64,000 nt of DNA, taken from contig JAFKIL010000006.1 of the NCBI GenBank assembly GCA_017306415.1, positions 62,001 through 126,000 on the forward strand, in the 5' to 3' direction. Below are positions 1 to 64,000 of the stretch, in pieces. Under the pieces are notes generated by a model that saw only the letters and a list, made by a program, of their open reading frames with translations, made no database searches and had not been told where the DNA came from. The position numbers and the translations under genes were made by a program. Within the stretch, counting starts at the first letter, position 1. Each line of letters starts with the position of its first letter. The stretch is from Microbacterium sp. GTDB lineage: Bacteria > Actinomycetota > Actinomycetes > Actinomycetales > Microbacteriaceae.

Positions 1-57
1 CGCGACGACGTCGCGGAGGCGTGGCTCGGGCGTGCGGAAGGAAGTGGGACGCGATGA
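1..57 (+). CDS. livG: LivG-type ABC ATPase, C-terminal end (partial)
   Basis: An open frame enters from the left edge and ends at TGA 55-57. Its 18 residues, DDVAEAWLGRAEGSGTR preceded by R, look like the tail of a branched-chain amino acid ABC ATPase (LivG tails usually carry a D-x-V-x-x-A-Y-L-G string). The stop overlaps the first start codon of the next ABC ATPase gene (ATGA), the usual livG-livF junction. Only the tail is visible, so the family call rests on this short match and on the neighbour. Confidence 0.6.
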   Translation, partial: RDDVAEAWLGRAEGSGTR

Positions 58-767
58 TGCTGTCGGTCGAAGGGCTCAGCGCCCGGTACGGCGACTCGGA
101 GGCGCTGCGCGGCGTCACCATCGGCGTCGAGGAGGGCGACTTCTACGGCATCCTGGGCGCGAACGGGGCCGGCAAGACCACGCTGCTGCGCGCGATCATG
201 GGCCTCACGCCACCCTCCGTGACCGGACGGATCGAGTTCGACGGCGAGGACCTGCTCCGCATCCCCGCGCACCGGCGCACGAAGCTCGGCCTCGCGGTCG
301 TGCCGGAGGGACGCCGGATGTTCTCCAGCCTCAGCATCCGCGACAGCCTGCTGATGGGCGCCTACCGCCGTGGCGGCGCGCAGCAGCGGGCCGGCATCGA
401 GCGCGTGCTGGCGCTGTTCCCCGAGCTCGCCGACCGGATGCAGCAGCCGTCCGGCAGTCTCAGCGGCGGGCAGCAGCAGATGGTGGCCGTGGGCCGCGCA
501 CTCATGTCCGACCCTCGCGTGCTCCTCCTCGACGAGCCGTCACTGGGGCTCGCGCCGGTGGTGGTGCAGCGGATGTTCGGCGTCCTGCGCGACCTCCACC
601 GCGAGCGGGGGCTGACCGTCATCCTCATCGAGCAGAACGCCCGCGAGGCGTTCCCCCTCCTCACCCGCGCCGTCGTGATCGAGCGGGGGCGGGTCGTGAT
701 CGAGGGGGACCGCGCCGAGGTCGAGGCATCCCCCGCCGTCGCGCAGGCCTACCTGGGCCAGGTCTGA
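54..767 (+). CDS. livF: Branched-chain amino acid ABC transporter ATP-binding protein (LivF family)
   Basis: This is the second cytoplasmic ATPase of a HAAT-family importer for branched-chain amino acids or related small carboxylates or amides. Walker A (GANGAGKT, about residues 35-42), signature LSGGQQQM and Walker B (VLLLDEP) are all present. The length of about 237 residues is normal for LivF. I chose ATG 54 rather than the GTG at 21 because a GGAAGG ribosome site lies at 37-42 and the family begins close to the ML-x-V-x-x-L string; ATG 57 is equally possible. The gene overlaps the livG tail upstream and shares one base with the dehydrogenase downstream, so the transporter and that enzyme are co-transcribed. 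The substrate cannot be read from the sequence, and the permeases and binding protein lie outside the window. Confidence 0.9.
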   Translation: MMLSVEGLSARYGDSEALRGVTIGVEEGDFYGILGANGAGKTTLLRAIMGLTPPSVTGRIEFDGEDLLRIPAHRRTKLGLAVVPEGRRMFSSLSIRDSLLMGAYRRGGAQQRAGIERVLALFPELADRMQQPSGSLSGGQQQMVAVGRALMSDPRVLLLDEPSLGLAPVVVQRMFGVLRDLHRERGLTVILIEQNAREAFPLLTRAVVIERGRVVIEGDRAEVEASPAVAQAYLGQV

Positions 768-1513
768 TGGCCGGGCGGATGGCCGGCACGGTGTGCCTGG
801 TCACGGGAGGCGGTCAGGGCATCGGGCAGGCGATCGCCGCGCGCCTCCACGCGGAGGGCGCGCGCGTGGCGATCGCGGACCGGGACCTCGAGCGGGCGCG
901 GGACGCGGCCGCTGCTCTCGACGGTGCCATCGCGGTCGAGCTCGATGTCGCCGACCTCGATGCGCACGCGTCCGCCCTGGACGAGGTCGAGCGCCGGCTC
1001 GGGGTCGTCGGCGTACTCGTGAACAACGCCGGTGTCGGGCCGCACTCCGCCCTGCTCGACGTCACCCCTGACCTGTGGGACACCGTCCACTCCGTGAACC
1101 TGCGCGGCGCGTTCTTCCTGCTGCAGGCCGTCGCCCGGCGCATGGTCGCCCACGGCATCGCGGGGTCGATCGTCAACGTCACCTCGGTCGTCGCCGATCG
1201 CGTGTGGATGCCGAGCACGGCATATGCCGCGAGCAAGCGCGCGTTGGCGACGGTGACCGAGTACGCGGCCGCAGAGCTCGGCCCGCACGGCATCCGCGTG
1301 AACAACCTCTGTCCCGGACCGACGGACACGCCCCTGTCGGCACCCCGCTACCAGGATCCCGCGTTCCGCGAGGCGATGGTGTCCCGCCTGCCGCTCGGAC
1401 GCGTCGGCACGCCGGGCGATCTCGCCGAGGCGGCGCTGTTCCTCGCCTCCGAGTCCTCCGCATTCACGACGGGCAGCACCCTCTACGTCGAGGGCGGCCG
1501 GCGCGTCGGCTGA
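767..1513 (+). CDS. SDR family NAD(P)-dependent oxidoreductase
   Basis: This is a classical short-chain dehydrogenase of 248 residues. The Rossmann motif TGGGQGIG lies near residues 14-21, VNNAG lies in the middle, and YAASK supplies the catalytic Tyr and Lys. The PGPTDTP region after the active site is typical of 3-oxoacyl reductase-like members. ATG 767 overlaps the livF stop by one base (TGATG), so translation is probably coupled; ATG 779 is an alternative start. Its position behind a LivFG transporter suggests it oxidises or reduces the imported compound or a product of it, but the substrate is unknown. Its last 31 bases overlap the 3' end of the convergent dehydrogenase gene. Confidence 0.88.
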   Translation: MAGRMAGTVCLVTGGGQGIGQAIAARLHAEGARVAIADRDLERARDAAAALDGAIAVELDVADLDAHASALDEVERRLGVVGVLVNNAGVGPHSALLDVTPDLWDTVHSVNLRGAFFLLQAVARRMVAHGIAGSIVNVTSVVADRVWMPSTAYAASKRALATVTEYAAAELGPHGIRVNNLCPGPTDTPLSAPRYQDPAFREAMVSRLPLGRVGTPGDLAEAALFLASESSAFTTGSTLYVEGGRRVG

Positions 1514-2307
1514 GAGGCCGCCCGCGCGAACGCCTCGACGATCCGCGCGTTCCGGGCTGTGACGCGATCGACGAGCTCGGGGTGGCTGAACGCGTACAGC
1601 TCGTCCGCCTCGATCGCGTCGAGAGCGGATGCGGCCACCTCCGCGGGATCGCGCCAGCGGATCCAGTCGTAGCCCTGTCGCTCCAGGTCGATGTCGACGA
1701 GGCGCGCCTCACTGTCGGCGTCCCGGTGCCGCTGGCTCGTGCCGATCGCGGAGCGGGTGGGCCCGGGCGACAGGAGGGTGACGCCTACCGCGGGCTCGGA
1801 TCCGGCGAGCTCCGCGGCGAGGACCTCCGACATCGCGGTCACGGCGGCCTTGGTCGCGGCGTAGCCGCCGAGCGGCGGGTTGGGGGCGAAGGCGGCCATC
1901 GAGGATGTCACCAGCACGTGACCGCCCTCGCGGCGGATGCCGGGGAGGAAGGCGCGGAGCGGATGGATGACGCCCCAGACGTTCACGCCGAGGAGCCACG
2001 TCCAGTCGTCCTCCGTCATGTCGGCGACGGGGGCTCCCGGGCCGACGCCGGCGTTGCAGCACAGCACCGTGACGGTCCCGACCTCCCGTTCGACGCGGGC
2101 GGCGAGCGCGCGGACGGCGTCGCCGGAGGCGAGATCGCAGGCCATCCCGATCCCGCCGACGAGCGCCGCGGTCTCCTCCGCTGCGGCGCCGTCGATGTCG
2201 ACCGCGATCACGCGCGCCCCGCGGTCGGCGAGACCGCGTGCCAGCCCCCGGCCGATTCCCGAACCGGCGCCGGTGACGAGGGCGATCCGCCCCGCGAGAG
2301 CGGTCAT
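1483..2307 (-). CDS. SDR family NAD(P)-dependent oxidoreductase
   Basis: This second short-chain dehydrogenase has 274 residues, with TGAGSGIG near the N-terminus, CNAGVG and YAATK, so the catalytic residues are complete. It has a C-terminal extension of roughly 30 residues beyond a minimal SDR. ATG 2307 is preceded by an AGGAG ribosome site and overlaps the stop of the metallo-beta-lactamase gene (ATGA), making it the last gene of the serine hydrolase, lactonase-like, dehydrogenase operon. A hydrolase plus a dehydrogenase suggests stepwise breakdown of an ester or lactone, but no substrate can be named. A longer reading upstream is open but lacks a better start. Confidence 0.87.
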   Translation of the reverse strand: MTALAGRIALVTGAGSGIGRGLARGLADRGARVIAVDIDGAAAEETAALVGGIGMACDLASGDAVRALAARVEREVGTVTVLCCNAGVGPGAPVADMTEDDWTWLLGVNVWGVIHPLRAFLPGIRREGGHVLVTSSMAAFAPNPPLGGYAATKAAVTAMSEVLAAELAGSEPAVGVTLLSPGPTRSAIGTSQRHRDADSEARLVDIDLERQGYDWIRWRDPAEVAASALDAIEADELYAFSHPELVDRVTARNARIVEAFARAASQPTRRPPST

Positions 2308-3137
2308 GACACGGCTCCTGCCGGGGGGAGAACGAGCCGGCGCGCGTGCTCCGGCAGCTCGGGAGCGGGCTGCCACGCGGGGTCGTCGAACACCCCGGGG
2401 TCGTGTCCGGGCACCAGCCGCACGGCCTCACCCGCGTCGAGCATCGCGCGGACCCGGTCGAACGCGACGTACATGTCGGCGACGCTGTCGATGTGGACGA
2501 AGGGCCGATCTCGATCCAGCTCCTCGACGTAGTGCACGGCATCCGACGTGAGCAGCACGGGTCCTCCCGCCGTCTCCACGAGCACCATCGCCTGCCCGGC
2601 CGTGTGCCCTCCGACCCGGATGACGCGCACGCCGGGGGCGACGGTCGTCTCCTCGTCGAACGTCACGACCCGTCCCTCCGCGTCCGCGGCATCCAGGGCC
2701 CCGAGCTCGCCGCCGTCGCCGACCATCGCGAACAGCGGCCGGTGCGCCACCGGGCGCCGCCAGAACTCGAGCTCCGCGCGGGCGAGATGGATCCGGGAAC
2801 GCGCGAACCTCTCGAGGTTCCCGATGTGGTCGTAGTGCTCGTGCGTCACGATGACGTCGGGCGCGGCATCCGGTCCCGCGCCGAACGCGGCGGCCGCGGC
2901 GACGGGATCCACGACGAGCGACCGACCGCGCACGGCACCGCCCTCGGCGGAGAAGCCGCAGTCGACCAGGATCGGGCCGGCGGGGGTCCGGATGATCCAG
3001 AAGTAGTAGTCCATCCGGATCGGGCCGTCCGGCTCCCCCGTCGCCCAGTGATTGAGGAAGACCTCCGACCGCCGGGTCTCGCGCGTGCCGTAGCGGATCG
3101 CGATGATCTCGTTTCCGGCGGCGTCCACGGAACTCAC
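2304..3137 (-). CDS. MBL-fold hydrolase, N-acyl homoserine lactonase-like
   Basis: This metallo-beta-lactamase-fold hydrolase has 277 residues. The dinuclear metal motif HEHYDH sits in the middle, followed by further ligands (GGHTAG and SDAVHY). The overall plan, with an N-terminal region carrying DYYFWIIRTP and a VDCGF strand, resembles the AttM/AiiB lactonase group. I start at GTG 3137, which overlaps the upstream stop (GTGA); the open frame continues far upstream but only through the antisense-like interior of the serine hydrolase gene. In this operon it more likely opens a lactone or ester intermediate than acts in quorum quenching. It is distinct from the 4-pyridoxolactonase at 12196. 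Confidence 0.82.
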   Translation of the reverse strand: MSSVDAAGNEIIAIRYGTRETRRSEVFLNHWATGEPDGPIRMDYYFWIIRTPAGPILVDCGFSAEGGAVRGRSLVVDPVAAAAAFGAGPDAAPDVIVTHEHYDHIGNLERFARSRIHLARAELEFWRRPVAHRPLFAMVGDGGELGALDAADAEGRVVTFDEETTVAPGVRVIRVGGHTAGQAMVLVETAGGPVLLTSDAVHYVEELDRDRPFVHIDSVADMYVAFDRVRAMLDAGEAVRLVPGHDPGVFDDPAWQPAPELPEHARRLVLPPAGAVS

Positions 3138-4282
3138 TGCGCCGCGCCCACGGCGAGGTCCGACAGCTGCTGGAAGCGCGCGATGTTCTCGGCTTGCGGC
3201 AGGAGGCCGGCGGTGAGCGCCACGAACGTGAGGTCGAGCTCCGGATCCACCCAGAACAGCACGCTGCCCGCGCCGTAGTTGCCGAACGTCGACGGCGACG
3301 TGAGCGTGCCCATCTGGTGGACCGGGATGCCGCTGCCGCGCAGGTTGAACCCGAGACCGAGGGATGCCGGCGGCACCGCGTACCCCGCCCGCAGCGCGAC
3401 CGTGCGGTAGAGCTCGTTCGGCATGTCGCCGGTCCAGGTCGTGCGGGCGAGCCGGATGGTCGGCGGCGCCAGCACGCGTGCACCCTCGAGCGTGCCCTCG
3501 CCGCCCAGCATGTCGACGAGACGCCCGAGGTCGGCGGCGGTCGAGGATGCGCCCACCCAGGTGGCCTCGTTGCGCTCGGCGACGAAGAGGCCCTGCGGGT
3601 CGTCGTTCTCGTGCGAGCGATGGGTGATCGGCACCACGCCGCGGAGGTCGGGGACGATGTGGCGCCCGCGGAGCTCGGGCCGGAGCCCCAGACCGGTGTC
3701 GACCATGCCCAGCGGGTCGAGGAGGTCCTCCTGCACGATCCGGCGGATGTCTCGACCTGCGGGATCGCGCCGGCGCAGCGCCTCGGCGAGGAGGACGTGG
3801 TTCGCCATCGGCGAGTAGTCGCAGCGCGTTCCCGGCTCGACCGTGCCCGGGATGAGTTCGCATACGGCGGCCACCGCATCCGAGAGGCGGTCGTAGATCC
3901 CGCCGGCGCGCGGCTCCCACACCCCGGGCATCCCGGTCGTGTGGGTCAAGAAGTGGAAGATCGTCGCGCGATCCCGCGGGGCGCCCGTGAACTCGGGCAC
4001 GATGTCGGACATCCGGTCCGTCAGCGCGAACCACCCGAGCTCGACCGCCCGCAGCACGAGGACGTTGATCAGCGCCTTGGTTCCGGAGAAGATGCTGAAC
4101 ACCGAGTCGGTGGCCAGGGGCCGGGTGTGGGCGGCGTCGCCGAAGCCGATCGCCTCGTGGAAGCCGACCTCCCCGCCGCGTGCCAGCCGGATGACGGCGC
4201 CGTGGTACCGCCCTCCCTCCACGTCGGCCCGCACCACCGCACGCAACCGGTCGAGACGCTCGGAGTCGAAACCTGCCACCAT
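3134..4282 (-). CDS. Serine hydrolase, beta-lactamase/EstB (class C-like) family
   Basis: This is a 382-residue member of the penicillin-binding-protein-like esterase family (PF00144). The SxxK motif is SGTK at residues 66-69 and the second motif is YSPMAN (Tyr near 175), where class C enzymes have YxN. No signal peptide is visible, which argues for a cytoplasmic esterase or amidase rather than a beta-lactamase. It is the first gene of a three-gene operon with a lactonase-like protein and a dehydrogenase. The upstream 220 bases hold the palindrome at 4305-4328. The physiological substrate is unknown. Confidence 0.85.
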   Translation of the reverse strand: MVAGFDSERLDRLRAVVRADVEGGRYHGAVIRLARGGEVGFHEAIGFGDAAHTRPLATDSVFSIFSGTKALINVLVLRAVELGWFALTDRMSDIVPEFTGAPRDRATIFHFLTHTTGMPGVWEPRAGGIYDRLSDAVAAVCELIPGTVEPGTRCDYSPMANHVLLAEALRRRDPAGRDIRRIVQEDLLDPLGMVDTGLGLRPELRGRHIVPDLRGVVPITHRSHENDDPQGLFVAERNEATWVGASSTAADLGRLVDMLGGEGTLEGARVLAPPTIRLARTTWTGDMPNELYRTVALRAGYAVPPASLGLGFNLRGSGIPVHQMGTLTSPSTFGNYGAGSVLFWVDPELDLTFVALTAGLLPQAENIARFQQLSDLAVGAAQ

Positions 4283-4304
4283 CGGCCGCCCTTCGCCATT
4301 GATC

Positions 4305-4328
4305 TGTCAGCAGTATAGCTGTCTGACA
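4305..4328 (-). promoter_or_regulatory. Operator-like inverted repeat upstream of serine hydrolase operon
   Basis: TGTCAG (4305-4310) and CTGACA (4323-4328) form a perfect inverted pair with 12 bases between, and TGTCTGACA at 4320-4328 is itself a 9-base palindrome. On the minus strand a TATACT hexamer, usable as a -10, lies between the arms. A TF-bound site overlapping the promoter of the 4282 gene is therefore likely; GntR/FCD regulators use similar TGTC-n-GACA sites. The cognate regulator is not identified. Confidence 0.5.
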
Positions 4329-4502
4329 AACTAGGCCCCATCCTCAGCGGCATGTCACGGCCAACGGGTCGCGCCCTCGACACCGTCCTCGACGTCACGA
4401 ATCGCGGACGTCGGTCACGACACCCCGCGCACCCTGGCCGTCGACCCGGCGCGTCGGCGACCCGCTCCGTGTTTCGGGACGCGCCGGCCGCCGCGAGCGG
4501 GC

Positions 4503-5291
4503 TCAGTGACCGAGAAGCGCACTGAACTCCGCCGCTCCGGTCCGGACCGCGTCTCGGATCCGATCCTTCTGCGCATCGTCCAGCCGGTACTCGGGCGCCA
4601 CCACGGTGATGGCTCCGATGAGCGTGCCGTGCAGCCGGGCCGCATCGGCGACCGCCCATACGCCCGCATCGACCTCGGCGACGGACTCCGCGTATCCGGC
4701 GCGGCCGATCTCCGCCAGGTCCGCCTCCAGGCGAGCGCGCTGGGCGCGGCTGAGCGGCGGGTTGAGCCGGTCGAGATACTGCTTCCGCTTCGGGGCGGAA
4801 TACTCCGCGAACAGGATCTTCGCGGCCGCTCCCCCGTGCAGCGGCATGAGGTGCCCCGGCTGGAACGAGATCGAGATCGGATGGTCGCTCTCCGAGATCG
4901 CCAGGCAGACGGCCGCGTCGTTCACCTGCCGCAGGTAGAGCGCCGTCTCTCCCGTCAGGTCGCGCAGCCGGTCGAGGATGGGCTGCACCTCTGCGCGATA
5001 GTCGAGCGAGAGGTCGGCCGCGCGGGCCAGTCGGAGGATCTGGGGGCTCAGGATGAACACGCCCTTCACCCGCTCCTCGATGAGGTTCATCTCGCGCAGG
5101 AGGGACAGGTACCGGTATGCACTCGGCACGGAGATCTCGTGGGTCTCCAGAACGTCGTCCAGCGTGAGCTCGGGGCGACCGTCCGAGAATTGCAGGAGGA
5201 TCTGCAGCACTCGTCGGGCGCTGTCCACGCCCTTCGTCCTCTGCGCGAGAGTCGGGGTCGACTCGGTGCTTCCGGGCGGTTTCATGGGCAT
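4503..5291 (-). CDS. IclR family transcriptional regulator
   Basis: This 262-residue regulator has an N-terminal winged helix (about residues 20-80, with SAYRYLSLLREMNLI as the recognition region) and a C-terminal IclR effector domain with the usual GAAAKILFA segment. The start is taken at ATG 5291 (MPMKPP), and ATG 5285 is an alternative; the longer upstream reading lacks family similarity. It lies 52 bases downstream of the aminotransferase gene on the same strand, so it could be the last gene of the B6 importer operon. It is the only regulator gene near the B6 cluster and hence the best candidate to bind the 38-bp repeats at 11452 and 12145 (inference). Confidence 0.87.
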   Translation of the reverse strand: MPMKPPGSTESTPTLAQRTKGVDSARRVLQILLQFSDGRPELTLDDVLETHEISVPSAYRYLSLLREMNLIEERVKGVFILSPQILRLARAADLSLDYRAEVQPILDRLRDLTGETALYLRQVNDAAVCLAISESDHPISISFQPGHLMPLHGGAAAKILFAEYSAPKRKQYLDRLNPPLSRAQRARLEADLAEIGRAGYAESVAEVDAGVWAVADAARLHGTLIGAITVVAPEYRLDDAQKDRIRDAVRTGAAEFSALLGH

Positions 5292-5343
5292 AATCTTGCC
5301 GTTCTCTGAGCGTCCACGGCTATGAGGCTTCGCGTGTCGCCCG

Positions 5344-6504
5344 TCATCGCTGCGAGCTGAGGACGTCGAGCGCGCGCGCCACTCCCCCACCGACATCGAG
5401 GGGAAGGCCGAGGTCCAACAGTGTGCGTCCGAGGGCGGCCAGCCCGACGACGGAGTGGAACCCTCCTGCGGTCGGCCCCATGTGCGACAGCCGGATGAGG
5501 TTCCCCGCGCCCTGGCCGTGCGACAGCATCACGCCGTACTTGTGCCGCGCGTGATCCCGCACGACAGCGTTGTCGAGGTCGTCGGGGAGCCGGATGGAGG
5601 TGACGCACGCCGACATGATCTCCCGGCGCCGCGCCCAGAAGGCGAGGCCCATCGCCTCCGCACCCGCGATCGTCAGCTCCTGCGCGGCCGCATGACGTGC
5701 GATCACCTGATCCACGCCCTCCTCCAGCGCCTGGTCGAGCGCGGCCTCCAGCCCGTTGATGTCGGCGACCGAGGGCGTATAGGGGAAGCGGCCTTCGCCG
5801 AGCCACTTCTCCTTGATGTCGAGGATCGACAGATAGGAGTCGCGCGGCGCACCCGGGTTCGCGGAGATCCTCTCCCATGCGCGAGCACTGACGGAGACCA
5901 GGGAGAGCCCTGGTGCACCGCCGAGACATTTCTGCGGCCCCGTCACGACGTAGTCGAGGCCCCACTCGTCGACCAGGGTCGCCATGCCCAGGACGCCGGA
6001 TACCGAGTCGATGTAGGTGAGGATGCCGCGATCGCGGCACATCGGTCCGATCGACGCGACATCCGTCACGGTGCCCGATGGGGTCTCCGAGGCGACGAGG
6101 CACAGCATCTCGATCTCGGGGTGCGCGTCGAGGTACTCCTCCACCATGTCCGGAGTGACCGCATCGTCGTAGCCGACCTCGATCTCATGGAGGTGGGCGC
6201 CGAATCCGGAGATCCAGTATCCCGTTCCCTTTCCGAAGACACCCTGGACGAGGTTCAGGACGTGCATGCCGGGTGTGATGAGCGCGCGCAGCCCGGCTTC
6301 GAGCGCCAGGATCGCCTCACCCTGCATGATGAGCACGTCTTTGGTCGTGCGCATGACCTCCGCGACCTTGGCCTCGCATCGGCGGAAGGTGGCCTGGAAT
6401 TCGTCGTCGTAGTGGTACTGGATCGGTGTCGCAAGACCGGCAAGGGTCCTCGCCGTCACCTCGACGGGGCCCGCCGAGAGGGTGAACTCGAGCTTCTGCA
6501 TCAT
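5344..6504 (-). CDS. ppat: Pyridoxamine-pyruvate aminotransferase (class V PLP fold)
   Basis: It probably transfers the amino group of pyridoxamine to pyruvate, giving pyridoxal and alanine, so pyridoxamine can enter the B6 degradation route. The 386-residue protein belongs to the alanine-glyoxylate aminotransferase fold and follows the Mesorhizobium loti enzyme through its length: TLSAGPVEV at the N-terminus, QGEAILALEA (Glu63), SGVLG after IDSV (Asp166), GPQKCLGG with Lys192 at the position of the PLP-binding lysine, and RLSHMGPTAGG near the end. Bound pyridoxal acts as product in this family rather than as cofactor. The start is ATG 6504 (or 6501) behind an AGGAAGG site. It follows the importer genes closely, linking transport to this step. 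Confidence 0.85.
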   Translation of the reverse strand: MMQKLEFTLSAGPVEVTARTLAGLATPIQYHYDDEFQATFRRCEAKVAEVMRTTKDVLIMQGEAILALEAGLRALITPGMHVLNLVQGVFGKGTGYWISGFGAHLHEIEVGYDDAVTPDMVEEYLDAHPEIEMLCLVASETPSGTVTDVASIGPMCRDRGILTYIDSVSGVLGMATLVDEWGLDYVVTGPQKCLGGAPGLSLVSVSARAWERISANPGAPRDSYLSILDIKEKWLGEGRFPYTPSVADINGLEAALDQALEEGVDQVIARHAAAQELTIAGAEAMGLAFWARRREIMSACVTSIRLPDDLDNAVVRDHARHKYGVMLSHGQGAGNLIRLSHMGPTAGGFHSVVGLAALGRTLLDLGLPLDVGGGVARALDVLSSQR

Positions 6505-6528
6505 GTGATGCCTTCCTGTTCGTGATGG

Positions 6529-7461
6529 TCAGCGGGCGCCGCGCGTGTAGGGGGCGCCCAACGCGGGAGGCACCACGGAGCTGCGGGCGAAGAGGATCAG
6601 GGTGATCATCACCACGACGAACGGCAGCATCTGGAAGACGTCGGCCGGGATGGACACCCCGATGAGCTGCAGCGGGTTCTTCACCGCCACCGCGATGCCG
6701 TAGAGGAGCGAGGTCAGCACGATCCAGCCGACCTTGCCGCGCGAGAGCATCGTGATGACGATCGCCAGGAAGCCCAGCCCATTGGTCATGAAGGGCGTGA
6801 ACGTACCGGTCGTGAGGATCGACAGGTATGCGCCGCCGAGACCCACGAATGCGCCGTTGAGCAGGACGGCCTGCGAACGGGTGACCATCACACTTCCGCC
6901 CGCGGCATCCAGCGAGGACGGCTTCTGACCGGCGGAGCGCGTGGCGAGCCCCCAGTTCGTGCGGGAGAGCAGGAACGCGACCATGATGAGCAGGAGGATG
7001 CAGGCCCAGAAGATGCCGGACTGCCGGAAGATCGCCGGCCCGATCACGGGGATCTCCGAGAGCAGGGGAATCTTCCACGAGTTCGGCGGAATGCTCTGCG
7101 GGCTCTTGGAGAACGCCTGCAGATACAGGACGCTCGTCAGGCCCTCCCCGATCAGGGTCACGGCGAGGCCGACGACGATCTGATTGAGCCCCAGCCAGGT
7201 GTTCAGCACGAGCATCAGCAGGTTCGCCACCACGCCGCCGAGCAGGCCGCCGAGCATTCCCAGCCAGGCACTGTCCGTCCAGATGGCAGTCGCGTAGCCG
7301 GCCAGCGCGCCGATGAGCATCACGCCCTCGATGCCGAGGTTGAGCACACCGGACTGCTCGCCGATCGTCTCCCCCACGCTCGCGATCACCAGCGGCATCG
7401 TCTGCACGATGATCGACGCGATGAACACCGTCAGCACGCTCGCCGAGAGCAGGTCGCTCAT
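6529..7461 (-). CDS. ABC transporter permease (nucleoside/BMP-type), second subunit
   Basis: This 310-residue inner membrane permease is of the BPD_transp_2 type (PF02653), with about eight to nine hydrophobic segments and the characteristic NLGIEGVMLIGAL string near the N-terminus. That string is typical of the smaller permease (NupQ/YufQ class) of BMP-type purine nucleoside importers. The start ATG 7461 overlaps the stop of the first permease (ATGA), and the PPAT gene starts 25 bases downstream. Because the operon ends in a pyridoxamine aminotransferase, I infer a pyridoxine or related vitamer as substrate rather than a nucleoside. Confidence 0.88.
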   Translation of the reverse strand: MSDLLSASVLTVFIASIIVQTMPLVIASVGETIGEQSGVLNLGIEGVMLIGALAGYATAIWTDSAWLGMLGGLLGGVVANLLMLVLNTWLGLNQIVVGLAVTLIGEGLTSVLYLQAFSKSPQSIPPNSWKIPLLSEIPVIGPAIFRQSGIFWACILLLIMVAFLLSRTNWGLATRSAGQKPSSLDAAGGSVMVTRSQAVLLNGAFVGLGGAYLSILTTGTFTPFMTNGLGFLAIVITMLSRGKVGWIVLTSLLYGIAVAVKNPLQLIGVSIPADVFQMLPFVVVMITLILFARSSVVPPALGAPYTRGAR

Positions 7462-8579
7462 CGGGTGCCTCCCTTCACGAGTCCGAGTCGCCGGAAGGGC
7501 TGGAGGGCGGTCGCCCTCAATCCCGCGGGCAGATAGCTCTGCCCCAGGCGACGCTTCTCCCCCACGTACTCGGTGATCGTCATGAACACGAGGATCAGAC
7601 CGACGACGACGAGGAGGAAGTCCGAGTTGAGTCCGGTGTGCTGCGCCGCGAGGATCCCACCCGTGGCGAACACCGCGTAGAACGCGACGAGCGGGATGGA
7701 CGCCAGCGGACTCAGCCGAGCGAGGAACACGAACGGCATCACCGCGTCGCCGTACGCGGGATTCCAGTTCGCGCGCTGGTACGTGTAGTGGCCCAGCACG
7801 TCGACCGAACCGGCGAGGGCGATGAGCGCACCCGACACGGAGAACAGGAGCAGGACCATCCCGGTGCTGCTGATGCCGACGTGCTGCGCCGCCTTGGGGC
7901 TGAAGCCGAAGACATCGAGCCGGACGCCGAAGGCGGTGCGGCTGAACAGGAACTGCGCCGCGATCGCGAGCAGGATCGCGATGATGACGCCGATGTGCAC
8001 CCTGGTGTCGCCCAGGAACGGCAGGAGCGCGTTCCCGTCGATCACCGCGGTCTGGGGCGCCGGCACCTTCGGATCGCGGAACGGCCCCTTGATGAGCAGG
8101 TTCACCACCCCCTCGGCGATGAACGACATCACCAGCGAGGTGATGATCTCGTTGGTGCCGAATCGCGCCTTCAGGATGGCGGGCAGGAGCGACCAGGCCG
8201 CGCCGACGAGCACCGAGCCGATGAGCACGATCACCATCACCGCCCAGCCCGGGAGCACGGGAGTGAGGATCGGCGCGAATCCCGCGGCGACCACCGATCC
8301 GAGGAGGTACTGCCCGGCGTATCCGAGATTCCAGAGCTGGCCCCGGAAGGCGAAGGTGAGACCCACCGCGATGATCAGCAGCGGCGCCATCAGGACGAGG
8401 CTGTCCTGCCAGTTCGTTCCGGTGATGCCGTACTTCCAGACCCCCCAGAAGAAGTCGAACGGGTTCTTCCCCATGGCGGCGATGATGAGGCCCGCGACGA
8501 CGAGGGCCAGCACGACCGGGAGCACGGCGCGGACGACGGCCGTGGTCGCGTGACGCCACCGAGAGGTCTTCGCGGCCAT
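7458..8579 (-). CDS. ABC transporter permease (nucleoside/BMP-type), first subunit
   Basis: This 373-residue permease has an N-terminal membrane anchor followed by the BPD_transp_2 core. It contains FRGQLWNLGYAGQYLLG and FGTNEIITSLVMSFIA, both hallmarks of the larger permease (NupP/YufP class) of BMP-type importers. ATG 8579 shares one base with the stop of the ATPase gene (TGATG), so ATPase and both permeases are translationally coupled. The C-terminus is a charged tail of about 40 residues that probably faces the cytoplasm. Confidence 0.88.
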   Translation of the reverse strand: MAAKTSRWRHATTAVVRAVLPVVLALVVAGLIIAAMGKNPFDFFWGVWKYGITGTNWQDSLVLMAPLLIIAVGLTFAFRGQLWNLGYAGQYLLGSVVAAGFAPILTPVLPGWAVMVIVLIGSVLVGAAWSLLPAILKARFGTNEIITSLVMSFIAEGVVNLLIKGPFRDPKVPAPQTAVIDGNALLPFLGDTRVHIGVIIAILLAIAAQFLFSRTAFGVRLDVFGFSPKAAQHVGISSTGMVLLLFSVSGALIALAGSVDVLGHYTYQRANWNPAYGDAVMPFVFLARLSPLASIPLVAFYAVFATGGILAAQHTGLNSDFLLVVVGLILVFMTITEYVGEKRRLGQSYLPAGLRATALQPFRRLGLVKGGTR

Positions 8580-10174
8580 CAGTGGACTCCCTCGATCGCG
8601 CCCGTCATGAATTGCCCCACTCGCTCCGCCGTTCCCCGGCCATCGTTGGGCACGTCGCCGACGATCTCGCCGCTGGAGATGACCACGATGCGATGAGAGA
8701 GCTCGATGAGCTCATCCAGGTCCGTCGACATGAGGAGCACGCTGCCCCCCGCATCCGCGAAGTCGCGAAGGATGTCGCGCACCAGCCCCACGGTCTTCAG
8801 GTCGAGTCCGTACGTCGGCTTGTTCACCACGACGAGCTGGGCCCCGTCGCCGAGCTCGCGCGCCAGGAGCACCTTCTGGATGTTTCCGCCGGACAGCGTC
8901 CCCACCCGTGTGGCGGGCGACGGGGTCTTGATCCCGTACTCGCCGATGAGCCGCTCCGCCTCTGCGTTGACCGCGCGGCTGTCGAGCTGTCCGAGGCGCC
9001 AGAACGGGGCCTGACCGATGCGCTTGAGGACGAGGTTCAGGGCGACGGACATGCTGCCGACGGTGCCCTCGTGCAGACGATCGTCGGTGATGTACCGTAC
9101 GCCCAGCTGCTGCCGGCGACGGACGCCGAGACGCGTGATATCGGCGCGGCCGAAGCGGATCGTGCCGGAGGACGCGCCCCGCTGACCGGCGATGACCTCG
9201 GCGAGGGCGCCCTGACCGTGACCGTCGATCCCGGCGACGCCCAGGATCTCTCCCTCGTGGACGGCGAGGCTCACACCGGCGACGTCGACGTCGTTCCCGC
9301 GGCCTTTCGTCGTGACGTCGACGAGCTCGAGCCGGGTGGGATGGGTGGCGAGATCGAGGTAGCCGACCTCGCGCCGGGCGGCCGTGGCGCCCGCGAGCTC
9401 CGCCGCCTCGTCTCCCGCAGCTCTCAGGTCCTCGCCGAACATCGCGGCGAGGATCCGGCTCTGCGCGGCGGACTCGTCGTACGAGGCGAGCTCCTCCGCA
9501 TCGATGAACCCGGCGTTGCGCCCGCCGCGGAGCACGGTCACGCAATCGCCCATGCTGTAGGCCTCGCGGAGCTTGTGGGTGACGAAGACCACCGCCAGTC
9601 CCTGCGCCTTGATCTGGGCGACCGACATCGCCAGACTCTCGATCGCCTGGGGGGTCAGCATCGAAGTGGGCTCATCGAGCACCAGAAGGCGGCTCCCCTT
9701 CCACATCGCCTTCGCGATCTCGACCTGCTGCTGCTGGCCGAGGCCCAGATCGCCGGCGAGCGCCTTCGGGTCGATATCGGCTCCGAGGAGATCCGACAGC
9801 GTCTCCAGACGCTCCGCGGCGCGCTTCTCCGCGAGGAGGAAGCCGGTCTCGCCGAGCATCAGGTTCTCCAGCACGGTGAAGGAGGGGACCAGCGTCGAAT
9901 GCTGGTGCACGACCCCGATGCCGAGATCCACCGCCGCCTTGGGCGAGTTGATCGCCGTGGCGACGCCATCGACCTCGATGCGACCGGAGTCGGGCTGCTG
10001 CATCCCCGCCAGGATGCTGATCAGCGTCGACTTGCCTGCCCCGTTCTCGCCGAGGAGGCAGTGCACCTGCCCGCTCACGATGTCGAGGGAGACGCGGTCG
10101 TTCGCCACGACTCCGGGGAACGCTTTGGTGATCTCCTTCAGTGAGATCACTCCGGGATCGATGGCGGGGCTCAC
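8579..10174 (-). CDS. ABC transporter ATP-binding protein with two ABC domains (NupO-like)
   Basis: This 531-residue tandem ATPase energises the importer. Domain 1 has Walker A GENGAGKS (about residues 42-49), an LGLGQQQQVEIAKAM signature variant, and Walker B LLVLDEPTSML. Domain 2 has a degenerate Walker A (GIDGHGQG), signature LSGGNIQKVLLAREL and VVNKPTYGLD in place of Walker B. Such a catalytically weak second domain is normal for sugar- and nucleoside-type tandem ATPases. The gene begins 123 bases after the binding-protein gene, and a strong hairpin lies in that gap. Domain structure gives the transporter type with confidence; the vitamer substrate is inferred from context. Confidence 0.9.
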   Translation of the reverse strand: MSPAIDPGVISLKEITKAFPGVVANDRVSLDIVSGQVHCLLGENGAGKSTLISILAGMQQPDSGRIEVDGVATAINSPKAAVDLGIGVVHQHSTLVPSFTVLENLMLGETGFLLAEKRAAERLETLSDLLGADIDPKALAGDLGLGQQQQVEIAKAMWKGSRLLVLDEPTSMLTPQAIESLAMSVAQIKAQGLAVVFVTHKLREAYSMGDCVTVLRGGRNAGFIDAEELASYDESAAQSRILAAMFGEDLRAAGDEAAELAGATAARREVGYLDLATHPTRLELVDVTTKGRGNDVDVAGVSLAVHEGEILGVAGIDGHGQGALAEVIAGQRGASSGTIRFGRADITRLGVRRRQQLGVRYITDDRLHEGTVGSMSVALNLVLKRIGQAPFWRLGQLDSRAVNAEAERLIGEYGIKTPSPATRVGTLSGGNIQKVLLARELGDGAQLVVVNKPTYGLDLKTVGLVRDILRDFADAGGSVLLMSTDLDELIELSHRIVVISSGEIVGDVPNDGRGTAERVGQFMTGAIEGVH

Positions 10175-10230
10175 AGGTGGGTCTCCTCGTGCTTCTGTCT
10201 GGCGCGGCGTGCGCCGGGTCGAACGGGACC

Positions 10231-10273
10231 CCTGTCGGGCCGGTGCCCGTCATCCGGGCGCCGGCCCGACAGG
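10231..10273 (-). terminator. Strong intra-operon stem-loop after the binding-protein gene
   Basis: Arms 10231-10249 and 10255-10273 pair over 19 base pairs with a single G-T and a five-base loop. The inner 13 pairs on each flank (CCTGTCGGGCCGG / CCGGCCCGACAGG) are perfect. There is no U-run. It lies between the binding-protein stop and the ATPase start, as in other ABC operons where such a stem protects the upstream mRNA or partly terminates transcription, giving excess binding protein. That role is inferred. Confidence 0.75.
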
Positions 10274-10296
10274 GTCGGACTGGCTGATCGGGCGTG

Positions 10297-11391
10297 CTAC
10301 TTCTTCGCCGCGATGATCGCCTTCACCTCGCCGGAGTTCGCCGCGCCCTTGGGCTTGATCGTCCCCGCGTCGATGGACTCGGTCGCCTTCTTGACGGCCG
10401 ACTTGATCGCGTCGGTCATGTTGTCGGTGTCCTGCAGGTAGAGACCGCTGTTGCCGACCGTGAGGTCGTAGTTCTTCGTGCCGAACGAGCCGTCCTCGAC
10501 ATCCTTGATCGCCTGGATGTAGGTGGGCGTGTAGTCCCAGACCACCGTCGTGAGCAGCGACTTCTGGTCCTTCAGGGCGGAGCTGACGTCACCGAGGTCG
10601 GCGATGTACTTGACGCCCGCGTGCTCGTTGATCGACTGGATGTATCCGAGCGTGGCACCGTCTCCCATGCCGAAGACGACGTCCGCGCCACCGGAGATCA
10701 CGGTGTCCACTGCGGCCTTGCCGCCCGCGGAGTCGGCGTAGCCGTCGGCGCTGATCTGGCCGAAGAGCACCGTGATGCTCGGGTCGACCGAATAGACGCC
10801 CTCGGCGAAGCCGGCCGCCATGTCGAGCCAGTTCACGTCGTCCGCGGAGATGACGACCGCCACGGTCTTGACCTTCGTCGCCATCGCCGCCGCGATGCCC
10901 GCGAGGTAGCCGCCCTGCTCGGCCTTGACGAGCGCCTCGGCGATCTGGCCGGGAACGGGGTCGATGCCCGAGTCCTGGATGAGGATCGGAACCTTGGTCT
11001 GCGCCGCGACGGTCTTGGCGGCGACGCCGTAGCCGGAGGCGTGCGCGATCACGAACTGGGCGCCGTCGTCCTGGATCACCTGGTTCAGAACGGTCTCGGT
11101 GTTGTCCCATCCGGCGTCGGCGACCGACACGTACTTGAGCTTGAGCTTGTCAGCGGCGGCCTTGGAGTTGGCCAGGCCGATCTGGTTCCAGCCGAGATCG
11201 GTCTCGTTCTCGGGCCCGACCCATGCCATCTTGGTGACGGTGTGGCCACCCGATGCCGACGCCGACGAGCCGCCGGAGTCGCCGCGGGACGAGCACGCGG
11301 CGAGGGTGATCGCGAGCGCCGATGCTGCGAGGAGAGCCGTGGCGACCTTCGTGGAGCGCAGGAGCCGACTGCCTTGCTGTGAGTGGTTCAT
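10297..11391 (-). CDS. BMP family ABC transporter substrate-binding lipoprotein
   Basis: This 364-residue extracytoplasmic binding protein has a lipoprotein signal (hydrophobic stretch, lipobox LAAC with Cys near residue 33), a Ser/Gly-rich linker and then a basic membrane protein (PF02608) domain starting near TVTKMAWVGP. BMP proteins normally bind purine nucleosides. It is the first gene of the ATPase-permease-permease-PPAT operon. The promoter region carries the inverted repeat at 11452-11489, which has the same 38-bp span as the one in front of the divergent degradative operon. I therefore infer a B6 vitamer ligand. A nucleoside ligand remains possible. Confidence 0.9.
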   Translation of the reverse strand: MNHSQQGSRLLRSTKVATALLAASALAITLAACSSRGDSGGSSASASGGHTVTKMAWVGPENETDLGWNQIGLANSKAAADKLKLKYVSVADAGWDNTETVLNQVIQDDGAQFVIAHASGYGVAAKTVAAQTKVPILIQDSGIDPVPGQIAEALVKAEQGGYLAGIAAAMATKVKTVAVVISADDVNWLDMAAGFAEGVYSVDPSITVLFGQISADGYADSAGGKAAVDTVISGGADVVFGMGDGATLGYIQSINEHAGVKYIADLGDVSSALKDQKSLLTTVVWDYTPTYIQAIKDVEDGSFGTKNYDLTVGNSGLYLQDTDNMTDAIKSAVKKATESIDAGTIKPKGAANSGEVKAIIAAKK

Positions 11392-11451
11392 CTGGGGGGT
11401 TCCTCTTCCTGGTAGCGGTGACCGTTCGAACGCCGAGCGGGCTAGAGCGCG

Positions 11452-11489
11452 TTCTTATAATGTGCAACGGTGATGTGACCATATGAGAA
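11452..11489 (-). promoter_or_regulatory. Operator candidate of the importer operon (38-bp inverted pair)
   Basis: The left arm TTCTTATAATG (11452-11462) and the right arm CATATGAGAA (11480-11489, reverse complement TTCTCATATG) face each other over a total span of 38 bases. The site lies about 60-100 bases upstream of the binding-protein start. The same span and arm sequence recur at 12145-12182 in front of the 4-pyridoxolactonase gene. A common regulator is inferred. Confidence 0.55.
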
Positions 11490-11581
11490 TTGTTCGCCGC
11501 GGTCAACGCTCTGAGCGACCGTTTACCAATCCGAAACAGGCGTTACACGCCCGCAACACACACGGCTGAGCATTGTCGGGA

Positions 11582-11596
11582 CCGACAGACTGTCGG
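11582..11596 (+). promoter_or_regulatory. 15-bp perfect palindrome before lipoprotein gene
   Basis: CCGACAG (11582-11588) and CTGTCGG (11590-11596) are exact reverse complements around a single A, ending 21 bases before the lipoprotein start at 11618. It could be an operator or a small hairpin in the leader. Nothing similar was seen at the other promoters in the cluster. Confidence 0.4.
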
Positions 11597-11617
11597 ACGG
11601 ACAGGTGGAGGAGCTGC

Positions 11618-12067
11618 ATGCGATCGACCAGAGCACTGTTCCCGCTCGCGCTGCTCGCAGCCGCGGTGCTCGCCCTCGGCGGATGCGCGGCCGAGAACCA
11701 GGGGGATCCGACACCCACCGCGCCGACGGCGCTCGCGTCGAGGGACGCCGCTGCGCTCGCCATCCTCGCCCGCGTGGCACCGCGCACGTCCACGATCGAC
11801 GCGAAGCTGGCCGACTGGACCGAGTGCTGGCTGCCGAGCGAACACCTCATCCCCGCGGACGAGGTGTCGGACGCAACCACCTGGAAGGTGATCTGCCGCA
11901 TCCACTGGCACGAGGCCAACGGCACGAAGCGCTATCAGGACACCAACTGCATCGGCGATTTCGCGAAGAGCCCGATGCTCGATCACTGCTACCGCTGGGT
12001 CCACTACGACCTCGAGCCCGTGTACGCCGATCACCCGGGCGTGTTCGCCGGGTATCCCGACGACTGA
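11618..12067 (+). CDS. Hypothetical lipoprotein within the B6 cluster
   Basis: This 149-residue protein has an N-terminal hydrophobic segment and a lipobox ending at Cys (LALGGC, Cys near residue 22). The mature part is a small acidic domain rich in Cys and Trp (ECWLPSE, KVICRIHWHE, DTNCIGDF, DHCYRW), suggesting one or two disulfides outside the membrane. ATG 11618 has a GGAGGAG ribosome site; the frame is open further upstream but without such a site. It sits between the divergent importer and degradative operons. I do not recognise the family. A role next to the importer at the cell surface is conceivable but unsupported. Confidence 0.72.
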   Translation: MRSTRALFPLALLAAAVLALGGCAAENQGDPTPTAPTALASRDAAALAILARVAPRTSTIDAKLADWTECWLPSEHLIPADEVSDATTWKVICRIHWHEANGTKRYQDTNCIGDFAKSPMLDHCYRWVHYDLEPVYADHPGVFAGYPDD

Positions 12068-12144
12068 CGCCCGGCGGGCGCTCTGCGCGAGGAGTGTTTC
12101 CGCTCTGTAAAACCTCGATCCGGGGATTGCTTCCGATCCACGAA

Positions 12145-12182
12145 TTCTCATAATCTGATCAGCAATGCGGATAATGTGAGAA
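12145..12182 (+). promoter_or_regulatory. Operator candidate of the degradative operon (38-bp inverted pair)
   Basis: TTCTCATAAT (12145-12154) faces ATAATGTGAGAA (12171-12182, reverse complement TTCTCACATTAT). The outer six bases are perfectly inverted and the total span is 38 bases, exactly as at 11452-11489. It ends 13 bases before the 4-pyridoxolactonase ATG, so it overlaps the leader and perhaps the promoter. Confidence 0.6.
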
Positions 12183-12195
12183 AGGCGGCAGTCGA

Positions 12196-12954
12196 ATGAC
12201 CGATCCGAAGGTGTATCTGCTCGACGGCGGAACGCTCGTCATCGACGAGTCCGACGTGCATTGGCACATCAACCTGGGCAATCCGGTGCGCTTCCCCGTC
12301 TACTCCGTGCTCGTCGAACACCCGGATGGGCTGATCCTGTACGACACGGGGTACGACCTCGAGCACGTCCAGGCGGTCCTGCCCTTCGAACTCCCCGAGC
12401 AGACTCCCGAGCAGACGATCCCGGGGCAGCTCGCGAAGATCGGCTACACGCCGGGGGACATCGACATCGTCGTCAACTCCCATTTCCACTTCGACCACGT
12501 CGGAGGGAACAAGTTCCTCACGAACGCGACGCACCTGGTCCACAAGATGGAGCTGCGTCAGGTGCGCTACCCGGAGCCGTTCGAGCGCCTGGGCTACTCC
12601 GATCTCTCGTTCGATCTCCCGGGCGTCCGGTACAAGCCGATCTCGGGCGACTACGAGATCGCGCCGGGGGTGACCCTCATCGAGACGCCCGGGCACACCG
12701 CCGGCCACTATTCGCTTCTCGTGGAGTTCGAGAACGAGCGGAACATGCTGTTCTGCGGTGACGCCGCGTACACCCGCACCACGCTCGAGAAGGAGTGGAT
12801 CGCGGGGTTCCACCTCGACCCCGTCAAGTCGGTGGAAGCGATCCGCCGGCTCAACTACCTCGGGCGGGTCAAGGACGCGGACATCTACCCCTCCCACGAG
12901 CTCGAGCCGTTCCTGACCTGGAAGCTCGCGCCCGAGTACTACGGCGGAAACTGA
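12196..12954 (+). CDS. 4-pyridoxolactonase (MBL fold)
   Basis: It probably hydrolyses 4-pyridoxolactone to 4-pyridoxate in the cytoplasm with a dinuclear zinc site. The protein has 252 residues and starts MTDPKVYLLDGGTLV, very close to the Mesorhizobium loti enzyme. Metal ligands fall at the same numbers as I recall for that enzyme: His96, His98, Asp100 and His101 in SHFHFDH, then PGHTAGHYSLLVEF and the CGDAAYT aspartate. It lacks a loop of about 15 residues that the M. loti protein has after YSDLSF. It is first in the operon with pyridoxal 4-dehydrogenase, whose product is the substrate. The ATG is 13 bases after the operator repeat. Confidence 0.88.
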   Translation: MTDPKVYLLDGGTLVIDESDVHWHINLGNPVRFPVYSVLVEHPDGLILYDTGYDLEHVQAVLPFELPEQTPEQTIPGQLAKIGYTPGDIDIVVNSHFHFDHVGGNKFLTNATHLVHKMELRQVRYPEPFERLGYSDLSFDLPGVRYKPISGDYEIAPGVTLIETPGHTAGHYSLLVEFENERNMLFCGDAAYTRTTLEKEWIAGFHLDPVKSVEAIRRLNYLGRVKDADIYPSHELEPFLTWKLAPEYYGGN

Positions 12955-12992
12955 TCCACCCCCTGAGCCCGACAGAGAACGAAGGACATGCA

Positions 12993-13718
12993 ATGACTGA
13001 ACGAGTCGCGATCGTGACCGGCGCCGCGCAAGGCATCGGCGCGGCCATCGCCAAGGAACTCGCCGCCGACGGCGTCAAGGTCGTCGTCACCGACGTCAAC
13101 CTCGAGGGCGCGACCGCGGTCGCCGCAGAGATCGGCGGCGTCGTGAAGCTGCTCGACGTCTCCGACCCCGCGCAGGCCGACGCGGTCGTCGCGGAGGTCG
13201 TGACGGAGCTCGGCCGGCTCGACATCCTCGTCAACAACGCCGGGCTGGTCCCGTACACCCCCTTCGACGACCTGACCATCGAGCAGTGGCGCCGCACCTT
13301 CGCCGTCAACGGCGAAGGCCTGTTCAACATGACCAAGGCCGCCGTCGAAGCGATGAAGCCCACCGGCTACGGCCGCATCGTGAACATCGCGTCGAACACC
13401 TTCGTGGCCGGCACCCCGAACTGCGCCGACTACGTCGCCACCAAGGGTGCGGTCGTCGGCTTCACGCGGGCGGTCGCCGGCGAGATCGGCAGGTACGGCA
13501 TCAACATCAACGCGGTGGCACCCGGCATCATCGCGAGCGAAGGCGTGTTCACCACCGGACACGGCGACGGCTTCGACTACGTCGTGCCCATGCAGGCGTT
13601 CGACCGCCGCGGCGTGCCCGCGGACGTCGCCCCCGCGGTCGCGTTCCTGGCATCCGAGAAGGCCGCGTGGATCACCGGGCAGCTGCTCGTGGTCGACGGC
13701 GGGCACACCCGCAACTGA
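12993..13718 (+). CDS. Pyridoxal 4-dehydrogenase (SDR family)
   Basis: It probably oxidises pyridoxal (as the cyclic hemiacetal) to 4-pyridoxolactone with NAD+. The 241-residue SDR has TGAAQGIG near residues 9-16, LVNNAG, and a YVATK active site. The stretch NIASNTFVAGTPN and the WITGQLLVVDGG tail closely follow the Mesorhizobium loti pyridoxal dehydrogenase as I recall it. It starts at ATG 12993 behind a GAAGGA site, 38 bases after the lactonase gene that acts on its product. The gene order lactonase, dehydrogenase, oxidase mirrors three consecutive reactions. Confidence 0.87.
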   Translation: MTERVAIVTGAAQGIGAAIAKELAADGVKVVVTDVNLEGATAVAAEIGGVVKLLDVSDPAQADAVVAEVVTELGRLDILVNNAGLVPYTPFDDLTIEQWRRTFAVNGEGLFNMTKAAVEAMKPTGYGRIVNIASNTFVAGTPNCADYVATKGAVVGFTRAVAGEIGRYGININAVAPGIIASEGVFTTGHGDGFDYVVPMQAFDRRGVPADVAPAVAFLASEKAAWITGQLLVVDGGHTRN

Positions 13719-13728
13719 GCGACCGCTC

Positions 13729-15279
13729 GTGACCACTCCCGGCGTCGACGTCCTCATCATCGGCGCGGGATCCGCCGGCTGCGTCCTCGCGAACCGCCTG
13801 AGCGCGGATCCGTCGCGGCGCGTGCTGCTCCTCGAGGCGGGGACGCGTGTGACGGATCCCGACATGCGCCGCCCCGAGCTGTGGCCGTTCATCCAGCATC
13901 GCAGCTACGACTGGGACTACCGGACGACGCCCCAGCCCGGCCTCGGCGGTCGCAGCCTCGAGTGGGCGCGCGGCCGAGGTCTCGGCGGCTCGAGCCTGCT
14001 GCACGCCAACGCGCACATGCGCGGGTGCCGAGCGGATTTCGACCGCTGGGTCGCCGCGACGGGGAACGAGAGGTGGAGCTGGGACGCGCTGCTCCCCTTC
14101 TTCATCGGCATGGAGTCGTTCTCCGGCGGCGCGGATGCCGTGCACGGAGCCGACGGCCCTCTCCCGGTCCTGCTGCCCGGCCCGGATCTGGTGAGCCCGC
14201 TCACCCAGGACTACATCGCCGGCTGGGAGTCTCTGGGCGTCCCCCGCATCCCGGACCACAGCGGCGGCGAGATGCTCGGCACCACCCCGAACTCGCTCAC
14301 CATCCGAGGCGGGGAACGCGTCACCGTCGCCGACGCCTACCTCGACCCCGCGGTCGACCGCTCGAACCTCTCGGTGCTCACGGGTGTGCTGGTGCATCGC
14401 CTCGCGATCCGGGACGGCCGCGTGACCGGCGCCGTGGTGTCCGTCGACGGTCAGACGATGACCATCGCGGCCGACACCGTGATCCTCGCAGCCGGCTCAA
14501 TCGCTGACCCGCTGCTGCTCATGCGCTCGGGCGTGGGCGACCCCGACGTGCTGGCAGCGGCCGGGGTCGCCACCACGACGGAGTCTCGCGGCGTCGGCAA
14601 GAATCTGCACGACCACCTGCTCGGCGCCGGGAACCTCTACCGCTCGGCGCGACCCGTGCCACCCACGCGGCTCAACCTCTCCGAGTCCATGTCCTACCAG
14701 TCCGCCTCGGATCTCACCGCCCGGTCCGGCCCGGCCGACATCGTCGTGGGCTGTGTCGTCGCCCCCAGTCATTCCGAGTCCTTCACCGTCGACGTGCAGC
14801 CGGGCGGTGCGTACAGCCTGCTGTTCGGCGTCACCAACCCGACGAGCCGCGGCGAGCTGCGCATCTCGGGAGCGACGATCGATGACAAGCCGATCATCGA
14901 CCCGAACTACCTCGACACCGCGCACGATCGGGAGCTGTTCCGGGTGGCCCTCGAGCGCGCCCGCATGGTCGGGCAGAGCGACGCGCTCGCGGACTGGCGT
15001 GGCGAGGAGGTCCTGCCCGGGCCCGGCGTCTCGGCCGGTGCCGATCTGGACGCCTTCATCGCCGCCGCGGCCATCACCCACCACCATCCGGTCGGCACGC
15101 TGAGCATGGGCGCCGGGGACGCGGCACCCGTCACGCCCGACCTCGCCTTCCGCGGCATCGCCGGCCTCCACGTCGCCGATGCATCGGTCATCCCGTCCAT
15201 CACCGCCGGCCCGGTGCACGCCGCGGTGCTCGCGATCGCCGAGTCCTTCGCCCACGCATTCCTGTCGAGAGGAGACTGA
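13729..15279 (+). CDS. GMC oxidoreductase, probable pyridoxine 4-oxidase
   Basis: This 516-residue flavoenzyme of the glucose-methanol-choline family has the FAD dinucleotide motif GAGSAG (residues 12-17), the GMC signature region GRGLGGSSLLHAN, and C-terminal THHHPVGT (active-site histidines) and GPVHAAV. In this cluster the expected role is oxidation of pyridoxine to pyridoxal with O2, as in Microbacterium luteolum. The start is GTG 13729, 10 bases after the preceding stop. The 4-pyridoxate dehydrogenase that later oxidises the 5-hydroxymethyl group is, as far as I recall, also a GMC enzyme, so this single gene could serve either alcohol-oxidising step. That leaves one step without a gene here. 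Confidence 0.82.
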   Translation: MTTPGVDVLIIGAGSAGCVLANRLSADPSRRVLLLEAGTRVTDPDMRRPELWPFIQHRSYDWDYRTTPQPGLGGRSLEWARGRGLGGSSLLHANAHMRGCRADFDRWVAATGNERWSWDALLPFFIGMESFSGGADAVHGADGPLPVLLPGPDLVSPLTQDYIAGWESLGVPRIPDHSGGEMLGTTPNSLTIRGGERVTVADAYLDPAVDRSNLSVLTGVLVHRLAIRDGRVTGAVVSVDGQTMTIAADTVILAAGSIADPLLLMRSGVGDPDVLAAAGVATTTESRGVGKNLHDHLLGAGNLYRSARPVPPTRLNLSESMSYQSASDLTARSGPADIVVGCVVAPSHSESFTVDVQPGGAYSLLFGVTNPTSRGELRISGATIDDKPIIDPNYLDTAHDRELFRVALERARMVGQSDALADWRGEEVLPGPGVSAGADLDAFIAAAAITHHHPVGTLSMGAGDAAPVTPDLAFRGIAGLHVADASVIPSITAGPVHAAVLAIAESFAHAFLSRGD

Positions 15280-15280
15280 G

Positions 15281-16399
15281 ATGATCGAGGACGACCTGAT
15301 CGTCCGAGCCGTGGAAGCGCGGGATGCCGACCTGCAGGCCGTCTCCGCCTTCCTCCTCGCCCATCCCGAACTCGCCCACGAGGAGATCGAGAGCTCCCGC
15401 TTCCTCGTCGAGGTCCTGGAGCACGCGGGCTTCACGGTCGAGACCGGCGTGGCGGGTCTGCCGACGGCGTTCCGCGCGGAGCTCGACACCGGCTCCCCCG
15501 GCGGAACAGTGGGGCTCGCCGCCGTCTACGATGCGGCACCCGCGCACCGCACGCACGACGGAGCGACGATCGCCACGCACTCCTGCGGCCACTCCGCGCA
15601 GGCGGCCGGCGTCGTCACCGCAGCCCTGGCGCTCGCCGATCTTCGCGCCGAGCTGACGGGCACCGTCGTCGTCGTAGGATGCCCCGCGGACGAGATCCAC
15701 GCGCCCGAGACCCAGCGACGCGGCAGCGGCAAGGCGACCACCGCCGCCGGCGGTGCGTGGGCGGGCGTGGATGCCGCGCTCTACCCCCATCCGGAGTTCC
15801 TGGACGCCGTCTGGACCGAGACGCTCTGGATGCGACGGGAGACGGCGATCGTGGAAGGTGCGCGGACACTCCGCGACGACGTCGAGTGCGCCCCGCTGTC
15901 CGCCCTCGCACGGCTCACCGCGACCCTCGGCGGGCTCCCCCGCGCGAGCGTGATGCTCGAGACCCTCGTCGTCGACGGGGACGTCGAGGAAGGGTCCGGG
16001 CTCTCCCTCCGCGCGCAGTTCCTCACGTTCGCGCGGACCCACGACGAACTCGACGACCTCCTCGCGCCCGTGCGACACGCCCTCCCGGAGGCCGTGTGGG
16101 AGCGCGGCAACGAGATCGACGCCATCCGGCCGGATGAGCGCGTCGCAGAGGTCGTTCGCGAAGCGTTCGTCGCCGCCGGCCGTCCGATCCTCAGCGACAC
16201 GCCGCCCCTCCCCTTCGCGACGGACTTCGGAGCGGTCACCCGTGCGGTTCCGGCGGCGCTCGTGGGCGTCGGCCGCCCCGAGGGGTGGTCCTTCCATCGC
16301 GACGGGGGCGAAGATCAGTTCGCCGGGCCGGAGGGCGTGCAGATCGCCCGCGACATCGCGACGGTCCTCGCGCTCGCGGGCAGCCGGCTCATGGCCTGA
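15281..16399 (+). CDS. M20 family amidohydrolase/peptidase (AbgB-like)
   Basis: This 372-residue protein has the M20 plan: LAHPELAHEEIESS at the N-terminus, then AVYDAAPAH and HSCGHS (usual metal-ligand region), CPADEIH and a C-terminal GWSFHRDGG segment. It resembles AbgB/carboxypeptidase-type amidohydrolases that split N-acyl amides. ATG 15281 follows a strong AGAGGAGA site one base after the GMC stop, so it belongs to the degradative operon. No amide-bond step for it exists in the described pathway I except the final one, which has its own alpha/beta hydrolase. It may act on a B6 conjugate or be an alternative last-step hydrolase. The function is unassigned. Confidence 0.75.
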   Translation: MIEDDLIVRAVEARDADLQAVSAFLLAHPELAHEEIESSRFLVEVLEHAGFTVETGVAGLPTAFRAELDTGSPGGTVGLAAVYDAAPAHRTHDGATIATHSCGHSAQAAGVVTAALALADLRAELTGTVVVVGCPADEIHAPETQRRGSGKATTAAGGAWAGVDAALYPHPEFLDAVWTETLWMRRETAIVEGARTLRDDVECAPLSALARLTATLGGLPRASVMLETLVVDGDVEEGSGLSLRAQFLTFARTHDELDDLLAPVRHALPEAVWERGNEIDAIRPDERVAEVVREAFVAAGRPILSDTPPLPFATDFGAVTRAVPAALVGVGRPEGWSFHRDGGEDQFAGPEGVQIARDIATVLALAGSRLMA

Positions 16400-16405
16400 C
16401 TCCCA

Positions 16406-16439
16406 CGCACGGCAGGACCGGCCGCGCCCCTGCCGTGCG
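16406..16439. terminator. Bidirectional terminator between convergent operons
   Basis: CGCACGGCAGG (16406-16416) and CCTGCCGTGCG (16429-16439) pair perfectly over 11 base pairs around a 12-base GC-rich loop. It fills the 43-base gap between the stops of the convergent M20 and amidohydrolase genes. No T-run, as is common in actinobacteria. Confidence 0.8.
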
Positions 16440-16442
16440 GGT

Positions 16443-17156
16443 TCAGGCGCCGAGGAAGAGCCGCTGCGCGGTGCCGTTCATGACTGCCTCGAGATCGTCG
16501 GGCTCGAGCCCGGCGAGCTGCACCTTGAGCTGCTCGACCTTGGGCTCGTGCCACGGACCGTCCGACCCGTACATGACGCGATCCGACCCGACCTTCTGCA
16601 CGGCCTCCCTGATCTTCAGGCTCATCGGCATACCGCTCGTCTCGAGCCAGACGTTGGGGTGGCGCCCCGCGATGGCGATCGAGGCGTCGATGTAGACGAC
16701 GTTGCCGTGGCCCATGTGCCCGAGGATGATCTTCGCCTCGGGGAACTGAACGACCAGCTCCTCGATGCTCCAGGGCAGCGAGAAGATCGGATGCCCGCAG
16801 TGGATGAGAGCCGGGAGTCCGCGTTCGATGAGCAGCTCGATCACCGGCCACACCATCGGATCGTTGGGATGGAATCCATCCATGAGCGGGTGCAGCTTCA
16901 CGCCCCGGAACTTCGGGTCGTCCAGGAAGTCGCGCAGCTCGGGCACCGGGTTCCCCAGCTTCGGGTTCGCCCAGTACAACCCGTGCGCGCCGGGAAGGTC
17001 GGCGATCGTGCGCTGGACCATCGCGTTGTCCTGGTGGAACACCATCGCCGTGTCGATGTCGTTCGCCGCCAGGTAAGGGGCGAGCCCCGCCTGGTCGAGG
17101 TTGACCCCGAACATCGGGAAGTCGCCGACGTGGAAGTGGGCGTCCGTGATGGCCAT
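16443..17156 (-). CDS. Amidohydrolase family protein (TIM barrel, PF04909-like)
   Basis: This 237-residue metal-dependent hydrolase begins MAITDAHFHVGD, giving the H-x-H motif at the end of the first barrel strand. It continues with KLHPLMDGF, LIHCGHP and ILGHMGHG histidines and a late YGSDGPW aspartate, so a one- or two-metal amidohydrolase site is intact. It is short for the family (often about 280-300 residues) but has all motifs. ATG 17156 shares one base with the PEBP stop and has a GGAG site. It is the last gene of the operon that begins with the ring-opening monooxygenase. Its reaction in B6 breakdown is unknown; hydrolysis or decarboxylation of a ring-opened acid is possible. Confidence 0.78.
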   Translation of the reverse strand: MAITDAHFHVGDFPMFGVNLDQAGLAPYLAANDIDTAMVFHQDNAMVQRTIADLPGAHGLYWANPKLGNPVPELRDFLDDPKFRGVKLHPLMDGFHPNDPMVWPVIELLIERGLPALIHCGHPIFSLPWSIEELVVQFPEAKIILGHMGHGNVVYIDASIAIAGRHPNVWLETSGMPMSLKIREAVQKVGSDRVMYGSDGPWHEPKVEQLKVQLAGLEPDDLEAVMNGTAQRLFLGA

Positions 17157-17611
17157 CAGCGGCTCCACACCGCCACGAAGCGAGCCTGCTCGATCACGGC
17201 GTCGCCATACCGCTCGAGGAACTCCTCGCGGCTCGGCTCGCCCTCGACCGGGCGACTGAGGGCGTAGATCCAGAAGTAGTAGTGGTGCAGACCGTGACCC
17301 ACCGGCGGCTCGGGGCCGTAGTAGATCGGGAAGCCCGCGCCGTTCGGCGCGACCCGCACGCCCTCTGCGTCGGTGTCGAGCGAGCTCGCATCCGGCGATA
17401 CGCCGTAGACGACCCAGTGGGTGAAGCCGTGCGGCAACGGCGCATCCGGGTCGTGGCAGATGATCGCGTACTCCACGGTGCCCTCGGGGGCGCCGGAGAA
17501 CTCGAGGCGCGGCACCGAGTTGCCCCCGTCCGCGGTGAACTCGTAGGGGAACCTCTCCAGAGCGGTGATGTCGGGGCTCGAGATCGCGAGCTTGTCGAGG
17601 AACAGGGCCAT
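17156..17611 (-). CDS. YbhB/YbcL family Raf kinase inhibitor-like (PEBP) protein
   Basis: This 151-residue protein has the phosphatidylethanolamine-binding fold: SSPDITALERFPYEFTADGGN, then CHDPDAP, GFTHWVVYG and the HHYYFWIYAL strand that lines the anion-binding pocket. The DPDAP and GxxH signatures are both present. It is cytoplasmic (no signal peptide) and translationally coupled to the amidohydrolase. PEBP proteins bind small anionic ligands and are rarely embedded in catabolic operons. A role as binder or isomerase for an acidic B6 intermediate is speculative. Confidence 0.83.
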   Translation of the reverse strand: MALFLDKLAISSPDITALERFPYEFTADGGNSVPRLEFSGAPEGTVEYAIICHDPDAPLPHGFTHWVVYGVSPDASSLDTDAEGVRVAPNGAGFPIYYGPEPPVGHGLHHYYFWIYALSRPVEGEPSREEFLERYGDAVIEQARFVAVWSR

Positions 17612-17627
17612 CCACTCTCTCCTTTCG

Positions 17628-18488
17628 TCAGTGATGCAGTACGGGATTCCGGTCGGGGAGCAGCCGCTCGAGCTCATCGGCGACCAGGTCGGGGTGCTCC
17701 TCGGGGATGTAATGGTCGGCGTCCTCGGCGACGACCCAGCGATCGTCGGGCCGGTCGGCGACCGCCTGCTCCCAGGCCGCGACGCTGACGATGCGGCTGT
17801 CGCGGCCGCGGATGCTCGCCATCGGGGCCGTGACGTCCCGGAACTCCGCGTCCCACGGGGTGCGGAAGCCGTGGATGAGCTGCCGCATCGCCCCTGGATC
17901 GGCGAGCGGCCACCAGCTGCCGTCGGGTCGCTGCGCATACCCCCACCGTGCGCGCCGCCGGACCGCCGCGGGAAGGATGCGCGGATACCGGTCGCGCAGG
18001 TACTGCTCGATCGCGGCGGTGCCGGCGAAGCCGCGATACCCTCCGTCGACGCGCTCGGCCAGCTCGTCCAGCACGGTGGCTTCGACGTACGGGGTGTAAT
18101 CGACCGAGAGCACTCCGGCCACCCGTTCGGGATGCAGGGCGCCCGCGAGCCACGCGTTGCGCCCGCCCAGAGAGTGTCCACCCACCACGGCGCGCTCGAT
18201 CCCGAGCGCGTCGAGCACCGTGACGACGTCGCCGGCGAAGTCCGGACCGGTGTACCCCGTGGCCGGTTTGTCGCTGCGACCGTGGCCGCGTTGATCGAGC
18301 GCGATCACCGTGGCGGACGAAGCGAGCCGGTCGGCGATCGGCTCCCACACGGCGTGGTTGGCCGACGTGCCGTGCAGCAGCACGACGGCCGGGCCCTCGC
18401 CGCGCACCCGGAACGCCACGTCGACCGCGGCGCCCCGGGTCCGGATGAGACCGTCCGCGATCGGCTCCAGGCCGACCGTGCCGGTCAT
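17628..18488 (-). CDS. 2-(acetamidomethylene)succinate hydrolase (alpha/beta fold)
   Basis: It probably catalyses the last step: hydrolysis of 2-(acetamidomethylene)succinate to acetate, succinate semialdehyde, ammonia and CO2. The 286-residue protein has LLHGTSANHAVW (oxyanion side), the nucleophile elbow GGHSLGG, RNAWLAG, and a C-terminal DADHYIPEEHP histidine. The segments LDQRGHGRSDKPATGY and VDYTPYVEA closely match the Mesorhizobium loti enzyme as I recall it. ATG 18488 shares one base with the stop of the dehydrogenase upstream. The gene lies inside the operon that carries the preceding ring-opening step. Confidence 0.86.
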   Translation of the reverse strand: MTGTVGLEPIADGLIRTRGAAVDVAFRVRGEGPAVVLLHGTSANHAVWEPIADRLASSATVIALDQRGHGRSDKPATGYTGPDFAGDVVTVLDALGIERAVVGGHSLGGRNAWLAGALHPERVAGVLSVDYTPYVEATVLDELAERVDGGYRGFAGTAAIEQYLRDRYPRILPAAVRRRARWGYAQRPDGSWWPLADPGAMRQLIHGFRTPWDAEFRDVTAPMASIRGRDSRIVSVAAWEQAVADRPDDRWVVAEDADHYIPEEHPDLVADELERLLPDRNPVLHH

Positions 18489-19426
18489 CAGACGTTCGGG
18501 ATCGAGGAGAGCGTCTTGCGAGCCGCGATGAGTCCGGTCACGATCTCCTTGCGCTTCTCGGCGATCGCCTCGGGGCCGTCGTACTCGTACATGCCGCCGC
18601 CGGTCTTGAAGCCGAGCGTTCCCGCCTCGATCTTCTCCTCGATCATGGCCGGCGTTCCCTTGCCGTCGGCCAGGTCGGCGTTGAGGTAGCTGGAGACCGC
18701 CTTGTAGATGTCGAGACCGGCCATGTCGAGCAGCCGGGTCGGGCCGATGACGGAGAGCTTGTAGCCGATCCCCCACTTGACGCAGGCGTCGAGGCCCTCG
18801 GGCGTCACGATGCCCTTCTCCAGGAGGTCCAGGCACTCCCGCAGGATCGCGTAGAGCACGCGGTTCTCGACGAATCCCGGCGTCTCCTTCTCGACGACGG
18901 GGACGTAGTCGAACGCCTTGACGATGTCGACGAGCTTGTCGACCAGGGCGGGGTCGGTCGCGTCGCCGGGGATGACCTCGATCATCGGGATCAGGTGCGG
19001 CGGGTTGGACCAGTGCATCCCGATCAGACGACCCGGCACGCGCATGCCTTCGGCCATCGTCGTGATAGGGATCCCCGAGGTGTTCGACGCGATGATGACG
19101 TCGTCCCCGACGAGGCCGCCCTCGAGCTCGCTCAGGAGCGACTTCTTCAGTTCGAGTCGCTCCGGGATCGCTTCGATGACGAGCTCGGCGCCGGCCACGG
19201 CTGCGGCGAGGTCCGTGCCGAAGTCGACGGAGCCGCCGTCGGCCTTCGGGGTGCCGACCGTCTCGAGCACGCCGCTGACCATCCCGTACGAGGACCTCGC
19301 GGCCTCGATGGCCTGATCGGAGATGTCGTAGACGCGCACGACGACACCGGCGCGAGCGAGCGTGGCGGCGATGCCGGGACCCATGGTGCCGGAGCCGATG
19401 ACGGCGGCGATCGAGGGAAGGCTCAT
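18488..19426 (-). CDS. 5-formyl-3-hydroxy-2-methylpyridine 4-carboxylate 5-dehydrogenase (HAD-like)
   Basis: This 312-residue homologue of 3-hydroxyacyl-CoA dehydrogenase has the Rossmann motif GSGTMGPG near residues 11-18 and the catalytic histidine in MHWSNPPHLIPMIEV. In Mesorhizobium loti this branch is the NAD-dependent enzyme that turns the 5-formyl compound into 3-hydroxy-2-methylpyridine 4,5-dicarboxylate. The strings SNTSGIPITTM, ETPGFVENRVLYA and LLDMAGLDIYKAVSSYLNADL follow that protein closely. No acyl-CoA genes are nearby, which also argues against a fatty-acid role. It is coupled to the hydrolase downstream. Confidence 0.86.
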   Translation of the reverse strand: MSLPSIAAVIGSGTMGPGIAATLARAGVVVRVYDISDQAIEAARSSYGMVSGVLETVGTPKADGGSVDFGTDLAAAVAGAELVIEAIPERLELKKSLLSELEGGLVGDDVIIASNTSGIPITTMAEGMRVPGRLIGMHWSNPPHLIPMIEVIPGDATDPALVDKLVDIVKAFDYVPVVEKETPGFVENRVLYAILRECLDLLEKGIVTPEGLDACVKWGIGYKLSVIGPTRLLDMAGLDIYKAVSSYLNADLADGKGTPAMIEEKIEAGTLGFKTGGGMYEYDGPEAIAEKRKEIVTGLIAARKTLSSIPNV

Positions 19427-19454
19427 CAGGATTCCTTTTCTTCGGGGGTGGGGG

Positions 19455-20234
19455 TCAGACGGCGGACGGGAGGCTGATCTGCGAGATCCCGATGCCCTGC
19501 AGCGCCTCGACGCGGTCGAGGCGACGGTTGAAGAAGGTCCAGAAGTTGTGCTGGGCCTTGGGCGGGTAGATGCGGTCGAACTTCTCCTTCGCCTCCTCGG
19601 GATCGGGGAGGATCGGCGTGAACCCGGAGGACTTCAGATCCACCTGGAAGCGAGCGGCCTTCTCGAGGAAGATCCCGGTCAGCGTGACCTCGGCGACCGT
19701 CGACCCGACGAAGGCGATGCCGTGGTTCGCGAGGAACAGCGCCTGCGCGTTGCCGAGCGTCTTCGCCGCGTCGACCCCGAGCGGCACGGTCGTGATGATG
19801 TGGCAGGTGTCGGCGAAGCGCGGCACGCCCTCGTAGGCGAACCAGATGCCATGGTTGTTGTACGGCAGCAGCTCCTCGGTGGACGAGGCCAGCACGGTGG
19901 CGAAATGCGAGTGCGAGTGGCCCACGAAGTTCACGTCGGGCCGGGCCCGCAGGATCTCCGCGTGCAGCGGCCACTCGATGTGGCGCAGCCCCGTCCCCTC
20001 GAGGACGTTGCCGTCGAAGTCGATCAGGATGAAGTCGTCGTCGACCACCTCGGACAGCGCGAGGTTGCCGCGCTTGAGCCACAGGCCGCGGCCGAACGGG
20101 TCGCGGTAGGACAGGTGCCCCATCGACATGTCGCCGTGGCCCTCGAGCTCGAGGATCCGGTGGGCTCGCGCCAGGTCGGCGAGCGTGCTCGCGATCGACC
20201 CGTCTTCGAGGTACTGGGTGTGGTGGTAGGTCAC
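19455..20234 (-). CDS. 3-hydroxy-2-methylpyridine 4,5-dicarboxylate 4-decarboxylase (class II aldolase fold)
   Basis: This 259-residue class II aldolase/adducin protein has metal ligands visible as the GHSHSHFA pair and the later NHGI histidine. In B6 pathway I such a protein decarboxylates the 4,5-dicarboxylate to 3-hydroxy-2-methylpyridine 5-carboxylate. Flanking genes for the preceding dehydrogenase and the following monooxygenase make this assignment strong. The start is GTG 20234 (reading TYHHTQYLEDG). It lies 27 bases upstream of the dehydrogenase gene on the same transcript. A generic aldolase is the alternative if the context were ignored. Confidence 0.83.
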   Translation of the reverse strand: MTYHHTQYLEDGSIASTLADLARAHRILELEGHGDMSMGHLSYRDPFGRGLWLKRGNLALSEVVDDDFILIDFDGNVLEGTGLRHIEWPLHAEILRARPDVNFVGHSHSHFATVLASSTEELLPYNNHGIWFAYEGVPRFADTCHIITTVPLGVDAAKTLGNAQALFLANHGIAFVGSTVAEVTLTGIFLEKAARFQVDLKSSGFTPILPDPEEAKEKFDRIYPPKAQHNFWTFFNRRLDRVEALQGIGISQISLPSAV

Positions 20235-20261
20235 GATCTCTCCCGGGGTAGTAGGTATCGC

Positions 20262-20849
20262 TCAGCCCGCGTCACGCGCGAGCACGTCGGCGACGGTGAT
20301 TCCGCCCACGCGGGCGTTGGGACGTCCTCCGGTCGCGACGGCGGCGATCACGACGAGCTCATCCGGGCGGGGGGCGTCCGGCAGCGCAATCGTAATCGCG
20401 TCGTAGTGCGATCGGACGTAGACCTCGTCCTTGTAGGCGAGAGGGATGTCGATGAGGGTTCCGGCGACCGCGACCTTCGACGCGGACGAGATCCATGCCT
20501 TGCCGCCCCCCACCGCATCGCGGAACGCGTCGCCGAACACGGTCGTGACGCACGCGACGAGATGTTCCTGTTCGCCGTCGATCCCGGCGAGGCCGCCCTT
20601 GCCGTACGACTCCACGGGGCGGCCGCCGAGGAGGGCGACGGCCCGACGTCCGAGTTCCGTGCCGAGGCTCGCGCTGGGTGCGGTCAGCGGCGAGAGGTCC
20701 TCGACCCACTGCCCCGCGAACGGGTTCGCGATCACGGCGGCGACGGCCGCCTTGACGAGCGGCTGCGCGGGGGCAGGGCCGACCTCGTGGAACGTCTCCT
20801 GGACGAAGGAGTGGATCGCGCGAACGCGGTAATACGGATCGATGCTCAT
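20262..20849 (-). CDS. Amino acid synthesis (AA_synth, PF06684) family protein
   Basis: This 195-residue protein has the conserved GKGGLAGIDGEQEHLVA motif and the ends typical of the AA_synth family, whose solved member is BB2672 from Bordetella; the enzymatic role is undefined. ATG 20849 overlaps the monooxygenase stop (ATGA), so it is translated together with the ring-opening enzyme. The family often lies beside amidohydrolases in catabolic operons, and an amidohydrolase ends this one. It may process a ring-opened intermediate. It has no counterpart in the described pathway. Confidence 0.82.
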   Translation of the reverse strand: MSIDPYYRVRAIHSFVQETFHEVGPAPAQPLVKAAVAAVIANPFAGQWVEDLSPLTAPSASLGTELGRRAVALLGGRPVESYGKGGLAGIDGEQEHLVACVTTVFGDAFRDAVGGGKAWISSASKVAVAGTLIDIPLAYKDEVYVRSHYDAITIALPDAPRPDELVVIAAVATGGRPNARVGGITVADVLARDAG

Positions 20850-21982
20850 ACGGCCACCTCGTGACGCTTCGGGTCGGTCGGATCGTAGAGGGCCGTCTCG
20901 AGGATGTCCCCCTGGAACTGGGATCCTTCGGCCATCTGGCGAGTGTCCGCGTAGTACTGCGAACGGTCTTGCGCGCGGTCGGTGTAGGGACGCTCGAGCC
21001 GCTCCCAGTCGATCAGCGCCTGGGCGAGGTCGGCATCGCTGGCAGCGGTCGCCGCCTCCGCGAGGGTCCACGCGTTCTGCATGGCGGTGCCGGCGCCCTG
21101 CGCGAGCGCGGGGCACATCGCGTGCGCGGCATCGCCGATGATCGCGACCCGGCCTTCGGTCCAGTGGTCGACGCGCGTGGTCTGGTAGCCGTAGTAGCGA
21201 CCCGGGAGCTCTGCCGCCTCCTCGAGGATCGGCGCGAGGTGGGGGAAGCTCGCGGTCCACAGGTCAAGGTCGATCGGCACGCGCGAGCCCTGTGCGTCGT
21301 CGACCGGCGCCATGAGGGCGATGTACACCTCGTCCTCGTTGCAGGGAACGTAGAGGACGCGGAGCACGCGCGGCTCGAGATTCCAGAAGTCGATGTAGTT
21401 GTCCCACTCGGTGTCGGGCTCGAGGCGCTGGAGGTCGGCCTTGCGCCGGGGCACGAGGAAGCGCGTGATCCCGTCCCGCGACCGCTCGCGCTTCAGCGGG
21501 ATGTCCAGCGAGTCGCGGACGGCGGAGTTGACGCCGTCCGCACCGACGACCAGGTCGGCCTCGATCGTGTCGCCGTCCGCGAGCGTGACCACGCCCTCAG
21601 GAGTGGCTCCGGCGATCTCGGAGCCCGAGATCACCTCGACGCCGGCCTCGCGCGCGGCCGTGAGCAGGGTGCGGAAGAGGTGGGGGCGGGTGACCGAGAT
21701 CCACCGCACGCCCTCCATCTCCTCCTGCGACTTGATGGAGTTGTTCATCCGGGTCTCGTACGCGGGTGAACGCATCGCGCGGGACTCGAGGTCGTGCGTG
21801 GCGCCGAGCTTGTCGAGCACGCGCAGGCTGTTGCCCCAGAGCACGATGCCCGCGCCCTCGGTCCTCAGCTCGGGCGAGCGTTCGTGCACGCGCACCTTCC
21901 ATCCCCGCTTGGCGAGTGCGGTGGCGGCCGTGAGCCCCGCGAATCCGGCTCCGGAGACCTCAGCGCGTCGTCCTGTCGTCAT
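20846..21982 (-). CDS. 2-methyl-3-hydroxypyridine-5-carboxylate oxygenase (FAD monooxygenase)
   Basis: This enzyme would open the pyridine ring with O2 and NADH, giving 2-(acetamidomethylene)succinate. The 378-residue length fits the M. loti MHPCO (about 379). The FAD motif GAGFAGLTAA lies near residues 11-20, and the second site is VAIIGDAAHAMCPALAQGAG with the substrate-pocket residues of this group. The segments YETRMNN, VPRRKADL, WDNYIDFWNLEPRVLRVLY and PCNEDEVYIALMAP follow MHPCO closely. ATG 21982 has a GAGGGGA site; the long upstream reading has no homology. It is the first gene of a six-gene operon, with a TTCTCGTATG operator-like site about 50 bases upstream. Confidence 0.88.
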   Translation of the reverse strand: MTTGRRAEVSGAGFAGLTAATALAKRGWKVRVHERSPELRTEGAGIVLWGNSLRVLDKLGATHDLESRAMRSPAYETRMNNSIKSQEEMEGVRWISVTRPHLFRTLLTAAREAGVEVISGSEIAGATPEGVVTLADGDTIEADLVVGADGVNSAVRDSLDIPLKRERSRDGITRFLVPRRKADLQRLEPDTEWDNYIDFWNLEPRVLRVLYVPCNEDEVYIALMAPVDDAQGSRVPIDLDLWTASFPHLAPILEEAAELPGRYYGYQTTRVDHWTEGRVAIIGDAAHAMCPALAQGAGTAMQNAWTLAEAATAASDADLAQALIDWERLERPYTDRAQDRSQYYADTRQMAEGSQFQGDILETALYDPTDPKRHEVAV

Positions 21983-22008
21983 TCTGCGAGTGTTCCCCTC
22001 AAGATGTT

Positions 22009-22043
22009 TTCTTACTATTTGATACCGAATTCTCGTATGTGAA
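22009..22043 (-). promoter_or_regulatory. Operator-like site upstream of the ring-opening monooxygenase operon
   Basis: TTCTTACTAT (22009-22018) and TTCTCGTATGTGAA (22030-22043, itself a near palindrome with TTC/GAA ends) resemble the arms at 11452 and 12145. The 38-bp span is not kept. It lies 27-61 bases upstream of the monooxygenase ATG in the only AT-rich patch here, so a promoter-linked operator is plausible. Confidence 0.4.
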
Positions 22044-22172
22044 GAGTCTCCTGATTCTGGATGTCGATTGCAAGATCTGGTCGGCGATTGGGTGGACGTT
22101 TTACACGTCCGTAACAGGAGTCGCCGCAGTCGTCCCGTCCGCGCGCTCGGCGCGCACTCGAGCCCCTCACCC

Positions 22173-22220
22173 GCGAGCCCGATCGCCCTCACCCCCGCGA
22201 GCCCGATCGCCCTCACCCCC
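22173..22220. repeat. Two perfect 24-bp tandem repeats
   Basis: The unit GCGAGCCCGATCGCCCTCAC plus CCCC occurs at 22173-22196 and again, identical, at 22197-22220. A third partial start (GCGA) follows. The unit contains GCGATCGGGC on the other strand. There is no spacer, so it is not a CRISPR. Its function is unknown; it may be simple replication slippage. Confidence 0.8.
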
Positions 22221-22592
22221 GCGACGGCGGGACGGGACGGGACGGGGCGGCGGCGGCGCCGCGGTGTCCACGTCCCCAAACTCGGACCTCCCCCACGACA
22301 CGCCGGACACCGGATCGCCCACGACGGCGCGTCGGCGAGCTGCTCCGTGTTTTCGGACAGGACAGGCCCCCGTCCTCCGGCCCCGGGCCACGGATACCCG
22401 ACCGAGCCACCCGGCCGCGAGACGAAGTCTGGCGGACGAGACCGCGGGTGGCACCCAGGTTCTCGTCCACCGGGAGTCGTCGCGCGGGGGCGGAGCCGCG
22501 CTCCCACCGACGTCTGACTCGCCCTACTCTGGGAGTCGAACCCTCCCGGCACCACGCGAGCGCCGGCACCACGCGCGGAACGGACCCCACCG

Positions 22593-22994
22593 ATGACCGA
22601 CAAGCCGACTGTTCTGTTCGTGTGCGTCCACAACGCCGGTCGGTCCCAGATGGCGGCCGGGTATCTGTCCGCCCTCGCGGGCGACCGCGTCCACGTGCTG
22701 TCCGCGGGATCGGAGCCTGCGGACCGGCTGAATCCCGTCGCCGTGCGGGTGATGGCCGAGGAGGGCATCGACATCGTCGCCGAGACGCCGATGCTTCTGA
22801 CCGTCGACGCGGTCCGTGAGTCGGACGTCGTCATCACGATGGGCTGCGGCGACGCCTGTCCGATCTTCCCCGGGAAGCGCTACGAGGACTGGCAGCTCGA
22901 TGACCCGGCGGGTCAGCCCGTCGACGTCGTGCGCCGTATCCGCGACGACATCCGCGCTCGCGTCGAGCAGCTCGTCATCGAGCTCAGCGCCTGA
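22593..22994 (+). CDS. arsC: Arsenate reductase (low-molecular-weight phosphatase-type ArsC)
   Basis: This 133-residue protein has the CX5R phosphatase loop as C-VHNAG-RS with Cys11 near the N-terminus. The later CGDACPIFPGKRYEDWQLDDPAG segment is the usual second redox cysteine and product region of actinobacterial ArsC proteins. These reduce arsenate to arsenite using thioredoxin or mycothiol/mycoredoxin. No arsR, efflux pump or other ars gene is next to it, so it is an orphan here. The start ATG 22593 follows a weak ribosome site after the 610-bp gap. Confidence 0.88.
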   Translation: MTDKPTVLFVCVHNAGRSQMAAGYLSALAGDRVHVLSAGSEPADRLNPVAVRVMAEEGIDIVAETPMLLTVDAVRESDVVITMGCGDACPIFPGKRYEDWQLDDPAGQPVDVVRRIRDDIRARVEQLVIELSA

Positions 22995-23011
22995 TCGCGA
23001 CGGGGCCCCCC

Positions 23012-23464
23012 ATGAAGACCACGCGCTACGCGAACAACTATCGCTTCCCTCCCGCGTTCATCCAGCGTTGGACGCGCATCTGCGTGTGGACGCTGATCGC
23101 CGGGGTGGTGGTCGCGGCCGGGGCCGGCGCGGGGGGCATCGCCCTCAGCGACGCCGCCGATCGGAACGGCGACGACTCCCTGTCGTTCCTCGCGTTCCTC
23201 GTCCTCCTGGTCGCGGCCCTGGGCGGCGTCGCGGTCCTCTTCGCGTTCGTGACGTCGGCGTTCCTCGGCGGCGAGGCGATCGCGCGCGGTGCGGGCTGGA
23301 TCGGCATCGGGCTCATCGCAGGGCTCCTCTGCGTCGCCGTCGGAGCGGCCGTGTCCCCCGTGGTCTTCGGCATCGGGATCGGCCTGAGCGTGCTGGCGAC
23401 GATCGGCTTCTTCATCGTCGGCATCCGCAACAGGGTGCCGATCTGGTTCGGGCGCGACCGGTAG
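23012..23464 (+). CDS. Hypothetical membrane protein
   Basis: This 150-residue protein has four predicted hydrophobic helices (about residues 20-45, 55-85, 88-112 and 115-142) separated by short polar loops, and a basic N-terminus (MKTTRYANNYRF). It starts 17 bases after arsC. I recognise no family. It is a small integral membrane protein of unknown role and could be co-transcribed with arsC. Confidence 0.7.
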   Translation: MKTTRYANNYRFPPAFIQRWTRICVWTLIAGVVVAAGAGAGGIALSDAADRNGDDSLSFLAFLVLLVAALGGVAVLFAFVTSAFLGGEAIARGAGWIGIGLIAGLLCVAVGAAVSPVVFGIGIGLSVLATIGFFIVGIRNRVPIWFGRDR

Positions 23465-23525
23465 CCCCGTTGCATCCGGCGGCCGAGAGTGATGCCATGG
23501 TGCTTTCGGACAGGAAGGGGATGCC

Positions 23526-23924
23526 ATGGGCAGTCTCGACAGCGATCCGATCGTCGCCGATCCGGCACGCCGATACATCGAAGCCGTCGGTGCGCACGAC
23601 GTCGAGACGATCGACGCGCTTCTCTCGGACGACGCGATCGCGACGTTCGCCGGACAGGCCCTCAGCCGGAGCGAGTGGATCGGCGGTCTGCGGCGGCTGT
23701 TCCCCGCGCTCCTGCGCAACGACATCGTCGAGGTCTTCACGGCGGCGACGCGAGCGTGCATCGTCTACGACTTCGTCACCGACACCGACGCCGGAACGGT
23801 CAGGTGCGTGGAGCTGCTGACGGTGAAGGACGGTCGGATCACCGAGATCGAGCTCGTCTTCGATCGAGTGGCGTTCGCTCCGGTCAACGCAGAGCTCGAA
23901 CGGCGCGCGTCGACAGTGAGCTGA
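23526..23924 (+). CDS. SnoaL-like/nuclear transport factor 2 fold protein
   Basis: This 132-residue protein has the cone-shaped NTF2/SnoaL plan: DPARRYIEAVGAHDVETIDALLSDDA as the first helix, WIGGLRRLFPALL, then strands ending TVKDGRITEIELVFD. Members are isomerases, hydrolases or ligand-binding proteins, so no reaction is assigned. An AAGGGG ribosome site lies upstream of ATG 23526. It stands alone between a membrane protein and the ATPase gene. Confidence 0.75.
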   Translation: MGSLDSDPIVADPARRYIEAVGAHDVETIDALLSDDAIATFAGQALSRSEWIGGLRRLFPALLRNDIVEVFTAATRACIVYDFVTDTDAGTVRCVELLTVKDGRITEIELVFDRVAFAPVNAELERRASTVS

Positions 23925-24044
23925 CGATCACGGGGCCTCGCGTCGGTCCATCCACTCGCAACGGGCGTCGAGTGCGCGAACGCAGACGGTCGGGGGGACC
24001 TTCGCCTCTCCCGTGCCACGCACCGGGCCGCGACGCTGAAGGGC

Positions 24045-26729
24045 ATGGCTGACGAACCGCGACCGTCCGAATCCGAAGGGGCGGGAGCAGAGGGACGTCA
24101 GATCTGGCATTCGATGAGCGTCGAAGCCGTGCTCCGCGTGCTGGGCGCGTCGCCGTTGGGGCTGACGTCGGCGGAGGTGATCAGCCGGCAGCAGCGGTTC
24201 GGCGCCAATTCGCTTCCCCTCGCACCGCCCACCCGCTGGTGGGTCGTGCTGTTGCGGCAGTTCGTGAGCCCGCTGATCGGCATCATGGTCGTCGCCAACC
24301 TGATCACGATCGTCCAGCAGCACTGGGTGGATGCCGGTGCGATCGGCGTCGTGCTGGTACTGACCGTGACCCTGGGGTACTGGCAGGAGCGCAAAGCGGA
24401 ACGGGAGGTCCACGCACTCCGATCGCTCTCTTCCTCCGTCGCCCACGTGCGCCGGGACGGGACGATCCGCGCCATCCCGGCCACCGAGGTGGTGCCGGGA
24501 GACATCGTTGCCGTGGTCGGAGGCGAAAGGGTTCCCGCCGATCTGCGGATCGTGGAGGCGAACCGCCTCCGGGTGGACGAGTCGATGCTGACCGGCGAGT
24601 CCCTTCCGGTGACCAAGACCGCCACGCGCGCGCACCAGGGCGCGCCGGTCGCGGAACGCCACGATATGGCTTACAGCGGTGCTCTGGTCACCAGCGGCCG
24701 GGGCCTCGGGGTTGTCGTGGCCACCGGCCAGGACACCCAACTGGGCGCGATCGAGAAGCTGATGACGACACCACCGCCGCCCACCCCACTGCAGGTGATG
24801 ACGCGGACGCTGGAATGGCGGATCGGAGGTGCCATCCTGGTGTCCGTCCTGTTCCTCTTCGTTGCCGGACTGGTCGGCGGCTTCAGCGTCAGTGACATGT
24901 TCCAGACCGCGGTCGCCCTCACGGTGGCGGCCATCCCGGAATCGATGCCCGTCATCCTCACCATCGCGCTCAGCGTGGGGATCTCGCGGATGGCCCGCCG
25001 CAATGCGATCGTGCGCAGACTCCCCGCGGTGGAGACCCTCGGGTCGACCACCGTGATCGCCTCGGACAAGACCGGGACCCTCACGCAGAACCGATTGACC
25101 GTCGAGCAGGTCTGGACCCGCGGAGGATACTGGGAGCCGGGGATGCCCGCAGGCCCGGAGACCGTGTCCGTTCTCCGGGCCGGAGCCCTCACCAACGACG
25201 CCTCGCGCACGGAGGGAGGCGAGCTCCACGGCGACCCCGTCGATGTAGCGATGAGCAGGGTCGCCCTGGACGCATCCGCCGTCCAGGCGGCCGAGACCGC
25301 CACACCCCCCGAGCGCCACACTCCCTATGAGCCGGCTCTGGGCTACTCCCAGTCCGTCCGTCGGCGCCCCGATGGTGAACGCGTCCTCTACGTCAAGGGC
25401 GCACCGGAGACCCTGCTCGCAGCGAGCACCACTCTGCAGACACCGCACGGAGCCCGGCCGCTCAGAACAGGCGTCGTGAGCGAGGCCAATGGCGTCCTCG
25501 CCCGGAGCGGGCTGCGCGTGGTGGCGACCGCCTCCCGCGCCCTGGAGCCGGACGAGCTCGCCAGCGACCCGCTGCCGCCGCCACAGGGACTGGAGTTCCT
25601 CGGGCTCGAGGGGATGACGGATCCCCCGCGCGAGGGCGCCGCGGACGCCGTCGCCGCATGCGAGGGCGCCGGTATCGCCGTGAAGATGGTCACCGGCGAC
25701 CAGCCGGCCACAGCGGAAGCCATCGCCGCCCGCCTCGGCCTGTCCTCCCAAGGACCGCCGCTGACCGGAACCGAGATCGCCGCGCTCGACGACAACATGC
25801 TCGCCGCGCGGCTCGAAGAGACCAGCGTCGCCGCACGCATGGTCCCGCAGGACAAACTGCGCATCGTCCGGGCGCTGCAGAGTCGCGGCGAGATCGTCGC
25901 GGTCACCGGTGACGGCGTGAACGACGCCCCGGCGCTCAGAGCGGCACAGATCGGCGTGGCGATGGGGCGCTCCGGCACCGACGTCGCTCGCGAAGCGGCG
26001 GGCCTGGTGCTCATCGACGATGACTTCGCCACCATCGTCCACGCGGTCGCGCAGGGGCGGGTCACGTTCGCCGCAATCAGGAACGCGACCTTCTTCCTGC
26101 TCTCCACGGCCGTGGCCGCGGTCCTGGCGCTCTCCATCAACGTCCTCCTCGATCAGCCGCTCTTGTTCCTGCCGGTGCAGATCCTGTTCCTCAACGTCGT
26201 CACCAGCAGCATCCAGGACATCGCCCTCGCGTTCGAACCGCCTCGCGGAGACGAGCTCTCACGACCGCCCCGCTCATCCCAGGAAGGCATCCTCTCGCGA
26301 CGCCTCTGGTACCGCACCTTCATCACCGGCACGTGGATGGGGCTGATCGTGCTGCTCGTCTTCGGCTGGGCCCTCCACGTCGGCGACAACGTCGAGCACG
26401 CCAGGACGCTCGCGCTCGTGCTGTTCGTGATCTTCAACGTGTTCCAGGTGGGAAACGCGCGCGCCGAGACGGTGTCGCTTCTGCGTGTGAATCCGTTCAG
26501 CAACCCGCTGCTGTTCGCGACCGCGTTCGGCTCCGTCCTGGTCGTCGCCGCGTTGCTCGCCTGGCCCGCGGCGACGCTCCTTCTCGGGCTGGCCCCGCTC
26601 ACGCTCGCCGAATGGGGCATGATGAGCGCCCTCGCCCTCAGCATCCTCGCCATCGTCGAGGTCGACAAGCTCATCTGGGCGGGCCTCGATCGTCGGAACA
26701 CGCACGCTCGAGAACACCGCGAGCGCTAG
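24045..26729 (+). CDS. Cation-transporting P-type ATPase (P2 type, Ca2+/CtpF-like)
   Basis: This 894-residue ion pump has an N-terminal cation ATPase domain, the actuator TGES motif (LTGESLPV), the phosphorylation site DKTGTLTQ (near residue 344), the hinge GDGVNDAPALRAAQIG and about ten membrane helices. The helix 4 ion-binding motif reads PESMP where Ca2+ pumps have PEGLP, so ion specificity may differ from SERCA- or CtpF-type transport. The helix after the hinge reads STAVAAVLALSINVL. The last four bases overlap the convergent DUF2202 gene. Export of Ca2+ or Mn2+ is the likeliest role. Confidence 0.88.
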   Translation: MADEPRPSESEGAGAEGRQIWHSMSVEAVLRVLGASPLGLTSAEVISRQQRFGANSLPLAPPTRWWVVLLRQFVSPLIGIMVVANLITIVQQHWVDAGAIGVVLVLTVTLGYWQERKAEREVHALRSLSSSVAHVRRDGTIRAIPATEVVPGDIVAVVGGERVPADLRIVEANRLRVDESMLTGESLPVTKTATRAHQGAPVAERHDMAYSGALVTSGRGLGVVVATGQDTQLGAIEKLMTTPPPPTPLQVMTRTLEWRIGGAILVSVLFLFVAGLVGGFSVSDMFQTAVALTVAAIPESMPVILTIALSVGISRMARRNAIVRRLPAVETLGSTTVIASDKTGTLTQNRLTVEQVWTRGGYWEPGMPAGPETVSVLRAGALTNDASRTEGGELHGDPVDVAMSRVALDASAVQAAETATPPERHTPYEPALGYSQSVRRRPDGERVLYVKGAPETLLAASTTLQTPHGARPLRTGVVSEANGVLARSGLRVVATASRALEPDELASDPLPPPQGLEFLGLEGMTDPPREGAADAVAACEGAGIAVKMVTGDQPATAEAIAARLGLSSQGPPLTGTEIAALDDNMLAARLEETSVAARMVPQDKLRIVRALQSRGEIVAVTGDGVNDAPALRAAQIGVAMGRSGTDVAREAAGLVLIDDDFATIVHAVAQGRVTFAAIRNATFFLLSTAVAAVLALSINVLLDQPLLFLPVQILFLNVVTSSIQDIALAFEPPRGDELSRPPRSSQEGILSRRLWYRTFITGTWMGLIVLLVFGWALHVGDNVEHARTLALVLFVIFNVFQVGNARAETVSLLRVNPFSNPLLFATAFGSVLVVAALLAWPAATLLLGLAPLTLAEWGMMSALALSILAIVEVDKLIWAGLDRRNTHAREHRER

Positions 26730-27301
26730 TCCAGGTGCGCCTCGAACGCCTGGAGATGACTCTGCGAACCGGCGAGCAGCCGCTGCAGGACCGTCGTCGT
26801 GACGGCATCCGTGGTCGTCTTCAGATCCGCGCTCAGGTCGGCGATGTCCTTCTGCTCGATGGCGACCCCGGCCTTGTAGGCCTCGGTCACGCTCGCGCTC
26901 CCCTGCCGCACGAGCTGGTCGTACAGGCGCTGGATGTCCGGATCCGAGAACACGCCGGCGGTCGACGACCGCGGGTCCGCGATGCCCTTCGACGTCAGCA
27001 CGGGCACCAGCAGCTGCTGGTGCGTCACCTCGCTCGCCATGATGTTGTCGAAGATCCTCTCGCCCCATATCTGCGCGAACCGCTGATACACATCGTGCGC
27101 GAGCTTCTCCTCCTCGATCAGATACTGCAGCCGTGCCGCCTCGTCCATCGGCGCAGGAGCAGCAGACACGGGCGCGGATGCGGAGGGGCTCGCGCCCGGA
27201 GATGCCCCAGCGCCACCCTGCCCACCACCGCTGCACCCCGTCACCATCGTGATCAGGACGATGCCGAGCATCGCGGCGAATGTCGTGGTCGCTGTCCGCA
27301 T
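26726..27301 (-). CDS. DUF2202 ferritin-like lipoprotein
   Basis: This 191-residue protein has a lipoprotein signal (lipobox VTGC, Cys near residue 23), a low-complexity Gly/Ala/Ser/Pro linker and then a DUF2202 domain beginning LQYLIEEEKLAHDVY. The Glu/His pairs (EEEKLAHD, ASEVTHQQ) are those expected of a ferritin-like diiron four-helix bundle. It is anchored outside the membrane. It ends face to face with the P-type ATPase gene, with four bases shared, and the two stops lie in the overlap. A role in metal storage or redox at the surface is inferred from the fold only. Confidence 0.85.
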   Translation of the reverse strand: MRTATTTFAAMLGIVLITMVTGCSGGGQGGAGASPGASPSASAPVSAAPAPMDEAARLQYLIEEEKLAHDVYQRFAQIWGERIFDNIMASEVTHQQLLVPVLTSKGIADPRSSTAGVFSDPDIQRLYDQLVRQGSASVTEAYKAGVAIEQKDIADLSADLKTTTDAVTTTVLQRLLAGSQSHLQAFEAHLD

Positions 27302-27402
27302 GGGAGCCTCCCGAGGTGATCGTGCTGCTCGGAGGCTACGTCGGGCGATCCTTCAGCGGGCGGGCCGAACGTCCCGCCGAGAATCGGGGCGCGACTCCAC
27401 CG

Positions 27403-29735
<2,333 letters not shown>

Positions 29736-29816
29736 TCCTGGGGGACCAGCGGGTCGGTTCCGCTGACCCTCCCGCACCGCCTGCCGAACACCAGGACCGC
29801 CGGTCCGCGGACGCCG

Positions 29817-29850
29817 CTGTGCGCCTCCGCGGGTCGGCGGAGGCGCACAG
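29817..29850. terminator. Bidirectional terminator
   Basis: CTGTGCGCCTCCGC (29817-29830) and GCGGAGGCGCACAG (29837-29850) form a perfect 14-bp stem with a six-base GGGTCG loop. It lies between the stops of the convergent cstR-like gene and the lipoprotein gene at 29855. Confidence 0.85.
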
Positions 29851-29854
29851 ACCG

Positions 29855-30376
29855 TCAGTCGTGCGCGGACACGACTCCTTCGATCGCCGCGATCACAGCT
29901 TCGGCGTCTGCGGGCGACGCGAACGAGTCCGAGACCACCGTGATCCATCGCCCGTGATCGAAGATCTCCGCGTCACCGGTGGACGGATCGAAGTAGGCGG
30001 TATCGCCGAGCGCCTTCTCGGAGATCAGCCCATTGCTGCGGAAGTAGTCCTGCAGCGCAGACGCCGACGTCTCGTCGGGATGGGCGACACCGATCAGCAG
30101 GTGCGTGTCGCCCTTTGTCAGCACGCAGCCCGTCCCCCCGGCCCGCACCGCGGCCTCGGAGGGGGTCCCCGGGCCAGGCGAGAGCGTCGGATCGACGCTC
30201 CAGCCGGGCAGCGCATCGTGCAGCTCGACGCACGCAATGGCTGACTCCCCGGTGGAGGCGACGTCCGGTACGGGCACACGCGTCGGAGCAGACGTCGCTC
30301 CGGCGGCGCAGCCGCTCATCATGGCGCCGGCGATGACCAGGATGACGGTGGTCGCGGCGATGCGGGGCATGTTCAT
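29855..30376 (-). CDS. Hypothetical lipoprotein
   Basis: This 173-residue protein has a short signal (MNMPRIAATTVILVIAGAMM) and lipobox SGC (Cys near 23), then a small mixed alpha/beta domain with two cysteines (ACVELHD, GCVLTKG). ATG 30376 has an AGGAAGGAAAG site and begins two bases after the stop of the secreted lectin-like gene, so both are co-transcribed. The frame continues upstream only by reading through that gene. I do not recognise the family. The end GVVSAHD reaches the terminator. Confidence 0.75.
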   Translation of the reverse strand: MNMPRIAATTVILVIAGAMMSGCAAGATSAPTRVPVPDVASTGESAIACVELHDALPGWSVDPTLSPGPGTPSEAAVRAGGTGCVLTKGDTHLLIGVAHPDETSASALQDYFRSNGLISEKALGDTAYFDPSTGDAEIFDHGRWITVVSDSFASPADAEAVIAAIEGVVSAHD

Positions 30377-30378
30377 GT

Positions 30379-31470
30379 TCACTTTCCTTCCTGTTCGATC
30401 CACCACTGCGCATCGTCGGTCGCGTCGCAGGGTGCTGTCGTCACTTGAGAACCCGCCCCACCCGGTGCCGTGAGGCACGAGCCGCCGAGCGGGGTGGATC
30501 CGGACCAGGTCGTGTCGGTCTGGATCAGCATGACCGCGTTGGACACCTGCCCTGCACCCCAGTCGACGTAGGAGAACTGTCCGCCGGCGGGAGGCTCATC
30601 GGAGGCGCTCGCGAACACGGCGTAGCCGTTCACGTCGGCGATCGCGGTGCTCAACAGCATCGCCGGCTGCCAGAACCCGAACGTCGCGATGTCGTACGCG
30701 AACGCGTTCCCCCCGCTGCTCCCCTGCAGGTACCAGTTCTGCGAGGACGTGCCGGTCGGCTGCTGCACGAGCACGGGGCCGCCGCCGGACCCGCCCGGGT
30801 CGAGCGCGAGTCCCGTGGCGAGATTCGTGTACTGGGTCGTCATGTTGCAGTAGAAGCAAGACGGGTCGACCGGGCTCACCCCCACGTCGCCGGCCGCGGT
30901 CTTCGTCAACGGCGGCGCATCGGCGTACCAGGAGGGCACGGCGTCGCACCACCACGTGAGCGTCGCCGGGTGGTCGTTGACGATGCTCCAGTTATGGAAC
31001 TGGTCGGTGACGTTCTGGTAGAGGTGTCCGTCGCCCGTCGACGGGATCGAGGTGAAGAAGCTCGCCCCGTCCGATGAGACATCCGGACCGGTCGCTGCCG
31101 CAACGGAGGGGTTGGGCGACGTCGGGACCTGCGCGCTCGGCTGCCCCGGACGCACGTACCAGCCATCCGGGCATCCGCCGTAGATCGACTGGAACTTGCC
31201 CTTCGAGACCGTGCGTCCCGCCGTGTACGCGAAGGATGTCGTGCCCGTGGGCGCGGGCGGCGTCACCGACACGGCTCCGGGGTCGTACAGGGAGGCGGAC
31301 GACGTCGGCGTCGGCGACGGCGTCTCCTGGGCGAGCGCGGCGGCGGATGTTCCCGTCACGCACGCGGTGATCAGAGCCAGTGTCGCGATCACTCGCGCCG
31401 CTGACCGGGTCGTGGGACGACGTCGTCGCCCCGATGGGGTGTTGGTGTCTCCGCTCGCGTGTCCGAACAC
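30379..31470 (-). CDS. Secreted protein with ricin-like (QxW) beta-trefoil segments
   Basis: The 363-residue protein has an export signal (RSAARVIATLALITACVTG, cleavage near ALA-QE), a Thr/Ser/Pro linker, and a body with two lectin-like pieces. One is NLATGLALDPGG...GGPVLVQQPTG with QNWYL; the other, at the end, is SCLTAPG...APCDATDDAQWW. Both match the ricin B repeat plan, so carbohydrate binding outside the cell is plausible. I start at GTG 31470, which has a GGAGG site five bases ahead; TTG or GTG codons further upstream are weaker. It is followed at once by the lipoprotein gene, and an AfsR-like regulator gene lies upstream. Confidence 0.7.
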   Translation of the reverse strand: MFGHASGDTNTPSGRRRRPTTRSAARVIATLALITACVTGTSAAALAQETPSPTPTSSASLYDPGAVSVTPPAPTGTTSFAYTAGRTVSKGKFQSIYGGCPDGWYVRPGQPSAQVPTSPNPSVAAATGPDVSSDGASFFTSIPSTGDGHLYQNVTDQFHNWSIVNDHPATLTWWCDAVPSWYADAPPLTKTAAGDVGVSPVDPSCFYCNMTTQYTNLATGLALDPGGSGGGPVLVQQPTGTSSQNWYLQGSSGGNAFAYDIATFGFWQPAMLLSTAIADVNGYAVFASASDEPPAGGQFSYVDWGAGQVSNAVMLIQTDTTWSGSTPLGGSCLTAPGGAGSQVTTAPCDATDDAQWWIEQEGK

Positions 31471-31604
31471 GGTCGCCTCCGTCACTCTCTCGTCGACGCC
31501 GCGGATCGACGCCTGCGACGAAGATCGCAGGGGCCAATCCAAAGCTGCTCCAACGAAGACGACGGAGACGCTCGCGCCGCTCGACCACAGGATGCGGCGT
31601 CCGG

Positions 31605-34427
31605 CTACGCGCTCCGGTGCTCCTCGCCCGCACGCCAGGCTCGACGGAACTCCTCGCGCGCAAGGGCCTCCTCGGTGCGTCGGAGCAGCTCCCGCGTCGC
31701 GGGCTGCCTGGGCCAGACCGTCCCGTCCTGGAACGCCGCCGAACTCGACGCGCCGTAGAGCCTCGCCGCCGCCGCGTACTCCCCCGCCATCGCGGCGAAG
31801 TCGGCGCGATTCTCATCGAAGCCGCTGAAAGCCCGCCCGCCGATCCGCGCGTGGAGCTCGCGGCCCCGGCCCACCCACAACTCGCCGAGCGCAGGATCGG
31901 TCGTGAGCAGCGCGTACAGGCTGAAGAACGACGCACAGATGGCGAGCGCGAAGGTGTTGTCCTGGACCGACGCGCGCTCGTACACCGCGAGCACCTCGGT
32001 GGGGTTCGGCCGCGGCGCGGTCGCCGCCGACAGCGCGTCCGCGACGACGACGAGGTCGACATCACCCAGCGCGGCGGCGGCGGCGCGCACGTCGCGAGTG
32101 ATGGTCGCGACCAGGTCGGACTCGGAGCCGGTGAGCAGCGCGTAGGCGAGGCCGGCGAGCGCCCACGCAAGCTCCGCGGACCGAGGCGATCCTGCGGGAA
32201 GGGCCGATCCGGCGCGGGCGCGCTCGATGTGGGGAAGCGCCAGGTCGCTGCGACCCTGCAGGACATACCGGACGGCGAGAGCGCAGTGCACGCCCGCCGT
32301 GTCGACCGCGTCGACGCCCCGCACACCTTCCGCGAGCTCCAGCCAGCTGAGCCCTTCGACGAGACGGCGGCGCAGGTACCAGTACCCGCCCAGCCCGGTG
32401 ACGAGCGCTGCCCCCTCGGGCGCAGGCTCCTCGACGAGCATCCGATGCAGTGCGCTGCGAACGGCGTCGAAGTCGTCGTCGACGGCGTCGTGCCAGCCCG
32501 CGGGGTCGGCGCCGAAGATGCGGGGCCGCGCGGCGACGAGCGCGCCCACCCACTCGTCGCGGGCGTGCTCTGCCGCCGTTGTCTCGCCCGCCACGTTCAG
32601 CGCCCGCCGCGCATGCGAGCGGACGGTCGCCAGTTGGCGGAACCGCATCCGACCCTGCGACCTCGACGCGGGGACGGGCAAGAGGAGGGAGCGGTGGGTG
32701 AGGAGCGCGAGCAGGTCGGGCACCGCGGCGGCGGGCACACCGGGAACGGCGCCGTCGAGGGGAGCCGCGAGGGCCGCTGCCGCGTCGGCGCTGAACGGCC
32801 CCGGGAGGACCGCGAGCCGACGATGCAGTATTCGCTCATCGTCGGTCAGAGTGCGATAGCTCCACTCCACCGCGTCGGCGAGGCTGTCGTAGTGAGCCGC
32901 GCGCGTGCTCCCCAGCCGCCTCAGCCCGCTCGGATCGGTCGCCGCCTGTGCGACGACGGCCTCCAGGCCATCGGTGCGCACGCGGGCGGCGGCGAGCTCG
33001 ATGGCCAACGGGAGGCCGTCGACGGCGGCGCAGAGCCGCACCGCCTGGGCGCGGACGTGATCATCGATCTCGAGGTCGGGCACGGCTTCGGAGAGACGCG
33101 CGAGGAGGAGTTCGACCGCGGGAGACGGCTCCTCGGTGGATGCGGCCGCCAGCGGAAGAGGGCCGAGCGTCCAGATCACCTCGCCGGGAAAGGAGACGGC
33201 CTCACGGCTGGTGAGCAGTACGGTGCAGCGGGCATCGTCGTCGGCGAGCTGCTCGACGAACTCGGCCGCACCGGAGATCACGTGCTCGCAGTTGTCGAGC
33301 ACGAGGAGCATCCGTCGTCGGCGAAGGTGGTCGACGGTGGAGTCGACGGCGGAGCCGACGACGGCCGGCGCGAGCCGCAGCGTGGACGCGACGACCTCCG
33401 CGACCATGGATTCGTCTTCGATCGTGGCGAGGTCGACGAACACCACCCCGTCGGGGAAGTCGCCCGCCACGGTGTAGGCGACCTCTACCGCCAGACGGGT
33501 CTTGCCGCAGCCCCCCATCCCGGTGAGGGTGACGAGTCGGTGACCGGCCACGAGTCGCGCGATGCGCTCCAGCTCGCCGGCCCGTCCGACGAGGGATGTC
33601 GTCCTGTGCGGCAGCCGCATGAGCGGCCGGATCGCGTCCGCCGAGGCGGCGATGACGGTCTGCCTCGTCACGAGGGTCGGGTCGCGGTCGAGGATGCGGT
33701 GGTGCAGGTCGTCCACCTCGACGCCGGGTTCGAGCCCGAGTTCGTCGTCGAGCAGGCGGCGGAGCCGCTGGTACGCCTCGAGCGCCTGATCGGTGCGGCC
33801 GGCGCGGTGCAGCGCCAGCATCCGCTGCGTCCAGAAGCGCTCGTGCAGAGGCGCCCGAGCGATCAGGCGCTCCAGGTCGGCGAGCGCCCGCTCGTTCTGA
33901 TCGAGGTCGAGGAGGGCGTCCACCCTGGTCGCGGCGATCTCCGTGTGCATCTCCCGCAGGCGGGCGACCGCGGCGCTCGCCCACACTTCGTCCGAGGCCG
34001 GCGCGAACGGGTCTCCGCTCCACAGGGCGAGGGCGTCGTCGCACTGCTGCAGCACGCGCCCGGGATCCGCGGTCGCGGTGAGCTCGCGGATCTCCCCCGC
34101 ATCCCGCTCGAAGCGGAGCGAGTCCACGTCCTCGATCCGCGCGAGAAGCCGGTAGCCGTCGACATCCGTGATCAGGACCCGTGCCGGCTGTCGTGCGGCG
34201 CGGCGCGGTTCGAGCGTCTGCCTCAGGCGCCAGACGTGCGATTCGAGCGTGGACGTGTGATCCGCGAGGTCGTCACCCCACACCGCCTCCACGAGCTCGG
34301 ATGCGGTGACCCGCTGATTCACGCTCACGAGCAGGCGGGCGAGGATGAACTGCGGGCGCCGACCGCGCAGCGGCTGCTCGACGCCGTCGACCTCGACGCT
34401 CAGCAGTCCGAGGTCGCGCACCCGCAT
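31605..34427 (-). CDS. AfsR/SARP family transcriptional regulator with NB-ARC ATPase
   Basis: This 940-residue regulator has an N-terminal OmpR-like winged helix (residues 5-95, with TLESHVWRLRQTLEP as recognition helix) and a BTAD domain (100-250, ending LDDELGLEPGVEV). A STAND/NB-ARC ATPase follows with P-loop GMGGCGKT (303-310) and a Walker B-like LLVLDNCEHV near 375. A long helical tetratricopeptide-like C-terminus completes it. Family members switch secondary metabolism or morphological genes after ATP-dependent oligomerisation. The target is not visible; the adjacent secreted protein and lipoprotein operon on the same strand is the closest candidate. Confidence 0.88.
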   Translation of the reverse strand: MRVRDLGLLSVEVDGVEQPLRGRRPQFILARLLVSVNQRVTASELVEAVWGDDLADHTSTLESHVWRLRQTLEPRRAARQPARVLITDVDGYRLLARIEDVDSLRFERDAGEIRELTATADPGRVLQQCDDALALWSGDPFAPASDEVWASAAVARLREMHTEIAATRVDALLDLDQNERALADLERLIARAPLHERFWTQRMLALHRAGRTDQALEAYQRLRRLLDDELGLEPGVEVDDLHHRILDRDPTLVTRQTVIAASADAIRPLMRLPHRTTSLVGRAGELERIARLVAGHRLVTLTGMGGCGKTRLAVEVAYTVAGDFPDGVVFVDLATIEDESMVAEVVASTLRLAPAVVGSAVDSTVDHLRRRRMLLVLDNCEHVISGAAEFVEQLADDDARCTVLLTSREAVSFPGEVIWTLGPLPLAAASTEEPSPAVELLLARLSEAVPDLEIDDHVRAQAVRLCAAVDGLPLAIELAAARVRTDGLEAVVAQAATDPSGLRRLGSTRAAHYDSLADAVEWSYRTLTDDERILHRRLAVLPGPFSADAAAALAAPLDGAVPGVPAAAVPDLLALLTHRSLLLPVPASRSQGRMRFRQLATVRSHARRALNVAGETTAAEHARDEWVGALVAARPRIFGADPAGWHDAVDDDFDAVRSALHRMLVEEPAPEGAALVTGLGGYWYLRRRLVEGLSWLELAEGVRGVDAVDTAGVHCALAVRYVLQGRSDLALPHIERARAGSALPAGSPRSAELAWALAGLAYALLTGSESDLVATITRDVRAAAAALGDVDLVVVADALSAATAPRPNPTEVLAVYERASVQDNTFALAICASFFSLYALLTTDPALGELWVGRGRELHARIGGRAFSGFDENRADFAAMAGEYAAAARLYGASSSAAFQDGTVWPRQPATRELLRRTEEALAREEFRRAWRAGEEHRSA

Positions 34428-34463
34428 GGCACCAGTAGAGCACAGCGCACCGCGTCGCCGCTC

Positions 34464-35075
34464 TCACGGTGCGAAGGCGCGATGGAGCGCTCGCTCCTGG
34501 TCGGCGGTGAGAACTCGCGTCGTGCATGCCGCCGAGCCGAGCGGGGACGATCGCGCATCTCGTGAGCGCCCGGTCCCGACCGCCCGGATCGCGGATGCCA
34601 CGGCCTCACCGCAGATCACCGCGACGGCCGATCCGCCCGGCTGCAGCCGACGCCGCAGTTCGATGAGCGTCTCGCGATCGACGCCCACGGCCTCCATCGA
34701 TTCGTCGAGCGCTCGCTGCCGCGATTCCACCCGGTTCGACAGTTCAGGGCCGGATACGACGATCCCGAACAGCATGCCCCAGAAGGCGGTGCCGAGGTTC
34801 CCGGTGCGCGGGACGCCCCGGAGCTCGCGTACCTGCGCCGACGCCCGTCCGCGGATCCAGGTGACGACCGCGCCGTCCGTGACGCTCAGGTCGCCGAGCG
34901 TCCCGTCCGCGAGCAGGGTCTCCAGTCGCAGCGCGCCTGCGGTGTGCGGGTACGCCCAGACCACGACGGCGGTCCCGCCCCCGCCCTCCGCCGGCGGAGG
35001 ACGATGGACGGGGTCATGGCTGGCTTCGTGGATCACACGTCCACTCTCGGTGGCCGGGCTCCAACAGTGCTCCAA
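34464..35075 (-). CDS. DUF1269-like protein
   Basis: This 203-residue protein has the GTAVVVWAYPHTAGALRLETLL opening and the GTAFWGMLFGIVVSGPEL glycine-rich hydrophobic segment seen in DUF1269 proteins. A helical region and an unusual Ser/Arg-rich C-terminus follow. The frame begins at TTG 35075. GTG 35036 (VIHEAS) is equally likely because neither has a convincing ribosome site and the conserved part begins after it. It ends 37 bases before the AfsR-like gene and starts just after the alpha/beta hydrolase on the same strand. Function unknown. Confidence 0.65.
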   Translation of the reverse strand: MEHCWSPATESGRVIHEASHDPVHRPPPAEGGGGTAVVVWAYPHTAGALRLETLLADGTLGDLSVTDGAVVTWIRGRASAQVRELRGVPRTGNLGTAFWGMLFGIVVSGPELSNRVESRQRALDESMEAVGVDRETLIELRRRLQPGGSAVAVICGEAVASAIRAVGTGRSRDARSSPLGSAACTTRVLTADQERALHRAFAP

Positions 35076-35084
35076 CGTCGGTCG

Positions 35085-35900
35085 CTACCGGTCCTGCGGA
35101 CTGCCGGCCGCGATCTCGCGGAGGAACACCCCCAGCGCGGCGCGCGCGGATGCGTCCGCAGGGGTCGTCCAGTGATCGGCTCCCGGCACCGTGACGAGCT
35201 GCGCGCTCGGCAGGGATCGCATCGCATGGAGGGCGTGGCGGTACGGCACGTTGCGGTCCTTGGTGCCATGGACGATGAGCACAGGCGCGGAGACGTCGGA
35301 GAGGGCATCGGCGTCCAATCGTCGCGCCTGGCGGGCGTCGTTGGCGAGACCGTCGCGACGATCCGTGACCGGGAACACCGTCTCGGCGATCGCGAGCGCG
35401 GCCTCGGCCGTCGCCTCGTCGGCTGCGGCGCGGCCGATGAGCAGCCGGGGAGAGCGACGCAGCCTCCGCAGCAGCGCATCCCCCGTCGATCTGCGCGCCA
35501 GCGGTCCGTGCAGGAGAGGCCACGCGGGGATCCTCATCGGCGCCGTGACCGCCGACCACAGCACGAGGCCGCTCACTCGGTCCGGATGCCGCGCCGCGAC
35601 CGCCACCGCGGTCATCCCGCCGCCCGAGACCCCGAGCACGACGGCCGCATCCAGCCCCAGTGCGTCCAGCAACTCGACCATGGCATCGGCCTGCTCACCC
35701 GGCGTCCGGCCCGTCGACAGCGGCGTACCGAGATACCCCGGACGGGACGGGGCGATGACGTGGGCGTCGACTCCGAGCACCCGTGCCGCTGCGATCCCCT
35801 GGTCGGAGCCGCCGGGCGTGCCGTGCAGGACGAGCAGCGGCATCCCGTTCCCGGTCTCCCGGTACTCCACGGGCCCGGCCGCGGTGTTGATCGACGGCAC
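35085..35900 (-). CDS. Alpha/beta hydrolase
   Basis: This 271-residue alpha/beta hydrolase has LLVLHGTPGGSD at the oxyanion strand, the nucleophile elbow GVSGGG, LIVHGTKDRNVPY with the acid, and PGADHWTT with the catalytic histidine. The elbow GVSGGG with a VEYRETGNG opening is the plan of general esterase/epoxide hydrolase-like proteins. It is the first of the run of minus-strand genes here. No substrate can be assigned. Confidence 0.82.
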   Translation of the reverse strand: MPSINTAAGPVEYRETGNGMPLLVLHGTPGGSDQGIAAARVLGVDAHVIAPSRPGYLGTPLSTGRTPGEQADAMVELLDALGLDAAVVLGVSGGGMTAVAVAARHPDRVSGLVLWSAVTAPMRIPAWPLLHGPLARRSTGDALLRRLRRSPRLLIGRAAADEATAEAALAIAETVFPVTDRRDGLANDARQARRLDADALSDVSAPVLIVHGTKDRNVPYRHALHAMRSLPSAQLVTVPGADHWTTPADASARAALGVFLREIAAGSPQDR

Positions 35901-36064
35901 AGCGGCTCCTTCCCGGGTGTGACTCCGTGCGGCGTCGGCGGGCGACTCGTCGCGGGTGAAGGCTCGCTAGGAGTGTAGCGATCCGCGGCCCTCGCGAGGG
36001 GGCGCGCACCCGCCTCGGGTTTTACCTGCCGGAAACGCGGGCGTGACGCGAGTGATCCTCTCCC

Positions 36065-36108
36065 CTTGTTACTGTCAGTGAACAAGCTTCACCTACAGTA
36101 AACTACTG
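36065..36108 (+). promoter_or_regulatory. Operator cluster before the glnT-like operon
   Basis: CTTGTT (36065-36070) and AACAAG (36081-36086) form one inverted pair. CAGTA (36096-36100) and TACTG (36104-36108) form a second, perfect 5-3-5 palindrome ending 12 bases before the ATG. ACTG/CAGT also occur between them, so a protein binding repeated CAGT half-sites is likely. The XRE-cupin regulator at the operon end is the natural candidate. Confidence 0.5.
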
Positions 36109-36120
36109 AGGAGATCCGCG

Positions 36121-37488
36121 ATGAGCACCCGACTGCTGTCCCCCGAGACCGACATCCCCACGATGCCGGGCACGCGTCCGTCGCTGCGGGAGCTCGCCGC
36201 ACAGGACGGCGTGCGATTCATCCTCGCCGTGTTCGTCGATCTCAACGGCAAGCCGTGCGCCAAACTCGTGCCCGCCTCCGCTGCCGACGAGCTGGAGGCC
36301 GGGGAGCTGGGCTTCGCGGGTTTCGCCGCCGGACTGATCGGCCAGCAGCCGCACGACCCGGACCTCATGGCTGTCCCTGACCTCGACTCGTACGCGCCCA
36401 TCCCGTTCGTCCGGGAGGGGCTGGCGATCATCCACTGCGATCCGCATGTCGACGGCAAGCCCTGGCCGTACGCGCCGCGGATCATCCTCAAGCGCGCGCT
36501 GGCAGCCGCAGCGGCCCGGGGCCTCACCGGCAAGGCGGGCGCCGAGGTCGAGTACTTCCTCGTCGATCGCGGCGGCGACGGCCGCCTCTCGGTCGCCGAT
36601 GCGCGGGACGAGGGGGCGCGCTCCTGCTACGACGCGCGCGGGGTGACGCGGATGTACGACCACCTGTCTGCGGTGAGCGACGCGATGAACGCCCTCGGCT
36701 GGGCGAACTACGCCAACGATCACGAGGACGCGCCCGGGCAGTTCGAGCAGAACTTCACCTACGCCGACGCACTCGTCACGGCCGACCGCGTCATCACGCT
36801 GCGCTACCTCATCGGGATGCTCGCCGAGCAGCGCGGCATGACGGCCACGTTCATGCCCAAGCCGTTCTCCGATCGCTCGGGCAGCGGACTGCACCTGCAC
36901 CTCTCCTTGTGGACCGGCGACGCGCCCGCCTTCCCGGACGCGACGGATGCGCGCGGGCTCGGTCTGTCCGACCTCGCGTACGCGTTCCTCGGAGGGGTGC
37001 TCGATCACGCCCCCGGACTTCAGCTCTTCCTCGCGCCGACCGTCAACTCCTACAAGCGCCGCGGCGCGACCACCAGCGCATCGGGAGCCACCTGGTCGCC
37101 CAAGTACGCGACCTACGGCGGCAACGACCGCACCCACTACATCCGGGTGCCCGACGGCAACCGCATCGAGCTGCGCGCCGGCGACGGGTCGGCGAATCCC
37201 TATCTCGCACTGGCCGCCGTGCTGCACGCCGGCCTCGCCGGGATCGACGCGAGTGTGGACCCCGGAGATCCGTGCGGTCCCGGTGAGTTCCGCGACACGT
37301 CCGCGCCGCTGCCGCGCACGCTCCTCCACGCCGTGCAGGCGCTCCGGGAGGACGCGGTCCTCCGGGACGCACTGGACGGGGATGCCGACATCACGGCGTA
37401 TTTCGCCGACGCCAAGGAGGAGGAGTTCCTCGCCTGGCACAACACCGTGACGGATTGGGAACTCGACCAGTACCTCACCGCCTTCTGA
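36121..37488 (+). CDS. glnT: Glutamine synthetase-like protein (GlnT/gamma-glutamylmethylamide synthetase group)
   Basis: This 455-residue GS-fold enzyme has the beta-grasp domain with VFVDLNGKPCAKLVP, catalytic AEVEYFLVD, QFEQNF, HLHLSLW and the nucleotide segment ending IELRAGDGSANPYLALA. No adenylylation-site tyrosine loop is present. It is followed directly by three genes for a split glutamate synthase. That pairing occurs in the glnT-glx locus of rhizobia and in N-methylglutamate pathways, where the GS-like enzyme joins glutamate to methylamine. A gamma-glutamyl-amide synthetase is therefore more likely than housekeeping nitrogen assimilation. It starts at ATG 36121 with a GAGGAG site. 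Confidence 0.83.
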   Translation: MSTRLLSPETDIPTMPGTRPSLRELAAQDGVRFILAVFVDLNGKPCAKLVPASAADELEAGELGFAGFAAGLIGQQPHDPDLMAVPDLDSYAPIPFVREGLAIIHCDPHVDGKPWPYAPRIILKRALAAAAARGLTGKAGAEVEYFLVDRGGDGRLSVADARDEGARSCYDARGVTRMYDHLSAVSDAMNALGWANYANDHEDAPGQFEQNFTYADALVTADRVITLRYLIGMLAEQRGMTATFMPKPFSDRSGSGLHLHLSLWTGDAPAFPDATDARGLGLSDLAYAFLGGVLDHAPGLQLFLAPTVNSYKRRGATTSASGATWSPKYATYGGNDRTHYIRVPDGNRIELRAGDGSANPYLALAAVLHAGLAGIDASVDPGDPCGPGEFRDTSAPLPRTLLHAVQALREDAVLRDALDGDADITAYFADAKEEEFLAWHNTVTDWELDQYLTAF

Positions 37489-37517
37489 CTCGAACCCCAC
37501 CCAGAGAGGACACGCAC

Positions 37518-38444
37518 ATGTGCGGCATCGCAGCCCTGCAGATCCGGAATCCCGCCCTTCGAGACGCCCTCGGCATGTACATGCACGGCATGCTCTGCGA
37601 GATCGTCGAGCGCGGCCCCGACTCCGCGGGCATCGCGCTGTACGGATCGGAGCGGATGACGCCGGACGGCACGTCGACCGTGACCGTCATCGGCGACCTC
37701 GACCCGTACGCGCTGACGACGGCGCTGGATGCCGCCCTCCCCGGTGCGTCGCCGACGGTCTCCGTCTACGCGGAGTCGGTCCTGATCAACGCGGCGACGG
37801 ACGCGGGCTCGCTCGAGTCGGCCGTGCGCGCCTCGCTCCCGTCGGCCCACATCATCGGCCGCGGGCAGAACGTGGCGGTCTTGAAGGGCGTCGGCCATCC
37901 CGTCGAGCTCGCCGACGTCTACGGGCTGACCGACATCTCGGGCACGCAGGCCCTCTCCCACACGCGGATGGCGACGGAGTCGGCGGTGACCGCCGCCGGC
38001 GCGCACCCCTTCACCGTCGCCGAGGACCTCTGCCTCGTCCACAACGGGTCGTTCAGCAACCACGCGTCGATCCGGCGAGCGCTCCGCGCCGACGGCGTGG
38101 AATTCGACAGCGAGAACGACTCGGAGGTCGCCGCACGGTACATCGCCGCCCAGATGGCGGCCGGAGACGATCTCACCACGGCGCTCGGCCATCTGCAGGA
38201 TGTCTTCGACGGGTTCTACACGCTCGTGGTGACGACCGCCGACAGCATGGCGGTCGTCCGCGACCCGATCGCGTGCAAGCCGGCGATCATCGCCGAGACC
38301 GACGACTGGGTCGCGATGGCCTCCGAGTACCGGGCGCTCGCGGGGCTGCCCGGCATCGAGAGCGCGCGCGTCTTCGAACCCGCACCCGGCGTCGTCTACA
38401 CCTGGCGTCTCGACGCCCCCGTCCTGGAAGGAGCGGAGCGATGA
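37518..38444 (+). CDS. Class II glutamine amidotransferase subunit (GlxB/MgsA-like)
   Basis: This 308-residue Ntn-type glutaminase domain begins MCGIAAL, leaving Cys2 as the N-terminal nucleophile after Met removal, with ERGPDSAGIAL and THNG-like LVHNGSFSNH strings. It corresponds to the amidotransferase domain of glutamate synthase as a separate subunit, as in GlxB or N-methylglutamate synthase MgsA. ATG 37518 has an AGAGAGGA site; an in-frame open stretch before it is not conserved. It overlaps the next gene by four bases. Confidence 0.85.
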   Translation: MCGIAALQIRNPALRDALGMYMHGMLCEIVERGPDSAGIALYGSERMTPDGTSTVTVIGDLDPYALTTALDAALPGASPTVSVYAESVLINAATDAGSLESAVRASLPSAHIIGRGQNVAVLKGVGHPVELADVYGLTDISGTQALSHTRMATESAVTAAGAHPFTVAEDLCLVHNGSFSNHASIRRALRADGVEFDSENDSEVAARYIAAQMAAGDDLTTALGHLQDVFDGFYTLVVTTADSMAVVRDPIACKPAIIAETDDWVAMASEYRALAGLPGIESARVFEPAPGVVYTWRLDAPVLEGAER

Positions 38445-39142
38445 CCGTGCTCCCGTCCGTCGCATCCGACACCCGCGTCGACCTCGCTGTCACCACCGTG
38501 CGAGAGCTCAACCAGCTCCTCCACGACGCCGAGCCGGGGAGCTCGTGGGAGATCTCCCACCCGCGCGGCGCTCACAACGTCGCCGTCGGCATCGATGCGG
38601 AGATCGACGTCAGCGTCGACGGCAACGTCGGCTACTACTTCGCCGGCATGCACCAGCGCGGCCGCGTCATGGTGCAGGGAAGCGCCGGGGTCGGACTCGC
38701 GGAGAACATGATGTCGGGCGTGGTCCACGTCACCGGGGACGCCTCCCAGTCCGCGGGCGCCACGGCCCACGGCGGCCTGCTCGTGATCGACGGCAACACG
38801 GGGGCGCGGTGCGGCATCTCGATGAAGGGCGTCGACATCGTCGTCGGGGGCGACATCGGCCATGCGTCCGCGTTCATGGCGCAGGCGGGCCGCCTGGTGG
38901 TCTGCGGCGACGCCGGCGACGCGCTCGGCGACTCGATCTACGAGGCGCGGATCTACGTGCGCGGACGCGTCGCCTCCCTGGGGGCCGACTGCGTCGAGAA
39001 GCCCCTCCGCGCGGAGCACATCGAAGAGCTCGCCGAGCTTCTCGGACGCGCCGGGCGTGACGAGTCGCCGACGGAGTTCCGCCGCTACGGATCGGCCAGG
39101 AGCCTCTACCACTTCCACGTCGACAACGTCGGCGCCTACTGA
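38441..39142 (+). CDS. Glutamate synthase GXGXG-domain subunit (GlxC/MgsB-like)
   Basis: This 233-residue right-handed beta-helix corresponds to the C-terminal GXGXG domain of glutamate synthase. Regular Gly-rich turns are visible: GGLLVIDGNTGARCGISMKGVD, VGGDIGHASAFMAQAG and CGDAGDALGDSIYEARIYVRG. Such subunits bridge the glutaminase and FMN subunits structurally. The ATG 38441 overlap (ATGA) with the glutaminase gene couples their synthesis in equal amounts. Confidence 0.84.
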   Translation: MTVLPSVASDTRVDLAVTTVRELNQLLHDAEPGSSWEISHPRGAHNVAVGIDAEIDVSVDGNVGYYFAGMHQRGRVMVQGSAGVGLAENMMSGVVHVTGDASQSAGATAHGGLLVIDGNTGARCGISMKGVDIVVGGDIGHASAFMAQAGRLVVCGDAGDALGDSIYEARIYVRGRVASLGADCVEKPLRAEHIEELAELLGRAGRDESPTEFRRYGSARSLYHFHVDNVGAY

Positions 39143-39168
39143 ACCGCGCACGGAACCCGGAGCACACG

Positions 39169-40494
39169 ATGACCACCGACCTCGCATCCCTCGGCCTGCG
39201 CGAGTCCGCCACGTTCGATCGCGCCACGATCAGCGACATCCATCGCGCCGCGTCGACCGGCGTCTATGACATCCGCGGATGGGGAGCCAAGCGTCCCCTC
39301 CCGCACTTCGACGATCTCCTCTTCCTCGGAGCGAGCATGTCGCGGTATCCCTTGGAGGGCTACCGCGAGAAGTGCGGAACCGACGTCAAGCTGGGCGCGC
39401 GGCACGCTCTCGAGCCGATCCACCTCGACATCCCCGTGACCATCGCCGGCATGAGCTTCGGGGCTCTCTCCGCGAACGCCAAGGAGGCACTCGGGCGCGG
39501 TGCGAGCGAGGCCGGCACCTCGACGACGACCGGCGACGGCGGCATGACGCCCGAGGAGCGCGGCCAGTCGCGGCGGCTCGTCTATCAGTACCTCCCGTCG
39601 CGCTACGGGATGAACCCCGACGACCTGCGCAAGGCGGACGCGATCGAGGTCGTGCTCGGCCAGGGCGCGAAGCCCGGCGGCGGCGGGATGCTGCTCGGCC
39701 AGAAGATCACCGAGCGCGTCGCGGGCATGCGAACGCTGCCCGTCGGCATCGACCAGCGCTCGGCCAGCCGCCATCCGGACTGGACGGGCCCCGACGACCT
39801 CACGATCAAGATCGCCGAGCTGCGCGAGATCACCGACTGGCGGAAGCCGATCTACGTCAAGATCGGGGCGTCGCGGCCCTACTACGACACCGCGCTCGCG
39901 GTGAAGGCCGGCGCCGATGTCGTGGTGCTCGACGGCATGCAGGGCGGGACCGCGGCGACGCAGCAGGTGTTCATCGAGCACGTGGGCATCCCGACGCTCG
40001 CCGCGATCGGACCCGCCGTGCAGGCGCTGCAGGAGCTCGGCGTGCACCGCACCGGCGTCCAGCTCGTCGTGTCGGGCGGCATCCGCACCGGCGCCGACGT
40101 GGCGAAGGCGCTCGCCCTGGGCGCGGATGCGGTCGCGATCGGCACGGCGGCGCTCATCGCCCTCGGCGACAACGACCCGCGCTACGACGACGAGTATCGG
40201 GCCATCGGGTCGGCGGCGGGCTTCTACGACGACTTCCAGGACGGGCGCGATCCCGCCGGGATCTCGACGCAGGACCCGGAGCTCGCCGGACGCCTCGACC
40301 CGGTCGCCGCCGGACGGCGCCTCGCGAACTATCTGCGGGTCCTCACGCTGGAGGCGCAGACGATCGCGCGCGCGTGCGGCAAGTCGCACGTGCTCAACCT
40401 GGAGCCCGAGGACCTCGTGGCCCTGACAGTCGAGTCGGCGGCGATGGCCGGGGTGCCGCTGGCGGGGACGTCGTGGATCCCCGGACGGTCCTGA
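39169..40494 (+). CDS. Glutamate synthase FMN-domain subunit (GlxD/MgsC-like)
   Basis: This 441-residue TIM-barrel FMN domain of glutamate synthase has PVTIAGMSFGALSANAKEALGRGA, TSTTTGDGGM, VKIGASRPYYD, VVVLDGMQGGTAATQ and VSGGIRTGADVAKALALGADAV, which provide the FMN and substrate sites. An iron-sulfur cysteine cluster is not obvious beyond scattered cysteines (EKCG, RACG). Together with the two preceding subunits it would make a three-part glutamate or N-methylglutamate synthase. Confidence 0.85.
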   Translation: MTTDLASLGLRESATFDRATISDIHRAASTGVYDIRGWGAKRPLPHFDDLLFLGASMSRYPLEGYREKCGTDVKLGARHALEPIHLDIPVTIAGMSFGALSANAKEALGRGASEAGTSTTTGDGGMTPEERGQSRRLVYQYLPSRYGMNPDDLRKADAIEVVLGQGAKPGGGGMLLGQKITERVAGMRTLPVGIDQRSASRHPDWTGPDDLTIKIAELREITDWRKPIYVKIGASRPYYDTALAVKAGADVVVLDGMQGGTAATQQVFIEHVGIPTLAAIGPAVQALQELGVHRTGVQLVVSGGIRTGADVAKALALGADAVAIGTAALIALGDNDPRYDDEYRAIGSAAGFYDDFQDGRDPAGISTQDPELAGRLDPVAAGRRLANYLRVLTLEAQTIARACGKSHVLNLEPEDLVALTVESAAMAGVPLAGTSWIPGRS

Positions 40495-40498
40495 GGCC

Positions 40499-41632
40499 GT
40501 GAGCACCGCACCGATCGTCATCATCGGGGCCGGCCTGGCGGGCTCGGCGGCCGCCTGGCGGATCGCGGAGACCGGACGCGATGTCGTGGTGCTCGAGCGC
40601 GACGAACCGGCTGGTCACTGGGGCAGTTCGCACGGGTCGGCGCGCATCTTCCGGTACGCGTACCCGGATCCGTTCTACGCCGCACTCGTCGCCGACGCCC
40701 GTCGCGGATGGGACGAACTCGAGGCCGCCGCCCGCACGACCCTCATCACACCGACCGGCGCGCTCGACTTCGGCGCGCAGCGCGACCCGCAGGCACTCGC
40801 GCGCGTCCTCGCCGGCATCGACGTGCCTCACGACCTGTTCACCGCGGAGGCGGCCGCTTCCCGGTGGCCGGGGCTCGCCTTCGACGGGCCGGTGCTGTGG
40901 CACGAGAGCGCCGGAGTGATCGACGCGGAGTCCGCCGTGCGCGCGATGCTCCGCCTGGCCGTGGCGGCCGGCGCACGCGTCGAGCAGCAGTGGGTGGCGG
41001 CATCCGTCGAACGTCGCGGCGGCGGCTATGTCGTCGTCGCCGAGGACGGACGCGAGCAGCTCGCGTCCCAGGTCGTGGTCGCTGCGGGCGGCTGGATCCC
41101 GGATCTCCTGGGCGCGCTCGGACTCTCCGACGGTGCGCGTCGGGCGTTCCCCTCGGTCGAGGTGCGCCAGGAGCAGGCGCTGCACTTCCCCTACCGGGAT
41201 CCGGATGCCGCGTGGCCGACCTTCATCCACAAGAGCGATGCGCTCCAGACGTACGGCCTGCCCGGCGGCCGCGACGCGGAGTTCCGCGGTCAGAAGGTCG
41301 CGATCTACAACGGCGGCCGGGTGATCGCGTCCGCCCGCGATCACGAACGGGTCATCGACGAGACGCAGCGCGATCGGCTGGTCGACTACGTGACGCGGAC
41401 TCTCCCCGGTCTCGTCCCCGAGCCGTACGCCGGCACGACGTGCCTGTTCACGAACCTCCCGGGCGACGAGTTCGTTCTCGATCGCGTGGAGGGCGTCACG
41501 CTCCTCTCGCCGTGCTCCGGGCACGGCGCCAAGTTCGCACCGCTGATCGGGGAGCTCGCCGCGCGACTCGTCGCGGGGGATCAGGACGTACCCACCCGAT
41601 TCCGTCCGCTGTCGCAGCGGGTCGACGCATGA
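40499..41632 (+). CDS. FAD-dependent oxidase, monomeric sarcosine oxidase/N-methyltryptophan oxidase family
   Basis: This 377-residue flavoprotein has the dinucleotide motif GAGLAGSAAAW (residues 9-19), SSHGSARIFRYAY near the active site, and PCSGHGAKFAPLIGELAA at the C-terminus. A cysteine in TTCLFTNLPGDEFVLD stands where monomeric sarcosine oxidase carries its covalent FAD bond. Such enzymes demethylate N-methylamino acids, giving formaldehyde and H2O2. The GTG 40499 start is five bases after the FMN subunit gene. In this operon it may replace the heterotetrameric N-methylglutamate dehydrogenase of proteobacteria. Confidence 0.83.
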   Translation: MSTAPIVIIGAGLAGSAAAWRIAETGRDVVVLERDEPAGHWGSSHGSARIFRYAYPDPFYAALVADARRGWDELEAAARTTLITPTGALDFGAQRDPQALARVLAGIDVPHDLFTAEAAASRWPGLAFDGPVLWHESAGVIDAESAVRAMLRLAVAAGARVEQQWVAASVERRGGGYVVVAEDGREQLASQVVVAAGGWIPDLLGALGLSDGARRAFPSVEVRQEQALHFPYRDPDAAWPTFIHKSDALQTYGLPGGRDAEFRGQKVAIYNGGRVIASARDHERVIDETQRDRLVDYVTRTLPGLVPEPYAGTTCLFTNLPGDEFVLDRVEGVTLLSPCSGHGAKFAPLIGELAARLVAGDQDVPTRFRPLSQRVDA

Positions 41633-42873
41633 CGGTCGCGACGATGCTGTCGGAGATCGAGACGATCGGCGCCGACCGGTCCCGCGGCGGGCACAGCCGG
41701 CCCGGATACTCGCGGGTCGACCGCGAGCTGCGCGAATGGTTCGTCGCCCACGCGCAACGGCGGGGTCTCGACGTCCAGCGCGACCGCAACGGCATCGTGT
41801 GGGCGTGGTGGCGCCCGGCAGGCGCGACGGGTCCCGCCATCGTCACGGGGAGCCATCTCGATTCCGTCCCTGGCGGCGGCGCCTATGACGGACCGCTCGG
41901 GGTGGCATCCGCGCTGGTCGCGTTCGACGAGCTGAGGGCCGAGGAGAGCGCGCTCGAACGGCCGGTCGCGATCGGCGTGTTCCCCGAGGAGGAGGGCTCC
42001 CGGTTCGGCGTGGCGTGCCTGGGTTCGCGGCTGCTGTCCGGCGCGATCGCCCGCGATCGCGCGCTCGCGCTGCGCGACGGCGAGGGGGACAGCTTCGCCG
42101 ACGTCGCCCGGCGCGACGGACTCGATCCGGAGCTCGTGGGACGTGACGACGCGCAGCTGTCGCAGATCGGCGCGTTCGTCGAGCTCCATGTCGAGCAGGG
42201 TCGCGGCCTGGTCGATCTCGATCGACCCGTGGCGATCGCCTCGTCGATCCTCGGCCATGGGCGCTGGCGCGTGGTCGTGCAGGGTCAGGGCAACCATGCG
42301 GGCACGACGCTGATGGGCGATCGGCGTGATCCGCTCGTCGCCGCTGCCGCGATGATCCTGGCGATCAGGGACCTGGCGCGCGCGACCCCGGATGCCCGCG
42401 CCACCGTGGGCCGCATAGAGCCCACTCCGGGCGGCACCAACGTCATCGCGTCGGCGGTGAGCTTCTGGATCGACCTGCGGCATCCCGACGACCTCGTCAC
42501 CGCGGAGCTCGTGGCGCGGACCCGCGACCTGGTCGCCTCCCTGGCCGCAGCCGAAGGCTGCCGCGCGACGATGCACGAGGAGTCCCTCAGCCCCACCGTG
42601 GACTTCGACGGCGGTCTGCGTGCCCGCCTCCGCTCCGCCCTTCCCACCGCGCCCGAGCTGGGCACGGGAGCGGGGCATGACGCCGGCGTCCTCGCCGCCC
42701 GCATCCCGACCGCCATGCTCTTCGTCCGCAACCCGACCGGGGTCTCACACTCCCCCGACGAGCTCGTGGAGGACGCAGACGCCGAGGCCGGCGCCGCCGC
42801 ACTCGCCCGGGTCTGGGGCGCTCTCGCCCGCGTCCCGCGGTCCGCGCCGATCACCGGCGCCGACCTAGAATGA
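41629..42873 (+). CDS. M20C hydrolase (allantoate amidohydrolase/N-carbamoyl-L-amino acid hydrolase family)
   Basis: This 414-residue Zn-dependent hydrolase has TGSHLDSVPGGGAYDGPLGV (first metal ligands), FPEEEGSRFGVAC, ELHVEQG and the closing GAGHDAGVLA with SHSPDELV. These are the marks of the HyuC/AmaB/AllC subfamily that removes carbamoyl or ureido nitrogen. ATG 41629 overlaps the oxidase stop (ATGA). It suggests that N-carbamoyl or N-formimino derivatives of methylated amino acids feed the oxidase (inference). It is about 20 residues longer at the C-terminus than I expect. Confidence 0.85.
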   Translation: MTVATMLSEIETIGADRSRGGHSRPGYSRVDRELREWFVAHAQRRGLDVQRDRNGIVWAWWRPAGATGPAIVTGSHLDSVPGGGAYDGPLGVASALVAFDELRAEESALERPVAIGVFPEEEGSRFGVACLGSRLLSGAIARDRALALRDGEGDSFADVARRDGLDPELVGRDDAQLSQIGAFVELHVEQGRGLVDLDRPVAIASSILGHGRWRVVVQGQGNHAGTTLMGDRRDPLVAAAAMILAIRDLARATPDARATVGRIEPTPGGTNVIASAVSFWIDLRHPDDLVTAELVARTRDLVASLAAAEGCRATMHEESLSPTVDFDGGLRARLRSALPTAPELGTGAGHDAGVLAARIPTAMLFVRNPTGVSHSPDELVEDADAEAGAAALARVWGALARVPRSAPITGADLE

Positions 42874-42877
42874 CCGC

Positions 42878-43474
42878 ATGAGTTCCTCGGCCTCGACCCG
42901 TGCCGAGGGTCAGGGCGGCGCGCTGGAGCAGATCATCGCGCAGCAGGTGCGCCGCTATCGCAGCGCGCAGAGCCTGTCCGCCGCCGACCTCGCCGCCCGG
43001 ACCGGCCTCTCGAAGGCGATGATCTCCAAGATCGAGTCCGCGACGACCTCGAGCTCCCTGACGACTCTGCAGCGTCTCGCCGACGGCTTCGGCATCCCCG
43101 TCACCGCCCTGTTCCGGGGTTCCGACAGTGATCGCGAGGCGTCCTTCACCAGGTCGGGCAGCGGAAGCGTGGGCGTCCGCAGCGGTACCCAGCACGGTCA
43201 CATCTACCAGATGCTCGGCGTCCTCAAAGACACGCCGGACGCGCTGGAGCCGACGCTGGTGACCCTGACCGATGCCTCGAACGTGTTCCCGTTGTTCCAG
43301 CATCCGGGCACCGAGTTCCTCTACGTGCTGGAGGGCCGGATGGTCTACGGACACGGCGGCTACGAGTACGAGATGGGGCCGGGGGACGCCCTCCTCCTCG
43401 ACGGCGAATCCGCGCACGGACCGCTGGAGCTGCTCGACGTGCCGATCCGCTTCCTCGCGGTGCGGTCGCGCTGA
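42878..43474 (+). CDS. XRE-family regulator with C-terminal cupin
   Basis: This 198-residue protein has a helix-turn-helix at about residues 20-75 (LSAADLAARTGLSKAMISKIE) and a cupin barrel at about 110-195 with HPGTEFLYVLEGRMVYGHGGYEYEMGPGDALLLDG. Cupin regulators of this kind usually bind a small metabolite and control adjacent amine or amino acid catabolism genes. It starts four bases after the M20C gene, so it is part of the operon and may autoregulate through the repeats at 36065-36108. Confidence 0.88.
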   Translation: MSSSASTRAEGQGGALEQIIAQQVRRYRSAQSLSAADLAARTGLSKAMISKIESATTSSSLTTLQRLADGFGIPVTALFRGSDSDREASFTRSGSGSVGVRSGTQHGHIYQMLGVLKDTPDALEPTLVTLTDASNVFPLFQHPGTEFLYVLEGRMVYGHGGYEYEMGPGDALLLDGESAHGPLELLDVPIRFLAVRSR

Positions 43475-43618
43475 GTCGGCGGGGGACGGCGCGCCGTGCG
43501 ACGTACGGCACGTGGTCCTGGCACCCGACGCCGGGTCGTTTAGAGTGACGCCTGATCCCTGACGGCATCGCCGGGATCGAATCGCTCGCCTCATCGCATC
43601 TCCGGAGGACTCCCGCCC

Positions 43619-44437
43619 ATGAGCACCCCGCCCGCACCGCCTCCCCCCGGCTGGTATCCGTCACCCGACGGATCCTCGACGTCGATGTGGTGGGATGGCG
43701 CCCAGTGGGTGCCGCAGCAACAGGCTGCACTGCCCGGGTCCACCCCGGCACAGCCATCTCCGACCGCGGCCGCCGGGTATCGAAGCGCGCACTACCCGGT
43801 GAACCAGTGGCAGCCCGTGACCACCCCGCCTCCGGTGAAGCTCGCGATCGCGACGCAGGTGCTCCTCCTCGTCACGGCCGTGTCGGCCCTCGCCAACATC
43901 GCCCACGAGTCCTTCGGTATCGCGGGCGCCACGGACTTCCTCGGCGGCGACGACTCAGCCATGAGCAGACTCCGGACCTACGACCTCTTCGCTCTGCCGA
44001 TCACCGTCTTCGGACTGATCTGCATGATCGCGACGGGGGTGCTGTGGGTCGTGTGGCAGTATCACGCTGCCAAGCAGGTCCCTGGGCGCACGCGGCGTTC
44101 GCCTGGATGGCATGCGGGAGCGTGGTTCGTACCGGTCGTGAGCCTCTGGTTCCCGTACCAGAACATCACCGACCTCTGGCGCGCGACCGGACGGTCGCGG
44201 CCATCGTGGCAGATTCTGTGGTGGGTGCTGTGGCTCGCCAGCAACGTGACGGCGCAGGTATCGAGCCGACTGTATGCGGTCGCGCAGGATCTGGAGCTGT
44301 TGCGGGTCTCCATGTGGATAGACATCGTCGGCGAGATCCTCACACTCGCGGCGGTCCCGTTCGCAGTGCTGATCGTCCGCGGGATCACCCGTGACCTCCA
44401 GAGGATCTCCCCGGTGGCCCCGCGGCCGGTGCACTGA
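43619..44437 (+). CDS. DUF2510/DUF4328 membrane protein
   Basis: This 272-residue protein has an N-terminal proline-rich DUF2510 module (PPGWYPSPDGSSTSMWWDGAQW) and a linker, then four to five membrane helices of a DUF4328 domain with WHAGAWFVPVVSLWFPYQNITDLWRAT. Such proteins are common in actinobacteria and of unknown function. It stands alone, with a terminator hairpin straddling its stop. Confidence 0.85.
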   Translation: MSTPPAPPPPGWYPSPDGSSTSMWWDGAQWVPQQQAALPGSTPAQPSPTAAAGYRSAHYPVNQWQPVTTPPPVKLAIATQVLLLVTAVSALANIAHESFGIAGATDFLGGDDSAMSRLRTYDLFALPITVFGLICMIATGVLWVVWQYHAAKQVPGRTRRSPGWHAGAWFVPVVSLWFPYQNITDLWRATGRSRPSWQILWWVLWLASNVTAQVSSRLYAVAQDLELLRVSMWIDIVGEILTLAAVPFAVLIVRGITRDLQRISPVAPRPVH

Positions 44438-44455
44438 CGCACGAGCCGGCCGCGG
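44420..44455. terminator. Terminator hairpin between convergent genes
   Basis: CCGCGGCCGG (44420-44429) and CCGGCCGCGG (44446-44455) are exact reverse complements around 16 bases. The left arm is inside the end of the DUF4328 gene, and the mesD gene ends 16 bases to the right, so it serves both strands. Confidence 0.75.
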
Positions 44456-44471
44456 ACAGCAGGTCGATCCG

Positions 44472-45509
44472 TTACGCCGTGGCGGCGCCGAGCTCGCGGC
44501 GGACGATGTCCGCTCCGGCGCTCAACGCGCTCAGCTTCCCGAGCGCGACGCCGCGCGGCAGCGGCGCCATCCCGCAGTTCGTGCTCGGCACGAGCTTGTC
44601 CGCATCGACATACGCCAGCGCCCGGCGGAGGGTGTCGGCGACCTCCTCCGGGGACTCGATGTCCTCGCTGGCCACATCGATGGCGCCGAGCATGACCTTC
44701 TTGCCGCGGACGAGCTCGATGAGTTCCATCGGAACGTGGGAGTGCTGGCATTCGAGGGAGATGATGTCGATCGCGGATCGCTGCAGGAGAGGGAACGACC
44801 GCTCGTACTGCCGCCACTCCGACCCGAGGGTCGCCTTCCAGTCGGTGTTCGCCGTGATCCCGTAGCCGTAGCAGATGTGCACGACGGTCTCGGCGCGCAG
44901 GCCTTCCGCCGCCCTCTCCAGCGTCGCCACTCCCCAGTCCTCCAGTTCGTCGAAGAAGACGTTGAACGCGGGCTCATCGAACTGGATGATGTCGACCCCG
45001 GCGGCTTCGAGCTCCCTTGCCTCCTCGTTGAGGATCGTCGCGAACTCCCACGCCAGCTTCTCGCGGCTCCGGTAGTGGCGGTCGGCGAGCGTGTCGATCA
45101 TGGTCATCGGCCCCGGCAGCGCCCACTTGATGGGCTGATCGGTCTGCGCGCGGAGGAACCGCGCGTCCTCGACGAACACCGGCATCTCCCGACCGACCGC
45201 ACCGACGACGGTGGGCACGCTCGCGTCGTACCGGTCGCGGATGCGGACCGTCTCGCGTCGATCGAAGTCGACGCCGCTGAGGTTCTCGATGAACGTCGTG
45301 ACGAAGTGCTGGCGGGTCTGCTCTCCGTCGCTGATGATCTGGATGCCGCGCCGGGCCTGCTCCTGGACGGCGACGCGCAGCGCATCCTGCTTTCCCTCGG
45401 CGAGCGCATCTCCCTCCAGCCGCCAGGGAGACCAGAGAGTCTCCGGCTGCGCGAGCCAGGACGGCTTGGGCAGGCTGCCCACGATCGAGGTGGGGAGAAG
45501 AGTCGACAT
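44472..45509 (-). CDS. mesD: Folate-independent methionine synthase core, MesD-type
   Basis: This 345-residue protein equals only the C-terminal catalytic half of MetE. Zinc ligands are recognisable: VVHICYG (His and Cys), ISLECQHSH (Glu) and the late STNCGM cysteine. The N-terminal folate-binding half is missing. Followed by the DUF1852 partner on the same transcript, it matches the MesD/MesX pair described by Price and colleagues, in which homocysteine methylation does not use folate and needs oxygen. ATG 45509 has a GGAGG site. The methyl donor is unknown. Confidence 0.87.
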   Translation of the reverse strand: MSTLLPTSIVGSLPKPSWLAQPETLWSPWRLEGDALAEGKQDALRVAVQEQARRGIQIISDGEQTRQHFVTTFIENLSGVDFDRRETVRIRDRYDASVPTVVGAVGREMPVFVEDARFLRAQTDQPIKWALPGPMTMIDTLADRHYRSREKLAWEFATILNEEARELEAAGVDIIQFDEPAFNVFFDELEDWGVATLERAAEGLRAETVVHICYGYGITANTDWKATLGSEWRQYERSFPLLQRSAIDIISLECQHSHVPMELIELVRGKKVMLGAIDVASEDIESPEEVADTLRRALAYVDADKLVPSTNCGMAPLPRGVALGKLSALSAGADIVRRELGAATA

Positions 45510-45529
45510 GATCAGTGATCCTCCGCCGG

Positions 45530-46522
45530 TCACGCGGCCGAGGCGGGCTCGTCGGCGGCCCAGCGGATCAGGGTCTCCCGGTGCGGTTTCATGAAATGCT
45601 CCTCGGTGTGCTGGCCCTGGATGCGTGCGAGCTGATTGCGCTCGACGCGGTCGTACGCGATCTGCGTCACGGAGTAGTCCTGCTGCTCGAGGCTCGGCCG
45701 GTAGACGCTCGCGGCGGCCGAGTTCGCGTTGTAGATCTCGGGGCGATAGATCTTCTGGAAGGTCTCCATCGTGCTGATCGTTCCGATCAGCTGGAGGTTC
45801 GAGTAGTCGGCGAGCAGATCGCCGTCGAAGTAGAACGCGAGCGGTGCGACACTGCCGGGCGGCATGAAGTAGCGGACCGTCAGTCCCATCTTCCGGAAGT
45901 ACTCGTCCGTCAGCGAGTAGTCGTCCTGTCGGTACTCGACGCCGAGGATCGGATGGTGATTCTCGGTGCGCCGGTACTCCTTGCTCGTCGAGACGCTGAT
46001 GCAGATCACGGGCGACGCCGGGAATCTGTCGCGGTACGCCGGCGAGTCGACGAAGTGCCGGAAGAGCTTGCCGTGCAGATCGCCGAAGTCGTCGGGGACC
46101 GTGAATGTGCCGGCAGCTTCGGTCACCGCCGGGAGCAGCACGCTGAAATCGAAGTCGCGGACGTACGACGAGAAGTTGTTGCCGACGATCCCCTGGTGCC
46201 TCCGGCCGGTCCGCCGGTCGACGATCTGGATGTCGAGGACTTCGAGCAGCGGGAAGGTCCGGTCTTGGCCCTCCGCGGTGAACTCGAGCTCCGCCGAGAC
46301 GATCGAGAGTTCGAGGGTGTAACGGTCCCGCGTCGGGTTGTCCCAGTGCGCGAGGTCGTTGAACCGCCGATCGATCATCGCGAGGGCGTTGCGGAGGTTC
46401 TGCTGGCGGTGTTCGCCGCGCGCGAGGTTGGCGAAGTTCGTGGTCAGGCGGGATCTGTCGGACGGCGAGTAGTCCTCGTCGAAGCGGGTGGTGGCGATGT
46501 GGAACGTGAAGTCGTTCGCCAT
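45530..46522 (-). CDS. mesX: DUF1852 protein MesX, partner of MesD
   Basis: This 330-residue DUF1852 protein opens DFTFHIATTRFDEDYSPSDRSRLTTNFANLARG and contains FPLLEVLDIQIVDRRTGRRHQGIVGNNFSSYVRDFDFSVLLPAV. Published genetic work shows that MesX is needed with MesD for methionine synthesis. It precedes mesD by 20 bases on the same strand and diverges from a LysR regulator gene, so LysR control of the pair is likely. Confidence 0.88.
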   Translation of the reverse strand: MANDFTFHIATTRFDEDYSPSDRSRLTTNFANLARGEHRQQNLRNALAMIDRRFNDLAHWDNPTRDRYTLELSIVSAELEFTAEGQDRTFPLLEVLDIQIVDRRTGRRHQGIVGNNFSSYVRDFDFSVLLPAVTEAAGTFTVPDDFGDLHGKLFRHFVDSPAYRDRFPASPVICISVSTSKEYRRTENHHPILGVEYRQDDYSLTDEYFRKMGLTVRYFMPPGSVAPLAFYFDGDLLADYSNLQLIGTISTMETFQKIYRPEIYNANSAAASVYRPSLEQQDYSVTQIAYDRVERNQLARIQGQHTEEHFMKPHRETLIRWAADEPASAA

Positions 46523-46604
46523 GAGCGGGCCTTCTGGTGGGTGATCGGCCGGGCGCGGCCGTACGGAATGGATCAGGACCATGGTGCACGCGGATGTGGG
46601 CTAT

Positions 46605-46643
46605 CGAGAAACTCGTAACGACTATGGGTTGAGATAGTCTCAA
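46605..46643. promoter_or_regulatory. Two LysR-type operator palindromes in the mesX-lysR intergenic region
   Basis: TTGAGA-TAG-TCTCAA (46629-46643) is a perfect palindrome containing T-N11-A, the LysR box, and ends three bases before the regulator's ATG. CGAG-AAA-CTCG (46605-46615) is a second palindrome 13 bases to its left. They sit in the 124-bp gap between divergent genes, fitting autorepression plus activation of mesXD. Confidence 0.65.
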
Positions 46644-46646
46644 ACT

Positions 46647-47588
46647 ATGGCGGATCGCGCCCAGGGCATCACACTGCAACAGCTCCACTACTTCATCGAG
46701 GTCGCCGCGGAGGGGTCGATCAGCGCGGCTGCCGACCTGCTCTACGTCTCCCAGCCGACGCTGTCCGCCGCCATGAAGGACCTCGAGAGCCGAGCGGGGC
46801 GCGCCCTGCTCCTCCGCTCCAGCCGGGGGGTGACCCTCACCGCCGACGGGACCGAGTTCCTGGGATACGCGAGGCAGGTCGTCGAACAGATGTCGCTCCT
46901 CGAGCAGCGCTATCTGGGCGGGCAGCCGGCCCGGCGCCTGCTGGGAGTGTCGGCGCAGCACTACTCGTTCGTGGTCGACGCGTTCGTCCGGATGGTGGCC
47001 GGCAGCGGGGTGGCCGAGTACGAGTTCTCGCTGCGGGAGACTCGCACGTGGGACATCATCGAGGATGTGCGGACGCTGCGCAGCGAACTCGGCATCCTGT
47101 ACCGGAACGACTTCAACCGGAAGGTCATCGACAAGCTGCTGCGGGACTCCGGACTGGTGTTCCATCCGCTCTTCCTGGCGGAGCCGCACATCTTCATCTC
47201 GCGCAAGAACGCGCTGGCGGCGCGGGACCGCGTCACACTCGCGGATCTCGCGGATTCCCCGCGACTCACCTTCGACCAGGGCGTCAACAACTCGTTCTAC
47301 TTCGCCGAGGAGATCCTCTCGACGCTGTCGAGCAGCCGCGAGATCCGGGTCTCCGACCGCGCGACCATCTTCAACCTCATGATCGGCCTCGACGGGTACA
47401 CGCTCTCCACCGGCATCATCAGCGACGACCTCGACCCCGAGATCGTCGCCATCCCCCTCGACGTCGACGAGCGGATCGAGATCGGCTGGATCGGCCACTC
47501 CGGGATGCCGCTCACGGAGCAGGCGCAGCGCTACCTCGTCGAACTCCGCGCCGTCGTCGCAGGCTTCGGGGTCGCGCTTCTCGGTTAG
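46647..47588 (+). CDS. LysR family transcriptional regulator (divergent to mesXD)
   Basis: This 313-residue protein has an N-terminal winged helix (residues 5-65, EGSISAAADLLYVSQPTLSAAM) and a type-2 periplasmic-binding-like effector domain. It is transcribed away from mesX with a shared 124-bp control region, so control of methionine synthesis is inferred. The effector (homocysteine or methionine status) is not visible in the sequence. Confidence 0.88.
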   Translation: MADRAQGITLQQLHYFIEVAAEGSISAAADLLYVSQPTLSAAMKDLESRAGRALLLRSSRGVTLTADGTEFLGYARQVVEQMSLLEQRYLGGQPARRLLGVSAQHYSFVVDAFVRMVAGSGVAEYEFSLRETRTWDIIEDVRTLRSELGILYRNDFNRKVIDKLLRDSGLVFHPLFLAEPHIFISRKNALAARDRVTLADLADSPRLTFDQGVNNSFYFAEEILSTLSSSREIRVSDRATIFNLMIGLDGYTLSTGIISDDLDPEIVAIPLDVDERIEIGWIGHSGMPLTEQAQRYLVELRAVVAGFGVALLG

Positions 47589-47830
47589 CACTGCTCACGC
47601 AGCCGAGAAGCGCCGAACAGCCGGTCAGGCGTCACAGCGATGCGCCGTCGCCGGTGCGGCTGCAGCACTCCTGCTTGCGAGCGCGCCGGGGTCGGCGGCG
47701 GCTGTCGCCCCTGCTCTGGGTCTTCGCTTGGCTCCTCCGTCACAGCATGGAGACGGCCAAGCGCTGGCGCTCCGAAAGCACCACCGGCATCGACCGGGGT
47801 GCCCCCGGAGCGGGTGCCGCGCCCGCCGAC

Positions 47831-49114
47831 CTACACCGCGGCCTTCCGTGGCGCCGGCTCGACGAACTCCACCACGTCATCCCGGAACTCGCTTTCCTGG
47901 TCGCGGGAGCGGAAGACGGACCAGGCGATGACCCCGGACACCGCGGTCGCCGCCGCGATCATGCCGAAGACGAATCCGACGCCGACGTTGAGCAGTAGCG
48001 GGGTGATCGTGGTGATGACGGCGACGGCGAATCGGTTGACAGCGAGGACCGTTCCCTGCGCGGTGGTGCGAATCAGGGTTGGGAACGACTGCTGGGTCCA
48101 GATCCGGGAGATCGCGTCGCCGCAGAACGGCGCGCAGATCGCGCCGATGGCGGTGTAGGCGGCGTACGTGGCGAAGTTCAGCCCGAACACGGCCGGGATC
48201 AGGGTGGCCACGACCAGGACGATGACGGCGATCGTGAAGTACCGGAACCTGCGCGTGCCGCCGGCGGCCTTCACGAACAGGAGCGATCCGGCGATGCCGA
48301 GGGGGAGTCCGATCAGGCTCACCAGCGACGCACTCGAGACGGTGCCGCCGCCGTAGTTGACGAGCATGTACACGCCGTAGTGGCCCAGGATCGCGAGACC
48401 CGGCGCGACGCCGAAGATGACGAACCCGAGCAGTCCGAGGAACGGCACCCGGTGCGGTGCCCGGACGAGATCGCGTATGGATGCCCGCGCGGCCCGGCTG
48501 GTGCGGGTGCCGGATCGCCGCTCCGCGCGCGCCGCCAACCAATCGGCCGACTCCGAGATGGTGAGCCGCGCGATCAAGGTGAATGCGGTCGCGACACCGA
48601 TGTGGGCGAGCAGGATCAATGCGCCTACCTCGCCGAGGTTGCCGACGACACCGCCGCCGACACCGGCGATCAGCGCTCCGACGAGCCAGAACAATCCGGT
48701 CAACCCTACGAAGCGCCCGCGGGACGCGGAGCTGGGGGCCGCCTCGGCGATCGTCGACGTGGCCACTGGAAGGTCCGCCCCGATACCGAGGCCCGCGAGA
48801 GCAGTGGCGATGAGGACGAGGGGAAGGGTGTCGGCGAAGATCATCCCAAGGGTTCCGAGCAGGATGAGAGCCATCGTGGCGATGAAGATCGGTCGGCGTC
48901 CGAGGCGGTCGGCGAGCCAGCCGCCGACGAGTGCGCCGATCGCCACCGCACCAGTCAGCGTGCCGTTCCCGAAACCGATCTCGGCGGGCGTGAACGATCG
49001 GGTCTGCTGGTAGATCACCAGCACCGTCGACCAGCTGATCAGCGCGGCCGCATCGATGTAGTTCGCCATGTTGCCGACGAACGCCGTCCATCGGGGCCGG
49101 GTGGGTGTGCTCAT
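47831..49114 (-). CDS. MFS transporter
   Basis: This 427-residue protein has about twelve membrane helices. MFS signature loops are present, GGWLADRLGRRP after helix 2 and TIAEAAPSSASRGRFVG, and a central charged loop carries ARAERRSGTRTSRAARAS. It resembles the metabolite:H+ symporter group for organic acids. The start is ATG 49114; the longer open frame runs through an untranslated gap and the LysR gene in antisense. It diverges from the LysR gene next to the itaconate-like enzymes, so uptake of the C5 diacid is likely (inference). Confidence 0.82.
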   Translation of the reverse strand: MSTPTRPRWTAFVGNMANYIDAAALISWSTVLVIYQQTRSFTPAEIGFGNGTLTGAVAIGALVGGWLADRLGRRPIFIATMALILLGTLGMIFADTLPLVLIATALAGLGIGADLPVATSTIAEAAPSSASRGRFVGLTGLFWLVGALIAGVGGGVVGNLGEVGALILLAHIGVATAFTLIARLTISESADWLAARAERRSGTRTSRAARASIRDLVRAPHRVPFLGLLGFVIFGVAPGLAILGHYGVYMLVNYGGGTVSSASLVSLIGLPLGIAGSLLFVKAAGGTRRFRYFTIAVIVLVVATLIPAVFGLNFATYAAYTAIGAICAPFCGDAISRIWTQQSFPTLIRTTAQGTVLAVNRFAVAVITTITPLLLNVGVGFVFGMIAAATAVSGVIAWSVFRSRDQESEFRDDVVEFVEPAPRKAAV

Positions 49115-49300
49115 GTCAGACCATCTCCTCGTTGAGTTCTGACGCCGACCGGTCGTGCGGGTATCTGACCGGGACGTGCGTCCTTGCGCGTCAATGGGTA
49201 CCGGTGACAGGCGGACCGATCGGGGGACCCGACGGACAGTCTCCGCGCACGAAGAGCTAGCCGGAAATGCCAGATCGACAGGGATTGATAACGTGGATAC

Positions 49301-50215
49301 ATGAATGTGACGCTCGACCAGCTCCGGGTTACCCTCGCCGTTGCCCAGACGTCGTCCTTCAGCGACGCTGCCCGGACGCTGCATCTCACGCAGCCGGCGG
49401 TCACGCGAGCGATCCGCACCGTCGAGGGCGTCGTCGGATGCCCGCTCTTCACGCGCACCACACGCCGGGTCGAGCTGACCACCGAGGGCGGCGAGTTCGT
49501 GGCCGTCGCCGCGCGGATCGTTCGGGAGTACGACGACGGCCTCCGCCGCTTCGACGCCTACCAGAAGGCGGAGAGGGGCTCTCTCACGATCGCAGCGCTG
49601 ACCTCGCTCGCCGAGGGCGTCCTGCCGCCCATCATCGCCGCCTTCCTGGCGCCGCGGCCCCACGCGGAGGTCCGACTCGTGACCGGCACGGCACCCGACG
49701 TCATGGAGCAGCTGCGAGCGGGCGACGCCGACATCGTCGTCAGCGAAGCGGTCGAGCACGGCGAGGACGTGCAGAGCGCTCCGCTCGGCCCGGACCCGCT
49801 CCACGCCGTCGTGCCGACCTCGCACCCGCTGTCCGGTCGATCCCGGATCACGTGGGCGGAGTTGTCGGGACACGATGTGGTTGCGCTCGGGGAGGGCACC
49901 AGCGTCCGAAGGCTCTCGGACTCGGGGTTCCTTCGCGCCGGCGTCGAACCCCGGATCGCGGTCACGGCCGACTCGATCGGCGCGGCATCGGCACTGGTGG
50001 CGCAGGGACTCGGGGTCAGCGCGTTCCCCGAGAGCGCCAGGCTGCTCCCGGCCTCGACCGGTCTCGAGTTCATCGAGCTCGGGGACCCAGGGATGAAGCG
50101 CGACCTCGCGATCATCACCTCGCGTGCGCCCGCGCCGTCGGCGCTCGCGCGCGCGTTCGTCGAGGTCGCGGTGACTGCCGCGGGGGCCCGTGTCGCCGAT
50201 TCGGTGGCGCCGTGA
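49301..50215 (+). CDS. LysR family transcriptional regulator
   Basis: This 304-residue protein has an N-terminal helix-turn-helix (SSFSDAARTLHLTQPAVTRAI) and a LysR effector domain (LTIAALTSLAEGVLPPIIAAF onwards). It lies between the divergent MFS gene and the MaoC-CitE-CoA transferase operon, and probably regulates both. Regulators of itaconate degradation are often LysR proteins (established for other bacteria). Confidence 0.88.
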   Translation: MNVTLDQLRVTLAVAQTSSFSDAARTLHLTQPAVTRAIRTVEGVVGCPLFTRTTRRVELTTEGGEFVAVAARIVREYDDGLRRFDAYQKAERGSLTIAALTSLAEGVLPPIIAAFLAPRPHAEVRLVTGTAPDVMEQLRAGDADIVVSEAVEHGEDVQSAPLGPDPLHAVVPTSHPLSGRSRITWAELSGHDVVALGEGTSVRRLSDSGFLRAGVEPRIAVTADSIGAASALVAQGLGVSAFPESARLLPASTGLEFIELGDPGMKRDLAIITSRAPAPSALARAFVEVAVTAAGARVADSVAP

Positions 50216-50414
50216 GGCTTGGCCTCGCCTAAGTCTCTAACTCATAACTCAGAGGCATCAACTCGCAACCATTTGGCATTTCCAGGCACGAGGCCGCGGA
50301 TCGAGGATGGAACGAGGCCTGGTGGGATTCGACGGCTGCCCGGGCGTCGCAACGACGCGGGACGACGAGTCCCGATTCCGCACGGACGCGACACCAGGAC
50401 CAGAGGAGGAGACC

Positions 50415-50903
50415 ATGGCCGACACCGACGCGCAGATCGTCCAACGGGGCAGTTACTTCGACGAGCTGAAGGTGGGGACGCGCTACCTCCACGGCCCGGG
50501 TCGCACCGTCACCGAGGCGGACAACGTCCTGTTCACCACGCTGACCATGAACACGCAGCCGCTGCACCTCGACGCGGCCTGGGCGGCCGGGACCGAGTTC
50601 GGGGAGCGGCTCGTCAACAGCCTGTTCACGCTGTCGACCCTGATCGGCCTCTCGGTCGCACAGCTGACCCACGGTACCCTCGTTGCCAACCTCGGCCTTG
50701 ACCGCATCGCCTTCCCGGCCCCGGTCCGCCACGGCGACACCCTCTACGCCGAGACGCTCATCGCCGACAAGCGCCTGTCGCAGTCGCGCCCGGGTCAGGG
50801 GGTCGTGGAGTTCGTACACACCATGCGCAATCAGGACGGCGTCGTTGTCGCCGAGGCGCATCGCTCCGCGCTGATGCACCTCGCTCCGGTGGACGCAGCA
50901 TGA
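50415..50903 (+). CDS. MaoC-like hydratase (itaconyl-CoA/mesaconyl-CoA hydratase group)
   Basis: This 162-residue hotdog-fold enzyme opens [35 protein letters not shown]. The hydratase motif reads MNTQPLHLD, so the aspartate of the usual D-x-N-P-x-H is Asn here, while the histidine is kept. Together with the following lyase and CoA transferase it fits the second step of itaconate breakdown (hydration of itaconyl-CoA to citramalyl-CoA). ATG 50415 has a GAGGAGGAG site. The next gene starts inside its stop. Confidence 0.8.
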
Positions 50904-51724
50904 TCGCCGGCCCGGCCTGGTTGTTCTGCCCCGCCGATCGACCCGAGCGCTTCGATAAGGCGGCGGATCGTGCCGACGCGGTGATCCTGGACCTGGAGGA
51001 CGCGGTCCTGCCCGCAGATCGCGCGAGCGCGCGGCGTTCTCTCGCCGCGGTGCCGGTGGACCCTTGCCGGACTCTCGTCCGGGTGAACGCGGCCGGCACG
51101 CCGGACTTCCCACGCGATCTGGATGCGGTGGCGGCGACCGCGTACCGCATCGTCATGCTCGCCAAAACCGAGTCCGCCGCGCAGCTGGACCCTCTCGCCG
51201 AGGCCGGCTTCCGCGTCGTCGCCCTGTGCGAGACCGCCGCGGGAATCGAACACGCCGACGAGATCGCGCGGCACCCCTCGGTCATCGCGCTCATGTGGGG
51301 GGCCGAGGATCTCATCGGAAGTCTGGGCGGCCACTCGAGTCGGGCGGACGACGGCGGATATCGCGATGTCGCCCGGTACGCGCGCTCGCGCGTTCTCATC
51401 GCCGCGGGCGCCGCGAGCAAGCCCGCGGTCGACGCCGTCCACCTCGATATCGCCGACAGCGCGGGACTGCGGGCCGAGGCCGACGCCGCCGCCGCCGTCG
51501 GCTTCGCCGCCACCGCCTGCATCCATCCGAGCCAGGTCCCGATTGTCCGGGCGGCGTACGAGCCGGCTGCGGAGGAATACGAATGGGCGGCAGACCTCCT
51601 CGAGGAGGCCCGGGCGCACGCGGGGGTGTTCCGCTTCCGCGGTCGGATGATCGACGCGCCCGTGCTCCGCCAGGCGCGCACGATCCTGGAGCGCGTTGCC
51701 CGACACGCCGGGGCCGAGGCGTGA
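50900..51724 (+). CDS. CitE-like lyase (HpcH/HpaI family; citramalyl-CoA lyase candidate)
   Basis: This 274-residue barrel has [30 protein letters not shown] (metal-binding DLED), [27 protein letters not shown] and [12 protein letters not shown]. CitE/Ccl enzymes split citramalyl-CoA to acetyl-CoA and pyruvate or related 3-hydroxyacyl-CoA esters. It overlaps the hydratase stop (ATGA) and the CoA transferase start, so all three enzymes are made together. Malyl- or citryl-CoA are possible alternative substrates. Confidence 0.82.
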
Positions 51725-52914
51725 GCGGGCCATTGAGCGGACTCCGAGTCCTGGACATCACCTCGGTGATCATGGGGCCGTACGCGACCGCGCAACTCGG
51801 CGACCTCGGGGCGGACGTGATCAAGGTGGAGCCGCCCGACGGCGACATCGCGCGCCGACTCGGGCCGTCACGGAGCACCGGCATGAGCGCGATCACCCTC
51901 CATCTCGGCCGCAATAAGCGCAGCGCCGTTCTCGACCGGGAGCGGACCGAGGACCGCGAGCGCCTCGCTGACCTGATCGCCGGCTGCGACGTAATCATCA
52001 CCAACCTGCGGCCGGGCTCGCGTCGGCGCCTCGGCCTGGATTGGGAGGAGGTGCATCGCGCCAACCCGGGAGCGATCCTGTGCACTGCGCAGGCCTTCGC
52101 AAGCGACTCGACGAAGGGTGAGGACCCGGCCTACGACGACGTGATCCAGGCGGCGTCGGGCATGTCCGACCTCTATCGTCGCGCCTCCGGAACCCTGCAG
52201 TTCTCGCCCTCGGTGCTGGCCGACAAGATCTGCGGGCTGGTGATGGTGAACTCGGTGCTCGCCGCCCTGCACAGCCGCACCGTCACCGGCGAGGGGCAGT
52301 GGGTCGACGTCCCGATGGCGGACACCATGCTCGCCTTCAACCTCGTCGAGCATCTGGCCGGAAAGTCGTTCGATCCACCCATCGGCGGTATCGGCTGGAG
52401 CCGGACGCTCGCGGCGCAGCGCGGACCGCATCGTGCAGCGGATGACTGGATCTGCGTCATGCCCTACACCGACAAGAACTGGGCCGACTTCTTCCGCGCC
52501 GTCGGACGGCCGCAACTCGCCGACGATCCGCGCTTCGCCAGCAGCGCTGCGCGTCACGAGCACAACACCCTCCTGCAGACCGAGCTCGCGGAATTGATCG
52601 CGCAGCGCACCGTCGCGCAGTGGCTCGAGGTCTGCCGGCGCCTGGGGATCGCGGCCGAGCCGGTGCTGGACCTGGACCAGATCGAACAGCACCCCTACTA
52701 CGTCGAGCGTCAGGCGCTGATCGACGCCAGGCACCCGACCGAGGGCGACTACAAGATCATCCGCTTCCCCGTCGACTTCTCCGCCACCCCGGTGACCGAG
52801 TACCGCCCCGCCCCCCGGATCGGCCCGCATCTGGCCGAGGTCGACTGGCGCGAGGACGAGCTGATGTCGCCGTACTCCCATCCGACCCGGACAGCCGCAG
52901 GGAGAGACTCATGA
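51721..52914 (+). CDS. CaiB/BaiF (family III) CoA transferase (itaconate CoA transferase candidate)
   Basis: This 397-residue protein has the family III opening LSGLRVLDITSVIMGPYATAQLGDLGADVIKVEPPDGD, the catalytic aspartate region QAASGMSDLYRR and the late VDVPMADTMLAFN strand. It would move CoA from succinyl-CoA onto itaconate or a related diacid. GTG 51721 overlaps the lyase stop (GTGA). It completes an Ict-Ich-Ccl-like trio, although gene order alone cannot exclude mesaconate or methylsuccinate-type acids. Confidence 0.82.
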   Translation: MSGPLSGLRVLDITSVIMGPYATAQLGDLGADVIKVEPPDGDIARRLGPSRSTGMSAITLHLGRNKRSAVLDRERTEDRERLADLIAGCDVIITNLRPGSRRRLGLDWEEVHRANPGAILCTAQAFASDSTKGEDPAYDDVIQAASGMSDLYRRASGTLQFSPSVLADKICGLVMVNSVLAALHSRTVTGEGQWVDVPMADTMLAFNLVEHLAGKSFDPPIGGIGWSRTLAAQRGPHRAADDWICVMPYTDKNWADFFRAVGRPQLADDPRFASSAARHEHNTLLQTELAELIAQRTVAQWLEVCRRLGIAAEPVLDLDQIEQHPYYVERQALIDARHPTEGDYKIIRFPVDFSATPVTEYRPAPRIGPHLAEVDWREDELMSPYSHPTRTAAGRDS

Positions 52915-54482
52915 ACACCTCCGCCGTCGATGCGCAGCAGCGAGCGACGATCGAGCAGGGATACGGCCAGCTCGGCCCCTACGACGTCGAAGTGACTGAC
53001 GGCATCGACATCGAGGCCGACGACGGCGTCCTCCTCCGCGGCACCCTGGCGCTCCCCGTCGGCCTCGGCAGGGTGCCGGCAGTGCTGTTGCGCACGCCAT
53101 ATCCCGTCGCGTACTTCACGGGTGAGGTGATCACGTGGGCCTCGCACGGGTACGCGTGCCTGATCCAGTCGACGCGGACCACGACCTCCTACTTTGACGA
53201 GACCAGAGACGGGCCCGCGGCCGTGCGCTGGATCGAGCGGCAGCCGTGGTTCGACGGGCGGCTCGGCCTGACCGGGCTGAGCTACCTCGCATTCACGTCT
53301 TGGGCGACGGCATCCACCCGGCCCGCCAGCCTGAAGGCGATCGCCACCGGCATCTACAGCACTGACCGCGTCAGCTCCTGGTACCCCGGCGGTGGCTTCG
53401 GCCTGGAACTCGCCCTCACGTGGGCGGCGAACCAACAGGCCGACGGGGCCGAGACCGGGACGGACCCGTACGACCATCTGCCGCTGTGCGAGGCCGATGT
53501 TGCCGCGACCGGCGCGACCCTGGACTTCTACCAGGAACGACTGGCCTTCGACGGCGACGACCCGCACTGGCAGTCGCTGAACTTCGCTCACCTGCTCGAT
53601 GACCCGCCCGCACCGGTCCTGCACATCGACGGGTGGCACGACTACCACCGCATCTACGTGTGGCAGGACTTCGAACGCCTGAACCGCAACGGACGGTCGC
53701 TGCCGCATCGTTTCGTCATCGGACCCTGGTCCCACGCAGGCATCGATCTGAAGGAGATGATGGCCGAGAAGCTCGCGTGGTTCGAGCGCCACGTCCGCGG
53801 AGAGGGATCCCTCCACGCCGGATCCCTGCGCTACTACCGCACCGGCGTCGCCGCGGAGTGGCGCGAGCTCGACGCCTGGCAGGAGCCGGAGCGCATCTCG
53901 CTCTACGCGGCGGCCGACGGGAGCCTGGCGACCGCTCCCGGCGAGTCCCGCGGCCGCGCGCAGTGGACCTACGATCCCGCCCACCCGACGCCGTCGGTCG
54001 AGCTGACCGCTCTCGGTACGGGCGAGATCGGTGGCGTCGTCGACAATAGCGCCTACGAGTCGCGATCCGACGTGCTGACGTTCACCGGTGCGCCGTTGGA
54101 GGCCGACCTCGATCTGGCTGGACACGTCTCGGCCCTCGCGACGTTCTCCTCCGACGCACCCAGTGCGGACCTCTTCCTGCGGCTCGTCGACGTGTATGAG
54201 GACGGCCGTGTGCAGCACGTGGCGGATGGCTTCGTGCGCATCACGGACTCCGACCTCGGCTGGGGGGTCCCGGTCGAAGTCGACCTCGGGCCGGTCGGGC
54301 ACCGTTTCGGCGCCGGCCACCGGTTGCGCCTCCTGATCGCGAGTGGCGCGCACCCGTACCACAACCGCAATCTCGGCAACGGGGAGCCGACGGGCACCGC
54401 GACCCGGATCCGCGTCGCTCACCAGGGCGTCGACGTCGGAGGCGAGACGGGTCTGCTCATCTCCCTCCCCTTGGCGCGCTGA
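52911..54482 (+). CDS. CocE/NonD family hydrolase (X-Pro dipeptidyl-peptidase-like)
   Basis: This 523-residue serine hydrolase has an alpha/beta hydrolase domain with nucleophile elbow TGLSYLA, acid and histidine near PVLHIDGWHDY and GPWSHAG. A C-terminal jelly-roll domain (about residue 370 onwards, with HVSALATFSSD and the RIRVAHQGVDVG end) follows, as in cocaine esterase. It overlaps the CoA transferase gene by four bases. It might release the diacid from an ester or amide before CoA activation, which would make this an ester-utilisation operon (inference). Confidence 0.83.
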   Translation: MNTSAVDAQQRATIEQGYGQLGPYDVEVTDGIDIEADDGVLLRGTLALPVGLGRVPAVLLRTPYPVAYFTGEVITWASHGYACLIQSTRTTTSYFDETRDGPAAVRWIERQPWFDGRLGLTGLSYLAFTSWATASTRPASLKAIATGIYSTDRVSSWYPGGGFGLELALTWAANQQADGAETGTDPYDHLPLCEADVAATGATLDFYQERLAFDGDDPHWQSLNFAHLLDDPPAPVLHIDGWHDYHRIYVWQDFERLNRNGRSLPHRFVIGPWSHAGIDLKEMMAEKLAWFERHVRGEGSLHAGSLRYYRTGVAAEWRELDAWQEPERISLYAAADGSLATAPGESRGRAQWTYDPAHPTPSVELTALGTGEIGGVVDNSAYESRSDVLTFTGAPLEADLDLAGHVSALATFSSDAPSADLFLRLVDVYEDGRVQHVADGFVRITDSDLGWGVPVEVDLGPVGHRFGAGHRLRLLIASGAHPYHNRNLGNGEPTGTATRIRVAHQGVDVGGETGLLISLPLAR

Positions 54483-54744
54483 GATGGAGCCCGCGATCCT
54501 CGACCCCCGCTCGGCGTCGACCTGACGACGGTTCAGAGCATCTCGGAGGGCGACATCCACGCCCTGCGGATTCTTGTGGACGAGCTCGGTCTCGCGGCGC
54601 ACCCCCGGGGGGACCTTCTACTACTCGAGTCGCCACACTGCCCGAGGATCCCGTGAGACTTACCAACCCACAGCACGAGACCTCCTCTTGAAGAACCTTC
54701 AAACGATTCATAGCCGTCGGGCTCCTCCAAGGAATCCCCCTTAC

Positions 54745-54957
54745 CTAAGACCCGAGATCTTCGTGCGCACGGATGAGCAGGCTCGACATCTGCGCTAGGG
54801 AGATTCCCCCCTCGACGAATGTCTCGACGGAGTACTCGCCTTTCAGGTCATCTCGAAAGACGTGCGCAACGACTGTTCCGGCCGCGTCGTGTAACTCAAG
54901 CGCCATCCCGTCCCGCTCGCCCACGAAGCTCGCAAGCCCCTCAGCCCGAGATGACAC
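54745..54957 (-). CDS. Small hypothetical protein at the Rhs locus end
   Basis: This 70-residue protein (MSSRAEGLASFVGERDGM to SLLIRAHEDLGS) has an LELHDAAGTVVAHVF strand and an EYSVETFVEGGISLAQM segment that read as a coherent small fold. Base composition is lower in GC than the core genes. It starts inside the last 17 bases of the membrane protein gene, suggesting co-translation. It could be an immunity component or an orphan of a former toxin-immunity pair; no family is recognised. Confidence 0.5.
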   Translation of the reverse strand: MSSRAEGLASFVGERDGMALELHDAAGTVVAHVFRDDLKGEYSVETFVEGGISLAQMSSLLIRAHEDLGS

Positions 54958-55405
54958 GTACTTGGGTGGCGCGGCCGGGTGCCGTCAGAGCCAAGAACAC
55001 CAACATGAGAACGGATGCCACCAAGATCTCGATGTACAGGGGTGCACTCGGCTTCGTGACGTAGAACGGCACGAAGATCAGCATCGTCACGCAAAGAACA
55101 GCTGCCCCCAACGAGCCTCCTACCCAATTCCAACCGTTGCCACGTCGCGCGCCGGCGCCCACCCGCAAAGTCCGATTGAGCATGTAAGTCGCAATACCGG
55201 CGATCAAGCCCGGGACCACTCCGACGAGCGCGACCAGCCCCGTATAGAGCGGGGAGAACGGCACGCCGTGTACTTGGAAGTTCACGATGTTAAGCCCAGC
55301 GAAACCGACAGCACCCACAAGACTCGCGTAGAAGATGCCCGATATGCGCCGCTCCTCAATCGACTCCGACGCGGCGCCTGTCGCCGACTCACCCAAAACC
55401 GCCAT
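54941..55405 (-). CDS. Membrane protein, probable immunity protein of the Rhs toxin
   Basis: This 154-residue protein has four hydrophobic segments (about residues 25-50, 55-77, 98-115 and 125-145) and short polar ends. ATG 55405 lies two bases after the Rhs stop, the standard place for the immunity gene of an Rhs polymorphic toxin. A membrane-embedded immunity protein suggests the cargo toxin acts at or through the membrane, or that immunity is indirect. I recognise no Pfam family. Composition resembles the toxin tail more than the chromosome. Confidence 0.65.
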   Translation of the reverse strand: MAVLGESATGAASESIEERRISGIFYASLVGAVGFAGLNIVNFQVHGVPFSPLYTGLVALVGVVPGLIAGIATYMLNRTLRVGAGARRGNGWNWVGGSLGAAVLCVTMLIFVPFYVTKPSAPLYIEILVASVLMLVFLALTAPGRATQVRVISG

Positions 55406-55407
55406 AT

Positions 55408-58400
55408 CTAGTGCTTTCCCGAGATGCCGTAGGGAAGGATCGGAGCATCCGGATCGACGATGACGTGATTCACGTTGCTCGCATATTCGTTCCAGAATAC
55501 CTCCGTCATGACGGCATACGCATCGTTCGACAGTCCGGCCAGCGGTTCTTTGTAGGTTGCTTGTACGCGAAGGAAGGCCTCACCGGTGTGCGACTTCGTG
55601 AACGTGAAGGTTACGGCGCCCGGATATTCAGGGTGTCCCGGCAGTGCGGCAATTTGGTAGCCGGTACTCGTCAACCGAGTGACGACAATGTTGCCGTTCT
55701 GGACTGGAAAGAACGGAAGCTCCGTATGGATGACTTGACCAACTGCTTCCAACGTCGTGTCACGCTCGTCTTTATCACTCGTGAAGATCCGCTCGAGCGG
55801 CGGAAACACCTCCCCGAAGTGTTCGCGGACTTGCAGGAACAGCTCAGATGACGTCATCGACGTCCTGCCAAGGGAGTACTTGTGGTCGTATCCATTCTTC
55901 GTTGGGCCGACACCCGCAACGATGGCCTGCATTCGGTGAGCGGTCTTCTTCGCCTGTGCCGTTGGCCCGTCGTCGGCGTTTGCGCCGTGCCCTCCCGCGC
56001 AGTTTTGATTGGTTGTCATGACATCGCTGGCAGCGTTGTAACAATCGCCTGAGGGATCAGAAAGGGTGACAGGACTATTGGCGGAGTAGGAGTACCCGTT
56101 GAGTTGTTGAGGGTTGCCCGTCGCCTGAATCGCATCGGGATTGAGAAATCTCCCCAGCAGCGGATCGTATGTGCGATGACCGAGTGCTATGAGACCAGCA
56201 CTTGCGGTCGACGGTCTGTTGAGGTAACCAGTTCCGTCACTGATCCAGGTGCCGGTGGTCCCGCCGATGCCGTTGCCAAATGGGTCCCGGTACTGCGTGG
56301 TGGTGCTTCCGCTGGTGGCGATCGTTTGCACCTCGACGGACCCGTCGATGTCGCTGAACAGCCACACCAGGGTCGAGCCGGTCACGCCGGCTGTTGCGGT
56401 CCGTTCGACGGCAGACGTGTCGCCGAACGAATAGGTGCGGACTCCGGAGACGGGTCCCGTGCCGGTCTGGTGTAGGACCGTGTCGCCGAGGAACAGGGAC
56501 CCACCCTGGCTCGGGTCGACCTGCAGGAGCAGCGATCCTGATGCGTCGTACACGTTCTGCTGAACCCCAGCAGACGTGGTCACGGTGGACAGCTTCCCGA
56601 CTGCGTTGTACGTGAGGGTCTGCCCAGGACGGCTTGTCGTGTTGCCGGCAGCGTCGTAGCCGTACGATCCTGCGCCGGGAGCCCCGGCCCCAGTGACACC
56701 CGTGACGGTGTGGGGCTGTGCCGCTCCTGCTGCCGGATAGACGTATGCCGCGGTCTTGTCCGAACCAGTCCCGGTCGTATCGTGCACGGTCTGCCCGGTG
56801 CGGTTCCCCGTCGTCGTGTCGTAGGTGAAGTCCTCCCAGAGAGGTGCCGGCCCAGACAGTGCGCTGACGGACGGGGTGTCGCCGCACGCGCTCGCCGAAC
56901 CGGGCGACCACACCTGGGTGAGTTCGCCTAGATGGTCGTAGCTGTAGCAGTCGACCTGGGTGCTCGCCGTCGGATAGGCGGCCGTGTTCGTCACGGAGGT
57001 CACGTTGCCCGCGTCATCCCGCGTGTACTCGCGGTCCGCGACGATGTGACCCGCCCCTGCGACGAGCGTTGTATCGCCGCGGGTCATCAGCTGGCCGGTG
57101 GCCAGGTCGTACCCGTAGCTCGATGTACCCGAGTATGCGGGGTTCTGCCCGATCGGCGGCGGAACATACCGGGTGAGGGTGGACAGCTGTCGGATCGGAG
57201 TGAACACCCCCGAGACCGCCAGCCCATTCACGGTCACCGCATTGAGCCTCCCGTCAGGCGTGTACGTGTGACGGACCGACTCCGCGGGCAGACCACCCAC
57301 CGCAGGGTCGCTCTGGCTGAACATCGTCTCATCGACGTTGTAGAGGTTGGTAAATGTGTAGCTGGTGCCGGCGAACGCCGGTGCCCCGGCGGGGATGGAA
57401 ACGGTGGTCGAACTCGGCATGCCAGCCGCGTCGTAGGCGCCCACCGTTGTGGCGTACGCGATCCCGGGGACGCCGACTGTGGAGCCGATGTAGCTCTTGG
57501 CCGACGTGACCAGGCCCTTGGCGATCGTGTCGTAGGTCCACGAGGCGAGTAGGCTTCCCGCTGCGGTTCCGGCGTACTCTGCGGTCTTCCGGTTCAGGGC
57601 GTCGTATGTGTAGGTGAGCAGCTGTCCGCGGGCATCGGTACTGGTCAGCTGGTTGCCGCCGTCGTCATAGGTCGCGGTGGTTGTACCGGTGTCGGGGTCG
57701 ATCGCCGTGGTCTGATGCCCGAGCACGTCGAATCCCCAGGTCCAGTGGTTGCCGGCCGGATCCGACATCCCGGTCATCCGTCCCGCGGCGTCATACGAGT
57801 ACGTCGTTGCCTGTGAGGCCCCGGTCGGGGTCGCCGACAGGTATTGCACGAGCTTCGTCTTCTCACCGATCGAGTTCGTGAAGGTCGACGTCGGCGTGCC
57901 ACCGCCGGGAGGGGTGACATCGGTACGGTCTGCCCCGGAATACGCATAGTCGGTTTCGAAGCGTTCCGTGCCGGTCTGGTTCGTGATGGCCTTGACGGGG
58001 CGCCCGGCGCCGTCGTACGTGGTCGACAGCTGTGACGGGATGGTGGCTTCGGTGGCCGGCTGGAACCTCACCGAACTGGGACTCACCGACGTGGTCCAAT
58101 ACGGGTTGTCGACCAAGTAGCTACGGCCGGCCGCGTCGAACGCGGTGGCGGAGATGATCGATCCGCTGCCGTCGGCGGGCTGCTGGGACTGCACTTGCTG
58201 CCCCAGCCCGTCGAACAGGTCGTACCGGACGTCGGTGCTGGTAGCAGTCAGACGCGTCGTCTGGATGGCGTTGGCTGCCGTCTGCGAGAGGGTGTAGGCG
58301 TAGCTGATCGACGGGGCCGATGGGTTGGCCGACTGCGTGTGCTGCGGCAGCCACACCTGCGTGCGACGCCCGAGGGCGTCGTACGTCGCGGTCGTGAGGT

Positions 58401-61400
58401 GCCCGTTCGGGTCGGTGACGGATGTCTCCACCCCCCATTCGGGGTTGTAGGCCGTGGTCGTCGGCCAGGAGAACGGTGCCGTGTTGGTGACCTTGATGCT
58501 CGTGACGGGTCCGCCCGTTGCCGGGGTGTAGGCCGTGGTGGTGGTGTGCCCGAGAACGTCGCTCGTCGCCGTCAGGCGTCCAAGGCTGTCGTATGCGGCT
58601 GTGGAAGCGGCGGACCAGTGCGGAGTTCCGCTCGTGTACCCGTCGACCTGCTTGGTGCTCGTCGCATCGCCCTTGGTGGGCGCGACGCCGAGAGCAGTCG
58701 AGTCGTAGTACGTCTGCGTGTCGGAGATGAGGTCTGCCGGGTACGACGCCGAGGCGAGGTTCGGGCAGGACACGCCCACCGATTTGACCTCGGAGGGCAG
58801 GCCGATGATCCAGGCGGTGGTGTTGGCTGCGGTGTGCGTGGTTGTGGTGCACGTAGAGCTCGCGTCCGATGCGACGGTCGAGACGGTGAGCGGGAACCCG
58901 TAGGTCGGATCGAACGTCGACGTCGTGTGTACCGTGCGGGTGCCGCCGGTGGATACCGGTTCGGTGACGACGGAGTCCGACACATCGGTCATCCTGGCGG
59001 TGTTCGTGCCGTCGTTGGCTGTGACGGCTGAAGCCCATGGGGTGTTGATCGTGTCGGAGAGCACCGTGCCACCAACCCCGGCGAGTGTCTTCTGTTCGTA
59101 GACCTGGCCGGCGAACCAGCGGCTGTCCGGGATGCTCGTCCCGTGCACGTTCACCGATTTGGTGCCGCCAGAGGCTGTTGCCCGGTCGCCGTCCATACCT
59201 TGGAAGTAGGTGTAGTCGGTGACCTGTTGGGTGGACGGCGTGTTGTGATCGCCCACGCGGACCTCGACGGTGTCAACTCCCGCGTACTGATTCCATGTGC
59301 GGCGTGCCGTGGGGATCAGTGGTGACGTGTCGTATCGCCAACGCGGCGTGCCGTACGAGTAGTCAGCCTCCTGCGACTGGTCCAGCGGTCCGCCCGTCTT
59401 CGGGTCCGCGATGATTGTTCTGACGACGTACTTGTGGAACAAGTCGGTCTTGGCGGGTACCGCAGGCACGACCTGAGGTGCCCACCATTCAGGGAAACAC
59501 CAGTTGGTGTTGGACTCGGGTGCAGCCTCGATCGCGGCGGCACCCGCCGGGGTGCATTGCTGGGCGGAGTAGGTGACGGAGATGACGGCGCCAAGCGAGG
59601 TGGTGATGGAGTTGATCCGGTACTTGTCCAGAGGGAGTCTGCCGTCCACCACCCAGACTCGGTTCTGCATCGCGACACCGCCGAACACTGTGGGGGGTTC
59701 GGTGAGGGAGGTCTGGCCTGCGGCGGATCCGGTGTGGGACACCTGAGTCATCCAGAGCGCGGCCGCGCTGGTGTCGCCGGGTGCGGGAAACGAGTGCGAG
59801 AGCGTCCACGTGTCCACGGTCTGGTAGGCTCCCGAGATCCACGCTTTCGTTGTCACGGTGTTGAGCATCCCGTCCGTGAAGAAGGTGGGCGAGATCTGGC
59901 TCGTGCTGCAGCTCGTCGTCGACGTGCACAGCTGATCGAAGGGCACGTCGGGGTAGTAAGTAGGGTGTGCCGGGGCGACCGCTGCGGCCGTGATCGCCTC
60001 GCTGGTGCAATTGGCATGGGTGGTGTCGGTGCATCGGCCATAGGCGTTGTAGCCGAACGCAACCTTGTCCGTGGCAGCGTTCACGGTGTAGATGTTCGCT
60101 GCCGTGAGCCCGTAGTCGATGTGGTCGAGTTGACCGCCGCGGGTGTAGGTGGCGGATCCCGAACCGCCTCGGGCATACCGATTGCCCTCTGCGTCGTAGT
60201 AGAACGCCTCGGCGTTGTTATGCGTGTCGACGACGTAGTCGAGGTTCCACCGCCAGGCCTGGGCGCAGGACGACGTCGCGAACGTCGAGTTGTGGCAGGG
60301 CTCAGTCGCGTCGTTACCGTACACCGGCACCAGCCACGCCGAGTTAGTCGGGAACTTGGTCGCGGCGGGAGCACTCGCATAGCCCGGGAGCTCATTCATC
60401 CCGAAGTAGTACTTCGTTCCGTCCGTCGTCGTCATCCGCCAGCAGTCGTTGTCGTAGGTGCCGTTGGCGGCGCCGCAGCCGGCAGCGGCGCCGACGAGGT
60501 GCTCGAAGCGCGTCCCGTCGTCGGCCTGCAGTTTCCAGCTCGTCGCGTTGACTCTGACGAGCGTTCCGGAGTGGCCGGCGATGGAGATCGTCGCGTTGTC
60601 GGTCTTCCAGCACAGATCGCCGGACGTCGTCACTGGCCCGGACGCTCCGTCGTCCTGTGAGCAGGACACATAGGTGCGCTCGATGTAGCCCGAGCCTCCG
60701 AGCTCCCAGCCCTCACCGATGGCGGATGGTTGATTGTTGGTCGATCCGGTCTCGCCGTCGATGGCCTGCGAGTCGTAGCTGAGCGAGAGTGACGGCTGTG
60801 GCCCGGCTGCCGCGGGAGGGGTACGCATCGCGTACTGCCAGGTGAAGTCGCCCGACTGCTCGGACACATCCCAGGACGACGCGGATTTGAGCGGCGTCGC
60901 GGCGAACGAGCCCGTACCTGTCGACGAGATCGGCGCCGCCGCGGCCGTGAGCAGGGTGGCTTTCGCGGTCACTTTCGGCGTGACGACGACGGCTTTAGAC
61001 GTTGCATCGACGGCAGATGCAACCGGGGTGGACGCCGCCGGGGCCGATCCCGTGTCGGGCACCTGGACCCATCGAACCCGAGAGGCGTAGTCGGCGCCGT
61101 AAACTCCACTGAGTGTGGAGGCGGGGACCGCGAGAGCGACGGGAGCCGAGTCGGAGGAACTATCGATTCGCGTCAGCCGGACGGTGATGCCGGTGAGCCC
61201 GTGCTTCTTCGCTTCCGCGGCACTCAGCACATCGATGGAAACGCTCGATGTCGTCGCTTCCTGCTCGGTGCTGGCCGGTGCGAGTTCCAGCCCGGTCGAG
61301 CCGACCTTCTGCCAAGGGCCCACAACCGTCGACTCGACGCTGCCTTTGGCACCTCTCGTCTTCATCTGCCGAGTGACGGCACCTTTGGGTGTGCGCACGT

Positions 61401-61668
61401 CGAAGTGGCCTGCGGCGATGCCACGGTTGGTAGGTGCGGGCGCGGTGATGGACGAATCCCCTGCGTTCCTCTTCTTTGTCGCGGCGGCGGCGTGGCCCTT
61501 GACCGGCTTCGCGGTCGCGGGGGTCGGTAGCGTGGCGGTCCCAGAGCTCTGCGATGCCGATGCGGCCGACGTCGCAATCAGTCCGCTTCCCAGCAGGGAG
61601 ACAGTCGCGGCGATAGCAGCAAATGTGCGAATCACATGCCGTCGTGAACCAGATCTATTCATCAGCAA
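55408..61668 (-). CDS. Rhs/YD-repeat polymorphic toxin
   Basis: This very large secreted protein of 2086 residues begins with a signal peptide (SRRHVIRTFAAIAATVSLLGSGL). A long beta-rich shell of YD repeats follows (YDALGRRTQVW, YDAAGRMTGMSDP, YDALNRKTAEY, YDVTT-like units), then the Rhs core signature YDPLLGRFLNPDAIQATGN and SANSPVTLSDPSG near residues 1840-1874. The last 212 residues (1875-2086, DNA 55408-56046) are not Rhs-like and form the variable effector. They carry YDHKYSLGR and a DKDERDTTLEAVGQV helix; no nuclease or deaminase motif is certain. The tail is clearly lower in GC than the rest. Rhs shells encapsulate such tails for delivery. Confidence 0.9.
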   Translation of the reverse strand: MLMNRSGSRRHVIRTFAAIAATVSLLGSGLIATSAASASQSSGTATLPTPATAKPVKGHAAAATKKRNAGDSSITAPAPTNRGIAAGHFDVRTPKGAVTRQMKTRGAKGSVESTVVGPWQKVGSTGLELAPASTEQEATTSSVSIDVLSAAEAKKHGLTGITVRLTRIDSSSDSAPVALAVPASTLSGVYGADYASRVRWVQVPDTGSAPAASTPVASAVDATSKAVVVTPKVTAKATLLTAAAAPISSTGTGSFAATPLKSASSWDVSEQSGDFTWQYAMRTPPAAAGPQPSLSLSYDSQAIDGETGSTNNQPSAIGEGWELGGSGYIERTYVSCSQDDGASGPVTTSGDLCWKTDNATISIAGHSGTLVRVNATSWKLQADDGTRFEHLVGAAAGCGAANGTYDNDCWRMTTTDGTKYYFGMNELPGYASAPAATKFPTNSAWLVPVYGNDATEPCHNSTFATSSCAQAWRWNLDYVVDTHNNAEAFYYDAEGNRYARGGSGSATYTRGGQLDHIDYGLTAANIYTVNAATDKVAFGYNAYGRCTDTTHANCTSEAITAAAVAPAHPTYYPDVPFDQLCTSTTSCSTSQISPTFFTDGMLNTVTTKAWISGAYQTVDTWTLSHSFPAPGDTSAAALWMTQVSHTGSAAGQTSLTEPPTVFGGVAMQNRVWVVDGRLPLDKYRINSITTSLGAVISVTYSAQQCTPAGAAAIEAAPESNTNWCFPEWWAPQVVPAVPAKTDLFHKYVVRTIIADPKTGGPLDQSQEADYSYGTPRWRYDTSPLIPTARRTWNQYAGVDTVEVRVGDHNTPSTQQVTDYTYFQGMDGDRATASGGTKSVNVHGTSIPDSRWFAGQVYEQKTLAGVGGTVLSDTINTPWASAVTANDGTNTARMTDVSDSVVTEPVSTGGTRTVHTTSTFDPTYGFPLTVSTVASDASSTCTTTTHTAANTTAWIIGLPSEVKSVGVSCPNLASASYPADLISDTQTYYDSTALGVAPTKGDATSTKQVDGYTSGTPHWSAASTAAYDSLGRLTATSDVLGHTTTTAYTPATGGPVTSIKVTNTAPFSWPTTTAYNPEWGVETSVTDPNGHLTTATYDALGRRTQVWLPQHTQSANPSAPSISYAYTLSQTAANAIQTTRLTATSTDVRYDLFDGLGQQVQSQQPADGSGSIISATAFDAAGRSYLVDNPYWTTSVSPSSVRFQPATEATIPSQLSTTYDGAGRPVKAITNQTGTERFETDYAYSGADRTDVTPPGGGTPTSTFTNSIGEKTKLVQYLSATPTGASQATTYSYDAAGRMTGMSDPAGNHWTWGFDVLGHQTTAIDPDTGTTTATYDDGGNQLTSTDARGQLLTYTYDALNRKTAEYAGTAAGSLLASWTYDTIAKGLVTSAKSYIGSTVGVPGIAYATTVGAYDAAGMPSSTTVSIPAGAPAFAGTSYTFTNLYNVDETMFSQSDPAVGGLPAESVRHTYTPDGRLNAVTVNGLAVSGVFTPIRQLSTLTRYVPPPIGQNPAYSGTSSYGYDLATGQLMTRGDTTLVAGAGHIVADREYTRDDAGNVTSVTNTAAYPTASTQVDCYSYDHLGELTQVWSPGSASACGDTPSVSALSGPAPLWEDFTYDTTTGNRTGQTVHDTTGTGSDKTAAYVYPAAGAAQPHTVTGVTGAGAPGAGSYGYDAAGNTTSRPGQTLTYNAVGKLSTVTTSAGVQQNVYDASGSLLLQVDPSQGGSLFLGDTVLHQTGTGPVSGVRTYSFGDTSAVERTATAGVTGSTLVWLFSDIDGSVEVQTIATSGSTTTQYRDPFGNGIGGTTGTWISDGTGYLNRPSTASAGLIALGHRTYDPLLGRFLNPDAIQATGNPQQLNGYSYSANSPVTLSDPSGDCYNAASDVMTTNQNCAGGHGANADDGPTAQAKKTAHRMQAIVAGVGPTKNGYDHKYSLGRTSMTSSELFLQVREHFGEVFPPLERIFTSDKDERDTTLEAVGQVIHTELPFFPVQNGNIVVTRLTSTGYQIAALPGHPEYPGAVTFTFTKSHTGEAFLRVQATYKEPLAGLSNDAYAVMTEVFWNEYASNVNHVIVDPDAPILPYGISGKH

Positions 61669-61698
61669 TGCCTTCGTTCAAGATGCTCGAGCGGCGCG

Positions 61699-64000
61699 TC
61701 AAAGAACGCCTGAGAGGGAGATGAGGTCGGTCTGAGTCAGGAGGCCCTGCGCGACGAATGGGTTCGTGATCGTTCCCTGCCATTGATCGGCCGCGACACC
61801 CAAGGCTTGTGCCGATCCGACGGTGAGCACGCCCGCAGCCGTAACGTCGCCTGACGTGAAGACGTGAGGTGCCACCGCAACCCGACTGCCTCCGACATAT
61901 AGACGCATCTGACGATTGACGCGGTCCCACGTCGCAGAAACGAGTTGAGGATGCGCCGTGGTCAGGGCGGCCGGTGAGGTCACACAATCGACCGGCAACC
62001 CGGTCGATTGTGGCTGCATGCAGAACTGGGCGTGGCCGTTCGCCGCCTCCACCAGCAGGAATCCTGAGCGAGTGGTGCCTGATTGCGCCAGGATCGCAGC
62101 GACCGTCGACGGTGTGAGCGTTGCCGGAGTCACCCACGCGGAGACGCTGAACGACTGAGTCGTATCCAGGGTGTTGGGCGCTGTGGCTACTCCCGTCGTA
62201 GGCGCACCCGTGGAAGGAAATGCCAGCATCGGCCCGACTCCGGGTGACACGATCGAGCCGGTCTGTGTCCGCGAGAGCGTCCCGCCGATTGTGAGGTTTT
62301 CCGGCGACACGGAACCTCCGGGGATGCTCGGGATCGTTGTATCGAGGGGCGACGCGGCGTGGTACAGATCCCACGACTGGTTGAAGTAGCCGGCCTGACT
62401 CTGGGCGCCGCTTCCGCCCGATGGGAACAGTTGCAATGCGGCGGAGGTCGACACATTGCCGGCCTTGTCGTACGCCGACACCCAGAGCACTGAGGTTGCA
62501 TCGGTGGGGGCGACATCCAGCGACGCAGCCCCTCCGGTCGCGCAGGTAAGCCATGCTTCGCCTTGACCTGCGCCGCACGTGCGTGCTGGCGCCGGGTTGG
62601 GCGCAACCGCAGCCCAGGTCACCGGCGCGGCCGCGGCCGGGCTGGTAGCCGTCCCCGTTGCGATCCACGATTCGAAGCCATAGACGTCAGGCGATGTATC
62701 AGTGATGTCGACAGTCAGCGGCTGACCCACCGTGAAAGTGCTGTCGTTCGCCGTGATGGTGAGCTGGGGAAGGAGCGGTTTCGTGTTGTCAACATCGAAG
62801 TAGCAGTAGCCGGAGTATGCGGACAGCAGGGTCCAGTCACCCGCAAGCACTCGCCACGCGTAACGTTGACCGTCGATGAGAACAGGCGTGGCGGGTGGCG
62901 TGAACGTCTCTTTCAGCACCCCCGGCGGCTGGCCGCCGGTATTCTCCTCAAGAAGGTAAGTGGAACTGGGGACGCCGCCCGGCGCGTTGTAGATGTAGAA
63001 ATTGGCGTTCACCTGAGCGCCCGCGTCGGGGTCGGAAACGGTCGCCTGCAGCGTGAGTGGTTGAGCCGCGTTGATGACGGCGGGGTTGGCGGCCGTCCCG
63101 CATGCGCTGTCGGGCGACTGGATCTTGAGTGCAGACGGGGTGGACGGCGGGCGGTCATAATCGATGACGATGCTGGCCGACGTGCTGTAGTGGCGGCGTG
63201 AGACGTTGCTGCTGGGGTCGTGATAGGTCCACGCGAACTGTGCGTAGGTGGCTCCCGCCGTCACCTTCGACTGGACGCCGCTGGTCACGGTCCATCCGAC
63301 CGTGTTGCCTGCAACGCCCGAGCACCCGTAGTTGGGATTCAAGCTCTGCAGGATGCCGCCCCAGGGGCTCGAACCATACGACTGCTCGGTCGTCCAGCTG
63401 AAGCCGGCGGTCTTTGGCCCGTACATGTGCACGTCGATCGCGGTCGGGGAGCAGGTACCCGACCACACCTGCTGGGTATTGATCACCGCCTTGGAGACGG
63501 TCGCCCCAGCGATCGCCGGCAGTGAGAACTGGAAGAACATGTCGGACTTGTATGGCGCGCTGATGCCTACGCGCAGGTCTGTGCCGACATTCGCGTCGTA
63601 GTACGTCTGCGACGGGAAGGCTGCATCCGTGTACCAGACGTGCGTGTCGTTGGAGCCCCACTCGGGGTCAACGAACACAGGGTAGGTGGGCGTCGTGGCT
63701 TCGACTGTCTTGCCGACGTCCAGAGTCATCCCGGACGTATCGGTGGTGTGTGCCACGGGGCGAGCAGGATCATCACCGGCAGGGCCCGCAGCGGTGGCAC
63801 CGTGTGACGAGTCCCACCACAACGGGGAACCGGCAACGACGATGGAGCCGTCTGGCGCCCTGGCGGCGAGCGTGTCTGATGCTGCCGGAGCGACAGTCGC
63901 ACCCGAGATCGAGAGACGTAGCGACTGCAGACGAGGGTCCGCCGCTGCATCGTCCGTCTTGACCACGAGGACGTTCGACATCCCGGTCTCGGTCGCCGTG
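61699..64000 (-). CDS. Secreted DNRLRE- and LamG-domain protein, partner of the Rhs toxin (partial)
   Basis: The frame is open to the right edge of the window. The codons before the methionine at 63981 (TATETG) read on in frame, so the true start lies outside. About 767 residues are visible. A DNRLRE-like region contains WGSNDTHVWYTDAAFPSQTYYD and FFQFSLPAIAGATVSKAVI, followed by fibronectin-like and Ig-like stretches. A LamG-like lectin domain at the end (FSVSAWVTPATLTPS to the C-terminus) carries LVSATWDRVNRQMRLYVGG. It lies 30 bases before the Rhs gene on the same strand. Such proteins commonly precede Rhs shells in actinobacteria. Confidence 0.8.
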   Translation of the reverse strand, partial: TATETGMSNVLVVKTDDAAADPRLQSLRLSISGATVAPAASDTLAARAPDGSIVVAGSPLWWDSSHGATAAGPAGDDPARPVAHTTDTSGMTLDVGKTVEATTPTYPVFVDPEWGSNDTHVWYTDAAFPSQTYYDANVGTDLRVGISAPYKSDMFFQFSLPAIAGATVSKAVINTQQVWSGTCSPTAIDVHMYGPKTAGFSWTTEQSYGSSPWGGILQSLNPNYGCSGVAGNTVGWTVTSGVQSKVTAGATYAQFAWTYHDPSSNVSRRHYSTSASIVIDYDRPPSTPSALKIQSPDSACGTAANPAVINAAQPLTLQATVSDPDAGAQVNANFYIYNAPGGVPSSTYLLEENTGGQPPGVLKETFTPPATPVLIDGQRYAWRVLAGDWTLLSAYSGYCYFDVDNTKPLLPQLTITANDSTFTVGQPLTVDITDTSPDVYGFESWIATGTATSPAAAAPVTWAAVAPNPAPARTCGAGQGEAWLTCATGGAASLDVAPTDATSVLWVSAYDKAGNVSTSAALQLFPSGGSGAQSQAGYFNQSWDLYHAASPLDTTIPSIPGGSVSPENLTIGGTLSRTQTGSIVSPGVGPMLAFPSTGAPTTGVATAPNTLDTTQSFSVSAWVTPATLTPSTVAAILAQSGTTRSGFLLVEAANGHAQFCMQPQSTGLPVDCVTSPAALTTAHPQLVSATWDRVNRQMRLYVGGSRVAVAPHVFTSGDVTAAGVLTVGSAQALGVAADQWQGTITNPFVAQGLLTQTDLISLSGVL

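Follow-up and report, generated by a model that had tools for sequence, protein, structure and literature searches.

A probable vitamin B6 uptake and degradation cluster with GlnR-type boxes in Microbacteriaceae

The stretch of DNA analyzed here (hereafter the window; 64,000 nucleotides of contig JAFKIL010000006.1 of Microbacterium sp.) raises the question of whether an actinobacterium encodes nearly all of pathway I of vitamin B6 degradation in a single cluster, as an initial annotation proposed from eight enzymes taken for consecutive steps from pyridoxine or pyridoxamine to succinate semialdehyde. All eight frames are open at the coordinates given and belong to the families assigned to them; the series of steps is borne out by seven orthologues, but it skips the 4-pyridoxate dehydrogenase step and includes a decarboxylase placed by position and superfamily. 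Beyond these eight, we identified ten further genes, namely those for an IclR regulator, four importer components, a lipoprotein, an M20 hydrolase, an amidohydrolase, a PEBP-like protein and a PF06684 protein, giving a cluster of 18 genes at 4503–21982. Chance origin is of no concern, since the identical gene set is found again in a fixed order in other genera. From orthology, residue conservation, synteny and regulatory boxes we infer the transport and every reaction, and we put at roughly four in five the probability that this Microbacteriaceae cluster serves the import of B6 vitamers and their breakdown by a pathway I-like route, probably under nitrogen-limitation control.

The proteins were searched with phmmer against 177,635 distinct PDB sequences, with the score margin over the next different enzyme being noted, and compared with those of Mesorhizobium loti LU (loci L042 and L116), to which the M. 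loti identities below refer. The named M. loti enzyme is the top PDB match for seven of the eight enzymes; thus, the expectation of best matches to M. loti enzymes holds for all but the decarboxylase, for which other class II aldolase-family entries score higher. Pyridoxamine would be converted to pyridoxal by a pyridoxamine-pyruvate aminotransferase (PPAT; 5344–6504, minus strand; 44% identity), which matches 2z9u with 321 bits versus 117 for the next different enzyme and scores 402 bits against NCBIfam NF046070, below the cut-off of 600. Pyridoxine would be converted to pyridoxal by a GMC-type pyridoxine 4-oxidase (PNOX; 13729–15279, plus strand; top PDB matches 3t37/4ha6, 554 versus 271 bits), which is 54% identical to M. 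loti PNOX and 37% to M. loti 4-pyridoxate dehydrogenase. An SDR-type pyridoxal 4-dehydrogenase (12993–13718, plus strand; 3ndr, 238 versus 191 bits; 50%) with 356 bits to NF047923, above the equivalog cut-off of 325, is predicted to produce 4-pyridoxolactone, the lactone ring of which would be opened to 4-pyridoxate by a 4-pyridoxolactonase (12196–12954, plus strand; 3aj3, 267 versus 134 bits; 49%; NF047925, 419 bits, likewise above an equivalog cut-off of 325). Pyridoxine degradation in the actinobacterium Microbacterium luteolum starts, as predicted for the window, with a pyridoxine 4-oxidase; the pyridoxal dehydrogenase of that species is of the aldo-keto reductase family, whereas that of the window is an SDR.

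The 5-hydroxymethyl group of 4-pyridoxate would then be oxidized by an enzyme outside the assigned set. The resulting 5-formyl compound would be converted to the 4,5-dicarboxylate by a homologue of 5-formyl-3-hydroxy-2-methylpyridine-4-carboxylate dehydrogenase of the 3HCDH family (18488–19426, minus strand; 4om8, 314 versus 153 bits; 51%), which obtains 402 bits with NF042925, below the cut-off of 500. After decarboxylation by a class II aldolase-family protein, the pyridine ring would be opened by the oxygenase MHPCO (20846–21982, minus strand; 3alj, 382 versus 94 bits; 53%). As a point against the pathway reading, at least 90% of the actinobacterial sequences have Val in place of the M. loti active-site residue Tyr54. 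Finally, (E)-2-(acetamidomethylene)succinate hydrolase (AAMSH; 17628–18488, minus strand, with the start at about 18488; 3kxp, 203 versus 85 bits; 42%) would release acetate, ammonia, CO2 and succinate semialdehyde. Its catalytic residues are retained: all seven residues named in PMC3538738 fall in columns conserved across both phyla, as judged on 23 actinobacterial and 55 other sequences with no more than one deviating sequence tolerated in each group, and with an offset of +2 between the published numbering and that of the protein fragment aligned here, deduced from their common spacing. Taken together, orthology, catalytic residues and gene order provide good support for a predicted pathway I-type degradation of vitamin B6 with its own importer and control sites.

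The decarboxylation step deserves separate consideration. The class II aldolase-family protein (19455–20234, minus strand; PF00596) is only 32% identical to M. loti LU HMPDdc, and the M. loti enzyme (2z7b) ranks seventh among its PDB matches with 57 bits, versus 85–88 bits for the best other entries of the family. In a tree it is sister to HMPDdc with a support of 96/76 (not starred) and long stems, and the columns of the metal-binding and acid/base residues are retained. Its role as the decarboxylase is probable, being assigned from position and superfamily rather than from clear orthology. A homologue is present in all 25 actinobacterial loci compared (20 of the full layout and five reduced). 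The Amidohydro_2 protein of 237 aa (16443–17156, minus strand; PF04909) was suspected as an alternative HMPDC decarboxylase because its family includes ortho-hydroxy acid decarboxylases; with its gene in 9 of the 25 loci, we rejected it as the main reading.

The importer (6529–11391), which is predicted to take up B6, is encoded on the minus strand by two permeases (6529–7458, PF02653, NF047928 with 330 bits, below the cut-off of 465; 7458–8579, NF047929 with 446 bits, above 400), an ATP-binding protein with two ATPase domains (8579–10174, NF047930 with 767 bits, above 670) and a BMP/PnrA-type substrate-binding protein (10297–11391, PF02608, NF047927 with 401.8 bits, above 400). Three of its four subunits thus exceed the equivalog cut-offs of the putative B6 ABC transporter of NCBIfam. 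At the end of this gene row, adjoining PPAT, lies the gene for the IclR-family regulator (4503–5351, minus strand; PF01614/PF09339), which is likely the substrate sensor and has a PPAT neighbor also in loci L092 and L093. Since NCBIfam models exist for the lactonase, the SDR dehydrogenase and the importer, this kind of cluster is already known; the view that an actinobacterial version is little described must be tempered by equivalog models for both enzymes and all four importer parts, but a literature search of open-licence PMC papers found no paper on an actinobacterial B6 cluster.

Several further proteins accompany this core. A small lipoprotein (11618–12067, plus strand), with four cysteines invariant in the alignment and no match in Pfam or NCBIfam, occurs in 17 of the 20 full-layout loci and in none of the five reduced ones. 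The M20-family amidohydrolase (15266–16399, plus strand, start approximate; PF01546) is found in 10 of the 25 loci. Two uncharacterized proteins are retained in rhizobia too: a PEBP/YbhB-family protein common to both phyla (17156–17611, minus strand; PF01161, 101 bits), 53% identical to the M. loti copy, and a PF06684/DUF1185 protein (20262–20849, minus strand), which at 60% to its M. loti counterpart has the highest identity among the cluster proteins. The solved PF06684 structures (2qtp, 3byq) are described as uncharacterized only; here a member of the family is placed within a defined pathway.

A single contig of M. loti LU carries the corresponding catabolic genes and, downstream of them, those for the importer (33–48% identical to that of the window), lactonase, PPAT and PLDH. 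The window cluster differs from that of M. loti LU in lacking a 4-pyridoxate dehydrogenase, in its divergent decarboxylase, GlnR-type boxes, additional lipoprotein and amidohydrolases, and in a rearranged gene order. Moreover, its regulator is of the IclR type, whereas the M. loti operon is flanked by a GntR-type gene, although an IclR-like gene (29% identical) adjoins PLDH in M. loti. B6 clusters of Naasia, Herbiconiux, Microbacterium sp. Se63.02b and further Microbacteriaceae share its core genes and their order, mostly with the boxes; their core proteins are mostly 53–91% identical to those of the window, the lipoprotein 39–61% and the binding protein 46–67%. Microbacterium sp. Se63.02b and Naasia aerilata have the order of the window from IclR to lactonase. 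The M20 and amidohydrolase genes are both present in the window and Naasia, whereas further Microbacteriaceae have one, the other or neither. The reduced clusters, found in five actinobacterial genomes (G007, G021, G058, G059 and G060), keep the lower operon only, together with a different, NMT1-type importer. As far as the comparison extends, the actinobacterial version would thus be set apart by the missing 4-pyridoxate dehydrogenase gene, the reduced lower-operon clusters and the GlnR-type boxes.

Strict matches to the GlnR box consensus gTnAc-n6-GaAAc, as given in PMC10704036 and PMC3087709, precede three cluster promoters: two boxes lie between the importer and lipoprotein genes (11522–11557, plus strand), one precedes the lactonase gene (12096–12111, minus strand) and one the oxygenase operon (22100–22115, plus strand). 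Across the 25 loci there are 37 strict matches versus one for the reversed pattern, and 34 of the 37 lie no more than 350 bp upstream of a cluster gene or the second importer; 17 loci have such boxes near cluster genes, while in the other eight no strict match was found there. Elsewhere in this genome, the same box lies upstream of amtB and of the glutamine synthetase gene with the best score, but not of the second glutamine synthetase gene. Genome-wide, exact TTACN6GAAAC has six matches, three of them away from recognizable nitrogen genes. Because the boxes match published GlnR sites and also stand at amtB and glutamine synthetase, which served as a control, GlnR appears a better reading than IclR as their owner. 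Nitrogen limitation probably activates the cluster, and the boxes at its promoters, at amtB and glutamine synthetase, and in 17 of 25 loci make it probable that B6 serves as a nitrogen source. The cluster reads as a putative nitrogen-regulated variant of pathway I, and offers a gene-level model of B6 catabolism outside proteobacteria that is tied to nitrogen supply. An AT-rich, promoter-element-like motif preceding MHPCO in 14 of the 25 loci was dropped in favor of the motif found upstream of the importer gene.

The model names two conserved uncharacterized proteins (PF06684 and PEBP) and one clear pathway hole, the conversion of 4-pyridoxate to the 5-formyl compound, which requires 4-pyridoxic acid dehydrogenase. 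The window cluster has no gene for it, and it is the best match of no gene in the compared stretches of the 25 loci; the window GMC (13729) was rejected for this role as it groups with PNOX in a quick-method tree. We tentatively entertain, at less than even odds, that the 3HCDH-family dehydrogenase replaces the GMC dehydrogenase by carrying out two successive oxidations of 4-pyridoxate, first from the alcohol to the aldehyde and then to the acid. No other dehydrogenase is conserved across all five reduced clusters, in which the importer, core genes and IclR alone are conserved within the compared stretches; no 4-pyridoxolactonase orthologue was found in these genomes, and alcohols are the usual substrates of 3HCDH-family enzymes. 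Against this candidate double oxidation, the catalytic residues do not differ from those of the M. loti enzyme, which acts on the aldehyde, and the reduced clusters may import some other compound.

That the dehydrogenase is instead encoded elsewhere, in which case this would be an ordinary pathway I with a single relocated gene, seems to us unlikely on balance. An unlinked GMC gene of this genome (G000:C11:478103-479698) encodes a protein that shares 41–44% identity with M. loti LU 4-pyridoxate dehydrogenase and lies on the same side of the GMC tree, and similar GMCs occur in the reduced-cluster genomes G007 (44%) and G060 (41 and 42%), with a partial 38% match in G058. Against this, the four such GMCs compared, which come from three genomes, sit on long branches at similar distances from 4-pyridoxate dehydrogenase (40–42% identity), and G021 and G059, which keep the lower operon, have no GMC matching at 1e-40. 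Rather unlikely as a whole, too, is a bolder extension of the preferred pathway I-like reading: a shortened, GlnR-controlled route to nitrogen with double oxidation by the 3HCDH-family enzyme, a separately recruited aldolase-type decarboxylase, reduced clusters that scavenge 4-pyridoxate, a B6 waste product of animals, through their NMT1-type importers, and PF06684 and PEBP proteins as general pathway parts in both phyla. Least of all do we expect the true substrate to be another substituted 3-hydroxypyridine that B6 merely resembles: MHPCO-AAMSH pairs without the middle steps do exist (L056, L064, L075 and L085) and the two accessory amidohydrolases lack an explanation under the B6 reading, but the lactonase, SDR, PPAT, pyridoxine oxidase and importer jointly point to B6 vitamers, and are clustered together in M. 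loti LU too.

The cluster comprises 18 genes, bounded by an IclR gene at one end (4503) and the gene for the ring-opening oxygenase MHPCO at the other (21982). A minus-strand row, read from 11391 downward, encodes a substrate-binding protein, an ATPase, two permeases, pyridoxamine-pyruvate aminotransferase (PPAT) and IclR; a plus-strand row starting at 11618 encodes a lipoprotein, 4-pyridoxolactonase, pyridoxal 4-dehydrogenase (SDR), pyridoxine 4-oxidase (GMC oxidase) and an M20 hydrolase; and a further minus-strand row, from 21982 downward, encodes MHPCO, a PF06684 protein, a class II aldolase homologue, the 3HCDH-family 5-formyl dehydrogenase, (E)-2-(acetamidomethylene)succinate hydrolase (AAMSH), a PEBP protein and an amidohydrolase. 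A PF00144 serine beta-lactamase-family gene just past the IclR gene (3134-4282) shows no sign of cluster membership. The eight enzyme frames placed here by the initial annotation are all open at those positions, and their families agree with those assigned. In the PDB set, the top match is the Mesorhizobium loti pathway enzyme for seven of the eight, the exception being the aldolase homologue. The lactonase (419 bits vs 325) and SDR (356 vs 325) score above their NCBIfam equivalog cut-offs, PPAT (402 vs 600) and the 5-formyl dehydrogenase (402 vs 500) score below theirs, and the importer reaches three of the four NCBIfam B6 transporter models. The cluster is real, serves B6 catabolism and operates in the manner of pathway I. 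Given these NCBIfam models, clusters of this kind have already been modelled by NCBI curators; new here are a probable nitrogen link and a hole in the pathway.

A scan for MHPCO that used a four-sequence alignment as query gave at least 79 loci, taken with up to 10 kb on each side; among the matches listed, 22 are actinobacterial (L011-L032) and 57 are others, nearly all alphaproteobacterial. Together with the window and two congeners (genomes G007 and G021) these give 25 actinobacterial loci. MHPCO, the PF06684 protein, the aldolase homologue, the 5-formyl dehydrogenase and AAMSH occur in the same order on one strand in all 25 (a contig end cuts AAMSH in L028), and PEBP in 23 (not found in L022, cut off in L028). 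Neither the M. loti-type decarboxylase (HMPDdc) nor 4-pyridoxate dehydrogenase is the best match in any of the 25 loci compared; both are present in 52 of the 57 non-actinobacterial loci among the matches listed, four (L056, L064, L075 and L085) being without both and L089 being cut short. The cluster is kept out of full pathway I membership because 4-pyridoxate dehydrogenase is missing. The four alphaproteobacterial exceptions have MHPCO and AAMSH and also lack the 5-formyl dehydrogenase; they probably degrade a different 3-hydroxypyridine.

The aldolase homologue is 32% identical to HMPDdc of M. loti LU. In a tree of 25 aldolase-homologue and 14 of the 52 HMPDdc sequences, the two form tight sister clades (support 96/76, not starred). 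Their stems are long (1.8 and 3.1 changes per column), and treekit warns of long branches meeting. The H106, H108, H171 and E87 columns, which we take to be metal-binding and acid/base residues, are conserved in both. The aldolase homologue may be either a very diverged HMPDdc orthologue or a separate recruitment.

The full layout, marked by the lactonase and SDR genes, is assigned to 20 of the 25 actinobacterial loci. Both genes are visible within the locus in 18; L020 and L028, at contig ends, were placed here via lactonase matches elsewhere in their own genomes, that for L028 being a fragment (94 of 252 residues). The GMC oxidase was found in 16 full-layout loci, with none in L030 and L032 within the 21 kb examined; in Microbacterium sp. 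Se63.02b (L017:15604-17140; L092:2-1269) it matches in two overlapping, frameshift-like pieces, possibly a sequencing error. The reduced layout is seen in five loci (G007, G021, Microbacterium marinilacus, Pseudoclavibacter sp. RFBB5 and Arthrobacter hankyongi), which share the ATPase, permease, NMT1-type binding protein, core operon and IclR, with no further conserved genes within the stretches compared; their importer gene families were checked in the actinobacterial locus L031. No 4-pyridoxolactonase orthologue was found in these five genomes (Arthrobacter has one 33% match). Full-length GMC matches to 4-pyridoxate dehydrogenase (41-44%) lie elsewhere in the G007 and Arthrobacter genomes and a partial one (38%) in M. 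marinilacus; G021 and G059 (Pseudoclavibacter) have none at 1e-40 in a search that recovered the window's pyridoxine oxidase. The reduced genomes being without a lactonase orthologue, and two without such a GMC, the lower operon must therefore start from an imported or otherwise-made compound. Our guess is 4-pyridoxate; if so, we infer that, in G021 and G059 at least, the initial oxidation would fall to a core enzyme, most likely the 3HCDH-family one.

The window's PF06684 protein is 60-70% identical to six aligned alphaproteobacterial cluster copies, a higher identity than that of MHPCO (53%); extra, more distant copies occur in L032 and L033 (40-41%). Among the four alphaproteobacterial loci without the middle steps, L056 and L075 have close copies (~70%), L085 a distant one (44%) and L064 none, and PEBP is present in all except L064. 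Thus, on this small count, both genes tend to occur where ring opening and hydrolysis are encoded, and to be tied less to the steps before these. Six actinobacterial loci have the M20 hydrolase alone, five the amidohydrolase alone and ten neither; the window and three Naasia loci (L011-L013) have both. The two tend to substitute for each other (L014, L015, L017-L020, L022, L023, L025-L027) and may do related jobs.

MHPCO was detected at 1e-100 in 25 of 398 sampled Microbacteriaceae genomes (17 of 85 genera). Within the genus, 3 of the 35 genomes searched have it at 1e-60; both counts include the window's own genome. Because the window's MHPCO is closer to those of Naasia (79-81%) than to those of two congeners (74 and 71%), and its layout is that of Naasia, the cluster has likely spread by transfer between genera or undergone patchy loss. 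Since a PdxS-family (PF01680) gene for B6 synthesis is present in the genome as well, the cluster need not supply the vitamin.

A motif search upstream of the importer gene recovered TGTTTC-N6-GTAA in 14 of 16 stretches. The window has five occurrences at up to one mismatch (0.27 expected; as many in none of 100 shuffles): two between the importer and lipoprotein genes, one before the lactonase, one before MHPCO and one at 36022. Across 29 actinobacterial stretches there are 34 matches, 33 close to a cluster or importer gene; three first-order Markov controls gave 2, 0 and 4. On the opposite strand the motif reads TTAC-N6-GAAAC, resembling the GlnR boxes given in PMC10704036 (gTnAc-n6-GaAAc; t/gTAAC-n6-Gc/aAAC). 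A strict pattern, [TG]TNAC-N6-G[ATC]AAC, has 37 matches in the 25 loci, vs one for the reversed pattern; 34 of the 37 lie no more than 350 bp upstream of either a cluster gene or the second importer. A promoter match is present in 17 loci and absent from 8, and the loci are related, so that these matches are not independent. With a weight matrix from 29 sites, none taken from reduced clusters, two reduced clusters have sites some 110 bp upstream of the importer operon (scores 21.2 and 22.5), a third a weak site (10.6) and the other two none; among the 57 non-actinobacterial loci none reaches 20 and three reach 15. As a positive control, GTAAC-N6-GAAAC lies upstream of the single amtB in the window's genome and of the glutamine synthetase gene that scores best there; a second glutamine synthetase gene has no such box. 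Speaking against a GlnR assignment, exact TTAC-N6-GAAAC has six matches genome-wide (reversed control, one), three of them away from recognisable nitrogen genes. The fifth window motif, a GlnR-type box (36021-36036), precedes a row of genes (36121-40494) that resembles operons of the gamma-glutamylmethylamide/N-methylglutamate type: first a glutamine synthetase-like gene (36121, PF00120), then genes for a glutamine amidotransferase and a glutamate synthase-like protein. Elsewhere in the window, a stretch of lower G+C (55408-63981) holds two very long frames on the minus strand, of 2086 and 760 aa.
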